Source of the DNA: Rhodopirellula islandica
Lineage (GTDB): Bacteria > Planctomycetota > Planctomycetia > Pirellulales > Pirellulaceae
DNA: 64,000 nucleotides
Assembly (NCBI RefSeq): GCF_001027925.1
Contig: NZ_LECT01000054.1
Location: 1 to 64,000, forward strand
Direction: 5' to 3'
Shown: positions 1 through 64,000 of the stretch, in pieces
Layout: every line of letters begins with the position of its first letter
Numbering within the stretch: position 1 is the stretch's first letter
The notes under the pieces: generated by a model
The model's input: the letters and a program-made list of their open reading frames with translations, nothing else
Databases searched by the model: none
What the model was told of the DNA's origin: nothing
Program-made: the position numbers and the translations under genes

Positions 1-1656
<1,656 letters not shown>

Positions 1657-1834
1657 TTCTCCCGAGTACTTCCCGATCCCGAACTAAACAAAAGGGAATT
1701 TTAATTCGCAAAGCCAAACTCTGAAGTGACGCGACCTCGTAATTGGAACCTACTGGACGTATAGCCGACGAATTCGAAGCGTGGCGTTAATCGGTTTACT
1801 ATGCGACCAGTTTCCGCTCGGCCGGATGATTAGT

Positions 1835-3055
1835 TCATAGTCGCAGAATATCCGCTCGCCACTTGCTGAGCACGATCTCACGATCAAATTGCAGAACGGA
1901 CTCGAAACCTCGCTTACCCATTGCATCCAGAGAGTCGCGCATCGACATCAGTTGCCGGATGCTAGCTGCAATTGATGACACGTCATCGTATGGGCTCACC
2001 AATCCACACTCGCTATCTGCAACAACTCTTGCTAGTTCCGACTCCGGGTCGGCGGCAACGAGCAATGGTTTCGATCGAGCCATTAGCCCCAACAACTTTG
2101 ATGGAAAAAAATTATTTCCCGCACCGCTACGTTGCGCGACAAAAATCACGTCGACATCTGACAACATCGACTGATACTCAGCGGGATCAAGGAATGGCAA
2201 AAAGGTGACGTTTTTCACGTTGAGTTCAGCTGCCTGAGTCATCAAGTTCGATTTATCGGCCCCCTCTCCAATCATAAAGACATGTAAATTTGTCTCGGCT
2301 TCAAGCTTTTTCGCGACGCGAATCAATACATCGACGCCTTGTTTAACACCTATATTTCCAGCGTAGGCAACGGTGAATTTATTCGCTGCCTCGGGGAACC
2401 GAGGAAGGAAGTTTCCAGCCTCGGCTCCACGTGCTGCAGCGTGAGCATCAATCCAGTTTGGCACTAGGAAAAGACGCTCTGGCTTAACACCCTTGCTCGC
2501 GATGGTTGCCACCATCGAGTCCGAAATTGAACAAACCATATCCGCACGGCGATAGGTCCAAGCTTCTAAGCTTTCAAAGACTCGGGCTAAAAACCCACGC
2601 TTCATCATTCCCAAGGCGACCGCAGCATCCAGCGGCAAGTCTTGGACATTGATTACCAACTTCGCTCGCCAAAGCCATTTAAAAATAACAGCGACCAAAG
2701 CGAGAAAAAGAGGTGGAGTGAAGACAACGACTGAATCTGCTCGACCTGCGCGGAGAAAATTCAAGAATGCGAAAGCACTGAACGAAACCTCGTGCAAGAA
2801 CCGCCTGACCGCATTTAACTTGCCTTGGGGAACATAAAGGTATCCTCGCAGGACACGTACGCCGTGATGCGATTCGGCCGCGAAGAGTCTGCGTTTGTCT
2901 TCCTCTCGTTTATGCCATCTTGGATAGTACGGAAACCCTGTGACTACTGTAACCTCGTCTCCGGACTCCTCTAGAAAAAGCGGGAAGTCAGAGCTATAGA
3001 CGCCAATGCCAGCGTGGTCCGGCGAAAAATTGATGCTTGCAACAACTGTCTTCAT
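1835..3055 (-). CDS. WcaI-like family 4 glycosyltransferase
   Basis: A 406-residue GT-B glycosyltransferase with an intact N-terminal acceptor domain ([20 protein letters not shown], then [10 protein letters not shown]) and a complete donor domain with [16 protein letters not shown] near residue 215 and [17 protein letters not shown] near residue 325. It probably adds one sugar to the lipid-linked repeat unit at the cytoplasmic face of the membrane. ATG 3055 is chosen over an in-frame start 51 bases upstream because it overlaps the stop of the epimerase gene by four bases (ATGA) and begins right at the family's conserved first strand. It is the intact counterpart of the damaged gene downstream, which suggests an old duplication or a replaced copy. 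Donor and acceptor sugars cannot be read from the sequence. Confidence 0.92.
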
Positions 3056-4140
3056 TGATCCGAACCTGGTTTCAGAGCGGAGCCTTGTTTCGCTCGAGCA
3101 TGCCAAGCCTCAACGATTTCTGATATCGTTTGGTCCAACGATTTCGTGATTCCCCATCCCGGATAATGAGCTTGCATCTTGCTAAGATCGGAATAGTAGC
3201 AGATGTGATCTCCAATGCGATTCCCGTCTTGGTATGCGTACTTCTGAGGTTTTCCCGTAATATTCTCAACGCGTGCGAAAGCCTCTAGAATCGACGTACT
3301 GTTATCCTTACCACCCCCGATGTTGTAAACCTCACCGCGGCGAGGCGAATCGACGAATGCGTGAATAAAGCGTGCGACATCGAGCGAGTGGATATTATCA
3401 CGGACCTGTTTTCCCTTGTATCCAAAAACGGTGTACTCCTTTCCTTCTAAATTACACTTAACGAGGTAAGACAGAAAACCATGGAGCTCAACACCTGCGT
3501 GATTGGGCCCCGTGAGGCAACCACCTCGCAAACAGCAAGTTGGCATATTGAAATATCGGCCGTACTCTTGAACCATTACATCAGCAGCCACCTTTGACGC
3601 ACCGAAGAGCGAATGCTTCGACTGATCAATCGTAAAACTTTCGGAGATCCCTTTTTCGAATTCGGGATCCGCATAGTCCCATCTTGTCTCCAACTCTTCC
3701 ATCGCAATTTGATTTGGTGCATCGCCGTAGACTTTGTTTGTACTCATATGAACGAACGGAGCTTCGGGGCATGCTCGCCGAGCGGCTTCGAGGAGATTCA
3801 GCGTACCAACGGCATTCGTATCGAAATCGTCGAACGGAATATCGGCCGCCCGATCGTGAGACGGCTGAGCGGCAGTGTGGACGATCGCTGAGGGAGAGAT
3901 CGACTCCATCAAGCAGATCACACCCTCTCGATCACGGATATCAAGTTCGTGATGTCTAAAGAGGCTTAGACTCGATTCCAAACGGCGTTGATTCCATCGA
4001 GTGTCTCCTTGCGGCCCGAAGAATTGCGCCCTTTGATTATTATCAACTCCGTGAATCTGATAACCCAGCTCGGAAAAATGGACACAAACCTCAGAACCAA
4101 TAAGTCCAGAGGAACCGGTAACTAGAATAGACTTTTTCAT
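3052..4140 (-). CDS. NAD-dependent sugar epimerase of the CDP-paratose 2-epimerase type
   Basis: An extended short-chain dehydrogenase of 362 residues with the dinucleotide motif [11 protein letters not shown] at residues 8-18. The whole-length pattern (TNKVYGD, then [18 protein letters not shown], then [11 protein letters not shown]) is typical of enzymes annotated as CDP-paratose/CDP-tyvelose 2-epimerase. It would invert C2 of a CDP-3,6-dideoxyhexose or similar nucleotide sugar for the polysaccharide. The position expected to be the catalytic Tyr of YxxxK reads SLFGASK, with Phe instead of Tyr; as far as I recall this is shared by this subfamily. ATG 4140 is preferred to a start 48 bases upstream because the Rossmann motif follows directly. 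It is translationally coupled to the next gene (ATGA). The other CDP-dideoxyhexose genes are not in the window, so the substrate is inferred. Confidence 0.88.
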
Positions 4141-4986
4141 TTGACTTCCCATAACCAAGGGCAACACAAAACATAACCTAGCAAACACTTCGAACCAAGA
4201 CAGCTGTGATCATTGCTTAAAGAACCAGACTGTTGGACAGTGCGAAGCGCAATAACGACCTGGCAGAACAACCAAAAACACGAACCTAGTACAGCAGCGC
4301 ATTGCAAGCGAATCGACGACCAACGCATTGCTGTCGGCTCCAGTGCAACAGCGTCGTTGACCGTGGACTTTGAAACATGCCGCAATTCAATAACGGCGCA
4401 CAAGATGCCGCCTAAACACAGGCAACGTAGAGGCATATTTCGGTGAACGACTCATGCTTGTCAGTCGCCTTAACTCCTTAATCCTGTCACTGCGGATAAA
4501 ACAACCGCGTGATCACAACAATGCAATGATCTCCCGCCTCAACCAATGTATCGACCATACCCCCGTAGCGTTGTCCGACCCCAATTTTCTCAGACGCGTA
4601 GTTCAGACCGTGCAACAAGATTTCCCAATGACCATCAGCCCGTTACGAGCAACCAAAACCAGAGAATCGAGCGAGGCATCCGTCCCTTGAACTCACAGAT
4701 TAACAACAAAGAACAACGCAGAAATGCGGGTTACACCACCGTTGCCAACCGCTCGGACGAGGCAACCTCAAGCGACGCACTGGCAATCGACGGAGCGTCT
4801 GGTGCGCATTCCTCGTCACAACCCGCTGTGTCAGCCAGGCATCTTTTTCGATCACGTATATCCAACCACGAAACACACGAACAAGCAGCCACAATGATCG
4901 AGGTGCCGCGTGCGAACAGACTGGAACAGCACAACCGGACACAACACAAGCAAGAAACGAGCGACCCCTTTCGTGTTTTTCGCGTC
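4141..4986. other. 846-bp spacer without a supported gene, inside the polysaccharide locus
   Basis: Short open frames on both strands lack start signals and recognisable protein features. Two repeat traces are visible. Positions 4806-4831 match 714-739 in the first glycosyltransferase at about 23 of 26 bases. An imperfect inverted pair, CCACGAAACACACGAA at 4868 and TTTCGTGTTTTTCGCG near 4969, brackets about 100 bp and abuts the 3' end of the GT2 gene. The stretch may be the remains of a lost gene. Confidence 0.5.
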
Positions 4987-5832
4987 TTAGACGTCACCAT
5001 GGGAATCAGGCCCAGCTGCCTGGCGTGCTTCCCGAATCTTACAATACACCTGAGTGAAATAAGACATCTTCAAGAGCGCGAACACGAACCCGCGTGAGCC
5101 ATCCAGAAAACCACGCAGAAAGAGATAGGCCCCGACAAAATAGACGGGCCCGGCGAGTGGCGATGTCACCATTCTGTACTTCAGCTTTTGTTTCCACGTC
5201 ATCGACGCACGATCTTCCTCCGACCGAACTAGGAACCGCGCTGCTTCCCAAGAAGAATACTCGTTGTGCTTGGCAATATAGTGGTGTAGCGGACGAAAGT
5301 CCCGGTGATCGATCTTAGATCGAATAGTCCCCAACGTGCCATCCAAAATTGGATGTTCATGGATCTCCATGTCCAAGTGACTCCAACCGTCTTCCTCGAT
5401 CCGCTCGTACTCACCCGCCCCGACCTGAAACAACGCCAGTTTGTCCAGCGGGTAACCATGCTTGAGTTCACGCCCCAGAAAATAAATTGTGTAGTGCAAC
5501 CAGAACCCGACGTGCGAGGTTGATGGCAAGGTCTGGGAAAGCTCCGACTTAAAGGCGGGCGTGAGATGTTCGTCCGCGTCCAAGAACAGCACCCACTTAG
5601 TAGCAGGCGTATGCTCCCGTAAATACCAATTGCGCTTCTTCGGGAACTTCCCGTCCCAAACAAAACCAACGACCTCCGCCCCCCAGTCATTCGCGATCTG
5701 GCAGCTTGCGTCCGTGCTGCCTGAATCCACCACAACAACCTGGCTAGCGAAGTCCGTCCCAATCGAATCCAGGCAATCGCCGAGGGAATCTGCTTCATTC
5801 TTTACCGGAATCACGATTGTCAAATCAAGCAT
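4987..5832 (-). CDS. Family 2 glycosyltransferase (WaaE/KdtX-like)
   Basis: A 281-residue GT-A enzyme. The nucleotide-binding start LTIVIPVKNEADSLGDCLDS is at residues 3-22, VVVDSGSTD at about 33-41, and the metal-binding DxD equivalent VLFLDADEHL near residue 85. A C-terminal hydrophobic stretch (GPVYFVGAYLFLRGF) suggests membrane association, as in WaaE-type transferases that act on lipid-linked acceptors. ATG 5832 overlaps the 3' end of the acetyltransferase gene by eight bases, so the two are translationally coupled. It probably adds a sugar to the growing repeat unit; the linkage cannot be deduced. Confidence 0.92.
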   Translation of the reverse strand: MLDLTIVIPVKNEADSLGDCLDSIGTDFASQVVVVDSGSTDASCQIANDWGAEVVGFVWDGKFPKKRNWYLREHTPATKWVLFLDADEHLTPAFKSELSQTLPSTSHVGFWLHYTIYFLGRELKHGYPLDKLALFQVGAGEYERIEEDGWSHLDMEIHEHPILDGTLGTIRSKIDHRDFRPLHHYIAKHNEYSSWEAARFLVRSEEDRASMTWKQKLKYRMVTSPLAGPVYFVGAYLFLRGFLDGSRGFVFALLKMSYFTQVYCKIREARQAAGPDSHGDV

Positions 5833-6412
5833 TCATTCCATCCGTTCCGGTACGACGTTTCCGAATCTCTCTCGCAGGATTCCCAACATAAATTCCGTTC
5901 GCATCTGCGTCTTTAAACAAGCACGCTCGTGCGCCAACGACAGCGCCAGCTTCAACAATTACTCCCGGCCCGATGAACGCTTCTGCCGCCACCCATGCAC
6001 CACGTCCTATTTCAATCGGAGCCACTGTTAACTGAAAATGCTGGTCATCAACGTCGTGACTGGCCGCACATAGTGACGCATCTTGGGAAACAATGGCACC
6101 CTCACGCAGCGTGACATTCCCCATGCAATAGCAATTGGATCTCGGCCCCAGACAACTTCGTGATTCCATCTTCAAGTTACAGGGCAACCAAATCTTAGCA
6201 CTGGCGTAGATATTGGCGTCCCACGCAATATCCCCACCAAAGAGACGAGTAAGCCAAACCCGATATTTACGCATCGGGGGCGGAGTCCACGAGGCCAATA
6301 CTTTCCATGCTGCAATCCATACCACACGTTTCACACGGTTGGACAAAGAGTAGCTCGGCCCTCCTTCTAGCGGTCTCGTAGACTGAGCATCAAGAATTTC
6401 AGACTGAATCAT
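5825..6412 (-). CDS. WcaF-like hexapeptide-repeat acetyltransferase
   Basis: The 195-residue product has the left-handed beta-helix hexapeptide pattern of WcaF/NodL-type O-acetyltransferases. Helix turns run from IYASAKIWLPCNLKM to VIVEAGAVVGARACLF, and the end is YVGNPAREI. The loop ASHDVDDQHF carries the catalytic His of the family. A short N-terminal amphipathic region (RVVWIAAWKVLASW) is usual for WcaF. It would transfer acetyl from acetyl-CoA to a hydroxyl of the polysaccharide unit. The start at 6412 has a strong ribosome-binding site (AGGAGAG, five bases upstream). It lies 49 bp after the broken epimerase and overlaps the GT2 gene downstream. Confidence 0.92.
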   Translation of the reverse strand: MIQSEILDAQSTRPLEGGPSYSLSNRVKRVVWIAAWKVLASWTPPPMRKYRVWLTRLFGGDIAWDANIYASAKIWLPCNLKMESRSCLGPRSNCYCMGNVTLREGAIVSQDASLCAASHDVDDQHFQLTVAPIEIGRGAWVAAEAFIGPGVIVEAGAVVGARACLFKDADANGIYVGNPAREIRKRRTGTDGMNA

Positions 6413-6461
6413 TTGGCTCTCCTAATGCACTCAGAGCATGGCTTCCCGCAAACTCCGTGTG

Positions 6462-7465
6462 TCATACTGCACCACAAACACCGGGCAGTTTCTGCAACCA
6501 ACTGCGGTTGCCGCGATACCAATCCACACATCGCTGCAAGCCCTCTTCCAGGCCAACTGTTGGCTCCCAGCCCAGCAAGGCTTTCGCATTGGTTGCATTA
6601 GCCCAAGTCGACTTCATATCCGCAACGTGCGCACCTTGACAATCTACGACCGCACTCTTACCCAACATCACCTCAAGACTTCTGACTACGTGACCAATGG
6701 AAAACGGCCGAATTCCTCCACCCAAATTAACAATCCCATAGCCCAACCTTTTGGCAGCAAGAACCGCCCCCCCCCTGGCGATATCATCAACAAACGTGAA
6801 GTCACGCGATCGTTCACCGTCGCCGCAAACGACAACAGGAGTGCCAGTCTCGATCGCATGGATAAATCGCAAATAGCTCATACCTGACCGTCCAGCAGGT
6901 CCGTACACCGCAAAGCACATCGCCACAGAGACATCGATTCCGCACAAATGATGGTAGGTGCAGGCTATCGACTCAGCGGCATTCTCCGTCGTCGCACTGG
7001 GCGATATTCGCGAGGCAACAGGCAATGACTCCCAAAACAGCATCGCCTGGCCTGAATTCAACGAAGAAGTGGAGGCAAGCACAAACTCCCCTGCTCCTTG
7101 CAACCGAGCCTCTTCAAGCAAATCCAAATTACCAGTAGCGTTTGCCTGAATGTACACATACGGATTCTCCATGCTATAGCGAACGCCAGCACGCGCAGCA
7201 AGATTCAACATGTCATCAAACCTATGCTCCCGAAATACGGCAGAAACAGCATTCCGATCCCGATATCGACGCAGCGGAACCGGACCCCCTTCGACTGCCT
7301 CAATGATCCTAATCGGTGAAATCCCAGAGCGACATCGCAGTAACCGTTGAGATTGTCAATCCAGACAATGCTGCCCCGCTCCAAATAGCGGTTCGCCACA
7401 CGGGCCCCACTAAATCCGGCGCAACCAGTGACGAGTATCTCCTCGCTAAAAACCTTACTATTCAT
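6462..7465 (-). pseudogene. Broken UDP-glucuronate-4-epimerase-like gene (frameshift plus lost active-site residues)
   Basis: Two overlapping frames together cover one extended short-chain dehydrogenase. The first (from ATG 7465) gives ILVTGCAGFSGARV and IDNLNGYCDVAL and ends after FRCVDIG. The second resumes in another frame with DRNAVSAVFREHRFDDM, then LNLAARAGVRYSMENP and SRDFTFVDDIARGG. The joint lies at about 7249-7251 and is explained by a single missing base. Independently, the catalytic motif that should read SPYAATKK reads SPSATTEN, so both Tyr and Lys are lost, and the glycine motif carries FSG where FIG is usual. Decay of this kind cannot be a sequencing slip alone. The intact enzyme would have interconverted UDP-glucuronate and UDP-galacturonate or a similar pair. 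Confidence 0.85.
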
Positions 7466-7641
7466 CACAACTCTCAGCAGCCATTCCAAGCCCCTACAAT
7501 TCACACAGAATGAAAACCAATAAAAACACATGCTCCACAACAATCAAAGCATAGAAGACCATCAGACGCCATAGAGAAATCCCAAACCGTCATCTCTTCC
7601 GAAATCGCTAACCGCTGTGCGACCTGGAGACTACAACTCGT

Positions 7642-8760
7642 TCAACGGACGCCAAGTTCCTCATATTGATCGACAACTCGCTCCAAAGTAAAACGATTCT
7701 CCACCAAGCGTCTAGCCTCCTTCCCTGCCTGTTCAAGATCAGTACGCAAGCAAAAGTCTTCTAGTGCCTGGTACAGTTCCTCGGGTTTCAAAGTGGTTTG
7801 AAGCCCGGCATTTTCCGCGGCCACTTCGGGGAAGTTACAACCGGGAGTGACAATTGCTGGCACCTGCCAAGACAGGGCTTCTACAACTGCGTTTGGGAAC
7901 CCCTCGCTGTGACTCGGAAGAACGAACCCATCGGCAATCTGGAAGCACGCATTTTTACGAGCACCGCTGACCTCGCCTAAAAAATGAATATTCGCGTCAC
8001 TTCCACGTGCAAGTGTTTCAATTCGCTCCCGGTACACTGCGTCGCTATATGCCCCTGCAACAATCAAATGCCACTCTGGATTCTTTTGAATGAGCCGAGA
8101 GAACTGTGGCAGAAGACGATCGAGCCCCTTTTTGGGGTCAATACGCCCGAGGTACAAAAGCAATCGTGCGCCTTGCGGAATCTCAATCCCTAGCTGGCAA
8201 CCGGCCGAATCTCGATCCAGCCGCTCGACGCCAGGCAACACCACACCATTCGGCACAACTTTCACATTAGCGTTTGGATACATTTCTTGGATATATTTTT
8301 GCTCGATAGCCGTATTGGCTAAAATCGACGCAGCGCGGCCCAGGTTTCGATCGACGTAACCAGCTCTCGCAAGCCGCTTCTTCCACGGCGACCTTGCTAA
8401 AATATAGTCTTCGAGCATTCCGCAGGATCGAATATAAAGCTTCGCCGATTCAACATCAGCCAGCCTCAATGCCAATCCGTCAATCGCCCCCCAAATCCCA
8501 CTGACGACAATCACATCAGCCTGCCTTGCCAACTCCCGGATTCGTCGACTAGCTCCAAACGCGGAACGAACGCCAGCACCCTTAGAAACATACTCAACCG
8601 CAACGGCGGGTGACAACGCAACAGCTTCTGAATCAATTGGCACCGAAGCAATCGTGAGCTGATGTCCACGCTCAACCAACTGATTTGCGATCGCGGCTGC
8701 CACACGAGGAGGCCCCCCCGCTTTCACAGCGAGACTTTCCAACAGAAAACAATATTTCAT
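7642..8760 (-). CDS. Family 4 glycosyltransferase
   Basis: A 372-residue GT-B glycosyltransferase. The N-terminal domain opens with KYCFLLESLAVKAGGPPRVA, the glycine-rich donor loop of this group. The C-terminal domain has LLYLGRIDPKKGLDRLL near residue 200 and the nucleotide-sugar binding segment LPSHSEGFPNAVVEALS near residue 285, including the conserved E-x7-E pair. ATG 8760 is preferred over a frame start 57 bases upstream because the conserved strand begins there and because the upstream acetyltransferase ends only four bases before it. It adds one residue to the repeat unit; specificity is unknown. Confidence 0.92.
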   Translation of the reverse strand: MKYCFLLESLAVKAGGPPRVAAAIANQLVERGHQLTIASVPIDSEAVALSPAVAVEYVSKGAGVRSAFGASRRIRELARQADVIVVSGIWGAIDGLALRLADVESAKLYIRSCGMLEDYILARSPWKKRLARAGYVDRNLGRAASILANTAIEQKYIQEMYPNANVKVVPNGVVLPGVERLDRDSAGCQLGIEIPQGARLLLYLGRIDPKKGLDRLLPQFSRLIQKNPEWHLIVAGAYSDAVYRERIETLARGSDANIHFLGEVSGARKNACFQIADGFVLPSHSEGFPNAVVEALSWQVPAIVTPGCNFPEVAAENAGLQTTLKPEELYQALEDFCLRTDLEQAGKEARRLVENRFTLERVVDQYEELGVR

Positions 8761-8764
8761 ACGA

Positions 8765-9388
8765 CTACTTTTCACCACGTTTGCGCACAACCTTCGCAGG
8801 AGCGCCAACTGCGACACTAAAAGCTGGGACGTCGCGTGTAACTACAGAATTCGCGCCGATCACTGCCCCATCCCCGATACACACCCCCTTTGTAACAATC
8901 ACACCTCGACCGATCCAAACGTCGGTTCCTATATGGATAGGCGCACCCAGAAACCCCTGCTCTCGTATGGGGATGGCAGGATCCTCAAAGGCATGATCGT
9001 AATCTCGAATACTAACAAATTCACCAATTCTCGTATCTCTACCAACACTAATTGAATGGACACTCGTAATCACACAATAGTCGTTCAGACCGACATTATC
9101 CCCAATTTCAATCACCCCCTTGTTAGCAAGCATATAGCACCCCACACCGATATGCGAACGATCACCTATTCTAATTTCGCCACACGGCCTACCGACACGC
9201 ACTACCCCCTCAAACTTAACACCCTTCCCAATCTTACTAAACTTAAGTCGCCAATGAAGTTTGTGATAACACAACAACAACAAGTACTTAGCCTGAACGC
9301 TTCCAAACCAAAACGCCCAAACCATGCACCCAAGAGGTCCACAATCTTTGCTAACAGAAAGTGCGCGACCTAGCAATCTAAACACCAT
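8765..9388 (-). CDS. Hexapeptide-repeat acyltransferase (WbbJ/LbH type)
   Basis: A 207-residue acyltransferase with at least six hexapeptide turns between VRVGRPCGEIRIG and VCIGDGAVIGANSVV, the catalytic-loop His in the RDYDHAFED segment, and the typical end FSVAVGAPAKVVRKR. It is most similar in layout to maltose/chloramphenicol-type O-acetyltransferases of surface polysaccharide loci. A hydrophobic N-terminus (GCMVWAFWFGSVQAKYLLLL) may anchor it at the membrane. ATG 9388 is chosen; a TTG two codons upstream is the alternative. It lies four bases above the following glycosyltransferase and is surely co-transcribed with it. A second acetyl decoration besides the WcaF-like enzyme is implied. 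Confidence 0.9.
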   Translation of the reverse strand: MVFRLLGRALSVSKDCGPLGCMVWAFWFGSVQAKYLLLLCYHKLHWRLKFSKIGKGVKFEGVVRVGRPCGEIRIGDRSHIGVGCYMLANKGVIEIGDNVGLNDYCVITSVHSISVGRDTRIGEFVSIRDYDHAFEDPAIPIREQGFLGAPIHIGTDVWIGRGVIVTKGVCIGDGAVIGANSVVTRDVPAFSVAVGAPAKVVRKRGEK

Positions 9389-9605
9389 AAGCAATCACCA
9401 CACGATAGAAAGCGACACCTTCGGCCCGCACGCACTTCTCGTAACGAACAGCCAACGCCCTAAAACAATTAACAACGCACGAACAAACAAAAAAGCGACA
9501 ACTGGCCACAGCGCTACATCGAGAACATTGTCGCGATAGTCCTGATAGAATCAACTCCCGGACCCGCGTGACATTGGCGAACACAAGCAACTCAAAAACC
9601 TGCGT

Positions 9606-10799
9606 CTACAACGCATCCACAATACCTCTCAGTGACTGCGAGTAGTCCTCAAACTGAAACTTCTTGATAGCTGCCAGGGCATTCGCCGAAAGAAATGCGC
9701 GATGCTCCGCGTCAACTGATAGCCTCCGCAATGCCCGTTCAAACCCGTCCAAATCACCTGCCTGAAACTCGTACCCAGACTTGCCATTGGAAACAACCGC
9801 TCCTGCTTCACTGGTCGTGACGACAGCAAGGCCAAAGGACATCGCTTCGTACGTTGCGACTGAAGAGCCTTCGATATAGCTTGGCAGAAAAAACACATGA
9901 GACGCTCGGAGCTTTTCCGACAGATGGGAGTGCGACAATATTCCGGCATAAGTGACCCGAGCCTCAGGGAACTCGAGTTGCAGACGTCTAAACTCGTTTA
10001 CAACCGAACCAACGATCTCAAACGTCATATTTGTCACTTCTCGTAAGCGATTGGCGACAACGAAAAGATCTCGCAACCCTTTTCGACAAGCGTCATTCCC
10101 TACAAAAAGAACCTTTATCTCCTGCGTATCTCTCTCAGGCAAAACAGCCAAAGGCGAAAAAGGTGTCCAATATGGCAATTTCACCACTTTACTTTTAGGC
10201 ACCCCGAGTCGCACAAGTTCGTCAGTAACAAACTGCGATGGTGAGAGAATCGCATCTGCCAACGACCACTCAGCCTGTTCGGTTCTCGCTAGCGATTCGT
10301 AGTGCTTCCCCCAGTACTGCAGCTCTTCCTTGCTCCCATATTTGGCTAGCGCTTCAAACTGCGTTACACGAGGCGCCACACACTGCTCGAGTACCTTGAG
10401 CTTATCGCCACTATTTTCGAAACACTTCCTAGCCGCAGTATCAACGCAATACACTACATTCGCCGTACGTGGGCCGCGATCCCTAACACTGAGATAATAC
10501 GATGCCAATTCATCCGCTGCCCACAGGTGTAACAAGTGCTTTTTCGAGTCCTCGATAGAATTCAATCTGATTTTATACCTTAGCCCGATACTCCGCCTGC
10601 ATTTCACCCTGCCAGACTTCAGTCGCAAAACATACCTCTCAGCCGAAACACGAGAAGGAAGAATTTTCTTTGCAACATACTCTGATGCGAGAGCAAAATC
10701 TGTACACACTACATTCAATTGCCCCGTTTCGTCAAATGCTTTTGCCACATCAAAAGACCGTCGCGGCGTCAACTGAACCAGATCAACTTGTCGTGTCAT
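9606..10799 (-). CDS. Glycosyltransferase, GT-B fold (family 1/4)
   Basis: A 397-residue protein whose C-terminal half is a standard GT-B donor domain: VLFVGNDACRKGLRDL near residue 235, LRASHVFFLPSYIEGSS near 305, and ATYEAMSFGLAVVTT directly after, with the conserved Glu of the E-x7-E motif. The N-terminal half is not close to a family I can name. ATG 10799 has AGGA about eight bases upstream; a GTG 24 bases further up is less likely. The gene is bordered by a 217-bp spacer on one side and a 989-bp empty stretch on the other, so it may be a later insertion into the locus. Confidence 0.88.
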   Translation of the reverse strand: MTRQVDLVQLTPRRSFDVAKAFDETGQLNVVCTDFALASEYVAKKILPSRVSAERYVLRLKSGRVKCRRSIGLRYKIRLNSIEDSKKHLLHLWAADELASYYLSVRDRGPRTANVVYCVDTAARKCFENSGDKLKVLEQCVAPRVTQFEALAKYGSKEELQYWGKHYESLARTEQAEWSLADAILSPSQFVTDELVRLGVPKSKVVKLPYWTPFSPLAVLPERDTQEIKVLFVGNDACRKGLRDLFVVANRLREVTNMTFEIVGSVVNEFRRLQLEFPEARVTYAGILSHSHLSEKLRASHVFFLPSYIEGSSVATYEAMSFGLAVVTTSEAGAVVSNGKSGYEFQAGDLDGFERALRRLSVDAEHRAFLSANALAAIKKFQFEDYSQSLRGIVDAL

Positions 10800-11788
10800 A
10801 AAGAAACCATCCTGCAAAACCAAATAAACACCGGAGACGACTCCTACTTGACTGTTTTCTCTTGCTACCGCAAGAGCCGCGAGGACCGCCGCAAAAGGCT
10901 GCGTCCGCCCTCACTACTACCACTACCATGCACACAACCAAGGCTCTACTAAACATTTCTCGAGCCCGCTTTGGATCCTCTGTCCCTGACGCCGCCGGCG
11001 GACCGCCCGTGGATATGCTTGTGCCGCAGCAAAGCCAGCCCGTTGACGCGAAGCGCCATCAGCAATGCTCGGCAACCGCCACAATGACTCGGTTCAGCGA
11101 CTCGCCCGCCCCAGATGCTCCCGGTCGTGGCGGCTAACGAAAGGTGAAGCGAGACACGCCTCCTAACAGGTCTGCCCCAACTCCGTACTGCAGAAGACCT
11201 AAACGCCTCGAACGCCACGCGAATGCCCCCAGACAACGAACCTTAATCCAATGGCCCCCTACCAGGCATCACGGCGAGGACGCACCCAGTAGACTTCGAT
11301 TTCAGTATTATGGACGAGCGTATCATCGCCGACGAGATCGCCCTAGAACCGATCAGTGAACCGGACAACGAAATGGAACAACACCAAACAATTTTAATCG
11401 ATTGAACCCCGCGAGGCTGTGAAGATTCGATGGCAGGCGCTGCGGCGGTTCATCGGCTCGGTTGCCCGAAATGCTCCGAGAACAATTCTTTACGCGGCAA
11501 AGATCGCCTCTATGATGAGCTTCCGAAACGATCCGACGTCAGGGCCGGCCATGGCGGAAGCAAAAACTAGCAGAAGCTGCAAAAATGACGCAGCAATGCG
11601 CACTAAAAAGTGCGTCTCCTCGCCTGCGCTTGAAAACACAGGCGAATTCCTGCAACCCGGAGGCGGCTTTCACAAGCATTCACTGCCAAATCGGATGAGA
11701 AGCAGGAAAGCCGAACCAAGAAAAGTGCTTCGCAGCAAATAAGAACGATCGCATGCAAGTCAGCCTCGAAGAACCCTCCTCGCGCTCA
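10800..11788. other. 989-bp stretch without a supported gene
   Basis: Between the polymerase gene and the next glycosyltransferase no frame on either strand shows a protein family, a good start or steady codon use. A small hairpin, TCTTGC-TACC-GCAAGA, lies at 10860-10875. The size equals a typical glycosyltransferase gene, so the stretch may be the remains of one. I see no insertion sequence ends. Confidence 0.5.
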
Positions 11789-13129
11789 TCAGCGACCGTC
11801 AGGCAAGACAGCGGAACCAGGACACCTAGCTAACTTGCGTCCCTTCCGTGCAACACGAGTCTTTGCCAAGTACTTCGGCACGAAATACAAGCAGAGATAG
11901 GAAAGCCCCCACCAAGGCAAAATCATGGGAATTGCACCCGAGATAGAATCGTAAACCGAAAAAGGTATAAAGAGCAGCAGCACGCAGTAGAGCATCCGCC
12001 TCCTGGGGTCGTTCCCGATAAAACAGTAGTTATAGAACTTACCGCAAGCAATTCCGAACACAAAAAAATACAAAGCGCCTAACCAGCCGAATGCGAGGAA
12101 TGCCTGCCCAAACCCAAAACGCACCAAGTAGTTCTTCGATTCCGAATACGCTAACTGGGAGTTCGATGCTCGGTTTCTCACCTCGCCCATATTCGGCTCT
12201 GGTAGCGTAAACGCATCTTTGACGGCCTGACCAAAGATTGTCGAACTGACGTACTGAAACGTAAATTTATTTATAAACCGCACTCCATACGAGTACTCGC
12301 CAGTCCGGGCAACAGCATCCATGTCTTTTGCAACTTCAATAACTTCGTTTGTCCTGTCGCCTTCAATAGCCCGAGAGAGCTCTTCAGAGTAGCTTATCGA
12401 ATACAGCTCTTCAAAGCTGAAATTCTTAGTGGATTCACGCATCACCGGAAGCAGAAAAAACACAGCCACCACGAAAAAGACCCCCAAGATCACCTGCTTT
12501 CGACTCACGACCACGCCGTTGAGTGCCCAAAGCGGCGCAAGGACAGACAGCGGCAAGAACAACGTATCACTGCGTCTTCCAGACACTAAAATAAACGGCG
12601 CTGTAACGGACAGGCAGATCGCAAAAACCAACAGGCAGTTCCTGCTTTTGGTTAGCGCGTAGCCACAGAAGGCCAAGACCTGTACAGGACGAAGCAACCT
12701 TGCGACGAACAAGAAAATCGCGAAGGAACCACCGCGGATATCTCCGTACTCTGTGGGATTAATCTGAGACTGTGCGAGCAATGCAAGGCACATTGGCGGG
12801 ACTAAAGAGACGCCCAGGAGTTGCCCAGGAAATCTTGGCTCGCATTTACCGGGCGAGCGAGGGACATGCACGACGAGAGCATAGCCTAGCCTGGCCAAGG
12901 CCAGACACACCAGCATAAAACAGACGAAGCGAAGATACTCTGCATCTGACATATATAGACTGGTCGTGACATTCGCAGCCAGAGTAGGGAGAATCAACGC
13001 AGCGACCGTGGCCGATGTCAAGAACGGCAATTGAAACACTCGGCACCGATCCTTCAATGCAAGGTACATATCCGAAAGGATTAGCGATACAAGAAGCAGC
13101 AGGGGTGCGGCCTTTAGTGCACTGTCCAT
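11789..13129 (-). CDS. Wzy-like O-antigen/polysaccharide polymerase
   Basis: A 446-residue integral membrane protein with about ten to twelve hydrophobic segments (for example AAPLLLLVSLILSDMYLAL at the start, VILGVFFVVAVFFLLPVM in the middle, MLYCVLLLFIPFSVY near the end). A long soluble loop at about residues 235-320 begins RESTKNFSFEELYSISYSEE. This is the usual shape of Wzy polymerases, which join flipped repeat units at the periplasmic face of the inner membrane. Sequence conservation in Wzy is too low for a motif proof. The call rests on topology and on the position 31 bp after the flippase gene. It is the only polymerase candidate in the locus. Confidence 0.75.
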   Translation of the reverse strand: MDSALKAAPLLLLVSLILSDMYLALKDRCRVFQLPFLTSATVAALILPTLAANVTTSLYMSDAEYLRFVCFMLVCLALARLGYALVVHVPRSPGKCEPRFPGQLLGVSLVPPMCLALLAQSQINPTEYGDIRGGSFAIFLFVARLLRPVQVLAFCGYALTKSRNCLLVFAICLSVTAPFILVSGRRSDTLFLPLSVLAPLWALNGVVVSRKQVILGVFFVVAVFFLLPVMRESTKNFSFEELYSISYSEELSRAIEGDRTNEVIEVAKDMDAVARTGEYSYGVRFINKFTFQYVSSTIFGQAVKDAFTLPEPNMGEVRNRASNSQLAYSESKNYLVRFGFGQAFLAFGWLGALYFFVFGIACGKFYNYCFIGNDPRRRMLYCVLLLFIPFSVYDSISGAIPMILPWWGLSYLCLYFVPKYLAKTRVARKGRKLARCPGSAVLPDGR

Positions 13130-13160
13130 TGTGTTGTGTAACCTACCTCAAAACCACTCT

Positions 13161-14519
13161 TTACGACTTGCCACGCGACAGGAGCTTGCTTGTGCGAATT
13201 GCAGAAGATGCAATTCCTGTGCACCGACAGCAGAACTGCTGAAGAGTATCGCCAAGAATGCGAAGCGAACTCTGCAGTACAAAAACGGCCATAATCAACT
13301 CAAAAACGACTAGCCCAGTGGCGAGCCCCGAGACACCAAATGCCATACTCAAGTAGTACATACAAAACGCCGAACACGCAGCAGATGCAACCCCAAGGCT
13401 GTTTATCCTCCAGGGGCGATTAGACGCTCTGTGCACAACGCTACTCGTCCACCAGAATGAGTGGAGAACGAGCGACAGGCTCATCAGCCACCACGCAAAT
13501 GGCGGGACGCTAAACATTCCCTTTGTCCAAACTTCATAAACCATCGGCCCAAAGAGCGACAAGGCAATGGCCATTGGAACAGACAGCACAATGGAAACCA
13601 TGACGCCAGCTGAATGCAGCTCACGAGCTAATCCCACCTCATCTTTGGCGATTGCGTTTTGTAGCTCTGGTGCAATTGACTGGTTAACTAGGGTTAGCAC
13701 CTGGTTTCCCGTACGGCATAGCGTTCTCAACGTCCCCCACTTAGCCGCACCTGTCGTGCCAAGCGTCAACGCGGCTACCCACAGAGTCCCCTGGAACAAA
13801 ATCGCTTGCCAAACAGCACTAAGCTGGAAACCAATCCCCGAGACGAGCAGCTTTGACAAAACACCGAACGACACAGTCGCTCCCGCCCCCCGGTTCACCA
13901 TGCTAAACGACAAGACCGCATAGAGAACTAGACAAGATAGCTTTGAGAACAGGATCCCGATCGAGACCGCGAATGCCATCCCACCTGACGCAACAACCGC
14001 CGCAGTAACTACAAGCTCCACAGCCACCTGTGTGCTGAGTATCATGCTTGAAGCAGCCGCTCGTTGTCCATGTATCCAATACGCTTCAAGCGGCGCACAG
14101 AGCTGCGTGGGAAAAACCGATCCGAGCAGAATTAGAAACACGGGCCAAGGGGCCCCAAGAAGCTCAAAGCTCGAAACGGGGAACTGAAAGCCCAGCAAAG
14201 CCAGAGAAGCCACGGCTAGCAGAAGAGGCCCCCCGAACAGCGCAATAAACACTATTGCAGTTAAGCAAAGCGAGTTTGCCTCGCGGTAGTTTTGAGCACC
14301 GAGCGCGAGCACTGCTCGAGTAGCGGCAGATGTCCCAACACCAAGGTTTGACATTGCCAAGAAACTCGGGATACTGCTAATAAGCAGCCACTCTCCAAAG
14401 TACTCTGGACCCCAAGCAGAGATAAACAGTGGCACGATTGCTAATTGCCTCGCTAGAATCAGCGACTTTGAATACATTCCGACGCTGAAATTCGCTGCCA
14501 AACGCCGCTTGCGAGTCAT
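13161..14519 (-). CDS. Wzx-like polysaccharide flippase (MOP/MATE superfamily)
   Basis: A 452-residue membrane protein with about twelve hydrophobic helices and the polysaccharide-transporter pattern: an N-terminal SKSLILARQLAIVPLFISAW helix, then FGEWLLISSIPSFLAMSNLG, and QSIAPELQNA before the seventh helix. Such proteins flip undecaprenyl-linked repeat units across the inner membrane. ATG 14519 is chosen over a TTG 30 bases upstream. The gene lies 48 bp below the pyruvyl transferase and 31 bp above the polymerase, the expected partnership. The C-terminal residues after the last helix (RILGDTLQQFCCRC) are cytoplasmic and cysteine-rich. Confidence 0.85.
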   Translation of the reverse strand: MTRKRRLAANFSVGMYSKSLILARQLAIVPLFISAWGPEYFGEWLLISSIPSFLAMSNLGVGTSAATRAVLALGAQNYREANSLCLTAIVFIALFGGPLLLAVASLALLGFQFPVSSFELLGAPWPVFLILLGSVFPTQLCAPLEAYWIHGQRAAASSMILSTQVAVELVVTAAVVASGGMAFAVSIGILFSKLSCLVLYAVLSFSMVNRGAGATVSFGVLSKLLVSGIGFQLSAVWQAILFQGTLWVAALTLGTTGAAKWGTLRTLCRTGNQVLTLVNQSIAPELQNAIAKDEVGLARELHSAGVMVSIVLSVPMAIALSLFGPMVYEVWTKGMFSVPPFAWWLMSLSLVLHSFWWTSSVVHRASNRPWRINSLGVASAACSAFCMYYLSMAFGVSGLATGLVVFELIMAVFVLQSSLRILGDTLQQFCCRCTGIASSAIRTSKLLSRGKS

Positions 14520-14567
14520 TTTGGGTATACCAGATTCATTAGTCTGCAATTCCGAATTCAGATGCTA

Positions 14568-15560
14568 TCAGAGATGTTCTCCCAGCGAGCTTTCGAGGAA
14601 TTGAGTCATAACAAAGAACTCTTTATCGAGAGTCGCTTGAGGAACCCGTATCTCACAGCCATAGCGAAGGTCGATGCCAAGACGCTCAAACACTCCGTTT
14701 CTTGCCGTCGTTCCATAGTACACGGCAGGATTCCCAAACGAAAGCGTCGGCAAAACAGCATGCACTCTATTTGAAACCGTAAGCTCGGTTTGCTTATACA
14801 ACGAAAGATACGACAGTGGATTGTAGGACAGAAAGCTATTTGGCTTCGCGAAATTGAGGTGCGAAAACTTATAGCCAATATCATGCACAGGACGTATGAT
14901 CTTCACACCATCTATATCCGATGGGTACCTTCGCATCCATTCAAGATGCCGCATCCATTTCCAGTGACGCTCTTTCTCAATACGCTTCCGCGGTGCATGT
15001 ATTGCCCCGTCTTCACCAGCCTCAATTGGAGGCTCAAAGGCTTCGTAGAAACTGACGGTGACGTAACGCTCTGACTCACAGATATCTGCAACTGGACATG
15101 TCTTGGAAACCAGGGATGCAGCGCAAACTCCGTTCAGAGATTTCCCGCAACAGTCCTTATACAGTTCGTAGGTCTGGGGATCCCGGGATGAAAAAGCCAC
15201 CGGAGAGTACCTGGACAGAAAATCCAGGTTCTCCTTTTGTGCCTTTCCGTTTCCGTGGACACTCAGAAGACAGTACTTCTTTCCGCTTGCAATTATCTTT
15301 TTAATTAGCCCACCATATTCCTCAATAAAAGATACGGACATAATGGGACCGGACAAGACAAATAAATCGGCCTCCTGTATCAGGTTCAGTTTAAAAGCGT
15401 TGTCTTTAAAATTCCGCGGGCGAAAAGCTCGTTCGATCGGCCCCTCTAGCATAGCAATATCAGCGTCAGCAAATACGCTCTTGAGCATGTAGTACAAACT
15501 GAATTGATAGAAACCATCACCTATATTGTTCCACGTTGAGTTTTCAACGAGCACTCTCAT
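14568..15560 (-). CDS. Polysaccharide pyruvyl transferase family protein
   Basis: A 330-residue protein of the PF04230 family, which moves pyruvate from phosphoenolpyruvate onto a sugar as a ketal and so adds negative charge to the polymer. The family's N-terminal GD segment is present (NNIGDGFYQFSLYYMLKS, residues 11-28), as is the C-terminal signature VSNRVHAVLPTLSFGNPA near residue 275. A good ribosome-binding site (GGAAAG) precedes ATG 15560. It is followed by the flippase gene after 48 bp. The middle is rich in charged residues (HAPRKRIEKERHWKWMRHLE). The sugar acceptor is unknown. Confidence 0.88.
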   Translation of the reverse strand: MRVLVENSTWNNIGDGFYQFSLYYMLKSVFADADIAMLEGPIERAFRPRNFKDNAFKLNLIQEADLFVLSGPIMSVSFIEEYGGLIKKIIASGKKYCLLSVHGNGKAQKENLDFLSRYSPVAFSSRDPQTYELYKDCCGKSLNGVCAASLVSKTCPVADICESERYVTVSFYEAFEPPIEAGEDGAIHAPRKRIEKERHWKWMRHLEWMRRYPSDIDGVKIIRPVHDIGYKFSHLNFAKPNSFLSYNPLSYLSLYKQTELTVSNRVHAVLPTLSFGNPAVYYGTTARNGVFERLGIDLRYGCEIRVPQATLDKEFFVMTQFLESSLGEHL

Positions 15561-15857
15561 TATTCTTTCCGGTTAAAGGCGTGGTTGCACGCAAAGCGTA
15601 TGCTTGCCCTGGGCGACCGATGTTTTGAACTTGGCTCTGCGGCCTTGGCTGAGATCCGCAACCCAGAGGCTGCGTTTCCATCAACGTGATCCACATGAGA
15701 CTCATGCGTGTTAACTTGCGTCCACATGCAATCGCCTAGGCTGAAGATGGGATACCCAACAGCAGAACCTCAGGCTCCGACAGCCGCCTGATGTAGTGGT
15801 TCGAAAATCCATTCTAGCGACCTGTTTCATTGCCATCGGCCAGACGACTTGAGTTTT
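15561..15857. other. 297-bp spacer between gmd and the pyruvyl transferase gene
   Basis: No gene is visible. The spacer is long for this locus and could hold a promoter for the genes downstream (to the left). I find no clear terminator or known repeat in it. Confidence 0.4.
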
Positions 15858-16976
15858 TTACTCTGCCGCTACATGAACGCTGTGCCCATGCTGCTTGAGC
15901 AAGGCATGTCGCCGGGCGATGTCGAGGTCGCTTACGACCATTTCGGCACACATTTCTTCGACGGTGATCTCGCATTCCCAGCCGAGCTTTTCTTTCGCTT
16001 TGGCAGGATCGCCGAGCAGGGTCTCGACTTCGGCAGGACGGAAGTAGCGGGGGTCGACTTTGACAATGATGTCGCCCACGGAGATCGCGGGGGCTTTTTC
16101 TGAATCAGTGATCTTGGTGACGGTGGCGATCTCGTCGACACCCTCCCCACTGAATTCGACTTCCATCCCAGCTTGCTCCGCGGACATGCGGACGAATTCA
16201 CGGACGGTGATCTGCTTGCCAGTCGCGATCACAAAGTCTTCGGCCACCTCTTGCTGCAACATCATCCACTGCATTCGAACGTAGTCCTTGGCGTGGCCCC
16301 AATCCCTGAGCGCGTCCATGTTGCCGAGGTACAGGCAGGGCTCGAGGCCCTGAGCAATGTTGGCCATCCCGCGAGTGATCTTGCGGGTCACAAACGTTTC
16401 GCCGCGACGGGGGCTCTCATGGTTGAACAAAATCCCGTTGCAGGCATACATCCCGTAGGACTCACGGTAGTTGACCGTGATCCAGTACGCGTACATCTTC
16501 GCGGCCGCGTAAGGTGAGCGAGGGTAAAACGGCGTGGTTTCCTTTTGCGGGATCTCCTGCACCAAACCGAACAACTCCGACGTGCTGGCTTGATAGAACC
16601 GGGTCTTCTCCTCCAGCCCCAGGAACCGGATCGCTTCCAGCAATCTCAAGGTGCCCAAGCCGTCGACGTCGGCGGTGTACTCGGGGGATTCGAACGAGAC
16701 CGCGACGTGGGATTGGGCCCCCAAGTTGTACACCTCGTCGGGCTGGACCTCTTGCATGATCCGGGTCAGGTTGCTGGTGTCGGTCAGGTCGCCGTAGTGC
16801 AGCTTGAAGCGAGCGTCTTTGGCATGAGGCGACTGGTAAATGTGATCGACACGCTGTGTGTTGAAGGAGGACGCGCGGCGTTTGATCCCGTGGACTTCGT
16901 AGCCTTTTTCCAGCAACAGCTCCGCGAGGTAGGAACCGTCTTGGCCGGTCACGCCGGTGATGAGCGCTTTTTTCAT
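15858..16976 (-). CDS. gmd: GDP-mannose 4,6-dehydratase
   Basis: A 372-residue extended short-chain dehydrogenase that turns GDP-D-mannose into GDP-4-keto-6-deoxy-D-mannose, the precursor of fucose, rhamnose and perosamine units. Visible landmarks are the cofactor motif [14 protein letters not shown] (residues 6-19), [22 protein letters not shown], the catalytic YAAAK in [14 protein letters not shown] near residue 155, [16 protein letters not shown], and [17 protein letters not shown]. Length and sequence fit the family fully. No fcl or rmd partner is in the window, so the final sugar is open. The upstream region is odd: the bases before ATG 16976 are a heptamer array with no Shine-Dalgarno sequence, so its promoter and start signal are displaced or atypical. 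Confidence 0.97.
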
Positions 16977-16977
16977 A

Positions 16978-17124
16978 GTTGCGAGTTGCGAGTTGCGAGT
17001 TGCGAGTTGCGAGTTGCGAGTTGCGAGTTGCGAGTTGCGAGTTGCGAGTTGCGAGGGGCGAGGGGCGAGGGGCGAGGGGCGAGGGGCGAGGGGCGAGGGG
17101 CGAGGGGCGAGGGGCGAGGGGCGA
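16978..17124. repeat. Two-block heptamer array: (GTTGCGA)11 then (GGGGCGA)10
   Basis: Eleven perfect copies of GTTGCGA (16978-17054) are followed without a break by ten perfect copies of GGGGCGA (17055-17124). The array starts one base from the gmd start codon, so on the minus strand it is the entire leader of gmd. The sharp block boundary between two related 7-mers suggests separate, recent slippage expansions. Degenerate copies of the same heptamers lie at 19330-19357. Confidence 0.97.
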
Positions 17125-17162
17125 GTTTCTCGCGACTAGCCGCTCGCTACTTTTTCTAACCG

Positions 17163-17507
17163 CTACTCTCTTTTGTGTCGTTGAATCAATGCCCCCAGTA
17201 TTCGGCCGAGCTGCAGGGCTTCGTCTGCCCATTGTTGACCGTCGGGCTTTTCAATGTAACCGGCTTCGATTCCGATCAGGATCTGCGTTCGGAGTTCGCC
17301 AGCCGAACCTTTGGCGTAGGTCAAGAATCTCGCAATCTCTTTGTCGCTGTCTCGCTCATAGCCCTCGGCGATGTTGGACGGGACTGAAAGTCCACTCCGA
17401 GTGAGCTGGTCTCGAAAACCAAAGTCCCGCAAGTCTTTCGTTTGCTGATAGAGCGTCGCCGAAAGCCGAGCCGAGCGTCGCCAGACGTCAAGGTCTTCGT
17501 AGGACAC
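17163..17507 (-). CDS. Four-helix bundle protein (S23 / 23S rRNA intervening-sequence type)
   Basis: The 114-residue product matches the small four-helix bundle family first noticed as proteins encoded in 23S rRNA intervening sequences: EDLDVWRRSARLSATLY at the start, SGLSVPSNIAEGYER in the middle, and FLTYAKGSAGELRTQI after it. Its molecular role is not known; members often occur inside surface-polysaccharide loci and near repeats. The start is GTG 17507. The TAG stop lies next to heptamer-like sequence leading into the gmd array. It sits between wbaP and gmd and reads in the same direction, so it would be co-transcribed with the polysaccharide genes. Confidence 0.88.
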   Translation of the reverse strand: MSYEDLDVWRRSARLSATLYQQTKDLRDFGFRDQLTRSGLSVPSNIAEGYERDSDKEIARFLTYAKGSAGELRTQILIGIEAGYIEKPDGQQWADEALQLGRILGALIQRHKRE

Positions 17508-17553
17508 GGGAGAGGCCTTTGTTTTTTAGATAGCGGCGAGCGGCGAATTGGAT

Positions 17554-17578
17554 GTAGCCGGATTCGCCGAGAATTCGG
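17554..17578 (+). repeat. GTAG palindrome family A element (copy 1)
   Basis: A 25-bp element that begins GTAGCCGGATTCGCC and ends GAATTCGG, differing from the window consensus by one base. It lies in the spacer between the S23-type gene and wbaP, preceded by two AGCGGCG heptamers. At least ten other copies, in both orientations, are in the window. Confidence 0.9.
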
Positions 17579-17593
17579 AAGGGAGAGAGGCAA

Positions 17594-17620
17594 TTTCTCG
17601 TTTCTCGTTTCTCGTTTCTC
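17594..17620. repeat. Short heptamer array (TTTCTCG), nearly four units
   Basis: Three full copies of TTTCTCG and a partial fourth end directly at the TAA stop codon of the wbaP-like gene (17621-17623). The unit is unrelated to the GTTGCGA and TACTGCC arrays but keeps the same 7-bp period. Confidence 0.9.
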
Positions 17621-19264
17621 TTAACACGCCCCCTCCCGAAAGAGGGCGGTTTTGATGGTTCGCCAGAGGATGAAGATGTCTCCGGTGACGGACCAGTTGT
17701 GGAGGTAATACCGATCGAAGTGGATTCGCTGCTGGTACGAGGTGTCGTTGCGGCCGCTGACTTGCCACAGCCCCGTGATTCCGGGGCGGACCATTTGGTA
17801 CATCTCGAACACCTCGGGGTGCTCCTGGATGTACTCCCGGTCGTAGTTGCCGCAGTCGATGATCGGCCGGGGGCCGACCAGACTCATCTCACCACGCAGC
17901 ACATTCCAAAGCTGCGGCAACTCGTCCAGGCTGGATTTGCGAAGGAAATCACCGATCCATGTGATCCGTGGATCGTTTCGCAATTTGTGAGTCGCTTCCC
18001 ACTCGGCTTTCATCTCCGGCCGTGTGTCGAGGTACTCCCGCAACTTCTCATCGGCGTTGCAAACCATGCTGCGAAACTTCATGGCTTGGAATGGTTTTCG
18101 ATAACGCCCCACTCGCGATTGGCAGTAAAAAACGGGGCCAGGATCCATGACCTTGATCGCCACACCGATCGCGGCCATTACGGGCAACCAGAATGGCATC
18201 GAACCGATCACCAGAATCAAATCCATCGCTCGCTTGACGACTTGCGCTTTCGGGCAGGTCAGCGTCGTCCGGCAGTGCATTTCGATCTTGCCGTCGGCTT
18301 CGATCAAGCGGACTCGCTCGGTGGGATGCCGTTCGATCTCGGTTGGAATTGCGACATGCGGGATGCCATGGAACTGCTGGAACGCGTTGCGGGCAGCTCG
18401 ATTGCGTTCTGCGATCACGACGCGGCACGCCTGCGCGTCTTGTAGGATTTCTTCGAGGGCGCCGATTGGCCCAATGTGGACGCGGTGGTCGCCGCCGGCC
18501 CGCTGGGCGATGGATTGACACCACTGCATCTCTCGCTGCATCGATTGCCGCGTGTCGGCAACACCGCTTTCGTGGCGATCGGAATCCCAGTGCGGCATCG
18601 GATCGAAGACGATTCCCACGGGGCGGACGCCTTCTGTTTTGGCACCCGAAACACGCTCGAACAATCGCGCTGCCCGCTCGCCATTGCCAACCACAATCAC
18701 GGGCTGGGTCCACCACTGAAACTGACACAACCAGCGTCGCATCATTGGCCGGACGGCGCTGAGCAGGAAGCACAATGAAACACTCAGGACCGACCATCCC
18801 AGCCAAGGGAATTCCAACAGGCCGGTTGTGAACAACATCCCCAGCCCCAGGGCCACGCAGACTTCCACCGTGGTTTTGAGAATCCGCCGGAATTCGACCG
18901 AGTAGGTGATCCCGACCCCGGGATACAGACCGTGCATGTGGTGCAGCATCACGGAGAGCGTCACCACGGCGACGGCAAACCAAGTCCCGGCCAGGGAACC
19001 GGTCCCGATCCCGGCCAGAATCGACAAACCAGCGGCGGCGGCGGCGGCGATCATGTCCGCCACCAGCAAGGGCAGCGTCGTCCGAACGTCGTACCAGGCT
19101 TGCAGCCGGCCCATCTGAATCGCAACCGGGGTGCTGATCCGTTGGGACTGGCCAGCCGGGCGGGGGCGAGCATGCTCCGCATGCCGCATGACCACGCGGC
19201 TCGGCGGCACATCCGCGTGAACCACACCGGAATCGGTCGAATCGTCTAACGCGATGGCGCTCAT
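17621..19264 (-). CDS. wbaP: Undecaprenyl-phosphate sugar-1-phosphate transferase (WbaP-like priming enzyme)
   Basis: A 547-residue polyprenol-phosphate hexose-1-phosphate transferase that starts repeat-unit synthesis by placing a sugar phosphate on undecaprenyl phosphate. The N-terminal half has four or five membrane helices (about residues 60-165) and a Rossmann-like region ([16 protein letters not shown] near 190). The C-terminal 200 residues are the catalytic bacterial sugar transferase domain: [18 protein letters not shown], then [17 protein letters not shown], then [28 protein letters not shown], and [18 protein letters not shown] 19264 has AGGATGAG upstream. The gene follows the tyrosine kinase gene after a 586-bp repeat-rich spacer. 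Glucose versus galactose specificity cannot be told. Confidence 0.95.
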
Positions 19265-19329
19265 ACTGTTCTCATCCTTGGATGAAGTGGAAGCGTGCTG
19301 ACGGAAGAAGTTGGGGAGAAGAAGGCAAA

Positions 19330-19382
19330 GTTGCGAGTGGCGAGTTGCGAGCGGCGAGTAGCCGGATTCGCCAAGAATTCGG
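19330..19382. repeat. Degenerate heptamers fused to a family A palindrome
   Basis: Four heptamers (GTTGCGA, GTGGCGA, GTTGCGA, GCGGCGA; 19330-19357) run straight into a family A element at 19358-19382 (GTAGCCGGATTCGCC...GAATTCGG). This direct join links the two repeat types of the window. Confidence 0.9.
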
Positions 19383-19397
19383 TAGGGCTAGTCGCTC

Positions 19398-19522
19398 GTG
19401 GTCTGTCAAAGTTGAAAGTGAGGGTTGATCGTAGTGGACGAGGCGACGAGTCCTTGGTTTTGACGCCAGTTCAGGACTCGTTGCCTCGTCCACTACCCTA
19501 AAAACAAGTCGTGACAGACCAC
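19398..19522. repeat. Nested palindromic element (copy 1)
   Basis: Outer inverted ends GTGGTCTGTCA (19398-19408) and TGACAGACCAC (19512-19522) enclose an inner palindrome at 19431-19496, which begins GTAGTGGACGAGG and ends CCTCGTCCACTAC. A near-identical second copy lies at about 19730-19854, so this is an interspersed unit of about 125 bp. Confidence 0.92.
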
Positions 19523-19538
19523 TCGTTGGCGGTTGCGT

Positions 19539-19598
19539 GTAGCTGGATTCACGCAGAATTCGGAACGGGCTTGGTAGCCGGACTCGCGCAGAATTCGG
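19539..19598 (+). repeat. Two divergent family A elements in tandem
   Basis: Two diverged copies, 19539-19563 (GTAGCTGGATTCACG...GAATTCGG) and 19574-19598 (GTAGCCGGACTCGCG...GAATTCGG), lie ten bases apart in the same orientation. Their mutations keep the ends and change the middle. Confidence 0.85.
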
Positions 19599-19694
19599 AT
19601 CGGCTTTGGTGGGACGCTGGGCCGAATGCTGGTGATGCGGGATTGCATCGGGGTGGGCTTTGGAATCACAGGCTGGAAGCCTATGCCGCAGGGG

Positions 19695-19718
19695 CCGAAT
19701 TCTGGCGAATCCGGCTAC
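19695..19718 (-). repeat. Family A element, inverted copy
   Basis: Reads CCGAATTCTGGCG on the plus strand and ends GGCTAC, the reverse complement of the other copies. It could pair with the forward copies at 19358-19598 to form a large hairpin in the wzc-wbaP spacer transcript. Confidence 0.88.
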
Positions 19719-19729
19719 GGGTGGGGAAT

Positions 19730-19854
19730 CACTGTCAAAGCTAAAAGTGAGGGTTGGTCGTAGTGGACGAGGCCACGAGTCCTTGGATTCGACGCCAGTT
19801 CAGGACTCGTGGCCTCGTCCACTACCCTAAAAACAAGTCCTGACAGACCACTAC
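19730..19854. repeat. Nested palindromic element (copy 2), right end overlaps a stop codon
   Basis: This is a second copy of the 125-bp unit at 19398-19522. The inner palindrome is 19760-19825. The right end, TGACAGACCACTAC at 19841-19854, covers the TAG stop codon (19851-19853, minus strand) of the tyrosine kinase gene. On the minus strand the element therefore starts GTAGTGGTCTGTCA. Confidence 0.92.
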
Positions 19855-22346
19855 GTGGTGGGGTGGCCGTTGGAGGATCCGTTGACGGTGGAACCGTTGG
19901 CGACGTGGCCGTTGCTGGAGGCGGCTTCGGGGATGGGAAGCGAACGGGTTGACGCGGCCGCAGTTCGTTTGCTGGATGAACGTTTGCGACGCGGGGCAGA
20001 GCCGGCATCATCATCGTCATTCGCTTCGTAGTACCGACGGTAATTGGCCACGTAGCCGTATTGTTTCTTGCCGTAGTAATCGTACGAACTGTACGCGTAA
20101 TGGTTGCTACGCGAGTCACGGCTGTTGACGATCACGCCTTCGATCGCGATGCCTTTGTCGGTCAAGACTTCCGTGGCCCGTTCGACCAACGTGCGATTGT
20201 TCTTTTCGATTCGGACCGCCAGGAAGACACCATCGACTTCGTCCGCCACGATCGAGGGGTCGGCCACGGCGAGCAACGGCGGCGTGTCGATCAAGATCAC
20301 GTCGTAGGTTTTGCGGGCCAAATCCAAGAACGCCACCCACTGGTCCGATTCCAGCAACTCCGAGGGCTCGGACGTCCGTGATCCGGAGGTGCACAGCGTC
20401 AGGCTGTCTTGCTCACTCGCCTGAACACATTCGGCGAGCGTTGCCGGGTTGATCGGGCCATCGTGACTGAGCAAATCCGACAGGCCAGGCGATCGTTCGA
20501 CACCGAAGTTAGCGGCCACCGTCGGGCGACGCATGTCCGCGTCGATCAGCAGCACGCGTTTGCCCGTCTGGGCGACCGAAACGGCCAGGTTCGCAATCGT
20601 GGTCGACTTCCCATCCGAAGGACTGGGGCTGGTCAGCAAGAACACCTTCTTGGATTGGCTCTTGGTCAGGAACAACAGGGACGTCCGCAAAACTCGGAAC
20701 GTTTCCGCCTCCGTGCCTCGGGGCAGGTGGAAAGTCGGGATCATCGCTGAGATGCCCGACCCTTCTTTGACCTTCTTTTTGAGAGCGGATTCCTTCAACC
20801 GGGGCACGTGTGCCAGAATGGAAGCCCCAACGATGCGTTCGACTTCCGCGGGATCGTGGAAGGTGCGGTCCGTCATTTCCGCCAGCAGGGCCAACGCCAG
20901 CCCCAACATCCCTCCGGCCAAAATCCCCAGGGCCGCAATTTTCGTTCTCGATGGCCAAACAGGAACACTCGCGGGCAGGGGCATCACAATCAAGTCCGTT
21001 GAGAAACCCGAGTAGTCATTGGTGAGGTTGATTTCGTGCAAGCGTTGAAACACCTCGTCATAGCGTGCTTGAGCACGATCCAGATTGGCTTTCAAGGAAC
21101 TGCCGAGCAGAAACGTCGTTTCGACTTCTTTGGCCAGCTTGGACTCCTTTTCGGAAAGTTCCAGCAACTGCTCTTCACGCTTCTCCATCTCGGAGATATC
21201 GCTCTGAAGGACTTGATAGTAGCTAGCCAGAATATCAGCCGGCTTGGCTTCGACTCGCTTGTCTTCCTCGGGGCGGTTCTCCCGGCTCTCATCCACAAAA
21301 CGCCGCATATTATCTAGTTCGGTACGCAGGGCACGAACGCTGGGGTGATTTTCACCGAACTCCGCCGCCATCAGACGTTCTTTGCTGGAGAGTGTAAGCA
21401 ACTGTTGATACTCGGTCCGCGTCGATTCCTGCATGACCGCACGAGAGAGCATCTCATCATTGGTTTGATCATCGCGATTGGCAGAGATCGCCAAAAACGC
21501 ATTCACCCGGTCAATTTCGTCAGCGTCCAGCAGCGACATCACGTGCACATCCGACAACGAATCCGGATCCTTGCCCTTCACAAACTCTCGAATCACAACT
21601 CGACGCGACTTCGCATGGGAAAGCGATTCACGAATCCCACCCAATTGCTGTTCGATGTTATTGAGGCGTAGTCGGTGGACATCTTCCAGAGAATCCCGGC
21701 CGTTGATGTTGCTGGAGATGAGCGCGGGGACTGACGCCACGAACTCACGGTATGCTTGATCCGCTTCTCGCAGGGCCTTCTCATTCTGAACCTGAGCTCT
21801 CGCAATCAATTCCGCCGCTTCGTTCCCGACACTGCTGGTTTGCTCGTCGATGTAGTCTTGGTAGCTATCGAAGATCGCTTGCAGAGCAGCCGCAGCCACC
21901 TCAGGATCGGGGTCCTGGTAAGTTGCCTTCAAAACACTTGCACTTTTTGCTAGTCCGTCCCCACCTTTGCTGACGGACAGATTCTCCGCCAAATCACCAA
22001 CTTTGACGTTGAGACCAGCAATCTGAATCGCGTTTTCCAGAATTTTGGGACTGGCAAACAATTCCATGTGGGTCGAGAGCACGTCCTCCTGCATGGACGC
22101 CATGTCTTTGGCCCCGTTATTCACCCCCGTGTTGGCCACTTCCCCGGAACGCTGGCCCACTAAAACGGCAAGCTTGGATTCGTAGATCGGGACTTGGTTG
22201 ACGAAGTAGATCGTCGCCAGGGTAACGCCGACAAAGATCCCCAGGGCGATCAGGTGGTAGCGTCGCCGGACAATCCCCAGCAGATCCAGATCAATGTCCA
22301 GTTCGTCGCCGTTGACGTCGTCAGCAGATGGGTTGGATCGAATCAT
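19851..22346 (-). CDS. Wzc-like chain-length regulator fused to a bacterial tyrosine kinase
   Basis: An 831-residue polysaccharide co-polymerase. The N-terminal Wzz domain has a first membrane helix near residues 33-52 (HLIALGIFVGVTLATIYFV), a long periplasmic coiled-coil region follows, and a second helix near 483-505 (AALGILAGGMLGLALALLAE). The cytoplasmic BY-kinase has Walker A SPSPSDGKSTT (about 572-582), Walker A' LLIDADMRRP (about 598) and Walker B VILIDTPP (about 680). A tyrosine cluster of more than ten Tyr lies at about 746-776 (YAYSSYDYYGKKQYGY), the autophosphorylation tail. The Walker A lacks the usual PGEGK form. The last 50 residues are Ser/Asn-rich. ATG 22346 is preferred to a GTG 39 bases upstream. 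It sets polymer length and export and heads the locus. Its stop codon comes from a repeat. Confidence 0.95.
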   Translation of the reverse strand: MIRSNPSADDVNGDELDIDLDLLGIVRRRYHLIALGIFVGVTLATIYFVNQVPIYESKLAVLVGQRSGEVANTGVNNGAKDMASMQEDVLSTHMELFASPKILENAIQIAGLNVKVGDLAENLSVSKGGDGLAKSASVLKATYQDPDPEVAAAALQAIFDSYQDYIDEQTSSVGNEAAELIARAQVQNEKALREADQAYREFVASVPALISSNINGRDSLEDVHRLRLNNIEQQLGGIRESLSHAKSRRVVIREFVKGKDPDSLSDVHVMSLLDADEIDRVNAFLAISANRDDQTNDEMLSRAVMQESTRTEYQQLLTLSSKERLMAAEFGENHPSVRALRTELDNMRRFVDESRENRPEEDKRVEAKPADILASYYQVLQSDISEMEKREEQLLELSEKESKLAKEVETTFLLGSSLKANLDRAQARYDEVFQRLHEINLTNDYSGFSTDLIVMPLPASVPVWPSRTKIAALGILAGGMLGLALALLAEMTDRTFHDPAEVERIVGASILAHVPRLKESALKKKVKEGSGISAMIPTFHLPRGTEAETFRVLRTSLLFLTKSQSKKVFLLTSPSPSDGKSTTIANLAVSVAQTGKRVLLIDADMRRPTVAANFGVERSPGLSDLLSHDGPINPATLAECVQASEQDSLTLCTSGSRTSEPSELLESDQWVAFLDLARKTYDVILIDTPPLLAVADPSIVADEVDGVFLAVRIEKNNRTLVERATEVLTDKGIAIEGVIVNSRDSRSNHYAYSSYDYYGKKQYGYVANYRRYYEANDDDDAGSAPRRKRSSSKRTAAASTRSLPIPEAASSNGHVANGSTVNGSSNGHPTT

Positions 22347-22893
22347 GATTTTTAGAAACTCGATTGACTGGTCGGCGAAGAGCACTGACCGCGGCTCGCG
22401 ACCAAGGAACTCTCAAGTCCGTTCCGTTCCGGCGAACAGATCACGCGAAAGGATGTTTGGAACTTGGGCAAGAGCCACACATCATTTGTACAGGTTGTGG
22501 AGCCCCCTCAGAAGGGAAACGCGTCAAATTCAACCCAGCACCGCACCTTTGGTCGCCAAGAAGAACTGCCGCTGCAGGGATTGCATCTCTGATTCTAGGT
22601 GCCAAACGAGCGTGAAGTATTGAAATGCCTTCATTTTGCGCGCACTTCGTGCTCTTGGGTGACACCACACCCCACCTTCGGCGGGCTCGTCTCCGAACCC
22701 CATCGAGTCGAAACGAGAATAGACCGGAATGACCAAGATTCAATCCCCATCTGGGGCCAATTGGGGGATTCAGGAATAAGGGCGACGATTTCGCAGCGTC
22801 GTGAGACAAGGGGGACTGATCCTCCCCAAATTCAGACGCGATTCCGATCCCACCAGCACGACACCCCCGTGCACATCCGCTCACTCCCCATTC
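22347..22893. other. Spacer upstream of the polysaccharide locus
   Basis: About 550 bp with no supported gene, probably holding the promoter for the leftward polysaccharide operon. I cannot point to a convincing -35/-10 pair. Short open frames here lack family features. Confidence 0.4.
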
Positions 22894-23053
22894 GAGCTAC
22901 GAGCTACGAGCTACGAGCTACGAGCTACGAGCTACGAGCTACGAGCTACGAGCTACGAGCTACGAGCTACGAGCTACGAGCTAACTGCTAACTGCTAACT
23001 GCTAACTGCTAACTGCTAACTGCTAACTGCTAACTGCTAACTGCTAACTGCTA
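22894..23053. repeat. Two-block heptamer array: (GAGCTAC)12 then (ACTGCTA)10
   Basis: Twelve perfect GAGCTAC units (22894-22977) pass into ten perfect ACTGCTA units (22984-23053) through one hybrid heptamer (GAGCTAA). The two-block plan is the same as in the gmd array, with unrelated units. The second unit resembles the TACTGCC unit at 1-98. Confidence 0.97.
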
Positions 23054-23200
23054 ACTGCCCATCACACCCCGAACGCGCAACGGCTTGTTGATTTAGTCAG
23101 CCGGAACGCGACAGCGTCCGGTTCGTTTCCGGTAACCGTGGGCTAGCGCTGGACTGCTGAACGCTTGGGCTTGGAGAGTATGGTCGCTTGCGCGAGTTTT

Positions 23201-23400
23201 CATCCCGGTAGGGATGCAAGATGGTAGCCGTCGGTAAGCGATCGCGCCACCGATGGACATGCAAACCCCACGCCGCCACTCTCCATCCCGCCGTGGCCGA
23301 TGGCCACGGCGGGATGGAGAGTTTTTTGGGAGGCACGGTTTCCGGAAGTGCGCTGCTACGCAGCGCCCCCCAGCTACCATCTGACATCCCTACCGGGATG
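23201..23400. repeat. 200-bp inverted-repeat element with a perfect 21-bp nested hairpin
   Basis: The outer arms, 23201-23228 and 23373-23400, match at 26 of 28 bases and begin CATCCCGGTAGGGATG. Inside, 23278-23298 and 23302-23322 form a perfect 21-bp stem with a three-base loop, followed by six T on the plus strand, the form of a very strong Rho-independent terminator. No plus-strand gene ends here, so the unit looks like a mobile palindrome rather than a dedicated terminator. Confidence 0.88.
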
Positions 23401-23495
23401 AAGAAAGACAGGATCTGCGAAACGTACTGAATCAACAGCCTGGTGAGCGATCGACCACCCCGAATTCCTCGCGAATTCGGCGACAGGGAGAAACG

Positions 23496-23527
23496 AAAAA
23501 AGCAGGGGCTGTTTCCAACCCCTGCTT
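23496..23527 (-). terminator. Rho-independent terminator after the PEP-CTERM gene
   Basis: On the minus strand AAGCAGGGG pairs with CCCCTGCTT around a ten-base loop and is followed by a run of T. It begins 28 bases after the TAG stop at 23555 of the PEP-CTERM gene. Confidence 0.85.
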
Positions 23528-23554
23528 GATCCACTCGAAGATTTGATCCCAGGC

Positions 23555-24196
23555 CTAGCAGGCCAATGCCTTCTGTCCTCGACGGCGTCGGTAGGCTACG
23601 ACACCGGACCCGATCATTCCCAGCATGACAAAGCTGGCCGGTTCAGGCACGGCAGTCACGCTGATCGTACGAGCGGCGCCCAAGCTCGCGTCGAACTCGT
23701 TGAAGGGAAATGTCTCGCCATCTTCCGAGAAATTGGCGCTGTTACGCCCCACCCCGGCGACGAAATCAAAGGTGGTGTCGCCGACCGCACCGGCCACGTA
23801 ACTGAACTCAAAGAGGCTGGTGCTGGTACCCGCCGAGAAACCGTACCCAGGAGCAATCCCCGCGAAGCCAATCCCGCCGACAGCCGTCAAATCGGCCCCG
23901 GTGGCGTTGGTGGAGGCAGCGAACAGCGGGTTGAACGCCACGGGCAAACCTATGTTGGGCTCTGCATTGCTGCTCGAAATCGTCGCCGTGAACGCTTGCA
24001 GCGTGTCATCGGTGAAGTCGGGATCCGATACACCAAGATCAACCAAGTTCACCCGCACGGTCACGACGTCGCCGGACACGAACGATGTCGTTGAATCGAC
24101 GCCGTTGAGTGTATCAATCTCAAAAACAAAGGCAGCAAATGCATTGCTGGTCACCAGCGTCATGCTCAGCACCGTGAAGAATCGTATCATGTGCAT
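23555..24196 (-). CDS. PEP-CTERM sorting-domain protein
   Basis: A 213-residue secreted protein. It has an N-terminal signal peptide (MIRFFTVLSMTLVTSNAFAA), a beta-rich middle that resembles cohesin-like or choice-of-anchor folds only in general composition, and a C-terminal PEP-CTERM tripartite signal: VPEPASF, a hydrophobic helix (VMLGMIGSGVVAY) and a basic end (RRRRGQK). Such proteins are processed by an exosortase and fixed in or released to the exopolysaccharide matrix. No exosortase gene is in this window. ATG 24196 has AGAGA eight bases upstream; an ATG two codons inside is possible. It lies between the polysaccharide genes and the giant surface protein gene and has its own terminator. 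Confidence 0.9.
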   Translation of the reverse strand: MHMIRFFTVLSMTLVTSNAFAAFVFEIDTLNGVDSTTSFVSGDVVTVRVNLVDLGVSDPDFTDDTLQAFTATISSSNAEPNIGLPVAFNPLFAASTNATGADLTAVGGIGFAGIAPGYGFSAGTSTSLFEFSYVAGAVGDTTFDFVAGVGRNSANFSEDGETFPFNEFDASLGAARTISVTAVPEPASFVMLGMIGSGVVAYRRRRGQKALAC

Positions 24197-24242
24197 CGAA
24201 TAATCTCTTTGTGGGTTGGTGGTTATAAGTGACAATCATAGC

Positions 24243-24272
24243 CACCCGGGTAAGCCATGGCCCACCCGAGTG
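24243..24272. other. Hairpin between the giant gene and the PEP-CTERM gene
   Basis: CACCCGGGT (24243-24251) and ACCCGAGTG (24264-24272) can pair over nine bases with one wobble. It has no T run, so it would be a weak or Rho-assisted terminator for the giant gene, or simply a processing hairpin. Confidence 0.35.
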
Positions 24273-24301
24273 TCATTTTATTGCGAAATGATCGCTCGCC
24301 T

Positions 24302-27300
24302 TCAGTTCGCAGAATCGCTCAGCAGCAGCACTTCTGAATCCAGCTGACCATCCAGATCAGAAAGCACTTCATCCACGGCGGAGGCGTACTCTCCTAGGCT
24401 GGAACCTCCGGAAATGGCGTCCAAGTCGGATTCCGTTCCTTGGTTGGGTGCTGCTACCAAGGTTGACTCGGAAGCGGCGTCCAATTCAGGATCGCTCTCT
24501 TCTGATGCATCGATTCCCCCTGAAACACTTGACTGCAGACTTGCAATCGAACTGGGGAAACTGGCCGGTGGCATCCCATTGAACAAGAAGAACACAATCC
24601 CTGCGTCCGAGCCATTCAAGACCCCATTGCCATTGATATCAGAGAAAATCGAGTAGAAGACCTCCCCTGGCTTTTTGTCAAAGGCGAAGTAGATGTTCCC
24701 AGCGTCGCTCCCGTTGACCACGCCGTTCTGGTTGGCATCACCGGGATTGACCGAGAACTCAAAATTGAAAGCGAAACCTTCCATCAGGTCGCCTGACGGG
24801 AGCGAGTCCCCTGTATTGAACTCGCCATCAAGCTGGGCACCCGAGGTACTCAACACCGTGTCCAGCAATTCCAGACGCAGATTGGCGGCGGGAATTGCCT
24901 TGTTCAGCGTGAGGACCAGGGCACCATCCGTGTCAACGAAAGGCGTTCCCACAATGATCGGCGGAGTCCCTGCATTGACGGTGCTGTGCAGGATCACATT
25001 CGCGGACGCCCCGGCCACCACGACGGTCGACAGGTCGACATCTTCGGTGAACTGAACTCGCAATTGATTGATACCGCTCCATGGCAACACCTTTGTCTGA
25101 TTCAGGCCCGTTGGGATGGTGTATCCCTTTCCATCGCCGCTGCCAATCAGATCCATGTCCGCGGCGTCTTTGAAGTCCGGAGCCCAGGTCGTTGAACTCA
25201 CCTGCACACCTGACACTTGCAGAGTCGCCAGGCTGTCGTCATCCAGGATGGTCCCAAACGCGAGGTCGGACACATTTGCCACAATGCCAACCACACTGGT
25301 TGTTGCTGACATCGAGATGCCGAAGACTTCGATGGGCTCAACATCCCCGTTGTCAACGATCGGCACAGCGACGCTCTGAGTCAGGGAACTCAGGGAGTTG
25401 AAAGTCAAAGTCGTCGAGGCCGGGAGATTGAAATCACTGCCAAGGGTCGCTGTGAAGGCACTGTTTCCGGAGTCAAGGAAATTGAGTGTGACATCGATAT
25501 CGCCAGCCGCAGCAGGAATCGCGTTGTCAACCGTCACGACGAAGACAGCCGTTCCGTCATCTTCGTTGACTTCGACATCCTCGATCGTGAATGTGAAGGG
25601 CGTCAAGACATCTTCGGTGGTCGTCCCTGCGACGACTCCTCCATCTTGATCGTCCACCTGCCAGTTGATCGTCAATGGTCCAGGTGCGCTGATCACCGAT
25701 CCAGGGATGGTGAGAATCGGACTGAAACCAAAGTCATCAAAAATCAAATCGCCGTCCCAATCGACGCTGTAAATCAAATCCCCCGTGTCGGAGACAGAGG
25801 GATCCGTTGCCAAGATTTGGAAAGATCCGTCCTGACCAACCACAAAGGGGCTCAACGCTGCCGCTTGAGTGACACTGGGTGCGACATTGGCGACATCCAG
25901 GTTCTGTGTTCGGCTGTCGAGGAACGACCCAACGGCTTGGAACTGCAACAAGTTGCCCTGCGTGAAGGCGTCGACTTCCAGGTCAGGTGAATAGTCCGAG
26001 TCATCGTCGAACACATGATCCACCGTGATCGACAACCCGTTGTTCAGGTCATCAATGTCATCAACATCGTCAACCGTGGTCGTCGTCCCGTCGCCCCAGC
26101 GAATTAGAAGCGAAGTCAATGGGTCGACCAATCCATCGGCGTAACCGGTGATCGTCAAGAGGTAGTCACTCGGACCCTCATTGTGAACACCTGCGGTGCT
26201 GTTGTCGGACAAGGTCAAAGCGGGGGCTTTGTCCGTGACCACCAAATCGAGCGTTTCGGTGGTACTCTGAGCTCCGCCACTACCAACATTGCCAAGGTCA
26301 TCGACCGTGAAGGTCAATGTCGCCGTGTCGCTTACCGCGGCACCTGGATCGACATCCCCAACCTCAAAGCGAAGCTCGGTTGCCAGCACGGTGTTGATGT
26401 CCGCTTTGGTCCCTGTCAGTCGGATGCCGCCAGCCACCGAAGACTCGGAGACCAGCCCAAGATCGGACGCCAAGCCAACCGCACCATCCGTGGAAGTGAT
26501 GTCCAGCTGAATGACATTGGAGTTCAATGATCCCGCGTCATCGGAGTCGGCATCATCAACCGAGACTCCAGTGACCGTCAGAACATCGCCTTCGGTCCCC
26601 GTGGGCAGACCGGTCGTTGGGATTGTGATCGATGGAGCATCATTGACTGCTTCGTACGTGAAGTCGATCGTCGAAGAGGCGGCATTGCTACCGGTCACGG
26701 TGAAGTCGATCGACACCGAGCCAATGAAGTTGGCGTTCGGCGTGAACGTGTATTCACCTGATCCATCCGGGCCTGAAAGAACACCGTCGCTGCCCGCGTA
26801 ATCGACATCTGTCACTGTGACTGTGCTATCCACATCAGTGGCTTGCAACTCCAATTCAGACACATTGAACGTCACCACCTCGTCTTCGTCGAATGGCCCC
26901 AGATTCAAGGCAACCACCGATGTCGGATCGTCGTCTGGCGTCACGGTGAAGGTGATCACGCTGGACGTCGTTGACTCAGCAGGCGTGCCCGCGTCTTCCG
27001 CTTTCACCTTGAAGGTTGCCGTTCCGTTTGCATCTGGATTCAGCGTGTAAACCAAGTCGCCAGCGGCATTGATGGTCGGCCCCGATGCGAACAGGCTCGA
27101 AGAGCTGTCATCCAAGTCGACGATCGAAAGAGCGACCGCTTCCATCTCATCGGCAGGACCAGCCAACACGTTGCTGACAAAGCCGGCGATTGGTCCGGCG
27201 GAGTCTTCGGCGACTGTCGGATCCGGTCCAACGTCAAACGTCGGAGCATCGTTGACCGGGGTGATGTTCACCGCCACGTTGCCAAGTGCGACGTTCGGCA

Positions 27301-30300
27301 TCGCACCGCTGCCGGTGCTGCCGTTGTCGGTGACCGACACGTCAATCGAATCCGCTGGCAAGCCGTTGGCATCTGTGTCGCCGGTGAACTGAACCGCCGA
27401 AGCGTTGTCCAAGAAGGTGTTCAACGCTGCCGTGGTGCCCGTCAAAGTGATCGTTGACGTGCCTGTGCTGCCCACGGTGACGCCGCCGGCATCCACTGCT
27501 GACAGCGTTCCGCCGCCAGTGGTTGCCAAGGTCACCGTCAGCGAACCGCCACTGGCGTCGACATCGAACAGGTTGATCGCTGACAAGTCAACGTCGCCTG
27601 GCAGATCTTCGACAACGCTAACAGAAACAGGCAGCGTACCCAGGTTTTGCGGGGGATCGTTCACTGGAGTCACGATCAACCCAACCGAATCAGAAACCGA
27701 ACCGGTTCCATCGGCAGCTGTGATGCTGAGTGTGTCGGTACCGTTGTAGTTGATTGTCGGTGTGTACAGCAGGCCATCCAGGGCTGCCGTGATGGCCGCT
27801 GGAGTTCCCGAGAAGGTCATTGTCGAGTCCGCTGTGCCATCACCGACAGTGAAGACTAGTCCCGTTGTCGAGGCCAGCGTCAGAACACCGTGGGCGACAG
27901 ACAGGGTCGCTTCTGGAGATGAATCCACGTCGCTGACCGAGATCGCATTGGAATTTGCGACCGAGAACGTTTTCGAGGAGTCCTCCGCCAGTGTTTCTGC
28001 AGCAGGAACGGTAATCGCCGGGGCATCGTCGTCCGCCACCACGGAGATGTTCACCGTTTCCGAAACAGTTCCCGCTCCAGTGCCCGTGTTGCCGTTGTCA
28101 TCCACATCGATGTCCAGCGTGGCTGGACCAAAGTAGTCCGCATCTGGATTGAACACCAAGGTCGCCAATGCCGCGTTGATGTCCGCCAGCGAACCGTCAA
28201 ACGTCATCGTTGTGTCACTGTCCCCGTCACCGGTGGCAAATGCCAGTCCAGTGTTGTCCAGTGTCAGCGTGCCATTGGTCGCCGTTAAGGTGACCGTCGC
28301 GACCGCCGAAGCGGTTTCGTCAATATCGACATCGGCAATCGAAATGGCATCGCCAGCGGTGAAGCTCAGGGGCGAATCTTCGCCGACCGAGACCATCAAG
28401 GGAGCCGTGATCACAGGAGCGTCGTTGGTGGCCGTTAGGTCGACCTCAAACGTTCCCGCGGACACTTCGTATCCACCAACAGGTCCCGCACCGGTGTTGC
28501 CCTCGTCGCTGACGAGGACTTCGATCTCGGGAGCAGCCGCCGTGTTGATGTTGTTCTGGTCAGTGGGCCCTTGATACTGGATTTGGCCTGCCGTCGAAAG
28601 AATCGCATTCAGGGCCGCTTCCGTGCCGCTGAAGATCAGCGACGTGGGCGTCGACCCCGCTTCGGTGGCGAGCAGTGTCGACAACGTCCCGGCCGAAGCC
28701 GTGATTGTCATGGTCATCAAACCGCCTGCGTCATCCGAATCGTCGATTTGCAGCGTTCCGAAGTCCAGGTCTTCGGTGGCATCTTCCTCCATGGAAACGC
28801 TGGTTGGCAACGCGCCGGTGAACTCCGGTGGCGTGTTGATCGGTGTGACGTTCAACGAGATCGTATCAACGTCGTTGAGCGCACCTCCCGGTAAGACACT
28901 TGAACTGACTCCGGTGTTGCCAAGGTCATTCGTGGTAACGACCAAACTGTCGGGGCCTTCGTAGTTTGTCGTCGGGGTGTATTCCAAATTGGCAAGTGCC
29001 AAGTTGACATCGTCAAACGTCCCCATGATCGTCACGGTCGCCGATGCCTCGGCACCCGACGTGATCGAAACACCCGCTGGCAAGGTGCCCAGCGAAAGTG
29101 TGCCTTGGGCAACAGTCAGTTCGACTTCCACCGCATCGACTGCCGGATCAACGTCGACATCGGAAACGGTGATCGTGGTCAAAGCCAGCATCCCGTTTTC
29201 GTCCACGTCAATCGGCCCCGCCGGCACGGTATTGGTCGGATTGTCGTTGACCGCGATCACGTTGATGGGAATCGTCTCTGTGTCGGTCAAATCACCGCCC
29301 GTCAATCCGTTGTTGCCCTGGTCGTCGACGTCGATCGTCAGGGCGTCCATCCCGTTGAAGTTGGCCGACGGTAGATAGGTCAACGTTGCCAAAGCGGCGT
29401 TGATATCAGTCAGATCTCCAGTGAAGGTCATCGTCAAATTTGCTACCCCGTCACCGACGGTGAAATCCAAGCCTGTGCTTGTACCAAGCGTCAATGTTCC
29501 ACTGGCAACGGCCAGGGTGACTTCCAAGTCATCGGCCCCTGCATCAACATCGCTGATCGAAACAGTACCAAAGCCGGTCGGAGTGGTTTCGTCTTCCAAA
29601 ACCGAAACTGGAGTCACGACGGGACCTGTCATTGGCACGGAAATCTCCGGCGCGGAGTTCACCGATTCAATGGTGATCACAAATGTCATCGTCCCGGTGT
29701 CATTGCCACTGTGGGCAGACCCACCGTCATCGGACAGTGACACCGTCACCGTCGCGGTTCCGTTGGCGTCCAACGCGGGCGTGAAGGTCAGCGTCCCACT
29801 CCCATCGATGGCAGGTTGAACGGAAAATAGCAATGTGTTGTTGTTCGATACAACGACGGGATCCAACGTCTGAGGTTCCAACACTTCATCGGCCGGACCA
29901 ACCGAAGCATTGCTCAAGAATCCGCTGATCGAAGCCGCACCGCTATTTTCATTCGCGGTTTGATCACCAAGCAAGTCAAATGTCGGGGCGTCGTTGACGG
30001 GGGTGACCGTGACATCGATGGAACCAAGGGCGACATCGGCTCCGCCACCAGCACCGTTGTTGCCTTGATCGTTGACCTTGACATCAATGGTGTCGAATGC
30101 AGGTCCGTTCGCATTCAGCACGACATTGGTGTATTGAACCGACGAAGAGTCGCCGAGGAACGTGTTCAGGTCGCCAACGGTACCCGTCAAAGTCAAAGTC
30201 GCAGTGCCATCACCACCAACCGTCACCCCACCACCGGTTGTTGCCGATAGTTGACCAGTCGCCGTCGATGAAATCGTCACGACGATTGGGTCGGTCCCCG

Positions 30301-33300
30301 CGTCGACATCCACCAAGTTGACCGAGGATAGATCCAAGTCCCCTGGTTCATCTTCGTTCACAGTCAATGTGGTTGGGAAACCACCCGAATTGCTGTCGCT
30401 CGGATCATCGTTGATCGGATCAACCGTGATATTCACGACTCGAGTGATCGTCAATGGATCAGCGACACCGTTGGTCGTCCCGTTGTCCTGCAACGTGATC
30501 GTGAACGTATCCGTGCCGTTGAAATTCAGGTCCGGCGTGTAGTCAATCTCACCACTGAGAAGGTCATAGACCACGGTGCCGTTTGCCGGCTGTGTACCAC
30601 CAATCAGGGTCAACGACTGAGAGACTTCATTCGCTGGCCCTGGAGTCGCACCGACAAGCATGTCTGCATCTAGCAGCGGAATGTCTTCGTCCGTCGAGTA
30701 CGCGTTCAATGGTGGTGCGATCGGAAGATCATTGACTTCGGTGACGGTGAAGCCGACTGACCCTGTGCCCGTCAGCGGCGTGCCGTCAAATCCGCTGGCG
30801 CCCCCGTCATTGACGGTAGCAGAGAGCGTTTCGGTGCCGTTGAAATCGCCGGTCGGCGAGTAGGTGACGTTGGCAGCCGACAAGTAGGCATTCAAGTCCG
30901 TTTGCGATCCGGTCAACGTGATCGTGCCGGTGCCAGAATCAGCGACCGTCACTCCGCCCGATCCAACCGCCGTCAGCGATCCGTTTGCGACCGAAAGTTC
31001 CAGGTCCAGTGGGGCCGCTCCGGCGTCAACGTCCGAAACGGTGATGCCAGTGATCGCATTGACAACGCTTGGCGAGAGACTGCCAATGCTGTCTTCGGCA
31101 ACGTTTGGCAGACTGGCCGGCATCGTCACGGTCGGTGCGTCGTTGACCGCGTCAATGTCAACACTGATCACTCCGACAGTCACATCGAGTGCACCACCGA
31201 TGCCGGTGTTGCCCAGGTCATCAAATTCGACCGTGATCGTGTCGGCGTCGGTGCCGATCGTGTCCGTTGCCCCGGTGTACTTGATCGCACCCACGCTTTG
31301 CAGCAGGGCATTCAAATCGGCCAAGGTTCCACTTGCAGTCAGAGCCTGTGGTGTTCCCCCCAGCGTAATCAAGCCGACGAGCGGGCCGGGAATCGCGATC
31401 GAGACCGCACCGTTCCCCGCACCTGTCGTGAGCGTCAGCATGGTCGTTCCAGCACCTGCATCGACGTCACTGATGACAGCGCCCGACATGTCGACTGCCG
31501 TGGTGGTTTCTTCGAACACGGTGATATCGGCTGGCAACGAACCCGTTACGGTCGGGCCATCATTGATGCCGTCAATCGAAACATTGACGGTGGCCGCGGT
31601 GATCGTCCCTGTTGCTCCAGTGCCCGTGTTCCCCAAGTCACTGAAGTCGACCGTGATGGTGTCGACGTTCGTTCCGACAACGTCCGTGGCTCCTTCGTAG
31701 CTAACTGCCGAAGTGTCTTGCAAAAGAGCATTGAGATCAGCCAGCGAACCGGTCAGGACGACCGACGTTCCCGATGCGGAAGCCGTCGCAACGTTTGTGT
31801 GTGATGCAAGATCAACGGAGATGATCCCGGCACCGGCACCCGATGAAATTGTCAATTCGGTGTCTTCACTGCCCGCATCAATGTCGGCCAACACAATCGA
31901 GGACAAGTCGACATTCGTATCGGTTTCTTCGTCCACGGTGATGTCCGCTGGCGTGCCAGTGGACGTCGGCGGATCGTTCTGCGGCAGAATATCAAGCGAC
32001 AAGGTCAGATTGGTCACGCTGGGCAACGCAGCCCCGGGGTTGTGCCCCAAATCGTTCGCACTGACCGTGATGTCCACATCGGTGTCGTCGTTCGCGTCTG
32101 GCGTGAACGTGACCGCGCCGTTCGTGCCTGCTAGCAACGCATTGATATCGGCTCGTGAACCGGTGACCGTCAACACGCTGGCAGACCCGCTAACGGCTAG
32201 CGATGTGCCGGCAACCGAAAGTGATCCTGACGCAGCGGACAACGACAGTTCCATGTCGTCGGTCCCCGCGTCGACGTCTTGCAGTGTGACACCGGACAGG
32301 TCGAGTGCGGCACTGTCGTCTTCGCCAACCGTTTGGCCGGTCGGGAAGCTGCCAGTGAAGGTGGGGGCATCATTGACGGGTGTGATATTGATCGGGACGG
32401 TTCCCAGGATCACGCTACCACCACCGCCAGCACCCGTGTTGCCGTTGTCCGTGACAATCAACGTCAAGAAGTGTGTTGGCGACCCGTTGGCGTTGAGTGC
32501 ACCTTGGAACTGGAGTGATCCTGTAGATCCTGCCAAGAAGCTGTTCAAGTTCGCGAGTGTTCCGGTGACGTTGACCGTTGAACTTCCGCTGCCGGTGATC
32601 GTCAGTGCAGGATTGGTCACAAACACCTTGCCACCAGCACTGGATGAGAATGTGACGGTCAGATTTCCAAGGCCGACATCCACGTCGTCAAGTTGAGCCG
32701 TGTTCAACCCGATGGTCGTTAACACATCTTCGTCAACGGTGATCGTTGCGGGGAGTGACCCGACGAGGTAAGGATCGTCGTTGACCGAGGTGACATTGAA
32801 ACTGGCGATCGCCGTGTCATTACCACCGTTTCCGTCACTGACCGCGAACGAAAGTTCGACGAGGCCTTTGAAATTGCCAGCGGGCGTGAACGTCCAGTTG
32901 GGGCTTGAACCTGAGATCGATCCAGAGCCAGTCACCACGTTGACTGCTGTCACGGTTAACGTGTCGCCTGGCAAATCAATGTCGTCCGTATTGGCCAGCA
33001 AATCGATGTCGGTGAAGGTCAACGCGTTGTCTTCGGTCGTGTCCGACAGCGTTACGTCGCCCGCATCGGGATCATCATTGGCAGGGGCAACTTCGATTTC
33101 AAAGGTGTGGGTTGTCGAGTCAAAGCCGCCATTGGAAGTCGCACCATCATCGCTGACCACAACCGTCACAACCGCTGTGCCGTTTTGATTATCCGCTAGT
33201 TCGTAGGTCAGTTCCCCGGTCACCAGACTGATTGCTGGTTGTCCGGTTGCTGTGAACAAGCTTGAACTATCGTTGGAAACCGCGACGGTGAGCGTCTGGG

Positions 33301-36300
33301 ACGACTCATTCGCAGCCCCGGCATCCAGTCCTGTCAAGAAACCTGGAACTGAAATGGATCCATCGTCTTCCGTATTGGACTGATCAGCCCCCAGTGTGAA
33401 GTTGGGAGCGTCATTGACCGCTGCGATGTTGATATCGATCGATGGCAGCGCGACAGCCGCCGCGACTCCATCGCTCAACGAGATGGTAAGCGTATCGCCG
33501 GGTGCCCCAAAGTCATCGGCCGCACCCTGATAGACAACCGCTCCAGGGCCATCCAGGAACGCATTGATGGCGGACTTGGTACCCACCAGCGTTACAGTGC
33601 TGGTGCCGGGGTTGGTCACCGTCACACCACCGCCAGTGGTGGCCGTCAGGATTCCGGAGCCGACTGCAAGGATCACGGAAAGATTGGTGGAATCCACATC
33701 CGCGACTTCAATTGCCGCCAAGTTCAATCCCGATGCAATGTCTTCGTTGACGCTTTGAGCCGCGGGCAACGTCCCCGCATTGTAGGGAGCATCATTGACA
33801 GCATTGACTGTGAAGCTGGCGGTCGCCGTGTTGGCCGAAGTCGCCGCCGATGGGGTTCCATCGTCCGTCACCTGGAACGTCAACTCGACCGGCCCGTTGT
33901 AATCGGTTGCCGGCGTGAAGGTGAATCCAGTGAGTGCGTCGCCGCTGATCGATCCAGACCCTACCGATATGACTGGCGTGGTCGCGATCAAGTTATCGAA
34001 TTCCGGATCGGTGCTATTGGCCGTCAATTCGGCGCTGGTGATTGCCAGCGGGGTGTCTTCGTTGGTGTTGGCAAGCGTGACATCGACAGCGACCGGGGCG
34101 TCATTGACCGGATCGACAACCACATTGAACGTGCTATCGACCGTCAAACCACCACTGTCCTCTGCGGTCACTGTGACCGTGGTCGCCCCGTTCTGGTTCG
34201 CTTGGAAATCCAAGATCAGATCGGTGCCAACAATGTTGGCCGTCACGAGCGAGCCGTCCGCACTGATCGCCGTCAATGTCAACGGTGTGGACATTGCGTC
34301 GTCTTCCAAGTCAGCGAATACACCGCTTAGATCAATCGTCACGTCAGCGGAGTCTTCATTCACGGTGACGTCTGTGATTGGATTCGCGACCGTCGGATCG
34401 TCATTCACTGGGGTCACTGTGATTGCGACAGTGTCCGTATCAACCAGGACATTGACAACATCGCCGGTGTTGCCCAGGTCGCTGGTGACAATCGTCAGCA
34501 GGTCGGCGCCGTTGTAGTTGGCGGTTGGGCTGTAGGTCAGCCCTTCCAACGCTGTGTTGATTGCCAGTGCCGTCCCTTGGAATGTCATCGCCGAATCGGC
34601 AGATCCTGTACCACTGGAGAGGAACAATCCACCGATCCCGCTCAACGTCAGGGCACCATGAGACACGGACAGCGTGACTTCCAACAGATTGGTGCCGGCC
34701 ACGACATCCACGTCCGAAACCGTGATTTCATTTGAAGTGAGGCTTTCGAATGTCAGCGTCCCATCTTCAACAACCGTTTGTGCCCCAGGAACGTCGTTGA
34801 CCGGCGAATCGTTCACTGCTGCCAAGTTGAAGCTGGCCTGCGCGGTATCCGATCCCATCGGGGTACCATCATCGCTGACCGTGAAGCCCAACACGACAGG
34901 GCCGTTGTAATTGGCCGCTGGTGTGTAGGTCCAAACACCAGGACTGGTCAGTGCAATGTCTCCCCCGCCACTGAAAACCACGACCGAACCGACCGACATC
35001 GTATCGCCTTCGGTATCCGAAGAACTTGCTAGCAGTTCGGCTTCGGTGATTGTTTTCGCCGTGTCTTCTGTTCCTGACGTGAGCGTCACGTTCCCGGCAT
35101 CCGGGGCATCGTTGTCCGCCGTGATGTTGATATCGAACATTTGTGCGTCGGCAGTGTCATCGGCGCCGACATTGGCAGTCCCGCCATTGTCGCTCAAGAC
35201 AACGGTGACGGTCGCGGTACCAAAGGCATCGGGTGCCAAAGTGTAGGTCAAATCACCCGTCACCGAGTCGATCGACGGCTGGACGGTAAACAGCGCGTTG
35301 TCGCTATTGGTGACGGTGTAGGTCAGCACCTGCCCACTTTCGTCAGCAGGTCCCGCCGATTGGGCAGAGACAAAACCGGGGACCGTTTGAGGCGCCGCAT
35401 CTTCGGTCACCGTTTGGCTGCCCCCGATCGTGAAGCTCGGTTCATCGTTGACTGCGGTGACATTGATGACGAACGTTTGCGTGGCTGTCGTGTCGAAACC
35501 ACCGTTCAGGGTCCCGCCGCTATCCATCAACTGGACGGTCACCGTCGACGTGCCGTTCGCATCCGCAGTTGGCGTGAACGTCAAGTCACCGGTCACGGGA
35601 TCAATCGCTGGCTGAGCACTGAACAATCCAGCGTTCGTGTTGCTGATGATGGTCGTCAGCGACTGCCCTGACTCGTTGGACGGTCCCTTCGAAATCGCCC
35701 CCAAGAAGCCGTTGACGGTCGTGGGGCCGGCATCCTCCAGAACGGTTTGGTCGGGACCGACCGTGAAGCTAGGCACGTCGTTGACCGGCGTCACGGTTAC
35801 GAATGCGGTGCCCACCAGGCCACTGGCCAGGGTGAACCCAAAGCTGGCGGGCCCAAAGTAATCGCTGTCGGGCACGAAGCGTACGGTGCCACTGCCAAGG
35901 TTGAACAGTGTTCCATGGGTCGCGGCAGTGGAATCAAAAGCAGTGATGTTGGTGCCGTCAACGCTGATGTTGAAATCGACCGATTCCTCTTCCAGAACCG
36001 TCGCATAGACGTAACCCGCTGTGTTGATCGAGAACGCATCGGTTTCGGTATATGCCGCTTGAACGTTGCCAGCGATGTCTTGGCCGTCCGCGACGGCAAT
36101 ATCGACATCCGGCGTGAATTCATCGGCGTCCGTGACCGAGTAAACCAACGTCAGCGTTGTATCGGCGGCTGACCAAGTGCTGGATGTTTGCGTTGTCGTG
36201 CCAGTGATCGACGGGGAGACGAACGAGATATTCGGTGCAACCGCGGTGTCCATGGTGGTGTCGAAGACGATGACAACTTCCAAGCCACTGCCCACATTCG

Positions 36301-39300
36301 AATCGTGAATCGTGATCGGCGTGGCCGTCACGCTGGTGACGGTAGGCGTGTCCTTGTCCAACACCGATGTGTCGGTTGCAGCGACGCCTTCGTTGCCGAA
36401 CGAATCGGTCAGGGTCAGGCTGTAAGTCAGATTGCCATTGTTGAGGCTGCTGACGTCAACGGGAATATTGAACGCGGCAGAAACGACAGTTCCCGACGCG
36501 ACAACGTCTGTTCCACCACCGTCACTGCTGACCGTCAACGTGTAGCCGGTGCCGACCTCAGCGCCTGTCACATCCACGCTGTCGGCGGCCGCTTCGGCCG
36601 CGGTCAGGTTGCCATCGCCGGCGGCCATGATTCCATAACCCGCGGGGGCGATCGTATCGATTGCCGATGCAAGAGTTGTGGAGAGGCCCGTCACGGCAAC
36701 CATCTCGTTGCCCGATCCAGCACCGCCAATGCCAGCGGCGTCTTTGGCACCGGAAATATCGAATTGAACGTCTGCTAGTTCAACGTCTGCATCAACGACG
36801 GTGTAGGCGACTTCGTACTTCTTGGGAGTGGCCCAGGAGCCCGAACCAAGCGTCAAAGTCGTGCCAGCATTCGAGGTGACCGTTGGAAGCACACCTGTGT
36901 CCATCGGCTCACTGAATGTAACCGTCAGCGTCGCTGTGTTTGAATCATCTGCCTCGCTGATGGCAGTGTCATCCAAAGACAAACTGCTAATCGTTGGTTT
37001 CACGCCATCGACTTGCAATCCAGCGAAGTCCTGGTTCAGGAAGTACAGGTTGGTGGCAACTGTTGCCAGGTTGTTGCCGGCCGCATCGGTGATGACGGAT
37101 CCTTGCAGGAACTCATTGACCTGAACCAAATCGGATCGCAGCCCACGACGACGAACGCCATCTGTGTCCAAATCGCCTTCGACAACCGTGTACTGGAACG
37201 TTGCTGAGGTGGCAGTGGAAGACGTCATCGCCATGACTCGATTGTCACCGCCAAATCCACTTCCGAAGAACATGTTCAGTTGAGGCGAACCACCGGTTTC
37301 GTCAATCGTCACGGGCTCAGCAAAGTTCACAACAAACTCAATGGTGTCACCGATTTTGTAGGTGCCCAGACCGCTGGTGAGGTTGACCGAACCGACATCG
37401 GGCGCTTCGGTGTCAACGGCCTGAACGGCTTGAGTCGCGGCTAGATTGGGATTGCTAGCAGCATCCACTGCCACGCTGGCGGCGACATCGACCGTGATAT
37501 CCGTGGTTGAGCCAGCATCGGGCGTTACAGCGAGCGTGTACGTGTTGCCGTCGACAGCCGTGAATGTGCCCTTGGTGCCACCGACAACATTCACATCGGA
37601 TGCGTCAAATCCAGTCATGTCTTCGCTGAACTCAAACGTGAAGATCACATCACCACCAGCGATGTTGGCAACGCCCGCTTCGTCATCAGTGATGGCGACG
37701 GAAGGCGCCGTTGTGTCGACCGCCTGTACCGCTTGGGTTGCCGTAACATTGGGATTGCTGGCTGCGTCTGCAGCCACGCTGGCAGCAACATCCACGGTGA
37801 TGTCCGTGGTCGAATTCGGATCGGGCGTCACAGCCAGCGTGTAAGTGTTACCGTCAACAGCCGTGAACGTGCTCTTGGTTCCTCCGGCAACGACCACATC
37901 GGTTGCGTCAAATCCGGTGACATCTTCGCTGAACTCAAACGTGAAAACCACGTCTCCACCAGCGATGTTTGCAACTCCGGCCTCATCGTCGGTGATGACG
38001 ACCGTTGGAGCAACGGTATCAACGGCCTGAACGGCTTGAGTCGCGGCTAGATTGGGATTGCTAGCGGCATCCACAGCCACGCTGGCGGCGACATCGACCG
38101 TGATGTCCGTGGTCGAGCCGGCATCGGGCGTTACGGCAAGCGTGTACGTGTTACCGTCGACAGCCGTGAAGGCGCCCTTGGTTCCGCCGGCAACAACCAC
38201 ATCAGTGGCATCAAAACCAATCACATCCTCGCTGAACTCAAACGTGAAGACCACGTCACCACCTGCGATATTGGCAACGCCCGCTTCGTCATCAGTGATG
38301 GCGACGGATGGCGCCGTTGTGTCGACCGCCTGTACCGCTTGGGTTGCCGCAACATTGGGATTGCTGGCTGCGTCTGCAGCCACGCTGGCAGCCACATCCA
38401 CGGTGATGTCCGTGGTCGAATTCGGGTCAGGTGTCACAGCCAGCGTGTAGGTGTTGCCGTCGACAGCTGTGAACGTGCTCTTGGTTCCTCCGGCAACAAC
38501 CACATCGGTGGCATCAAAACCAATCACATCCTCGCTGAATTCAAACGTGAAAATCACGTCTCCACCAGCAATGTTTGCCACGCCAGCCTCATCGTCAGTG
38601 ATGGTGACCGTTGGCGCGACACTGTCATAAGTGATCGATACAATATTGGAAGCAACGCTGTCGTTGTTGGCCGGGTAGTCGTATGCTGCCGCAGCATCAA
38701 TCTGGACCGTGATCGGCCCTTGGCCGGACGGGACGACAAAGAAACTGTAGTTGTTGCCGCTGCCGCCAAGGGACCCGGGCTGAACCACGCCACCGGTGAC
38801 CGTGATTTCGTTTTCTTGGAGGCCAAGGACGCTCTCGCTAAACAAGGCTTCAAAGGGGATCGGATTCGCATTGGTTGGACTGCTCTGTGAAGTCGACAAA
38901 ACGACGGTAGGAGCGACTGCGTCCACCAACACGGCGGTGGTGGATCCAACGGAAACCAACGTGTTGTCTGCGGCGTTTCCGTTAATATTGGCGTCTTCCA
39001 GACCCGCGGACAGCGAATCGACCTCGATGCCGTTTGTATCAAGCTCGCCCGTCATGACCGTATAGCGGAACGTGGCTGTTGAACCGGAGACTGGGCCCAA
39101 CAAGCTAGCGGAAACCGCGGTCGATCCGATCGTCAACCCAAGCGTCGGTGTTCCCGATACCGAAATGTCTTTATCGAAAGTCACCGTAAAATCGAGGGCG
39201 TCACCCGCGACATATGTGTTGTTGGCGGGGACCGCAACCGAGGTGATCACGGGCGCGGCAGTGCTTATCGTGACGTCAGCAAACTCTAGATTTTCAAAAT

Positions 39301-41986
39301 CGGCGACCGTATCCGTCCCGTCGGTGCCAACGGTGTCAGCAACCGTGATGTCACCCGATGCCATCGTCAGCGTGTAATCCGCCAGGTTGCCGCTGAAAAC
39401 AGCCGTTTCGTTGCTGGTTACTGAGCCGTTCAGGTCGTCATTTCCATCGCCGCCGGTGACGCTAATCGGCCCCGTGTACTCGGAGCTGATGTCCGACAGA
39501 TTGATAGTGTCCGCACCAGACCCGCTATTGGTGATACTGAGCGTGGCCGTCGGGATCAGGAAATCGACCGACTCGCCGAATGTGTCTGAATCAATGAACA
39601 GGTCGAAACTGGGATTGGACGAAGTGGTCAGCGAAATCGTTTCGGCTCCGCCGGCAAAGTCAAACACTCGATTCGCGATGACCGCCGCATCTGTGATTGG
39701 CTCCAAACCGGTGTAAGTGATTGTGGATCCGCCATCGATCACGACACTGCCATCGCTTTCTGTGACGAAGTTGTGCGTTCCCAAGGTGTGAGACGTACTG
39801 CTAGAGTCGATGATCTCCAGCGTGTCGACTCCATTGAGTCCACCCTCGAAGACAACATCGATTGGACTTGTGCCGTCGGTCAAATCACCGATGTCAATCG
39901 TCAGCAGATCGCTAACATTATCCTGCCCAGTGACACTGATACCCTCGACATTGGAAGCGACGTGACTAGTGATGAGAACTGGATTTCCACCAGCGTCTTC
40001 GCCGTAGAATTCAATGTTGCCCGCGGGTGACTTGAGGACCGTCACATGACCATTGCCGGTCACGAACAAAGCTGCACCGAGTACAACCGACTCGGAAACG
40101 TCGCTCAAGTTGATCGTCACCGTTTCGGCAGCACTTGTCTGCCCGGCCGAATCGTCAACGGTGACCATCAGATCAAACGACGGCTGAAACTCGAAGTCCA
40201 AATCATCAGCATCCGCGATCGTAATTTCACCACTGGAGTCGATTGCAAATGGAAGGTTTGAGTCGCCATCAATATCAAGATTGCCCCCCGCGATTTGCCA
40301 GTTTTGCAGGCCAGACGTTTCCGTCGCAGTAAGCAAGAAAGGAGCAGAGAAGTTCGCTGAATGCTCTTGAACAGAGATCGCAGCGACGGAATCGATGACG
40401 GGGGCAACGCTGTCCTTCGTGCTTGAGTCACTGGCGGTCGCTGTATTCCCGCCGTTGTCCGATGCCACAATCGTGGCCGTGATGGGGCCATCGGCAAACG
40501 AACTCAAATTGACTGTGTCCGATCCGTTTGTGACTGTTAACTTGGTGCTGGTCGTTCCATCACTAAAAGTGACTTCCGCAGTGGCATCGCTATCTAGTCC
40601 AGATACGGTAAACCCGACTGACGCCTTCTCGCTGTCATCGATGTATTCATCAGTATCGCCAATCGTGACAGTCAGGTCGCTGTCGACGTCAGCGGTTGGG
40701 TCGAAGGCCCAGAAGCCGGGATTAAAGCTAGAAACCAAACCGCCAGAAACGCCCGCACCTGTCACACTGTCGTAATAGGTTGATGCTGGCATCCACCCAC
40801 TGCCGGCGTCAATTTCGAATGTGACGTTGACCTTAAACTCGTCGCTCCCATTAAGGGTAACTGGGAGCTCAGCCCCCATATCGTTTTCCATCGCCGTCCG
40901 CGCACCCACCCATGAACCGCCACTCTCAGCGGTCAGGGTGAGCCGACCGAGCACCGTATAACTCACGACGCCGTTGGATGTCGTTTCTACAGGCACACCT
41001 GAACGCACCCACGTAGCAGACGAACCGGCTGCCGAGGCCAGGTGGGTTGAATCGAAAGGTACCGCGTTACTGAACTTTGCGAGACTAAAAACGGTATCAC
41101 CATACCCGGACCCTTCTGAAATCGCCCAACTGAAATCTTCCAAATCATCCTTGAACGGGTTCGCCGAAAAATCATAGGTAAAAGTACGACCGCCAGGGTG
41201 CGCCGGACTCACGCCGCTTGCCGAGAATACATAGCCGCCAGGGATCGGATAAGTCGGATGATTGCTATCGATCGTGAAAGTGATCGAAGCTTCAGAGGCT
41301 AAAACAGCCGCCGCCGCGTCGGTGATTGAGTCGGAATCATCAGCGACGACATGTGCTGTGAAAGTTCCGTCCGCTAAGCCAAGTGGCGTAACCGTATCAC
41401 CAATCGCCACATCGCTATCGTACTGAACAACGTTGCTGGAGCTGTCCAGTAAAACGAAATCCACTTTCGTGTCACTCGCGTCCGTTGAAAACTCAAATGA
41501 TGGTGTCTTATCTCCTACGGTATCACCATTCAACGGAGTGTTATCCCAGCTGTTGCTCCCGGAAATATCCGCTGCAAGCAATTGTCGTTGCTCAAGCATT
41601 TCAGGACTTAGGCGGTTGCGTGTTGTGCTTTGCCTTCTATTGGCTTTACGACACTTAACCTTCTTCTTGTGCTTCAAGCTCAAGCCAAACGGCAACATGG
41701 CAGTGAAGGGAACCGTGGTTCGCTTTTCAATCGAGACGACAAACGGCGGGTTGGTGATGAAGTTCCAAATCGCCAACATGCCCAAACCGATCTTCGTGAT
41801 CCAGCTGCCGCGGAAGGCGTCGCGATAACGCTCGATCCGAGCTTTTTGACGCTCGATGAACATGGACTTGCGTTCGTTGGCTTTGTGCTCCCAGCGATTG
41901 AAACGCTCTCGCATTTTCTGCATGCGTGCGACCGAGGTGTTCTGGGTGTTGCCGGCGAAGTTGTGATGACTGGGGCGAATCGACAT
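24302..41986 (-). CDS. Giant secreted multi-domain surface protein (5894 residues) with LExRxLLA signature, Ig-like, cadherin-like, Calx-beta and dockerin domains
   Basis: A single uninterrupted 17.7-kb frame. Residues 1-130 form a basic N-terminal extension with hydrophobic stretches and the planctomycete export signature MLEQRQLLAADISG (near 130-143, the LEPR-XLL type). Residues about 1123-1526 are four 101-residue bacterial Ig-like units. From about 2066 to 5116 there are roughly 25 cadherin-like repeats, each ending in a VNDAP-type motif, the tandem-95/VCBS style. A PKD-like unit with LLIRWGDGTTT is near 5280, a Calx-beta domain at about 5466-5584, and a dockerin with two Ca-binding loops (GDANQNGVVNGSDAG and DINGNGVLNGSDAG) at about 5746-5812. 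The whole is Asp-rich and would be stiffened by Ca2+. The start at 41986 has GAGA upstream. A cell-surface adhesin or fibre is inferred from domains and neighbours; the ligand is unknown. Confidence 0.95.
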   Translation of the reverse strand: MSIRPSHHNFAGNTQNTSVARMQKMRERFNRWEHKANERKSMFIERQKARIERYRDAFRGSWITKIGLGMLAIWNFITNPPFVVSIEKRTTVPFTAMLPFGLSLKHKKKVKCRKANRRQSTTRNRLSPEMLEQRQLLAADISGSNSWDNTPLNGDTVGDKTPSFEFSTDASDTKVDFVLLDSSSNVVQYDSDVAIGDTVTPLGLADGTFTAHVVADDSDSITDAAAAVLASEASITFTIDSNHPTYPIPGGYVFSASGVSPAHPGGRTFTYDFSANPFKDDLEDFSWAISEGSGYGDTVFSLAKFSNAVPFDSTHLASAAGSSATWVRSGVPVETTSNGVVSYTVLGRLTLTAESGGSWVGARTAMENDMGAELPVTLNGSDEFKVNVTFEIDAGSGWMPASTYYDSVTGAGVSGGLVSSFNPGFWAFDPTADVDSDLTVTIGDTDEYIDDSEKASVGFTVSGLDSDATAEVTFSDGTTSTKLTVTNGSDTVNLSSFADGPITATIVASDNGGNTATASDSSTKDSVAPVIDSVAAISVQEHSANFSAPFLLTATETSGLQNWQIAGGNLDIDGDSNLPFAIDSSGEITIADADDLDFEFQPSFDLMVTVDDSAGQTSAAETVTINLSDVSESVVLGAALFVTGNGHVTVLKSPAGNIEFYGEDAGGNPVLITSHVASNVEGISVTGQDNVSDLLTIDIGDLTDGTSPIDVVFEGGLNGVDTLEIIDSSSTSHTLGTHNFVTESDGSVVIDGGSTITYTGLEPITDAAVIANRVFDFAGGAETISLTTSSNPSFDLFIDSDTFGESVDFLIPTATLSITNSGSGADTINLSDISSEYTGPISVTGGDGNDDLNGSVTSNETAVFSGNLADYTLTMASGDITVADTVGTDGTDTVADFENLEFADVTISTAAPVITSVAVPANNTYVAGDALDFTVTFDKDISVSGTPTLGLTIGSTAVSASLLGPVSGSTATFRYTVMTGELDTNGIEVDSLSAGLEDANINGNAADNTLVSVGSTTAVLVDAVAPTVVLSTSQSSPTNANPIPFEALFSESVLGLQENEITVTGGVVQPGSLGGSGNNYSFFVVPSGQGPITVQIDAAAAYDYPANNDSVASNIVSITYDSVAPTVTITDDEAGVANIAGGDVIFTFEFSEDVIGFDATDVVVAGGTKSTFTAVDGNTYTLAVTPDPNSTTDITVDVAASVAADAASNPNVAATQAVQAVDTTAPSVAITDDEAGVANIAGGDVVFTFEFSEDVIGFDATDVVVAGGTKGAFTAVDGNTYTLAVTPDAGSTTDITVDVAASVAVDAASNPNLAATQAVQAVDTVAPTVVITDDEAGVANIAGGDVVFTFEFSEDVTGFDATDVVVAGGTKSTFTAVDGNTYTLAVTPDPNSTTDITVDVAASVAADAASNPNVTATQAVQAVDTTAPSVAITDDEAGVANIAGGDVIFTFEFSEDMTGFDASDVNVVGGTKGTFTAVDGNTYTLAVTPDAGSTTDITVDVAASVAVDAASNPNLAATQAVQAVDTEAPDVGSVNLTSGLGTYKIGDTIEFVVNFAEPVTIDETGGSPQLNMFFGSGFGGDNRVMAMTSSTATSATFQYTVVEGDLDTDGVRRRGLRSDLVQVNEFLQGSVITDAAGNNLATVATNLYFLNQDFAGLQVDGVKPTISSLSLDDTAISEADDSNTATLTVTFSEPMDTGVLPTVTSNAGTTLTLGSGSWATPKKYEVAYTVVDADVELADVQFDISGAKDAAGIGGAGSGNEMVAVTGLSTTLASAIDTIAPAGYGIMAAGDGNLTAAEAAADSVDVTGAEVGTGYTLTVSSDGGGTDVVASGTVVSAAFNIPVDVSSLNNGNLTYSLTLTDSFGNEGVAATDTSVLDKDTPTVTSVTATPITIHDSNVGSGLEVVIVFDTTMDTAVAPNISFVSPSITGTTTQTSSTWSAADTTLTLVYSVTDADEFTPDVDIAVADGQDIAGNVQAAYTETDAFSINTAGYVYATVLEEESVDFNISVDGTNITAFDSTAATHGTLFNLGSGTVRFVPDSDYFGPASFGFTLASGLVGTAFVTVTPVNDVPSFTVGPDQTVLEDAGPTTVNGFLGAISKGPSNESGQSLTTIISNTNAGLFSAQPAIDPVTGDLTFTPTADANGTSTVTVQLMDSGGTLNGGFDTTATQTFVINVTAVNDEPSFTIGGSQTVTEDAAPQTVPGFVSAQSAGPADESGQVLTYTVTNSDNALFTVQPSIDSVTGDLTYTLAPDAFGTATVTVVLSDNGGTANVGADDTADAQMFDINITADNDAPDAGNVTLTSGTEDTAKTITEAELLASSSDTEGDTMSVGSVVVFSGGGDIALTSPGVWTYTPAANYNGPVVLGFTVSDDGTPMGSDTAQASFNLAAVNDSPVNDVPGAQTVVEDGTLTFESLTSNEITVSDVDVVAGTNLLEVTLSVSHGALTLSGIGGLFLSSGTGSADSAMTFQGTALAINTALEGLTYSPTANYNGADLLTIVTSDLGNTGDVVNVLVDTDTVAITVTPVNDDPTVANPITDVTVNEDSADVTIDLSGVFADLEDDAMSTPLTLTAISADGSLVTANIVGTDLILDFQANQNGATTVTVTAEDSGGLTVDSTFNVVVDPVNDAPVAVDVTLANTNEDTPLAITSAELTANSTDPEFDNLIATTPVISVGSGSISGDALTGFTFTPATDYNGPVELTFQVTDDGTPSAATSANTATASFTVNAVNDAPYNAGTLPAAQSVNEDIASGLNLAAIEVADVDSTNLSVILAVGSGILTATTGGGVTVTNPGTSTVTLVGTKSAINAFLDGPGAVVYQGAADDFGAPGDTLTISLSDGVAAAVALPSIDINIAAVNDAPNFTLGADQSNTEDDGSISVPGFLTGLDAGAANESSQTLTVAVSNDSSSLFTATGQPAISLVTGELTYELADNQNGTAVVTVVVSDDGATSNGGFDSTTHTFEIEVAPANDDPDAGDVTLSDTTEDNALTFTDIDLLANTDDIDLPGDTLTVTAVNVVTGSGSISGSSPNWTFTPAGNFKGLVELSFAVSDGNGGNDTAIASFNVTSVNDDPYLVGSLPATITVDEDVLTTIGLNTAQLDDVDVGLGNLTVTFSSSAGGKVFVTNPALTITGSGSSTVNVTGTLANLNSFLAGSTGSLQFQGALNANGSPTHFLTLIVTDNGNTGAGGGGSVILGTVPINITPVNDAPTFTGSFPTGQTVGEDDSAALDLSGVTLQDVDAGTDDMELSLSAASGSLSVAGTSLAVSGSASVLTVTGSRADINALLAGTNGAVTFTPDANDDTDVDITVSANDLGHNPGAALPSVTNLTLSLDILPQNDPPTSTGTPADITVDEETDTNVDLSSIVLADIDAGSEDTELTISSGAGAGIISVDLASHTNVATASASGTSVVLTGSLADLNALLQDTSAVSYEGATDVVGTNVDTITVDFSDLGNTGTGATGTITAATVNVSIDGINDGPTVTGSLPADITVFEETTTAVDMSGAVISDVDAGAGTTMLTLTTGAGNGAVSIAIPGPLVGLITLGGTPQALTASGTLADLNALLQSVGAIKYTGATDTIGTDADTITVEFDDLGNTGIGGALDVTVGVISVDIDAVNDAPTVTMPASLPNVAEDSIGSLSPSVVNAITGITVSDVDAGAAPLDLELSVANGSLTAVGSGGVTVADSGTGTITLTGSQTDLNAYLSAANVTYSPTGDFNGTETLSATVNDGGASGFDGTPLTGTGSVGFTVTEVNDLPIAPPLNAYSTDEDIPLLDADMLVGATPGPANEVSQSLTLIGGTQPANGTVVYDLLSGEIDYTPDLNFNGTDTFTITLQDNGTTNGVADPLTITRVVNITVDPINDDPSDSNSGGFPTTLTVNEDEPGDLDLSSVNLVDVDAGTDPIVVTISSTATGQLSATTGGGVTVGGDGTATLTLTGTVGDLNTFLGDSSSVQYTNVVLNANGPAFDTIDVKVNDQGNNGAGGGADVALGSIDVTVTPVNDAPTFDLLGDQTANENSGAASISGFLSNASVGPADEVLEPQTLDPVVVSNNNTLLFSVQPAIDGSGTLTFTPALDANGTATVTVSLSDDGGSAHSGNDTGTMTFVITIESVNSAPEISVPMTGPVVTPVSVLEDETTPTGFGTVSISDVDAGADDLEVTLAVASGTLTLGTSTGLDFTVGDGVANLTMTFTGDLTDINAALATLTYLPSANFNGMDALTIDVDDQGNNGLTGGDLTDTETIPINVIAVNDNPTNTVPAGPIDVDENGMLALTTITVSDVDVDPAVDAVEVELTVAQGTLSLGTLPAGVSITSGAEASATVTIMGTFDDVNLALANLEYTPTTNYEGPDSLVVTTNDLGNTGVSSSVLPGGALNDVDTISLNVTPINTPPEFTGALPTSVSMEEDATEDLDFGTLQIDDSDDAGGLMTMTITASAGTLSTLLATEAGSTPTSLIFSGTEAALNAILSTAGQIQYQGPTDQNNINTAAAPEIEVLVSDEGNTGAGPVGGYEVSAGTFEVDLTATNDAPVITAPLMVSVGEDSPLSFTAGDAISIADVDIDETASAVATVTLTATNGTLTLDNTGLAFATGDGDSDTTMTFDGSLADINAALATLVFNPDADYFGPATLDIDVDDNGNTGTGAGTVSETVNISVVADDDAPAITVPAAETLAEDSSKTFSVANSNAISVSDVDSSPEATLSVAHGVLTLASTTGLVFTVGDGTADSTMTFSGTPAAITAALDGLLYTPTINYNGTDTLSITAADGTGSVSDSVGLIVTPVNDPPQNLGTLPVSVSVVEDLPGDVDLSAINLFDVDASGGSLTVTLATTGGGTLSAVDAGGVTVGSTGTSTITLTGTTAALNTFLDNASAVQFTGDTDANGLPADSIDVSVTDNGSTGSGAMPNVALGNVAVNITPVNDAPTFDVGPDPTVAEDSAGPIAGFVSNVLAGPADEMEAVALSIVDLDDSSSSLFASGPTINAAGDLVYTLNPDANGTATFKVKAEDAGTPAESTTSSVITFTVTPDDDPTSVVALNLGPFDEDEVVTFNVSELELQATDVDSTVTVTDVDYAGSDGVLSGPDGSGEYTFTPNANFIGSVSIDFTVTGSNAASSTIDFTYEAVNDAPSITIPTTGLPTGTEGDVLTVTGVSVDDADSDDAGSLNSNVIQLDITSTDGAVGLASDLGLVSESSVAGGIRLTGTKADINTVLATELRFEVGDVDPGAAVSDTATLTFTVDDLGNVGSGGAQSTTETLDLVVTDKAPALTLSDNSTAGVHNEGPSDYLLTITGYADGLVDPLTSLLIRWGDGTTTTVDDVDDIDDLNNGLSITVDHVFDDDSDYSPDLEVDAFTQGNLLQFQAVGSFLDSRTQNLDVANVAPSVTQAAALSPFVVGQDGSFQILATDPSVSDTGDLIYSVDWDGDLIFDDFGFSPILTIPGSVISAPGPLTINWQVDDQDGGVVAGTTTEDVLTPFTFTIEDVEVNEDDGTAVFVVTVDNAIPAAAGDIDVTLNFLDSGNSAFTATLGSDFNLPASTTLTFNSLSSLTQSVAVPIVDNGDVEPIEVFGISMSATTSVVGIVANVSDLAFGTILDDDSLATLQVSGVQVSSTTWAPDFKDAADMDLIGSGDGKGYTIPTGLNQTKVLPWSGINQLRVQFTEDVDLSTVVVAGASANVILHSTVNAGTPPIIVGTPFVDTDGALVLTLNKAIPAANLRLELLDTVLSTSGAQLDGEFNTGDSLPSGDLMEGFAFNFEFSVNPGDANQNGVVNGSDAGNIYFAFDKKPGEVFYSIFSDINGNGVLNGSDAGIVFFLFNGMPPASFPSSIASLQSSVSGGIDASEESDPELDAASESTLVAAPNQGTESDLDAISGGSSLGEYASAVDEVLSDLDGQLDSEVLLLSDSAN
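37410..38621 (-). repeat. Four 303-bp units in an A-B-A-B higher-order duplication within the giant gene
   Basis: Unit starts on the plus strand are 37410, 37713, 38016 and 38319, exactly 303 bp (101 codons) apart. Units one and three share opening sequence, and units two and four share another, so a 606-bp pair has been duplicated. The encoded units are nearly identical (FTFEFSEDVIGFDATDV core). Confidence 0.93.
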
Positions 41987-43298
41987 GGGTATTCTCTGAT
42001 TATGAAAGTCAAATGCATGGGGGGATGAAGCCTGGAGCGTTGGGCAAACGGCAGGCTTTGATTAGCTGTCGACGAGAATTCAACACTCGTCAGCGGTCGC
42101 GAAGCGAATTTTGGCGAACGCGGCCCCTCACTTGGGGACAAATCGTTCGGACACGCCTCACTCACGTGCCGCCCCGAGGCGGATGAGGCGGCCGGAAGAC
42201 TTGCCAGCGTGACTGGCAGATTGGCCCCTGCGAGAGCGATAAAAAGGGAGGCAGCGACTGCTCGAAATCTTGTTTTCCCGCCCCATCGAACACCATGCGG
42301 CGCCGCTCAGGAATCGCGGTCGTATCGATGCACTCAACCATTGCGTCTTCTCACTCGAGGAAGATACCAACCGCCCGAAAAGCGGCTTCAATCGAACCAG
42401 CCCGACCAGACACACCCCCAATGCTTGCTAGCACTGAAAACGACCTGGCAACCCCTTGATGGGGGGAACCAGCCGAGCTTAGCGGAAGATCCTAACTGGG
42501 GGTTCTAGGGGAAACAAGCATTTGGATTGATAAATCCGGAAGAACTGTTCCCCCGTTCGAAAAAGTTCCCGCGAAGAGATTCAGCGACACTGCACAAAAC
42601 ACGACCAAAATCAATTTGACCCTTAGTTTTGCAGTCTTTTTGAATATACACCGCTTCAAGAAAAAAATTTTTCTTGAGTACATTTCGAGTGATCGAGCGT
42701 ACGAGGCTTCGAAACAACCAGCCACCACCGCTCACGAACCCCCTTTCAGGCAGTGTTCACCCGAATCCTGAACGTAATTCACCGCCCATTTAGCGAAACC
42801 TTCCGATCACACCCATCCGTTGAGTTGACACAAATTTCTCGCTTCCACACGGGCCCCCTCTGTGATGGAACGCACAGCATCGCCAATCGACGCACACCCA
42901 GCGAACCACCTGCACGCCCGTTCACATCTCTATTCAGCGTTGACGAAAGGCCGGGAATGCCACTGATGATGGTTCGAAATCAACGCTCTCGCAGCCCACT
43001 CAACTTGGCGCCGGCTGACCCTCACTTCGCCCCTCACACACGAGGAGGTTGTGCGGCTTTGCTTCCCCCTCCCGATGGGAGCTTGTTGATGAAAGGCCTG
43101 GCGATTTGAGCAATGAAAACCGCACGACCTCCGAGAGCGTGGGGCCCGGCACATGACCGCCAACGGACGATGGCTGACGCGAGAAATGGGGGCCGGGAGA
43201 TCGGCTAAGATGGGGCGGAAGCGTTCTCGCGCTCGCGATCCGAACCGCGGTCGCAGGACGCTTTCCCCACCCCACTTCCCACCCTTGGAGCAGAGCTG
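41987..43298. other. 1.3-kb spacer between divergent genes
   Basis: It separates the start of the giant gene (minus) from the start of the oxidoreductase gene (plus) and must hold both promoters. Base composition falls clearly at about 42490-42720, where runs of A and T occur. No open frame here shows family features. Confidence 0.5.
42656..42677. promoter_or_regulatory. Perfect AT-rich inverted repeat in the divergent spacer
   Basis: TCAAGAAAAA and its exact reverse complement TTTTTCTTGA are separated by two A. It could be an operator, a bent upstream element or a bidirectional terminator. Its central place in the AT-rich part of a divergent promoter region favours a regulatory role. Confidence 0.4.
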
Positions 43299-44813
43299 AT
43301 GAATCGTGACGTGAATGCTGTTGACGGCCCCGAACTTTCCAATATGAATTCCGAATTCTTGGCGAATCCGGCTACGGGAACATCATCCGAATCCTTGGCA
43401 CCGGACGGCTTGCGCCGTTCCGCTAACGATGGGGACGCGTTGGCTCGTCGCGGCTTTCTGAAATCAGCGACGCTGGCTGGTGGTGTTGCAGCAGGATTGA
43501 CTCTGAATGCGCCTGCCGTGCATGGGCAGGAGACTCCGGATGTGATTCAAGTCGCTTTGGTTGGGGCGGGCGGCCGTGGGACGGGTGCTGCCAACGATGC
43601 GCTGCATGTCGACAACGCGAAGCTGAAAGTGGTCGCGGTCGCCGATGTCTTTCCGGAGAATGTCGCTCGCAGCGTGAAGGCTCTTTCGAATGAACACATC
43701 GATGCGCCGGAGAAAGTGGACGTGCCGGAGGAACGGCAGTTCGTTGGCTTCGATGCTTACAAGCACGCCATGGACGCGCTCAATCCTGGCGACATCGTGA
43801 TCCTGGCGACTCCGCTGGCGTTTCGATGGGTGCACTTCCAGTACGCGATCGACAAGGGGCTGAACGTGTTCATGGAAAAACCGCTGACGGCGGACGGGCC
43901 TTCGTCCAAGCGGATGCTGGAACTTTCGGCCAAGGCCGACGCGAAGAATCTGAAGTGCGGCGTGGGTTTGATGGTGCGGCATTGCCGCGGACGACAAGAG
44001 TTGTTCGAACGCATTCAAGACGGCCAGATTGGCGACATCATCATGATGCGTGCTTACCGGATGCACGGCCCGATCGCGTCAGCGTTCACGAAACGCCGCT
44101 CGGACGACATGCCAGAAACCCTGTGGCAGATCAAGAATTTTCATAGCTTCCTGTGGGCCAGCGGTGGTTGCTTCAGCGATTTCTACATCCACCAAATCGA
44201 CGAAACGTCTTGGATGAAGAATGCTTGGCCGGTCAAGGCTCAGGCTCTCGGCGGACGGCACTACCGCGGCGATTGGATCGACCAAAACTTTGACACCTAC
44301 GCGGTGGAGTACACCTATCCCGACGGCAGCAAGCTGTTCTTCGACGGGCGCTGCATGACCGGGTGCCGCAATGACATGTCCAGCACGGTGCATGGCAGCA
44401 AGGGGTCGGCGATCGTGAGCACGTCCGGGCACACGCCGGGCAAGGTGCGGATCTTTGAAGGCCAAAACCAAAGTCGCCGCGAGGTGGCTTGGGCGTACCC
44501 GCAACCGGAGAAGAATCCGTACCGTCTGGAATGGACGGACTTGGTCGACGCGATCATCCACAACAAGCCCTACAACGAGGTGCCACGTGGTGTGCAAGCG
44601 AGCTTGGTGACCAGCATGGGCCGAATGGCGGCTCACACGGGCCAAGAGATCAGCTTCGAACAGATGCTGAATTGCCCGCATGAGTTTGCTCCCGGCGTGG
44701 CGGAGTTGACCGTCGACGGTCCAGCCCCCGTGATCGCCAATGCAGATGGCTCGTACCCGGTTCCACAGCCAGGGATCCTGAAAGAGGTGGAGTACGAGCT
44801 GTTTGACGTGTGA
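43299..44813 (+). CDS. Tat-exported Gfo/Idh/MocA-family oxidoreductase
   Basis: A 504-residue NAD(P)-dependent sugar or inositol oxidoreductase. A twin-arginine signal (ARRGFLKSATLAGGVAAG, RR at 50-51) precedes the Rossmann start IQVALVGAGGRGTGAANDAL near residue 82 and the catalytic EKPL (VFMEKPLTADG near 190). The C-terminal dehydrogenase half includes SGGCFSDFYIHQIDETSW. Export is predicted through the Tat route with cofactor bound. The start ATG 43299 has GGAG nine bases upstream, which fixes it. The 49 residues before the RR pair are unusually long because a family A palindrome at 43351-43375 is translated as residues 18-26 (SEFLANPAT). Planctomycetes carry many such enzymes; the substrate cannot be told. 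Confidence 0.93.
   Translation: MNRDVNAVDGPELSNMNSEFLANPATGTSSESLAPDGLRRSANDGDALARRGFLKSATLAGGVAAGLTLNAPAVHGQETPDVIQVALVGAGGRGTGAANDALHVDNAKLKVVAVADVFPENVARSVKALSNEHIDAPEKVDVPEERQFVGFDAYKHAMDALNPGDIVILATPLAFRWVHFQYAIDKGLNVFMEKPLTADGPSSKRMLELSAKADAKNLKCGVGLMVRHCRGRQELFERIQDGQIGDIIMMRAYRMHGPIASAFTKRRSDDMPETLWQIKNFHSFLWASGGCFSDFYIHQIDETSWMKNAWPVKAQALGGRHYRGDWIDQNFDTYAVEYTYPDGSKLFFDGRCMTGCRNDMSSTVHGSKGSAIVSTSGHTPGKVRIFEGQNQSRREVAWAYPQPEKNPYRLEWTDLVDAIIHNKPYNEVPRGVQASLVTSMGRMAAHTGQEISFEQMLNCPHEFAPGVAELTVDGPAPVIANADGSYPVPQPGILKEVEYELFDV
43351..43375 (-). repeat. Family A palindrome inside a coding sequence
   Basis: A full inverted copy (CCGAATTCTTGGCG...GGCTAC) lies in frame near the 5' end of the oxidoreductase gene, upstream of the Tat motif. 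Its translation, SEFLANPAT, recurs as ILANPAT in the leader frame at 45433. Confidence 0.93.
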
Positions 44814-44837
44814 GCGGTGTAGCCGGATTCCTAAAAC

Positions 44838-45062
44838 GTAGCCGGATTCGCCAAGAATTCGGACGGGCAACAATCAGGAACATCCGGATTCTGTCGAATC
44901 CGGCTACGGTGGCCTGACGGGTGCTGAGGATGAGTTTGGCCCTCGGCCAAGAACCCTCGAGGCGGACTTGCTTCGCATCCTGTTGATTTAGCATCAAACG
45001 GTGTTTAATTGTCGGCTTTCGTAGTGGACGACACTTATTGACCGCTCATTCCTTCGTCAGCC
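44838..45062 (+). repeat. Long direct repeat, copy 1 (left flank of the rlmA-like gene)
   Basis: It begins with a family A element (44838-44862), has an inverted partner at about 44884-44907, and continues with about 150 bp that recur almost base for base at 46373-46575. A partial extra family A copy precedes it at 44819-44830, just after the oxidoreductase stop. The 46-bp palindrome insert seen in copy 2 is absent here (junction near 45031). The A pair may act as a hairpin terminator for the upstream gene. Confidence 0.93.
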
Positions 45063-45429
45063 GTAACCCAGGGCGTTGCCCTGGGCTGTCATAGGGCTGC
45101 CCCGTTGGGGCGAAGTCGTGGAACAGAACTTGCGCAAACCAAGACGCTCCACAACATCAAACATTTCGCGGTCCAGGCGAGCGCCCGTCGTCTGATCGTT
45201 CAATCTTTGAAACGTCTTGAATCAACAGTCTGTTGGCCAGTGAGGTGAGCTGGCTGCATCATCTCGGTGAGCTCTGTGCTCTTTGTGGCAAACGACATGC
45301 AGTGGGCGAGATTGGGAATCTGCTGGACGCCTCGCTTCTGGCGAAGCATCGGCTGGGTGCCATGTGAGACATGGCCTACATTGGTGCCGGGAACCATACC
45401 TCGCCGGTGCGCCGGGAATGCGTCTGCGT
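45063..45429. other. Repeat-filled spacer before the rlmA-like gene
   Basis: It contains a palindrome CCCAGGGCGTTGCCCTGGG (45066-45084), a GCCCCGTTGGGGC palindrome near 45098 followed by GAAGTCGTGG (again at 62635), and a TCAACAGTCTGTTG motif near 45222 of a type also seen near 23432 and 47072. No gene is supported. Confidence 0.6.
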
Positions 45430-45453
45430 CCGAATTCTGGCGAATCCGGCTAC
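45430..45453 (-). repeat. Family A palindrome forming the leader of the rlmA-like gene
   Basis: An inverted copy (CCGAATTCTGGCG...GGCTAC) ends 13 bases before the chosen ATG at 45467. The only purine-rich bases before that ATG (GGGCGAGACCGGA) come directly from the repeat edge. Confidence 0.9.
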
Positions 45454-45466
45454 GGGCGAGACCGGA

Positions 45467-46306
45467 ATGAAAAGGAAAACAGGTTTGTTTGAGTTGCGCT
45501 GTACAGTTCGAAATTGCGGGTTGGCTTTGTCGCCGGTGGAGGGTGGGCTGCGCTGTGAGAAGCGGCACCATTTCGATCGGGCTCGCGAGGGCTATTACAG
45601 CTTGTCCCAGCCACAGGATCGCAAGTCCAAACAACCGGGCGACGCCGATGCCGCTGTGCTGGCTCGTCATCGTTGGCTACAGCGTGGGCATGCCAGCGGA
45701 TTGATCGATGCCTTGCGGCCTTGGACGGCGATGCAAGCGGGAAACGGCAACTCCCGAACGATCGACCTAGGTTGCGGCGAAGGCACCTTTGGGCCGGCTT
45801 TGTTTGGCGATTCGCCGGGCAGTTACTGCGGGATCGATCTGTCAAAGAAAGCGATCAAGCTGGCCGCTCGCGGGTGGCCGGAGGCGACTTGGGTTTGGGC
45901 CAACGCGGACCGATCGCTGCCGGTGGCGGATGCCAGTGTGTCGTGTGTGCTGTCGTTGTTCGGCCGTCGGCCGGTTGCCGAGATCGCTCGGGTGCTGACG
46001 GAAGATGGCATGCTGATCGTTGCCGTTCCGGGTGAAGAGGACTTGATCGAGCTGCGTGAACACGTGCAGCAATCCGGGCAGCGCCGAAGTCGATGGGAGA
46101 AGGTCGTCGACGAGATGGCGGTTGCGGGATTGAAACTGGTCGAACATCGGCTGTGGCAAGAACAGGTTGACCTGGACAGTGAAGCGATTGCCGATGCAAT
46201 GGCAATGACCTATCGCGGCGTGCGTTTTTCCCAGAACGCTCGCGTGCAGACCGCCACCGCGATGCCAGTGACGCTGGCCGCGGATCTGATGTTGTTCCGG
46301 ACGTAG
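45467..46306 (+). CDS. RlmA-like 23S rRNA (guanine-N1) methyltransferase
   Basis: A 279-residue class I SAM methyltransferase. An N-terminal zinc finger has C12-x4-C17-x12-C30-x3-H34 (in RlmA the first spacing is two, so it is slightly altered), followed by the RlmA-typical FDRAREGYYSL and AAVLARHRWLQRGHASGLID. The SAM loop TIDLGCGEGTFGPAL is near residue 103. By family it would methylate a guanine of hairpin 35 in 23S rRNA; some relatives give macrolide resistance, but nothing here shows that. ATG 45467 is chosen over an in-frame start 96 bases upstream that would translate a repeat. The TAG stop at 46304-46306 is the TAG of a family A element. The gene is bracketed by two long direct repeats. 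Confidence 0.88.
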   Translation: MKRKTGLFELRCTVRNCGLALSPVEGGLRCEKRHHFDRAREGYYSLSQPQDRKSKQPGDADAAVLARHRWLQRGHASGLIDALRPWTAMQAGNGNSRTIDLGCGEGTFGPALFGDSPGSYCGIDLSKKAIKLAARGWPEATWVWANADRSLPVADASVSCVLSLFGRRPVAEIARVLTEDGMLIVAVPGEEDLIELREHVQQSGQRRSRWEKVVDEMAVAGLKLVEHRLWQEQVDLDSEAIADAMAMTYRGVRFSQNARVQTATAMPVTLAADLMLFRT

Positions 46307-46575
46307 CCGGATTCGCCAAGAATTCGGAGGGGCGACGAGCAGAGACATCCGAATTCTGGCGAATCCGGCTACCGGGTGGCCTGACGGGTGCTGAGGATGA
46401 GCTTGGCCCTCGGCCAAGAACCCTCGAGGCGGACTTGCTTCGCATCCTGATGATTTAGCATCAAGCGGTGTTTAATTGTCGGCTTTCGTAGTGGACGAGG
46501 TCACGAGTCTAGGACTGCTGGACTCGTAACCTCGTCCACTACGACACTTATTGACCGCTCATTCCTTCGTCAGCC
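46303..46575 (+). repeat. Long direct repeat, copy 2 (right flank of the rlmA-like gene)
   Basis: It begins with a family A element (46303-46327), whose TAG is the gene's stop codon, and has its inverted partner at 46349-46372. It then follows copy 1 (44838-45062) closely, differing by single bases and by a 46-bp palindromic insert at about 46499-46544. Confidence 0.93.
46488..46542. repeat. Family B palindrome (GTAGTGGACGAGG...CCTCGTCCACTAC)
   Basis: A 55-bp palindrome with the same ends as the inner elements at 19431-19496 and 19760-19825. The homologous site in copy 1 of the direct repeat (45021-45031) has only GTAGTGGACGA, so filled and empty (or collapsed) versions are both present. Confidence 0.93.
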
Positions 46576-46631
46576 CCACGCCCCAACGGGGCAGCCCTAG
46601 CAGACAGTCCCCCAAAAAACGTTAGGGCCGC

Positions 46632-46964
46632 CCCCGTTGGGGCTTTGCAATCTTGGCCCCGCCGTAACCCAGGGCGTTGCCCTGGGCTGATGGAAATGTT
46701 GGCAGGGTGGTAAGTGTGCAAACCGAATGCAACTCATTGAAAAAGTTAAATTGACAATTGAAAAATGCAAATTGATGCGATTTCATCCACGCATTCCGGC
46801 ATTTTACAATTGTCAATTTGCACTTTAACTTTTTCAATAACGACAAACGCCGTATCAATACCATTCGTCGGAAACCGCCCAAACCGCCTGGTTGATTTCA
46901 TTTTTATCAGCCCAGGCAACGCCCTGGGTTACGGCGGGACCAAGATTGCAAAGCCCCGTTGGGG
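46632..46964. repeat. 333-bp nested inverted-repeat element
   Basis: GC-rich outer arms of about 60 bp (46632-46691 and 46906-46964) match at about 55 positions and contain CCCAGGGCGTTGCC and GGGGCTTTGCAATCTTGG. Inside them a second, AT-rich pair (46734-46768 and 46799-46840) contains TTGAAAAAGTTAAA and TTGACAATTG; the right arm has seven extra bases. The whole could fold into one long cruciform. No gene is supported within it. Confidence 0.88.
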
Positions 46965-47134
46965 TGTGGGACAGAACCAAAATGAACGCCACAACTCCAA
47001 ACATGTTGCAGCCCAGCGTTAACGCACGGTTCCCGGAGACGAACCGGACGCAATCGCGTCCCGGTTGAGTCAATCAACAGCCTGGAACGCGGCGAGTGAA
47101 GCAAGGTCAATTCGTTCTCATGACACACGATGCG

Positions 47135-48475
47135 TCAGGGCAACTGTTCGTACTTGCGGTACAACTGCTTGTGCTTGTTTCCCAAGTCGACTTGGCGACC
47201 TTGCACATAGGCATCCACCACTCGCGTGCCTGATTCGAAGACGTCGCCATCGGCAATGATCAGCGTCGCATGATGCTTTGCTGCCAATGTCCCGACCAGA
47301 TCTGCCACGCCTAGGATCTCGGCGGGAGACTGCGTGATGGCTCGGACGGCTTCTTCATGTGGCAAACCATGTGCGACCGCAACACCCGCCTGATAGGCCA
47401 GGTTGCGAAGATTCGACGCACCACCGGGATAGCCCGCACCCTCTCCAGCAATTGCGAAACGCACGCCGGACTCACGGAGTTGAGCTGGCAATGAATACAG
47501 TGCATCGACGGGGTCTGAACGCCGGCGTGGCAAGCGATACGTGGCGATCAAGATCACCGGGATATCGTGAGCGGCCAAGCGATCGACGCAGTGCATCGCG
47601 TCGGCACCGCCACACAACACCATCGGAATCCGTCGCGACGTGAAGAACGAAATCGCTGATTCGATCGCGCCCAAACGATCCGCTTGAACGAACACAGGAC
47701 GCTCACCACGAATCACTGGAAGCAAGCTTTCCAATCGCAAATCCGTGGAACCGCTGTCGTCCGCCGCAATCGATTCACCATACCGGCGGGCTCGTTCGAG
47801 CAAATCATCCAGTTCCTGAATCTGTTCGTCATAACGTTTTGCCTTGTCCTTGGAATCACCGCCGCGAGGCATCACGGATTCCCAATTCACGCACAAACCG
47901 GCCGGGCCTTTGACCAACATGTCTTGGTACGACCAACCATCGAGCTGCATCACGCCGGATTGCCCTTGCAACAAACGTCCGCCCGGAACCACGTGTGCCA
48001 ACATCACGCCGCCCGCTCGTGCCACCGGAATCAGTTCACTGTCCGGATTGAACGCGACCCAGGAACGAACATTCGGATTCAGTTCGCCACGTTCGACATT
48101 GTCGACCGTCACATCCACCGCCGTGATTTCTCGCAGTCCGATGTCGGTGTACGAGTCGATCAAACCTGGGTACACGTGTTTGCCCTTTCCATCGATCACG
48201 CGAGCCGAATCGGGTAGCCGGACTGAATCGCCGACTTCGCTGATCATTCCGTCCTCAAACAGAATCGAGCCATTGGATACGATCGATCCGTTGCCCAAGT
48301 GCAGCGTGGTATTGCGGATCACGATGGGTTGCTTTTGGGGCGAACCAGGAACGATGTCATGCGCCCGGAGGTTGACTTGCCAGCCTGTCTGGCTGCAGAC
48401 CACCGCGAACGCGACAACGAGCAACGTCGAAAATGACCGGTTGTTCATGCAATTCTTGTTCATGGAATGGCTCAT
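47135..48475 (-). CDS. Secreted amidohydrolase-like protein lacking the HxH metal motif
   Basis: A 446-residue amidohydrolase-superfamily protein with a signal peptide (LLVVAFAVVCSQTGW). The N-terminal composite beta-sandwich is recognisable (NTTLHLGNGSIVSNGSILFE, then KGKHVYPGLID), as is the C-terminal ILGVADLVGTLAAKHHATL. At the first metal site, where active members have GLIDxHxH, it reads GLIDSYTD, so metal-dependent hydrolysis as usually described is unlikely or uses other ligands. It overlaps the upstream amidohydrolase gene by four bases (ATGA), so the two are translated together and may form a heteromeric periplasmic enzyme. The substrate is unknown; imidazolonepropionase-like or peptidase-like roles are possible. 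Confidence 0.88.
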   Translation of the reverse strand: MSHSMNKNCMNNRSFSTLLVVAFAVVCSQTGWQVNLRAHDIVPGSPQKQPIVIRNTTLHLGNGSIVSNGSILFEDGMISEVGDSVRLPDSARVIDGKGKHVYPGLIDSYTDIGLREITAVDVTVDNVERGELNPNVRSWVAFNPDSELIPVARAGGVMLAHVVPGGRLLQGQSGVMQLDGWSYQDMLVKGPAGLCVNWESVMPRGGDSKDKAKRYDEQIQELDDLLERARRYGESIAADDSGSTDLRLESLLPVIRGERPVFVQADRLGAIESAISFFTSRRIPMVLCGGADAMHCVDRLAAHDIPVILIATYRLPRRRSDPVDALYSLPAQLRESGVRFAIAGEGAGYPGGASNLRNLAYQAGVAVAHGLPHEEAVRAITQSPAEILGVADLVGTLAAKHHATLIIADGDVFESGTRVVDAYVQGRQVDLGNKHKQLYRKYEQLP

Positions 48476-51400
48476 TGGACTTCCTCCGATCGTTGTGACT
48501 TCGCCGCTTGTTGGGCAGCTTGCCGGGCGTTTTGTTGAACACTTTGTTGAGCACCGCGAGAATTGCAGAACTCGTCGTAACGCAGCCAGCGTTCCTCCTC
48601 CTTCAGTTCCATCGTTTGGTGGTCTGCCAATGCTTTCTCATCGTCGTCCTTGGACGGTTCTTCCGAATCGGTCTTCGGCTTGCCATCAAGCAATTCCTGA
48701 ATCAGTTCGTTTCGCCAGGCCTCGTCGCGAGCACGCAGTTTCGCCTCGTCCTGCAATCGGAACATCGGACGACCGTCGATCCATGTCTGTTCGCAACGCG
48801 AAGTCGTCGACATCGGGGGGCCACTCCAAACGACCAAGTCCGCCTCTTTGCCGACTTCGATCGAACCCACACGGTCTTCGATCCGAAGTTGTTTGGCCGG
48901 ATTCAGCGTGACGAACTTCAACGCTTCCGTTGGTGGCACGCCGCCATACTTGATGGCCTTGCCAGCCTCGGTGTTGAGGTGCCGTCCCATCTCAGCATCA
49001 TCGCTGTTGTAAGAAACCACGATGCCTTTGTTGTGCATCAAAACACCGTTGTAAGGAATCGCATCGTAGACCTCGAACTTGTAGGCCCACCAATCTGCGA
49101 AGGAGGATGCCATTGCACCGTGCTCCACCATGCGGTCAGCCACTTTGTAGCCTTCCAAGATGTGCTGCAAAGATCCAATCCGAATCCCGAATTCATCAAG
49201 CACATCCAGCGTCGCCATGATCTCGTCCTGGCGATAACTGTGACAGTGAATCCAACGCTTGCCATCCTGAATCTCCACCAGCGTCTGCAGCTGCAAATCC
49301 ACTCGTGGCGGCAACGTGTCGCGTTGCCCCGAACTCCAGCGACGATGCGCCCCGGCATACTCGCGGGCCGCCAGGAATTGGTCGCGGAGCAATTGCTCGA
49401 CTCCCATTCGCGTGTTGGGATAGCGCGACGTGTTTCGCTTGACGTTTTCGCCGAGTGCGAACTTGATCCCCAGCGGAGCGTCTTGGAACCGGAAGTCATC
49501 CATCGAATCTCCCCAACGGAACTTCACCACTTGGTTTTGGCCTCCGATCGGATTCGCAGAGCCGTGCAGGATATTCGCGGTCGTCACCCCACCGGCCAAC
49601 TGCCGATAGATCGTGATGTCGGTGTTGTCGATGAAGTCACCGACGCGAACTTCCGACGTGACGACTTGTCCGGATTCATTGATGCCCCCGTCAGTCGCCG
49701 CGTGCGAGTGGCAATCGATCAGGCCCGGAGTGATGTGTTTGCCCGATGCATCGATGATCGTGCAGTCTTCCCCCGTCGGCACCGTGATGTGTTCGTCGAC
49801 GGCGACGATTCGGCCGTTTTCAACCAGCACATCCATCGGTGTTTCCGGGACTCGGAGGTCGTCGCGATCCTCACAGGTCCAAACCAAAGCCCCTTGAAAT
49901 AAGACTCGCGTCACGGGAGCGACCGGTTCGCTTCGCCCATAAACCCCGAGAGGACGAACAACTTGCAGTTCTTCAACAACAGGTTCGTCCGCCGCGGATT
50001 CTTCGGGGGCCTGCTCGGGCTCTGCCGATGCGACCTCAACTTCTGGAGGTTGTTCGCCATCCGCATCCTTTGAATCGTCAGAGTCATCGCTTTCGACGTC
50101 CTTGTCTTCAGGGGCCTCGTCCTCAGACGCCTTTTCATCCGTTGACTCTTCTTCGGGTGTCTTGTCGGAGTCCGTTTCGGGTTCAACCCAACTGGTCTCA
50201 AAACGCCGGGCTGGCTTCCCGATCGGATAGAACTCGATCGACAGCGGCTCGGATTCGGATACCTTCTCCAACGATTTGGCACCCGAACGAATCACCACTC
50301 GGTGCGTGCCTTCGGGCAATCCAAGAGCCTGGCACAAAGCGTCTTCCGAATCCTCGCAAGTGATCTGGCCAGCGAACTGATCCAATCGTTGAACGATCTT
50401 CTTCAGTTTTTGCTTGCTGGTCTGCTCCTTGGGTTCCTCGTCCTTGTTCTCTTTCGAGCCTTCCTCTTCCGATTTCGTTTCGTCTGAGGCATCGGACTCG
50501 CTTTCAGTGTCCGACTCTTCGTCGTCCGTTTTGCTGCTGGCGGTGTCGCCATCAACCGATTCGTCGCTCGACTCCTTCAGGTTTTCTTTCTCGCCTTCGA
50601 GCACTTCTTCGTCCGTCTCTTCCTTGGGGGTGGTGCCGATCAATTCTGCCGACAAGCGGCCGTCTTTTTGTGTGATCGCGAGCTTCACTTGGGTTGCCGA
50701 ATCCGCCGGCATCCGAAGCTTCCACGAGCCGACCAGCGACGCCACTTTGGTCTCGGGTTCCTCGTTGACAACGAACTCTTGGCCGTCGACCAGGACCTTC
50801 CAAACCTTCGTGTCTTTTTCAAACAGATCGCCACTCGCGACAATCAAGTTCGCAGACATCCCGGCGGCGATGCGGCCATGCGACCGCTCCAGCCCCAGCA
50901 TTCCAGCCGGTGTGGTGGTGAGCGCGGCGATGGCGTCGCGACGTGACAACCCTCGTTTGACTGCCGTTCGCAAGCGAGCCAGGAACTTGCCCGGATCATC
51001 CAGCCGATCGGTGGTCAAACAAATGGTCGCGCCTTGGCGAACCATTTCGGCTGGGTTCGTGGGAGCGAACTTCCAATCCATCAGGTTGACCAGGTCCACT
51101 TCACGAGCGGACTCGGGCGTCGCCACGTCGGGGGCCTCTGGAAAATCCAACGGCAACAACAGCACACGATCCAGAGCCGCGATCGCTGCCGCCTCGCGGT
51201 ACTCTCGGCCGGACCCGCGGACGATGGATCGCAGCGAGAACTCGTTCGCAATCTTCTGAGCTCGCAGTGCCATTCGTTCGTTCGGGCAATCAAACACGAA
51301 CGTCGATCCAACCAACGCCTGATGCAATGTCTGCAACGTTTCGCTGTGATCCGGTTGCGGCAACGACGGATTCGCGTCATGGGCCGCTGACGCATCACGG

Positions 51401-52134
51401 TACCACTGCGCGTCGTACAGCGACTGGCGAAGCAGAGCCACCGCGCCCATCGGTGAGTTGGGATATCGTTCCCCGGAATCGTTTCCGCGTGGCACGGACA
51501 GCGCGGCCGTCATCCATTTCAGATCCGCAATGCGTTGCGGCCCTGCGTGCGAGTTGTCGGGGTCGTCCTTGGATTCATTCAGCGACCACACCGAAGGCTG
51601 CCCGCCAAGGATGCGTCCTTTTGGTGCCAGCACCGTCGTCGTGAACCCTTGGCTGCGAAGCTTGCCGGCATCTGGAACGCTCGACAAATCGCGAACCTCG
51701 CGATTGGCCACGATATTTGCATTCCAATAGTCATCGCCTGAGGTCAATGAGTCACTGGGAACCTCTTGCCAAGCGTTGATCCATCCGGCGTAAATGGTCT
51801 TGCCCGAGCAATCCACGACGCGACACCCAGGTGGTGGTTCGATCGAATCACTCACCGCGACAATGCGACCAGCGCGGATCAGAACATCGCCCGTGGACGC
51901 GTTCTCATCCGAGTCCTTGGCTGAATCCTCCGACCCCAGGTCTTTCAGGTAGTGATCGGGATTGGCCACCAGCGTTGCTCCGGTCAGCAACACGTCGGTG
52001 GGAGAATGGGTGCGAAGCCCCACGACGGGGGCCACTCCACGAATGTCTTGGCCGTGAGCAACGACGGCGAGACACGCCACCGAAATGGTCAGCATCAGCC
52101 GACCCAAACAATTGGTAGATCTCAATGAACTCAC
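48472..52134 (-). CDS. Large secreted protein with two amidohydrolase domains joined by an acidic linker
   Basis: About 1220 residues. A signal peptide (LMLTISVACLAVVAHG) is followed by a first amidohydrolase-like domain (about 30-450) whose metal motif position reads YAGWINAWQE, so HxH is absent. A Glu/Asp/Ser/Lys-rich linker spans about 492-702 (EETDEEVLEGEKENLKESSD and similar), with a small beta domain on each side of its core. The C-terminal amidohydrolase (about 735-1160) keeps GLIDCHSHAATDGG near 803, WIHCHSYRQDE, and VVSYNSDDAEMGRHL, the expected metal and catalytic residues. It is the only one of the three such domains in this operon with intact ligands. The start is uncertain: GTG 52134 is chosen, ATG 52095 and a TTG at 52215 are alternatives. 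Coupled to the next gene by ATGA. Confidence 0.85.
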   Translation of the reverse strand: MSSLRSTNCLGRLMLTISVACLAVVAHGQDIRGVAPVVGLRTHSPTDVLLTGATLVANPDHYLKDLGSEDSAKDSDENASTGDVLIRAGRIVAVSDSIEPPPGCRVVDCSGKTIYAGWINAWQEVPSDSLTSGDDYWNANIVANREVRDLSSVPDAGKLRSQGFTTTVLAPKGRILGGQPSVWSLNESKDDPDNSHAGPQRIADLKWMTAALSVPRGNDSGERYPNSPMGAVALLRQSLYDAQWYRDASAAHDANPSLPQPDHSETLQTLHQALVGSTFVFDCPNERMALRAQKIANEFSLRSIVRGSGREYREAAAIAALDRVLLLPLDFPEAPDVATPESAREVDLVNLMDWKFAPTNPAEMVRQGATICLTTDRLDDPGKFLARLRTAVKRGLSRRDAIAALTTTPAGMLGLERSHGRIAAGMSANLIVASGDLFEKDTKVWKVLVDGQEFVVNEEPETKVASLVGSWKLRMPADSATQVKLAITQKDGRLSAELIGTTPKEETDEEVLEGEKENLKESSDESVDGDTASSKTDDEESDTESESDASDETKSEEEGSKENKDEEPKEQTSKQKLKKIVQRLDQFAGQITCEDSEDALCQALGLPEGTHRVVIRSGAKSLEKVSESEPLSIEFYPIGKPARRFETSWVEPETDSDKTPEEESTDEKASEDEAPEDKDVESDDSDDSKDADGEQPPEVEVASAEPEQAPEESAADEPVVEELQVVRPLGVYGRSEPVAPVTRVLFQGALVWTCEDRDDLRVPETPMDVLVENGRIVAVDEHITVPTGEDCTIIDASGKHITPGLIDCHSHAATDGGINESGQVVTSEVRVGDFIDNTDITIYRQLAGGVTTANILHGSANPIGGQNQVVKFRWGDSMDDFRFQDAPLGIKFALGENVKRNTSRYPNTRMGVEQLLRDQFLAAREYAGAHRRWSSGQRDTLPPRVDLQLQTLVEIQDGKRWIHCHSYRQDEIMATLDVLDEFGIRIGSLQHILEGYKVADRMVEHGAMASSFADWWAYKFEVYDAIPYNGVLMHNKGIVVSYNSDDAEMGRHLNTEAGKAIKYGGVPPTEALKFVTLNPAKQLRIEDRVGSIEVGKEADLVVWSGPPMSTTSRCEQTWIDGRPMFRLQDEAKLRARDEAWRNELIQELLDGKPKTDSEEPSKDDDEKALADHQTMELKEEERWLRYDEFCNSRGAQQSVQQNARQAAQQAAKSQRSEEVQ

Positions 52135-52275
52135 TCGATTGAGGTTTGCGGACAACGATCGCCAGGCACATGCAATCCGTCTGCACCGAGCGCGGTAGGT
52201 CCGCCAGAAACGCAACGGTCGAGAACAGATTGGGCCGTCGCAGGATAATCGCTCCTGCAGTTCAACGCGAACCGC

Positions 52276-52851
<576 letters not shown>

Positions 52852-52902
52852 TTAAACTAGCCGCTTCCAACCGACCTTCCCACCTCTGACTCCGGCATCA
52901 CC

Positions 52903-55149
52903 ATGAATCAACTCCTGGTTTCTCGCCACGTTCCTCGCTGGACACAACGCCACGTCGCGTTTGTTCTCCTCGCATCCGCGTTGCTCGGGGGGATTCAGCC
53001 TCTCGCGACCTCCGCCGATGAGCCCGGCAAAGCCAAGCGGCCCAACATCGTCTTTGTGTTTTCCGATGACCATGCATTGCAAGCCATCGGCGCGTATGGA
53101 TCCAAAATCAATCAAACGCCAAATCTGGATCGAATCGCCAACGAAGGCGCCGTGTTCCACAATTCGTTCTGTGCCAATTCGATCTGTGGCCCTTCGCGAG
53201 CCTGCATCCTGACGGGCAAGCACAGCCACATCAACGGTTTCCTTCGCAACGGCAACCGCTTTGATGGATCGCAAGTCACGTTTCCCAAACTGCTGCAGGA
53301 CGTCGGCTACCAAACCGCGCTGATCGGCAAGTGGCACTTGGGCACCGATCCTGTCGGTTTCAATCACTGGGAAATCCTGCCCGGACAAGGCAATTACTAC
53401 AACCCTGACTTCATCCAGATGGATGGATCACGTAAACGATACACCGGTTACGTCACCGACATCATCACCGAGAACACGTTGAATTGGTTGCAGAACGATC
53501 GCGACGAAGACCAGCCGTTCGTGTTGATGTGCCAGCACAAAGCTCCTCACCGAAACTGGTCGCCTCCACCACGTCACTTTGATTTGTACAAGGGTGTGGA
53601 GGTCGCCGAACCAGAAACGTTGTTCGACGATTATGCGGGCCGCTCCAAGTTGCTGCACGAAAGCGAGATGTCGCTGGAAAACCATTTCTATTGGGGGCAC
53701 GACATGAAGTTCCATGGCGAGAGTTTGTTCCCTGAACAATTCTTGCCACGTCTGGGCAACGCGGAATATGGCCGCATGAACGAGGAGCAAAAAGCCGCGT
53801 GGGACGCCGCTTACGAGCCCGAGAACCAGAAGTTCATCGCTGACATGAAAGCTGGCAAACTGTCCAGCAAAGACGTCACCAAATGGAAGTATCAACGCTA
53901 CATCAAGGATTATCTCGGTACCGTTCAGGCGGTCGACGACAGCGTTGGTGAATTGCTGGCCTACCTCGATGAATCAGGCCTCGCCGAAAACACGATCGTG
54001 ATCTACAGCAGCGACCAAGGGTTCTACCTCGGCGAACATGGTTGGTACGACAAACGCTGGATGTTTGAAGAATCGCTTCGCATGCCGTTCCTGATTCGCT
54101 GGCCCGGCGTGATCGAACCTGGCACCCAGAGCACCGCGCCGATCCAGAACATCGACTACGCGCCCACCTTTTTGGAGGCCGCCGGAGCAGAAATCCCTGA
54201 GGCCATCCAGGGACGCAGCATGGTGTCGATGATGAACGATGGCTGCCGTGCATCCTCGACTTGGCGGGATGCGGTGTACTACGCGTACTACGAGAACGCG
54301 GCTGTGCACATGGTCCCCGTTCACGATGGCGTGCGAACCGAGCGCTACAAGCTGATGTTCTTCCCGCGAAGCCGCGAATGGAACTTGTTCGATTTGGAAA
54401 CGGACCCCCTCGAATTGAAGTCCGTCCACGGCGAACCAGAATACGCCGAAATTTTGGCCGGCTTGAAAAAACGTTACGTCGACCTGCGTGATTTGTATGA
54501 CGTCAACACAGCCGTCATTCCCGCCACGCGTGGCGATGAACCGGGCTGGCAAAAGCGTAACATGGCAATGTCCAGGCTGGCGAAAACAGCGAAGCCCAAA
54601 TTGGCCTTCATCGGCGATTCGATCACCCAAGGCTGGGAAGGCCGTGGCAAGAAAGTCTGGGAAGACAATTACGCCCCGTTCGACACGATCAACTTGGGCA
54701 TCGGAGGCGATCGCACCGAGCACATCGTGTGGCGGCTCACACATGGCAACCTCGGCAAAATTCAACCGGAAGTCGCCGTGCTGATGATCGGCACCAACAA
54801 CACCGGTCACTTCATGCAGGACCCAACCCAGATCGCGGAAGGCGTGGAAGAAATCTTGTCGATCCTGCAAGAGAAATTGCCGGAAACCAAGATCGTGTTG
54901 CAAGCCATCATGCCGCGAGGCAAAACCAAGATGGACTTGATGCGGCTGAACAACATCGCCGTCAACGATCGGATCGCGAAGATGGCCGATGGCGAGAACA
55001 TTGTTTACGTCGACTTGGGCGATCACTTCCTCAACGAAGACGGCACGATCGATCCCGCGATCATGCCTGATTACTTGCACCTGTCTGAAAAGGGGTACGA
55101 AATCTGGGCCGACGCCTTGGCACCGACGCTCGAGTCGCTTGGCCTCTGA
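52903..55149 (+). CDS. Secreted sulfatase fused to an SGNH-family esterase
   Basis: A 748-residue two-enzyme protein. After a signal peptide (residues 1-38) comes a type I sulfatase (about 45-525) with metal-binding NIVFVFSDDHALQAIGAYG, the formylglycine motif C95-GPSR inside SICGPSRACILTG, LIGKWHLG, and IVIYSSDQGFYLGEHGW. From about 562 to 748 there is an SGNH/GDSL hydrolase: LAFIGDSITQGWEG (nucleophile Ser near 572), NLGIGGDRTEHIVWRL, VLMIGTNNTGH, and the Asp-His pair in MPDYLHLSEKGYEIW. It would remove sulfate and acyl (for example acetyl) groups from the same algal polysaccharide, outside the cytoplasm. The maturation enzyme is not in the window. A terminator follows at 55223. Confidence 0.95.
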   Translation: MNQLLVSRHVPRWTQRHVAFVLLASALLGGIQPLATSADEPGKAKRPNIVFVFSDDHALQAIGAYGSKINQTPNLDRIANEGAVFHNSFCANSICGPSRACILTGKHSHINGFLRNGNRFDGSQVTFPKLLQDVGYQTALIGKWHLGTDPVGFNHWEILPGQGNYYNPDFIQMDGSRKRYTGYVTDIITENTLNWLQNDRDEDQPFVLMCQHKAPHRNWSPPPRHFDLYKGVEVAEPETLFDDYAGRSKLLHESEMSLENHFYWGHDMKFHGESLFPEQFLPRLGNAEYGRMNEEQKAAWDAAYEPENQKFIADMKAGKLSSKDVTKWKYQRYIKDYLGTVQAVDDSVGELLAYLDESGLAENTIVIYSSDQGFYLGEHGWYDKRWMFEESLRMPFLIRWPGVIEPGTQSTAPIQNIDYAPTFLEAAGAEIPEAIQGRSMVSMMNDGCRASSTWRDAVYYAYYENAAVHMVPVHDGVRTERYKLMFFPRSREWNLFDLETDPLELKSVHGEPEYAEILAGLKKRYVDLRDLYDVNTAVIPATRGDEPGWQKRNMAMSRLAKTAKPKLAFIGDSITQGWEGRGKKVWEDNYAPFDTINLGIGGDRTEHIVWRLTHGNLGKIQPEVAVLMIGTNNTGHFMQDPTQIAEGVEEILSILQEKLPETKIVLQAIMPRGKTKMDLMRLNNIAVNDRIAKMADGENIVYVDLGDHFLNEDGTIDPAIMPDYLHLSEKGYEIWADALAPTLESLGL

Positions 55150-55222
55150 TGTGGCATAGGCGTCCAGCCTGTGATCGTCCTCTGCGAACCGAACGATGTG
55201 AAGTTCGGGCAACCCCCACCCA

Positions 55223-55251
55223 GGGCATCCATTTCGATGGGTGCCCTTTTT
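55223..55251 (+). terminator. Rho-independent terminator after the sulfatase gene
   Basis: GGGCATCCAT and ATGGGTGCCC pair (one wobble) around a TTCG tetraloop, followed by five T. It lies about 75 bases after the sulfatase stop. It also argues against translation starting at 55241 for the next gene. Confidence 0.9.
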
Positions 55252-55387
55252 CGTGCGATTTCCGCAACTAGCCACGTTCCCTCGCCCCTCGAATCCGACG
55301 GATTGCCGTGGCGATGAAGCCTCGCTTCCCGGTAATCTCACCGAGCCATTCCGCCTCGACTTCCCGGATATCCACTCGCAAACCAAG

Positions 55388-56563
55388 ATGAAAATCGCCC
55401 TGGCTTTCTCTGGTGGTGGCGTTCGCGCCACCGTGTTTCACTTGGGTGTGCTTGCGCGACTCGCACGCGAAGGCTTGCTGGGAAACGTCCAGATGATTTC
55501 CAGCGTTTCTGGCGGCAGCCTCGCCGCAGGGCTGGTGTTTTCTGCAACGAACAATCGCTGGCCAAGCAGCGAGGAGTATCTTCACGAAGTCGTCCCCAAA
55601 ATCCTGCGTCTGCTGACCACCCAAAACCTGCAGCGATCCTATGTGATCAAGTCGTTGATGTTCCCCTGGCAAATTCTCAGTGGTCGCGCCGCAGTTTTGG
55701 GCGACGAGCTGGAACGCCGCTGGCAAATTCAAGGTGACTTGGCCGACCTGCCCGAATCGCCTCGCTGGTTGATCAACGCGACTTGTTATCAAACGGGAAA
55801 GAACTGGCGGTTCCAGCGTGATTTGATGGGCGACTATCAAACCAAGTACATAGTGGATCCCAAGTTTCGGCTCTCACACGCACTGGCAGCTTCCGCCGCC
55901 GTGCCTGGTTTGATCGGCCCGTTGATTGTGAAGGCCAAGCACCATCGCTGGCAAGAAATGCGAAACGATGAATGGCACACCATCCCGGCCAAGTACAAAC
56001 GGCTTCACCTTTGGGATGGTGGCGTGTACGACAACCTCGGTGTGGAAGCCTTGTTCAAGCCGGGCACTGGTTTGGTCGACGGCACCGATTTCCTGATCGT
56101 CTGCGATGCCTCGCGACCACTGGGCAGTGAATCGCGTCGATCCAAGTGGCGTCCCGGGTACCTCAAGGCCTCGATGCGACTGGTCGATGTGGCCACCGAT
56201 CAAGTCCGCAGCCTGCGTGCTCGGATGCTGATTGATCACTTCAAGAAAAACCCCGGCAGCGGCGCCTACCTGCGACTCGGCCTGAAGAGCAAGCGGTCAA
56301 CGCTGCGTGCCCATCAACCCGCGGATGCTGCCGCCAGCACTTCCGGAATTCGCGAATCTCATTGGACGGAGCAGCCCTCGCTCACGGACGAAGAAGTCGA
56401 TCGCGTCTCCAGAATTGAGACGACCCTTCGCCGGTTGAACCACCAAGAGTTCAGCCTGCTGTTTCGGCATGGCTACGAAGTCGCCAACGGAACGCTGGCT
56501 CGCTACGGTGGGGAATCGCTCGACCAAGTCCCCCGCAGCCGGGTCCTGTTGCGAGCCGCGTGA
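55388..56563 (+). CDS. Patatin-like phospholipase
   Basis: A 391-residue cytoplasmic or peripheral lipase. The oxyanion motif is LAFSGGGVRATVFHLGVL (residues 5-22). The nucleophile is Ser41 in the elbow ISSVSGGSLAAG, where the first Gly of GxSxG is replaced by Ser. The catalytic Asp lies in the DGG motif HLWDGGVYDNLGVEAL near residue 209. The family hydrolyses phospholipid or other lipid esters. ATG 55388 is chosen because the conserved region begins there and an earlier in-frame start lies within the preceding terminator. A C-terminal helical region (EEVDRVSRIETTLRRLNHQE) is outside the core domain. Confidence 0.92.
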   Translation: MKIALAFSGGGVRATVFHLGVLARLAREGLLGNVQMISSVSGGSLAAGLVFSATNNRWPSSEEYLHEVVPKILRLLTTQNLQRSYVIKSLMFPWQILSGRAAVLGDELERRWQIQGDLADLPESPRWLINATCYQTGKNWRFQRDLMGDYQTKYIVDPKFRLSHALAASAAVPGLIGPLIVKAKHHRWQEMRNDEWHTIPAKYKRLHLWDGGVYDNLGVEALFKPGTGLVDGTDFLIVCDASRPLGSESRRSKWRPGYLKASMRLVDVATDQVRSLRARMLIDHFKKNPGSGAYLRLGLKSKRSTLRAHQPADAAASTSGIRESHWTEQPSLTDEEVDRVSRIETTLRRLNHQEFSLLFRHGYEVANGTLARYGGESLDQVPRSRVLLRAA

Positions 56564-56799
56564 GTGGCACGCATCATCGCCAGGTTTGAGGCTGCAGTCG
56601 AGCGATGGTCCTGGGGCACTGTGCCACGGATGCCGCAGGGCATCGCGGACGGTTCGCCGTCCATCGCCTTTGTGGCCATGCCGTGGAAGCCGATCCTTGT
56701 CGTTGGCGTTTGTGGTCGTTCCGCTTCCCCGCAGCTTTCGCGGGCTGATAAAGTGGAGGACGTTTTTGTGTCTCTCCCTTTTGTAGCCTAGGATTTGCC

Positions 56800-57627
56800 G
56801 TGACGTGCTCGAATCAACTCCGTCGGAAACTCGTGTTGACCGATGGGATGTTCTGGATGGCGAGCGTCTTGGCATGCTCGCTTTTGAACGCCGCAGGCAA
56901 CCCTGTGGCTGCCGCACCTCCTTTGGAGGCCGGTGGCCAAGCCAAGCAAGCCGATGATCGCCAGGGCTTTGTTGAGTTGTTTGATGGCAAAACGTTCGAC
57001 GGTTGGGAGCACAGTGGCAACTGGCGAATCGAAAACCGGGCTTTCTTTCGTGCTGCTGGCGGTGGACCACTCACTTACAAGCACCAATCCGTTCCGGAAG
57101 ACTTCGAGCTACGGTTCGATTGGAAAGTTTCCAAGGCTTGCAACAGCGGCGTCTATTACCGGCCCGGTCAAGTCGAATATCAGGTGCTTGATAACGTGGA
57201 CAGTCCCTACGGAGAGAACCCACGGCAATCCGCGGCTTCGTTGTTCTTCTGCATGGCGCCTTCCAAGGATGCAACACGTCCCGTGGGCGAATGGAATCGA
57301 GGGAGGGTGGTCTGCCAGGGAACCGTGATTCAGCATTGGCTCAACGGGCAAAAGGTTCTGGACTTTGACTACACGGATCCAAAGTGGGCCGAGATGGTGG
57401 AGTTGTTGGCGATCCGGGGTGGCGATCTCACTGGCCGTGGCGGCGAGCTTTGGCTCCAGGACCACGGTCAGCCGGTTTGGTATCGCAACCTACGTTGGCG
57501 AGAAATTCCAAGTGGCGAGACCCTTCGCCCATCGCCCGATTTCCAGCCGATGCCAATACCGCCAGCGGCACTGGCGAAGGAGCAGCAGCGAGTGCAGGCC
57601 ATGCTGGAAAAAGCAAAGTCGAATTGA
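56800..57627 (+). CDS. Secreted DUF1080 (3-keto-disaccharide hydrolase type) protein
   Basis: A 275-residue exported protein of the DUF1080 family. After a signal sequence (ASVLACSLLNAAGNPVAAA) the laminin-G-like fold begins at FVELFDGKTFDGWEHSGNW (near residue 57), then FELRFDWKVSKACNSGVYYR, and ends with LWLQDHGQPVWYRNLRWREI. Characterised members act on 3-keto-glycosides or bind sugars; planctomycetes have many copies. The start is GTG 56800 with AGGA about six bases upstream. A 236-bp spacer with small palindromes separates it from the patatin gene. Downstream lies a duplicated repeat block. Confidence 0.92.
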   Translation: MTCSNQLRRKLVLTDGMFWMASVLACSLLNAAGNPVAAAPPLEAGGQAKQADDRQGFVELFDGKTFDGWEHSGNWRIENRAFFRAAGGGPLTYKHQSVPEDFELRFDWKVSKACNSGVYYRPGQVEYQVLDNVDSPYGENPRQSAASLFFCMAPSKDATRPVGEWNRGRVVCQGTVIQHWLNGQKVLDFDYTDPKWAEMVELLAIRGGDLTGRGGELWLQDHGQPVWYRNLRWREIPSGETLRPSPDFQPMPIPPAALAKEQQRVQAMLEKAKSN

Positions 57628-57658
57628 GCGTGTCGGGAGTGAATCCACTGCTCGGAGC

Positions 57659-58108
57659 GATTTTCTGGATGGTGCCACCCACCATCCGGAAGGCGCACCA
57701 TCCGGGAGGCGCACCATCCGGGAGGCGCACCATCCGGGAGACGAAGTTGCTTCAGTCCCGAAGGGACGACACGCAGTGGCCACGGGCGTCAGCCCGTGGA
57801 GTTGAGGCAAGCCACATTCAGCAAGCCCCGGAGGGGCGACAGGTGCCTGGATCTGGCGTGGAACCGGCCGTTCCTTCAGATGCAGACGTTGGGTGGCACC
57901 TTGCAGGATTTTCTGGATGGTGCCACCCACCATCCGGGAGGCGAAGTTGCTTCAGTCCTGAAGGGACGACACGCAGTGGCCACGGGCGTCAGCCCGTGGA
58001 GTTGAGGCAAACCACATTCAGCAAGCCCCGGAGGGGCGGCAGGTGCCTGGATCTGGCGTGAAACCGGCCGTTCCTTCAGGTGCCGAATGGTGGGTGGCAC
58101 CTTGCAGG
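57659..58108. repeat. Tandem duplicated repeat block with four 16-bp units
   Basis: Copy 1 (57659-57906) and copy 2 (57907-58108) are nearly identical and abut. Each holds three small hairpins (around TTCAGTCCCGAAGGGAC, GGCCACGGGCGTCAGCC and GCCCCGGAGGGGC). Copy 1 carries four tandem 16-mers CACCATCCGGGAGGCG (57680-57743), copy 2 only one, which accounts for their length difference. No gene is supported here. Confidence 0.92.
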
Positions 58109-58127
58109 GTGGCGTTGTTGGCGCATG

Positions 58128-58153
58128 AAAAAAGCCCCGCTAAAAAGCGGAGC
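58128..58153 (-). terminator. Rho-independent terminator of the tRNA-Val transcript
   Basis: On the minus strand GCTCCGCT pairs with AGCGGGGC around a TTTT loop and is followed by six T. It begins six bases after the 3' end of the tRNA. Confidence 0.93.
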
Positions 58154-58156
58154 TTG

Positions 58157-58231
<75 letters not shown>

Positions 58232-58380
58232 GTTCAGAAAGTCATGGACTTTTCTGGGGTGTGCCCGGACTGGTTCAGCAGTCCAGGCCTGTGGCATCGG
58301 CCAGGTTCCGTTTTAACAACGGAGTGACTCGGCGCTGGTGGTTCTGTTCGCACGGTCGCAACTTGACGTGCGACAGCCGA

Positions 58381-58575
58381 TCAGCGGGACAACATGCGGG
58401 TGCGTTTGTTGCGGCGTTCGGCACGCAGGCGGGCGCGGCGATTGGTTTCGCTCGGCTTTTCGTAGAACTCGCGGCGACGCATCTCTTTTTTGATACCGCT
58501 TCGCTCGACCAATTTTCTAAACCGGCGGACTGCCTCCTGAATCGTTTCCCGATCACGCACCAATAACTTTACCAT
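58381..58575 (-). CDS. rpsU: 30S ribosomal protein S21
   Basis: The 64-residue product is bS21, a small basic subunit protein that helps base-pairing of the mRNA leader with 16S rRNA during initiation. It shows the family's start [20 protein letters not shown] and the helix-forming [18 protein letters not shown], then a basic tail. ATG 58575 has GGAG six bases upstream. The tRNA-Val gene lies 149 bp downstream on the same strand and may share the transcript. No recognised gene overlaps it. Confidence 0.96.
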
Positions 58576-58939
58576 TGCCGCTCCGTAAACCCTTTCAATT
58601 CAATCGTTTGCATGGTCCAAATCCTCCAAGTCGAGGAATGAAGTGTCGCGTCCGAGCAGCAGTAAATACCACACTCGTCGCGGTGAAGGCCGCGAATCAT
58701 AACGACCTAACACCGCACCCCACAACCGAGGAAACGGAAAGTACGGCCGTTTTATGCCGAAAACGCCGCTTTCAACCTTGATCTGAAACCACTGTTTCGA
58801 TCGTGCGTGAACCTGGGCGTTTTGGCGTCGCTGAGTCATCTCGGTTCATCGAGCCTTGAACGGCCGCGTCGCAATGCTGCGGGGCCGCCAAGACGCTTGT
58901 TAGCCGAGGCGTGATTCACCAGTTTCTGGTTTATCGGGT
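58576..58939. other. Spacer upstream of rpsU
   Basis: 364 bp with no supported gene. It should hold the rpsU promoter and the 3' end region of the small gene at 58940. A 79-codon minus-strand frame here has no recognisable features. Confidence 0.45.
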
Positions 58940-59227
58940 TCAGGCAGCGGCTCTCGTGAGGTTTTCCATCGGAACCGTTTCACACCGGACTCCGTCGACC
59001 CCGTAATAAACCATGGATTTGGTTTTGAGGTCAGCAATCGCGGTGAGTTTGACGCTTCGGGGACCGTGCAAGCAGAAGTAAAGGCCGCAGGTGGCTCCTC
59101 GCCGAACCACTTCCCGCTGAGTCAGCGGGAACTGATGGGGTTCAAGGTGTCCCAATTCGCACAGTTTGTCTTCGACTTGGCGACGCAGTAGCGGCAAATC
59201 GATCGTTTCGAGAGAATACCCGATCAT
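58940..59227 (-). CDS. Small conserved protein of unknown function
   Basis: A 95-residue soluble protein. ATG 59227 is chosen because AAAGGA lies five bases upstream; the frame is open for another 60 codons but the ATG two codons earlier has worse spacing. The segment TCGLYFCLHGPRSVKLTA followed by KSMVYYGVDGVRCE resembles, from memory, small proteins common in planctomycete genomes. No catalytic motif or membrane segment is visible; the two halves look like beta-strand pairs. It stands alone between rpsU and purU on the minus strand. I do not know its function. Confidence 0.7.
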   Translation of the reverse strand: MIGYSLETIDLPLLRRQVEDKLCELGHLEPHQFPLTQREVVRRGATCGLYFCLHGPRSVKLTAIADLKTKSMVYYGVDGVRCETVPMENLTRAAA

Positions 59228-59595
59228 CAACATCCTTTCGTCCAACGGGGAGTCTGATGCCGATGGTGTCACGCCTCCACGGCGTGACAGTTTGTCCCTG
59301 GGTAACAGGGGCCATCTGGTCACTGCGAGCATCAGACGCCGACGGTATCGACGCGCCGGGCGGAGAATCTTCGGGGCGATCTGGTTCAGGTCCGGTCGTG
59401 CGGCCAACCCGATTGAAATTCATTCCTATTGCACCCGTTGTGGCAGTCTTGCGCGATTAGACGGGGGGAGCCACTCCAGTCGATCAGACGGTTCACCCGC
59501 GTTGGTTGCTCCGGATCGCCGCCGCTTCAGCAAAAAACGCAGCGTCGGCCAGAATTTCTCAATCTGGATCCCCAGCTTCTCAATCTGGATCCCAG
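59228..59595. other. Spacer between purU and the small conserved gene
   Basis: It holds a GTCACGCC/GGCGTGAC hairpin (59270-59290) and a tandem 22-bp direct repeat (TCTCAATCTGGATCCC core, 59556-59597) that directly touches the TAG stop of purU. No gene is supported. Confidence 0.6.
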
Positions 59596-60495
59596 CTACT
59601 GGGCATTCTGGGCCGCGGTCACCACATCCTTGCGGGGCACGACGCGGTGAAAGTGCAGGTGGACTTCGCGATCGACCACGCGGCGCAAGCCTTCGACCAA
59701 ACACGCCGGTTCATTCTCGGACTCGCCCTGAGCAATGATTTTGTCCAGGGGAGTGCCTGGAACGACTGAGAACGTTCGCTGGTTGATCGTTTGATTGCCA
59801 GCATCCAGTTCGGGAATGATGAAATGGCAGGTGGCCCCAAACGTCAGCATCCGGGCGTTGTGGGCGTCGTGATACGGGCGGAATCCTGGGAAACCAGGCA
59901 GCAACCCGTGGTGAAGGTTGATGATCCGTCCGCCTGCGAATTGCCAGCAGGCGTCGGCAGGCAGAATCCGCATGTAGCGAGCGAGAATCAGGTAGTCGAT
60001 GTCGTATTCATCCAGGGTGGCCAGGAGTGCGGCGTCATCGACCGCTCCCGTGCCATCGCCGATCATCCGGAAGTCAGAGTCGAATTCGTCCGCGAGAAAC
60101 CCGAGTTTCTTTCGGTTGGAGATGATCACCGGCACTTCGGCGGCTATTTGGCCGGAGGCAACTGCCTCCAAAACGGCTCGTGGTGTGTGCTCCACATAGG
60201 TGCAGGCCACGGCCAATCGTGGGCGACTCGAACGAGCGTCGGGGCTCCAGGCCCGGATGGACAACCCGGTGTGTTCGCCGATTTGTTTCATTTCGTCCTG
60301 CAACTGCGTGAACAATCGTTGCGGGTCGGGGCCAGCGTCGAACTGCAGGCGGCAGAGCATCGCGAAAAGTTCTTCCTCGTCGTGGTCATACATCTGGATT
60401 TCGGAAATCCGAGCCCCTCGCGCGGTGACGTGGTGAATGATCGGATCTGCCAAACCGGAGTGATCCGGTCCCAAGGCGGTGATGACGACTTCCAT
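59596..60495 (-). CDS. purU: Formyltetrahydrofolate deformylase
   Basis: A 299-residue enzyme that hydrolyses 10-formyl-THF to formate and THF, balancing one-carbon pools. An N-terminal ACT domain (VVITALGPDHSGLADPIIHH, to about residue 85) is followed by the formyltransferase-fold catalytic domain with VIISNRKKLGFLADEF, IINLHHGLLPGFPGF (the conserved Asn and His pair near 190) and the catalytic Asp in CHFIIPELDAGNQTINQ near 230. Length and order fit PurU. ATG 60495 is divergent from the cysteine-cluster gene, with 65 bp between starts. No strong Shine-Dalgarno sequence is seen. Confidence 0.95.
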   Translation of the reverse strand: MEVVITALGPDHSGLADPIIHHVTARGARISEIQMYDHDEEELFAMLCRLQFDAGPDPQRLFTQLQDEMKQIGEHTGLSIRAWSPDARSSRPRLAVACTYVEHTPRAVLEAVASGQIAAEVPVIISNRKKLGFLADEFDSDFRMIGDGTGAVDDAALLATLDEYDIDYLILARYMRILPADACWQFAGGRIINLHHGLLPGFPGFRPYHDAHNARMLTFGATCHFIIPELDAGNQTINQRTFSVVPGTPLDKIIAQGESENEPACLVEGLRRVVDREVHLHFHRVVPRKDVVTAAQNAQ

Positions 60496-60560
60496 GTGGA
60501 GGCTTTTGCGAGGAAACTGTTGGCCCGACGAATTTGCAAATTATCACATTCGACCCAATC

Positions 60561-61052
60561 ATGCCCACCGCATCCAAGTTGCCCGTCGCCACGCCGCCCT
60601 CGGTCACTGGCCGTCGCCGATCCGATTTTCCCGCCGATGCGAATTTGTGCGATCATTGCACAGCGAAGTGCTGTCATTACTTCGCGCTGCCGATCGACGA
60701 GCCGGTGACGCGAAAAGATTTTGACTTCATGCGGTGGTATTTGCTGCACGATCGAGCCACCGTGTTTGTGGACGAGGACACGTGGTACTTGCTCGTTCAC
60801 ACGACTTGCAAGCACTTGCAAGACGATTATCGATGCGGCATCTACGAAACCCGGCCTCAAATCTGTCGTGAGTACACCACGAAGGAATGTGAGTTCGAGG
60901 ACGACTGGTGCTACGAGAAGTACTTCGAAACGCCGGAGCAAATCGACGAGTACGCTGATGCCCTGTTTGGCCCGCAGTTTCCCGAAGGAGCCGACCGGGA
61001 CATCGACTCGATCCGCAGTCGACGGCCGACGGGACTCCCGGTCGTTGGGTAG
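60561..61052 (+). CDS. YkgJ-family cysteine cluster protein
   Basis: A 163-residue protein with the zinc- or iron-chelating cysteine cluster of the YkgJ/UPF0153 family: LCDHCTAKCCHYFALPID near residues 30-47, then TTCKHLQDDYRCGIYETRP and QICREYTTKECEFEDDWC. The role of the family is not known. ATG 60561 is chosen; an earlier in-frame start adds nine residues. The C-terminal end is Asp/Arg-rich. The TAG stop at 61050-61052 is contributed by the left end of a palindrome. hisS follows after about 107 bp. Confidence 0.9.
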   Translation: MPTASKLPVATPPSVTGRRRSDFPADANLCDHCTAKCCHYFALPIDEPVTRKDFDFMRWYLLHDRATVFVDEDTWYLLVHTTCKHLQDDYRCGIYETRPQICREYTTKECEFEDDWCYEKYFETPEQIDEYADALFGPQFPEGADRDIDSIRSRRPTGLPVVG

Positions 61053-61116
61053 CGGAACTCGTCAAGAGTTTCGGCAAATTTGGATGCAAACCGAAAGTCT
61101 TGACGACTTCCGCTAC
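61049..61116. repeat. Family D palindrome with GTAG...CTAC ends
   Basis: Arms 61049-61074 and 61091-61116 match at 24 of 26 bases, begin GTAGCGGAACTCGTCAAGA and end CTTCCGCTAC. The TAG at 61050 ends the cysteine-cluster gene. The hairpin lies between that gene and hisS, so it may act as a terminator or processing site. Confidence 0.92.
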
Positions 61117-61159
61117 GACTCACACCCTCCACTTTCCTTCTTCCCACTCACCGACCCCC

Positions 61160-62488
61160 ATGATTCAACCTCGCACGCTGAAGGGATTCCGCGATTACTT
61201 GCCCGCCGTGATGATTCCGCGGGAACAATTGATGCAAACCGCTCGCGAAGTGTTTCGCAGTTTCGGGTTCGCTCCGATCGATACACCGACGCTCGAACAC
61301 CTGGAAATCTTGACTGGCAAAGGCAGCGATGAAACCGATCGTCAGCTCTATTCGTTTGAAGACAACGGCGGCCGTGCGGTTGGGATGCGATTTGACTTGA
61401 CGGTGCCGTTGGCTCGCTTTGCCGCCCAGCACATCGGCGCGTTGGGAACCCCGTTCAAGCGTTATCACATCGCTCCGGTTTGGCGTGGTGAGAAACCGCA
61501 AGAAGGCCGTTACCGCGAATTTGTGCAGTGTGACTTTGACACGATCGGCACCACATCGGAACTCGCTGACATCGAAGCGGTTTGTGTGATCGATGCGTTG
61601 CTGCGGGCGATCGGGATCGACGCGTTCACGATCAGCATCAACAACCGGGCGATCTTGACCGGGTTGCTGGAATCGTTGGGCCTGGGTGACAAGACGACAC
61701 CGGTGCTGCGAAGTCTGGACAAGCTTGGAAAGATCGGCCGTGAAAAAACAGCCAACGAGATGATTGAGTCGGCGGGGGTGACGGCCGAGCAAGCCGACGC
61801 GGTGTTGCGATTGGCAGAATGCGATGGCGATGCGGAATCCATTTTGGCATCGTTGCCCGAGATCACGGGCGGCAACGAAACCGCCGCCGCGGGCATTGAA
61901 CGATTGACCCAAATCTATCGCGGTGCCTTGGCATCCGGTGTCAGCCCGGACCGCTTGAAGATCGATGTCTCAATCGCTCGCGGGCTGGATTATTACACCG
62001 GGGTGATCTTCGAAACGACGCTGGATGACCTGCCTGGCATCGGCAGCGTTTGCAGCGGTGGTCGTTACGACAACTTGGCGGGGCTGTACACCAAGCAACA
62101 CTTGCCCGGCATCGGAGCGTCGCTTGGGTTGGACCGCTTGCTCGCCGCACTGGAAAGCCTCGGCCGATTGTCAGGTGTGAGCAAGCCGTGTGCTGTGTTC
62201 GTTCCATTCTTCGACAAGGGGCACCGCGACGATTACTTGAAGTTGGCAACGCAGCTTCGCACGGCGGGGATCGGCGTCGAGGTTTACCCCGAGCCCAAGA
62301 AGCTCGGCCAACAACTCAAGTACGCGGACTCGCAAGGATTCGCTGTCGCACTCGTCGCGGGCGGCAACGAATGGGAGGCCGGCACGGTGCAAGTCAAAAC
62401 GCTCGCGTCGAAAGAGTCGCAAGACGTGACCTACTCGCACGATTCGCCGCAAGCCTTGATCGACGCGGTTCGAGCAGTAACGTCGTAA
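61160..62488 (+). CDS. hisS: Histidyl-tRNA synthetase
   Basis: A 442-residue class II aminoacyl-tRNA synthetase that charges tRNA-His. ATG 61160 begins MIQPRTLKGFRDYLP, the family start. Motif 2 is in GRYREFVQCDFDTIG (about 116-130), the His-specific ARGLDYYTGVIFE is at about 272-284, and motif 3 is in GIGASLGLDRLLAAL near 320. The anticodon-binding domain covers the last 95 residues (VFVPFFDKGHRDDYLKLATQ onward). No strong ribosome-binding site precedes the ATG; the leader is largely the family D palindrome. The length is normal. Confidence 0.97.
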   Translation: MIQPRTLKGFRDYLPAVMIPREQLMQTAREVFRSFGFAPIDTPTLEHLEILTGKGSDETDRQLYSFEDNGGRAVGMRFDLTVPLARFAAQHIGALGTPFKRYHIAPVWRGEKPQEGRYREFVQCDFDTIGTTSELADIEAVCVIDALLRAIGIDAFTISINNRAILTGLLESLGLGDKTTPVLRSLDKLGKIGREKTANEMIESAGVTAEQADAVLRLAECDGDAESILASLPEITGGNETAAAGIERLTQIYRGALASGVSPDRLKIDVSIARGLDYYTGVIFETTLDDLPGIGSVCSGGRYDNLAGLYTKQHLPGIGASLGLDRLLAALESLGRLSGVSKPCAVFVPFFDKGHRDDYLKLATQLRTAGIGVEVYPEPKKLGQQLKYADSQGFAVALVAGGNEWEAGTVQVKTLASKESQDVTYSHDSPQALIDAVRAVTS

Positions 62489-62572
62489 AGCGCTTTTGCA
62501 TGGTTAGGACAGCGTTGGGCCGCTAAAACTTGAGGGTTGCCACAGAGAATGCGACGTTGATTTTTGTTCTGT

Positions 62573-62662
62573 CCTACGCCCCAGCGGGACGGCCCTAAGA
62601 AAGAGTCCTCAAAACCCGCTCGGACCGCCCCCGGTTGGGGCGAAGTCGTGGGACAAAACCTG
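62573..62662. repeat. Interspersed GCCCC...GGGGC repeat unit
   Basis: GCCCCAGCGGGACGGCCCTAA and CCGGTTGGGGCGAAGTCGTGG frame this unit. The same GTTGGGGCGAAGTCGTGG plus ACA-AAC-TGCGC continuation occurs at 45101-45135, and the GCCCCAACGGGGC core at 46579. A separate hairpin CGCCGAA/TTCGGCG follows at 62711-62728. Confidence 0.75.
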
Positions 62663-62732
62663 CGCCGTCCAAAGCAGTGTCAAACCAAAGGATTTAGCAG
62701 CCCAGGGGAACGCCGAATCATTTCGGCGCACG

Positions 62733-62764
62733 AAAAACGGGTGCTCCCATTGGGAAGCACCCGT
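62733..62764 (-). terminator. Rho-independent terminator after the lipoprotein gene
   Basis: On the minus strand AACGGGTGCTTCCC pairs with GGGAGCACCCGT around a short loop and is followed by TTTTT. It lies about 65 bases after the lipoprotein stop. It could also serve hisS from the other side, but the T run favours the minus strand. Confidence 0.88.
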
Positions 62765-62827
62765 TGTCGTTGAGTCAATCATCAGACGTCTGGCTCGCCA
62801 CAGCCAGGCGACTGGCCGAGCGAATCT

Positions 62828-63343
62828 TTAGAGTGGCGAGCCATCGGCCTTCAGGGCGAAGTCATAAACCGTTTGGCTGTCGCTGATCGTCGCCTTGATT
62901 TGCGAATCCTCGTTGTAGGCTTCGGGAACCTGTTCGTTGGGATTGCGTTTTTTCTTCTTTTTGCGTCGAGCAGCTGCGTCGTCGTCATCATCATCCGCGC
63001 CTTCGGTGTCCACTTCACCGGTCGACGCGGTCGTGCTGATTCGCACAATTTTGTCTCCGGGTGGAACGCCCATCACTTCGCTGTTGAATTTGATTTCATA
63101 GTTGCCATCGGCGTTGGTGGTGCCGTAGGAAAACGTCGTGTCCGGGGCTTCGAACATCACGACGGCGCCTTCGAGAGGTTGCCCGTCCAGAGTGACTGTG
63201 CCTGTGATCGGAACCAGTCCAATGGAGGCATAATCCGCGTCGTCACCTGATCCACAGCCGGTGCTGGTTGCCAAGGTGAGTGCAAGGCAACCGACCAGGG
63301 TTAGAGCGGCTGCTTGCTTGATTGCTGAGTACAGAACGATCAT
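62828..63343 (-). CDS. Small lipoprotein with a carboxypeptidase-regulatory-like (beta-sandwich) domain
   Basis: A 171-residue exported lipoprotein. The signal peptide ends in a lipobox, TSTGC, at residues 26-30. Residues about 43-105 form a transthyretin/CarboxypepD_reg-like sandwich (ITGTVTLDGQPLEGAVVMFE, then GTTNADGNYEIKF). A highly charged segment, an Asp run followed by RRKKKKKRNPNE, precedes the C-terminus. Such proteins are typically found just downstream of DUF1559 genes in planctomycetes, as here (48 bp gap, same strand). The function is unknown. A terminator follows. Confidence 0.9.
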   Translation of the reverse strand: MIVLYSAIKQAAALTLVGCLALTLATSTGCGSGDDADYASIGLVPITGTVTLDGQPLEGAVVMFEAPDTTFSYGTTNADGNYEIKFNSEVMGVPPGDKIVRISTTASTGEVDTEGADDDDDDAAARRKKKKKRNPNEQVPEAYNEDSQIKATISDSQTVYDFALKADGSPL

Positions 63344-63391
63344 GGAAGTTTCAAAGAAGTGTTGAGTGGAATGATGGAGAGGAGGTGCGAA

Positions 63392-64000
63392 TCAAATTTC
63401 GCCGGGGATTTCACCGCCGTCACGCGAGCCAAGAGCGTCGTAGACGTCTTCTGCCAGCGATTCGGTCAGGAATGCCACCGAGCCATCGCACTTCAAGAAA
63501 TGGGCCCCACCGACGTGGTAGCTTCCAAACGCCAGTTCCATCAATCGGCCGCTCATCAATGGGGCTCGTTTGATAGCGTTGATGGGAGTGATTGTTACGC
63601 CAGCGACTTCCGAGAATTCCGTGCCTCCCGTTCCGCCGTTGCAACCGCAGGGGTCTGTTTGAGGGGCACCGATGTACCAGTAATCCATCCCCTGACCGTC
63701 TTTGACGAACTTGGGGTTGTTGTAGCTTTCGCCGATCATGATCGTGTTCGAAGTTCCGTCCAGAATGTCACGGAACTTGGTTTTGCTGCAGGCGTAGAAG
63801 ATGCCGTCTTGGTCCAAGCTTTCCAACGAGATCGTGTCGGGCAGAGCGGTGCTGGTGTCATCCGACGTCGCCAAGGTTCCGGCGACACCGCGGTAACTGG
63901 CGGGAACGCGTTGTGGGATGCCGTTGTAATCCATGTGCAGTGGCAGCGCCATGCTGGGGCAACGGTAGGTTGGGATGACCGTCTCGCAGGCCTCTTCGTT
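63392..64000 (-). CDS. DUF1559 domain protein, 3' part (continues beyond the window)
   Basis: The frame is open to the right edge; the last codons read back as ETVIPTYRCPSMALP, so an apparent start at 63952 is internal. About 202 C-terminal residues are present: the DUF1559 landmarks IPTYRCPS, RDILDGTSNTIMIGES and the closing SYHVGGAHFLKCDGSVAFL (the H-X9-DG motif). The missing N-terminal part would carry the type II-secretion-like prepilin signal (N-methylation motif) usual for the family. These pseudopilin-like proteins are greatly expanded in planctomycetes; their role is not known. It is the upstream partner of the lipoprotein gene. Confidence 0.95.
   Translation of the reverse strand, partial: NEEACETVIPTYRCPSMALPLHMDYNGIPQRVPASYRGVAGTLATSDDTSTALPDTISLESLDQDGIFYACSKTKFRDILDGTSNTIMIGESYNNPKFVKDGQGMDYWYIGAPQTDPCGCNGGTGGTEFSEVAGVTITPINAIKRAPLMSGRLMELAFGSYHVGGAHFLKCDGSVAFLTESLAEDVYDALGSRDGGEIPGEI

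What the first reader, a model, noticed from the sequence alone, without database searches (positions are those of the whole stretch)
19851..61116. Different palindrome families with shared GTAG...CTAC ends supply stop codons to host genes
At least three repeat families with unrelated middles (A: GTAGCCGGATTCG...; B and its nested host element: GTAGTGG...; D: GTAGCGGAACTCG...) all begin GTAG and end CTAC. The TAG of this end is the actual stop codon of the tyrosine kinase gene (19851-19853), the rlmA-like gene (46304-46306) and the cysteine-cluster gene (61050-61052). The heptamer array does the same for the first glycosyltransferase (91-93), and the purU TAG (59596-59598) touches a 22-bp tandem repeat. 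So four, perhaps five, of about nine TAG stops in the window coincide with repeat ends. This suggests an unnamed class of mobile palindromes that insert at, or are tolerated at, gene ends, with a termini-recognising mobilising activity (for example a REP-type transposase elsewhere).
Basis: partly seen in the sequence, partly recalled or inferred. Interest (0 to 1): 0.78.

Follow-up and report, generated by a model that had tools for sequence, protein, structure and literature searches.

The report
Miniature transposon landing on stop codons
The stop codons at these repeat ends have two separate causes: two come from ordinary GTAG-type bacterial palindromes, while the third belongs to a 125-base miniature transposon that favours the letters CTAG and so often sits exactly on a C-TAG stop codon that was already there.

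Summary
The sequences are as described, but they are not one class. (1) The A (46303) and D (61049) palindromes look like paired GTAG-tagged REPs, a named family; Di Nocera 2013 already says their ends often provide TAG stops. Orthologues without the repeat use other stops nearby, so these stops are repeat-supplied, but rarely: 2 credible cases among 83 GTAG-intact non-B units in 1.66 Mb. (2) The kinase stop (19851-19853) is at the end of a 125-bp MITE (GTGGTCTGTCA...TGACAGACCAC) that carries palindrome B inside. Of 72 copies examined, 16 have a gene's TAG stop exactly at an end; no other position within 200 bp upstream holds more than 2 stops. At 11 of these 16 sites a relative without the MITE stops at the same codon, 8 times TAG; at 3 the relatives end differently; 2 have no aligned orthologue. 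The favoured target CTAG nearly explains this: 57 of 413 non-disruptive CTAGs are stop codons. So the stop codon is mostly the target, not the product. No parent transposase was found in the DNA examined.

The parts
19727..19851 (.). 125-bp MITE copy carrying palindrome B; its intact end (GTGGTCTGTCA on the - strand) abuts the kinase stop codon, the other end is degraded (AATCACTGTCA)
   Evidence: nhmmer 143 bits, model 6-125
19851..19853 (-). TAG stop codon of the tyrosine kinase gene (19851-22385): flanking TA plus the first G of the MITE; context CGTAG
   Evidence: the G011 orthologue stops at the same codon, there inside an A-family REP
19760..19825 (.). palindrome B (66 bp), internal part of the MITE
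19398..19522 (+). second MITE copy, with palindrome B at 19431-19496
19695..19718 (-). A-family REP downstream of the MITE; the orthologous REP supplies the kinase stop in G011
   Evidence: lower coordinate set by eye
46303..46372 (.). A-family REP pair (REPIN-like), 70 bp; its TAG at 46304-46306 is the rlmA-like stop
44838..44907 (.). A-family REP pair, 70 bp, not at a stop
46488..46542 (.). stand-alone palindrome B, 55 bp, outside any MITE
   Evidence: model 31-99 only, 35 bits
61049..61116 (.). D-family REP pair (REPIN-like), 68 bp; its TAG at 61050-61052 is the stop of the cysteine-cluster gene
1..94 (-). heptamer array (GTAGGCA)n that contains the stop of the gene 91-1656; a tandem repeat, unrelated to the above

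Best explanation
Two unrelated kinds of mobile DNA meet stop codons here. (a) A 125-bp non-autonomous transposon (MITE) with terminal repeats GTGGTCTGTCA/TGACAGACCAC and palindrome B inside favours the target CTAG. CTAG is scarce in this genome, and outside genes a good share of the CTAGs are C-TAG stop codons. Insertion there duplicates the target, so the gene keeps a TAG at the same codon and the copy survives. About a fifth of the copies sit on stop codons for this reason. Shown: the exact position, the preferred flanks, and relatives without the MITE that stop at the same codon. Inferred: loss of insertions at coding CTAGs by selection; a DDE transposase acting in trans (not found); duplication of four bases, as for IS5, rather than of TA only. 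(b) The A and D palindromes are inverted pairs of GTAG-tagged REPs, presumably moved by RAYT transposases. They now and then supply a new TAG: D replaced an old stop next to it, and at the rlmA-like gene a 12-bp deletion (read by eye) removed the old TGA and exposed the in-frame TAG of the REP.
For: MITE anatomy. Stops: 16 of 72 copies of at least 100 bits (144 ends) at exactly d=-2; 54 stops spread over positions -200 to -3, at most 2 per position; no same-strand stop inside the MITE. In the contigs taken without regard to MITEs: 7 of 26. Thirteen of the 16 have C before TAG. Flanks: CTA on the left or TAG on the right in 50 of 72 copies, both in 25. CTAG is scarce: 881 in 2.03 Mb against 7629 expected from base composition. 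Target supply: 57 stop-codon, 356 intergenic and 394 coding CTAGs outside MITE flanks; 13.8% of the non-disruptive ones are stops (15.0% in the unselected contigs); binomial P between 0.03 and 0.28 for 13 to 16 of 72. Relatives: at 11 of 16 sites one stops at the same codon, 8 with TAG, against TAG in 247 of 1385 called genes, P 1e-4. Spread: GTAGTGGACGAGG occurs 201 times here and 9 to 13 times in G002, G004, G005 and G007. IS5 duplicates PyTAPu, most often CTAG (PMC5493358, passages). For (b).
Against: At 3 of the 16 sites (C48_14817, C7_21670, C7_42909) the aligned relatives end differently, so the MITE may have made a new stop there; 2 sites have no aligned orthologue. At 3 of the 11 agreeing sites the relatives have only TAA or TGA, so a TAG arose first or came with the MITE; one agreeing site (C25_38657) rests on an 88-codon ORF in a repeat-rich stretch. 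Only 25 of 72 copies have CTA and TAG on both sides; 22 have neither. Junctions: first and last bases of the supposed 4-base duplication agree across ends above shuffles (P 0.012 and 0.019) but the middle two do not (P 0.94 and 0.56); all 6 copies with TTAG on the left have C, not T, at the other end, though 3 of these abut another repeat. That no copy lies fully inside a called gene is weak evidence for selection, as an insertion would break the ORF; 3 copies overlap a called gene in part. No transposase with these terminal repeats was found. No RAYT locus in G000 has A, B or D units in its flanks.
Confidence: 0.76

Rival explanations
1. One class of GTAG...CTAC palindromes, moved by a REP-type transposase that recognises the ends, inserts at gene ends and supplies the stop.
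For: Shared GTAG letters; 11 Y1_Tnp genes in the genome; the A and D cases supply stops; at 3 of 16 MITE sites relatives end differently.
Against: The kinase element has its own terminal repeats outside palindrome B; 1 of 67 structure-defined GTAG hairpins is at a stop; relatives without the MITE already stop at the same codon at 11 of 16 sites.
Confidence: 0.07
2. The MITE machinery recognises gene ends as such (for example a terminator structure or convergent transcription), beyond the CTAG letters.
For: 16 of 72 is above the 13.8% expected from CTAG supply, P 0.03; 33 of 71 copies with a gene called on both sides lie between convergent genes and 6 between divergent ones (no null computed).
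Against: With only the 13 C-TAG stops P is 0.19, or 0.28 with the share from the unselected contigs; 56 of 72 copies are not at stops.
Confidence: 0.1
3. The element duplicates TA only (IS630/Tc1-like) and its own first base G completes TAG, or turns TAA into TAG.
For: CTA[G...C]TAG fits both readings; at C15_19920 and C31_71821 a relative has TAA at that codon; copies with TTAG on the left have C at the other end, 6 of 6.
Against: The three copies with GTAG on the left carry G, not C, at the far end; two PF13358 loci lack the terminal repeats.
Confidence: 0.4
4. The coincidence is an artefact: ORFs are bound to stop at a built-in TAG.
For: Three of the five first counts for REP units were ORFs accepted on length alone.
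Against: All 16 MITE-stop genes have a codon-use score above 12 (18 to 274); a relative confirms the end at 11 sites.
Confidence: 0.03

Closest known systems
GTAG-tagged REPs and REP dimers (REPINs) with RAYT transposases (Di Nocera 2013 PMC3733652; Nunvar 2010 PMC2817692)
   Same: A and D: GTAG tag, imperfect hairpin, many copies, inverted pairs; ends giving TAG stops are already reported for this family, which is also reported from Planctomycetes
   Different: No RAYT gene found next to A or D units in this genome; stop supply is rare here
IS5 and IS5-like MITEs: IS5 (PMC5493358, passages), MITEPsy1 with target CTAG or YTAA (PMC3189936, passages)
   Same: About 100 bp (MITEPsy1), terminal inverted repeats, CTAG target, possibly a 4-base duplication
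   Different: Different terminal repeats; carries palindrome B; a fifth of copies on stop codons; no parent transposase found
MITEs with TA duplication: RUP of pneumococcus, linked to IS630-Spn1 (PMC2229807, passages), and enterobacterial RU-1 (PMC2759123, passages)
   Same: TA at both flanks, stem-loop inside; RU-1 has also been found at gene 3' ends
   Different: In the RU-1 case the insertion removed the normal stop and lengthened the protein; here the stop codon is kept

Membership tests
GTAG REP / REPIN (A and D) | GTAG tag at the 5' end of an imperfect hairpin | tested here: met
   GTAG-CCGGATTC-GCCAA-GAATTCGG and GTAG-CGAAACTC-GTCAA-GAGTTTCG read; the whole pairs fold strongly
GTAG REP / REPIN (A and D) | many copies, often as inverted pairs | tested here: met
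   D: 5 pairs and 4 singles; A: 2 pairs and 32 loosely matched singles in 1.66 Mb, so for A pairs are the exception
GTAG REP / REPIN (A and D) | a RAYT gene flanked by the same REP | tested here: inconclusive
   A, B and D seeds absent from 37 of 38 genus Y1_Tnp loci held, A once about 600 bp away in L280; 4 of 11 such loci in G000 have other GTAG REPs close by (one search picked a wrong ORF at several loci, so its flanks are approximate)
GTAG REP / REPIN (palindrome B) | free mobility as a GTAG REP | tested here: inconclusive
   Most copies read in G000 lie inside the MITE; stand-alone copies exist; a RAYT-like gene in 1 of 120 B-bearing loci
IS5-type MITE | short, terminal inverted repeats | tested here: met
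   125 bp, 11-bp inverted repeats
IS5-type MITE | CTAG / YTAR target, 4-base duplication | tested here: inconclusive
   22 of 63 end-complete copies CTAG/CTAG; outer bases agree above shuffles, middle bases do not; TTAG copies disagree
IS5-type MITE | shared terminal repeats with a DDE transposase gene | tested here: inconclusive
   None at 3 PF01609 loci or 2 PF13358 loci; 7 inward pairs in held DNA, 6 using an end of a MITE copy, the seventh with both ends inside large ORFs. Only about 2.03 of 7.43 Mb was read, so not filed as an IS5 derivative
IS630/Tc1-type MITE | TA duplication | tested here: inconclusive
   Compatible with many flanks; the three GTAG-flanked copies speak for a longer duplication

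The most novel reading that the evidence does not exclude
Stop codons are a safe harbour for any transposon that duplicates CTAG. Where CTAG is rare, a large share of the harmless CTAGs are C-TAG stops, so such elements collect precisely on stop codons and leave the protein unchanged while placing a strong hairpin directly at the end of the reading frame. Elements with other ends but the same B core appear to do this too in another Pirellulaceae genome (cTAG stops at L170, L173, L175 and L224, 4 of the 23 loci held of it, rough gene calls, no control).
Probability: 0.58. Interest if true: 0.6.

Novelty: new variant of a known kind. Interest (0 to 1): 0.45.

Why it matters
It shows how a transposon can gather at gene ends without breaking genes and without any gene-end recognition: its target letters happen to be a stop codon that target duplication preserves. 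It makes a testable prediction for every CTAG-duplicating element in bacteria. It also warns against reading repeat-stop overlaps as stops supplied by repeats unless empty sites are checked. My searches on CTAG or TA targets, MITEs and stop codons and on Rhodopirellula repeats showed no description of it; they cover open-access papers only, and of the ten papers listed with a possible bearing I looked at passages of six.

Tried and rejected
Considered and rejected or left open: one unified GTAG class; a general excess of stops at GTAG hairpins (1 of 67); an IS630-type or IS4/IS5-type parent (the five loci lack the terminal repeats; for the one pair that uses no MITE end); a RAYT cognate for A, B or D in G000. 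A search with C17:200001-220000 landed in a repeat-rich stretch and gave a noisy map, but it let me place a 400-kb piece of G002; few empty sites of REPs could be read there. A paper search for the genome note of a guessed species gave nothing, and one on REPs and ribosome stalling gave nothing usable. One search read minus-strand loci the wrong way round; one search is the corrected version. Dropped before counting: 15 of 87 merged MITE model hits, those under 100 bits (mostly stand-alone B; one, C31:311180, also lies at a TAG stop).

Full report
What was claimed. Palindromes of several families share GTAG...CTAC ends and the TAG of that end is the stop codon of three genes; this was read as one unnamed class of mobile palindromes.

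Checking the window. The palindromes are there and TAG ends the three open frames. Nine of 32 called genes in the window end in TAG. But the kinase stop lies 25 bp outside palindrome B.

Palindrome B is mostly the inside of a MITE here. Aligning the surroundings of 16 paired B palindromes showed constant flanks: GTGGTCTGTCACAGCTAAAAGTGAGGGTTGATC - B - CCTAAAAACAAGTCCTGACAGACCAC, 125 bp in all, with inverted ends. The genome holds 69 left arms with up to 3 mismatches. A profile search of 2.03 Mb (1.66 Mb taken without regard to MITEs, plus 40 regions chosen around left arms) gave 87 merged hits, 72 with at least 100 bits, no duplicates among them. The letters GTAGTGGACGAGG occur 201 times in this genome, 9 to 13 times in its four closest relatives by protein identity (G002, G004, G005, G007), 53 times in G012 and 199 times in G006.

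MITE ends and stop codons. Of 72 MITEs (144 ends), 16 have a gene's stop codon exactly as TA plus the first G of the element; from -200 to -3 there are 54 stops, never more than 2 at one position; no same-strand stop falls inside the element and no copy lies fully inside a called gene, although 3 overlap one in part. An insertion inside a gene would break the ORF, so this last point is weak. In the unselected contigs the figure is 7 of 26. Uniform placement in non-coding DNA would give 0.33 of 72. Thirteen of the 16 have C before TAG.

Why. CTA on the left or TAG on the right is seen in 50 of 72 copies, on both sides in 25. CTAG is scarce: 881 in 2.03 Mb against 7629 expected from base composition. 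Outside MITE flanks there are 807: 394 in genes, 356 between genes and 57 that are C-TAG stops. If insertions in genes are lost, 13.8% of the rest should be on stops (15.0% by the unselected contigs); 13 to 16 of 72 were seen (P 0.03 to 0.28). So the target letters and selection nearly suffice; selection itself is inferred.

Relatives without the MITE. I joined the C-termini of the 16 genes into one query and searched G002 and G004; the kinase orthologue of G011 came. At 11 of 16 sites a relative stops at the same codon: TAG at 8 (C10_74746, C24_39568, C25_38657, C29_76761, C31_102067, C45_12882, C5_43165, C54 kinase), only TAA or TGA at 3 (C15_19920, C31_71821, C17_16216). C25_38657 is an 88-codon ORF and the weakest of them. 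At 3 the aligned relatives end differently (C48_14817, C7_21670, C7_42909), and 2 had no aligned orthologue (C17_149090, C43_19620). TAG at 8 of 11 compares with 247 of 1385 genes (P 1e-4). Hence the stop codon was usually there first.

Duplication length. The element begins with G and ends with C, and the target begins with C and ends with G, so TA and CTAG duplications look alike. In 63 end-complete copies, the three with GTAG on the left have G at the other end, and the outer bases agree across ends above shuffles (P 0.012 and 0.019); but the middle bases do not (P 0.94 and 0.56), and all six with TTAG on the left have C at the other end, three of them next to another repeat. I lean, not strongly, to a 4-base duplication as in IS5, whose known targets are mostly CTAG (PMC5493358, passages). 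No transposase gene with these ends was found at 5 DDE loci or among 7 inward pairs in held DNA.

The kinase in detail. In G011 the kinase stop is the TAG of an A-family REP (GTAGCTGGATTCGCC), and the same REP is still downstream of the MITE in this genome. So a REP first supplied the stop, and the MITE later inserted there; its far end is altered. This order is inferred from two genomes.

The A and D palindromes. Each unit is GTAG followed by an imperfect hairpin; D is often, A seldom, in inverted pairs. At the cysteine-cluster gene, D is present with the same TAG in five genomes (G000, G002, G004, G005, G007), one codon after a conserved LPVV-like end; the other eight of the genus lack it and stop 0 or 2 codons after that end, with TGA, TAA or (G001, G012) TAG. 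At the rlmA-like gene, G002 and G004 have a TGA a few bases before the A palindrome; against the third of four tandem copies (147-bp period) in G002, this genome lacks, read by eye, 12 bp including that TGA, and the in-frame TAG of the REP is used. Such cases are few: of the four d=+1 hits for non-B units, two are ORFs accepted on length alone, leaving 2 among 83 GTAG-intact units (A 17, D 13, E 38, F 15).

What is known. Di Nocera 2013 (PMC3733652; abstract, sections 15 and 16, passages) describes GTAG REPs, names Planctomycetes among hosts, and states that their termini often provide the TAG stop. Nunvar 2010 (PMC2817692; passages) describes RAYTs. Four of 11 Y1_Tnp loci here have other GTAG REPs close by. 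MITEs at gene ends are known: RU-1 at the end of an enterobacterial gene removed its normal stop (PMC2759123, passages) and a Coxiella MITE lengthens a gene in one strain (PMC5896051, passages). I saw no description of a MITE set into stop codons that keeps them.

Elsewhere. In one genome (23 loci), cTAG stops abut what look like element ends in L170, L173, L175 and L224; tTAG ones in L208 and L190 of two others (element ends judged by eye, no control; many other stops near B in that table show no such fit).

Noticed in passing
window 17554-46372: A-family REPs cluster in this window: 11 of 16 matches to the A seed in 1.66 Mb lie in these 64 kb.
   Followed up: no
L125 2323-2804: In G002 the end of the rlmA-like gene with the A palindrome is repeated four times in tandem (147-bp period), like a BIME that has taken in gene sequence.
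   Followed up: partly
L141-L260: The B palindrome sits between differing flanks, some looking like other terminal repeats, in several Pirellulaceae; why the core is so conserved is unexplained.
   Followed up: partly
window 45371-45470: The first ~36 codons of the called rlmA-like ORF resemble a stretch at C29:268042 and overlap an A REP, so the true start is probably a later ATG (MKRKTG).
   Followed up: no
C10:84361-85658 of the genome: Seven palindrome-B half-units in one direction, mostly at about 119-bp spacing.
   Followed up: no
genome-wide, e.g. C16:136200-136328: Another abundant repeat (GCAGGTCGGCAGGA ... GTGAGCCGTTTGGGCGTT, about 60 copies of some 12-mers in 1.66 Mb, both strands) abuts several MITE copies.
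   Followed up: no
MITE copies of the genome: 33 of 71 MITE copies with called genes on both sides lie between convergent genes, 6 between divergent ones.
   Followed up: no
window 24302-41986: A single open frame of 5894 codons.
   Followed up: no
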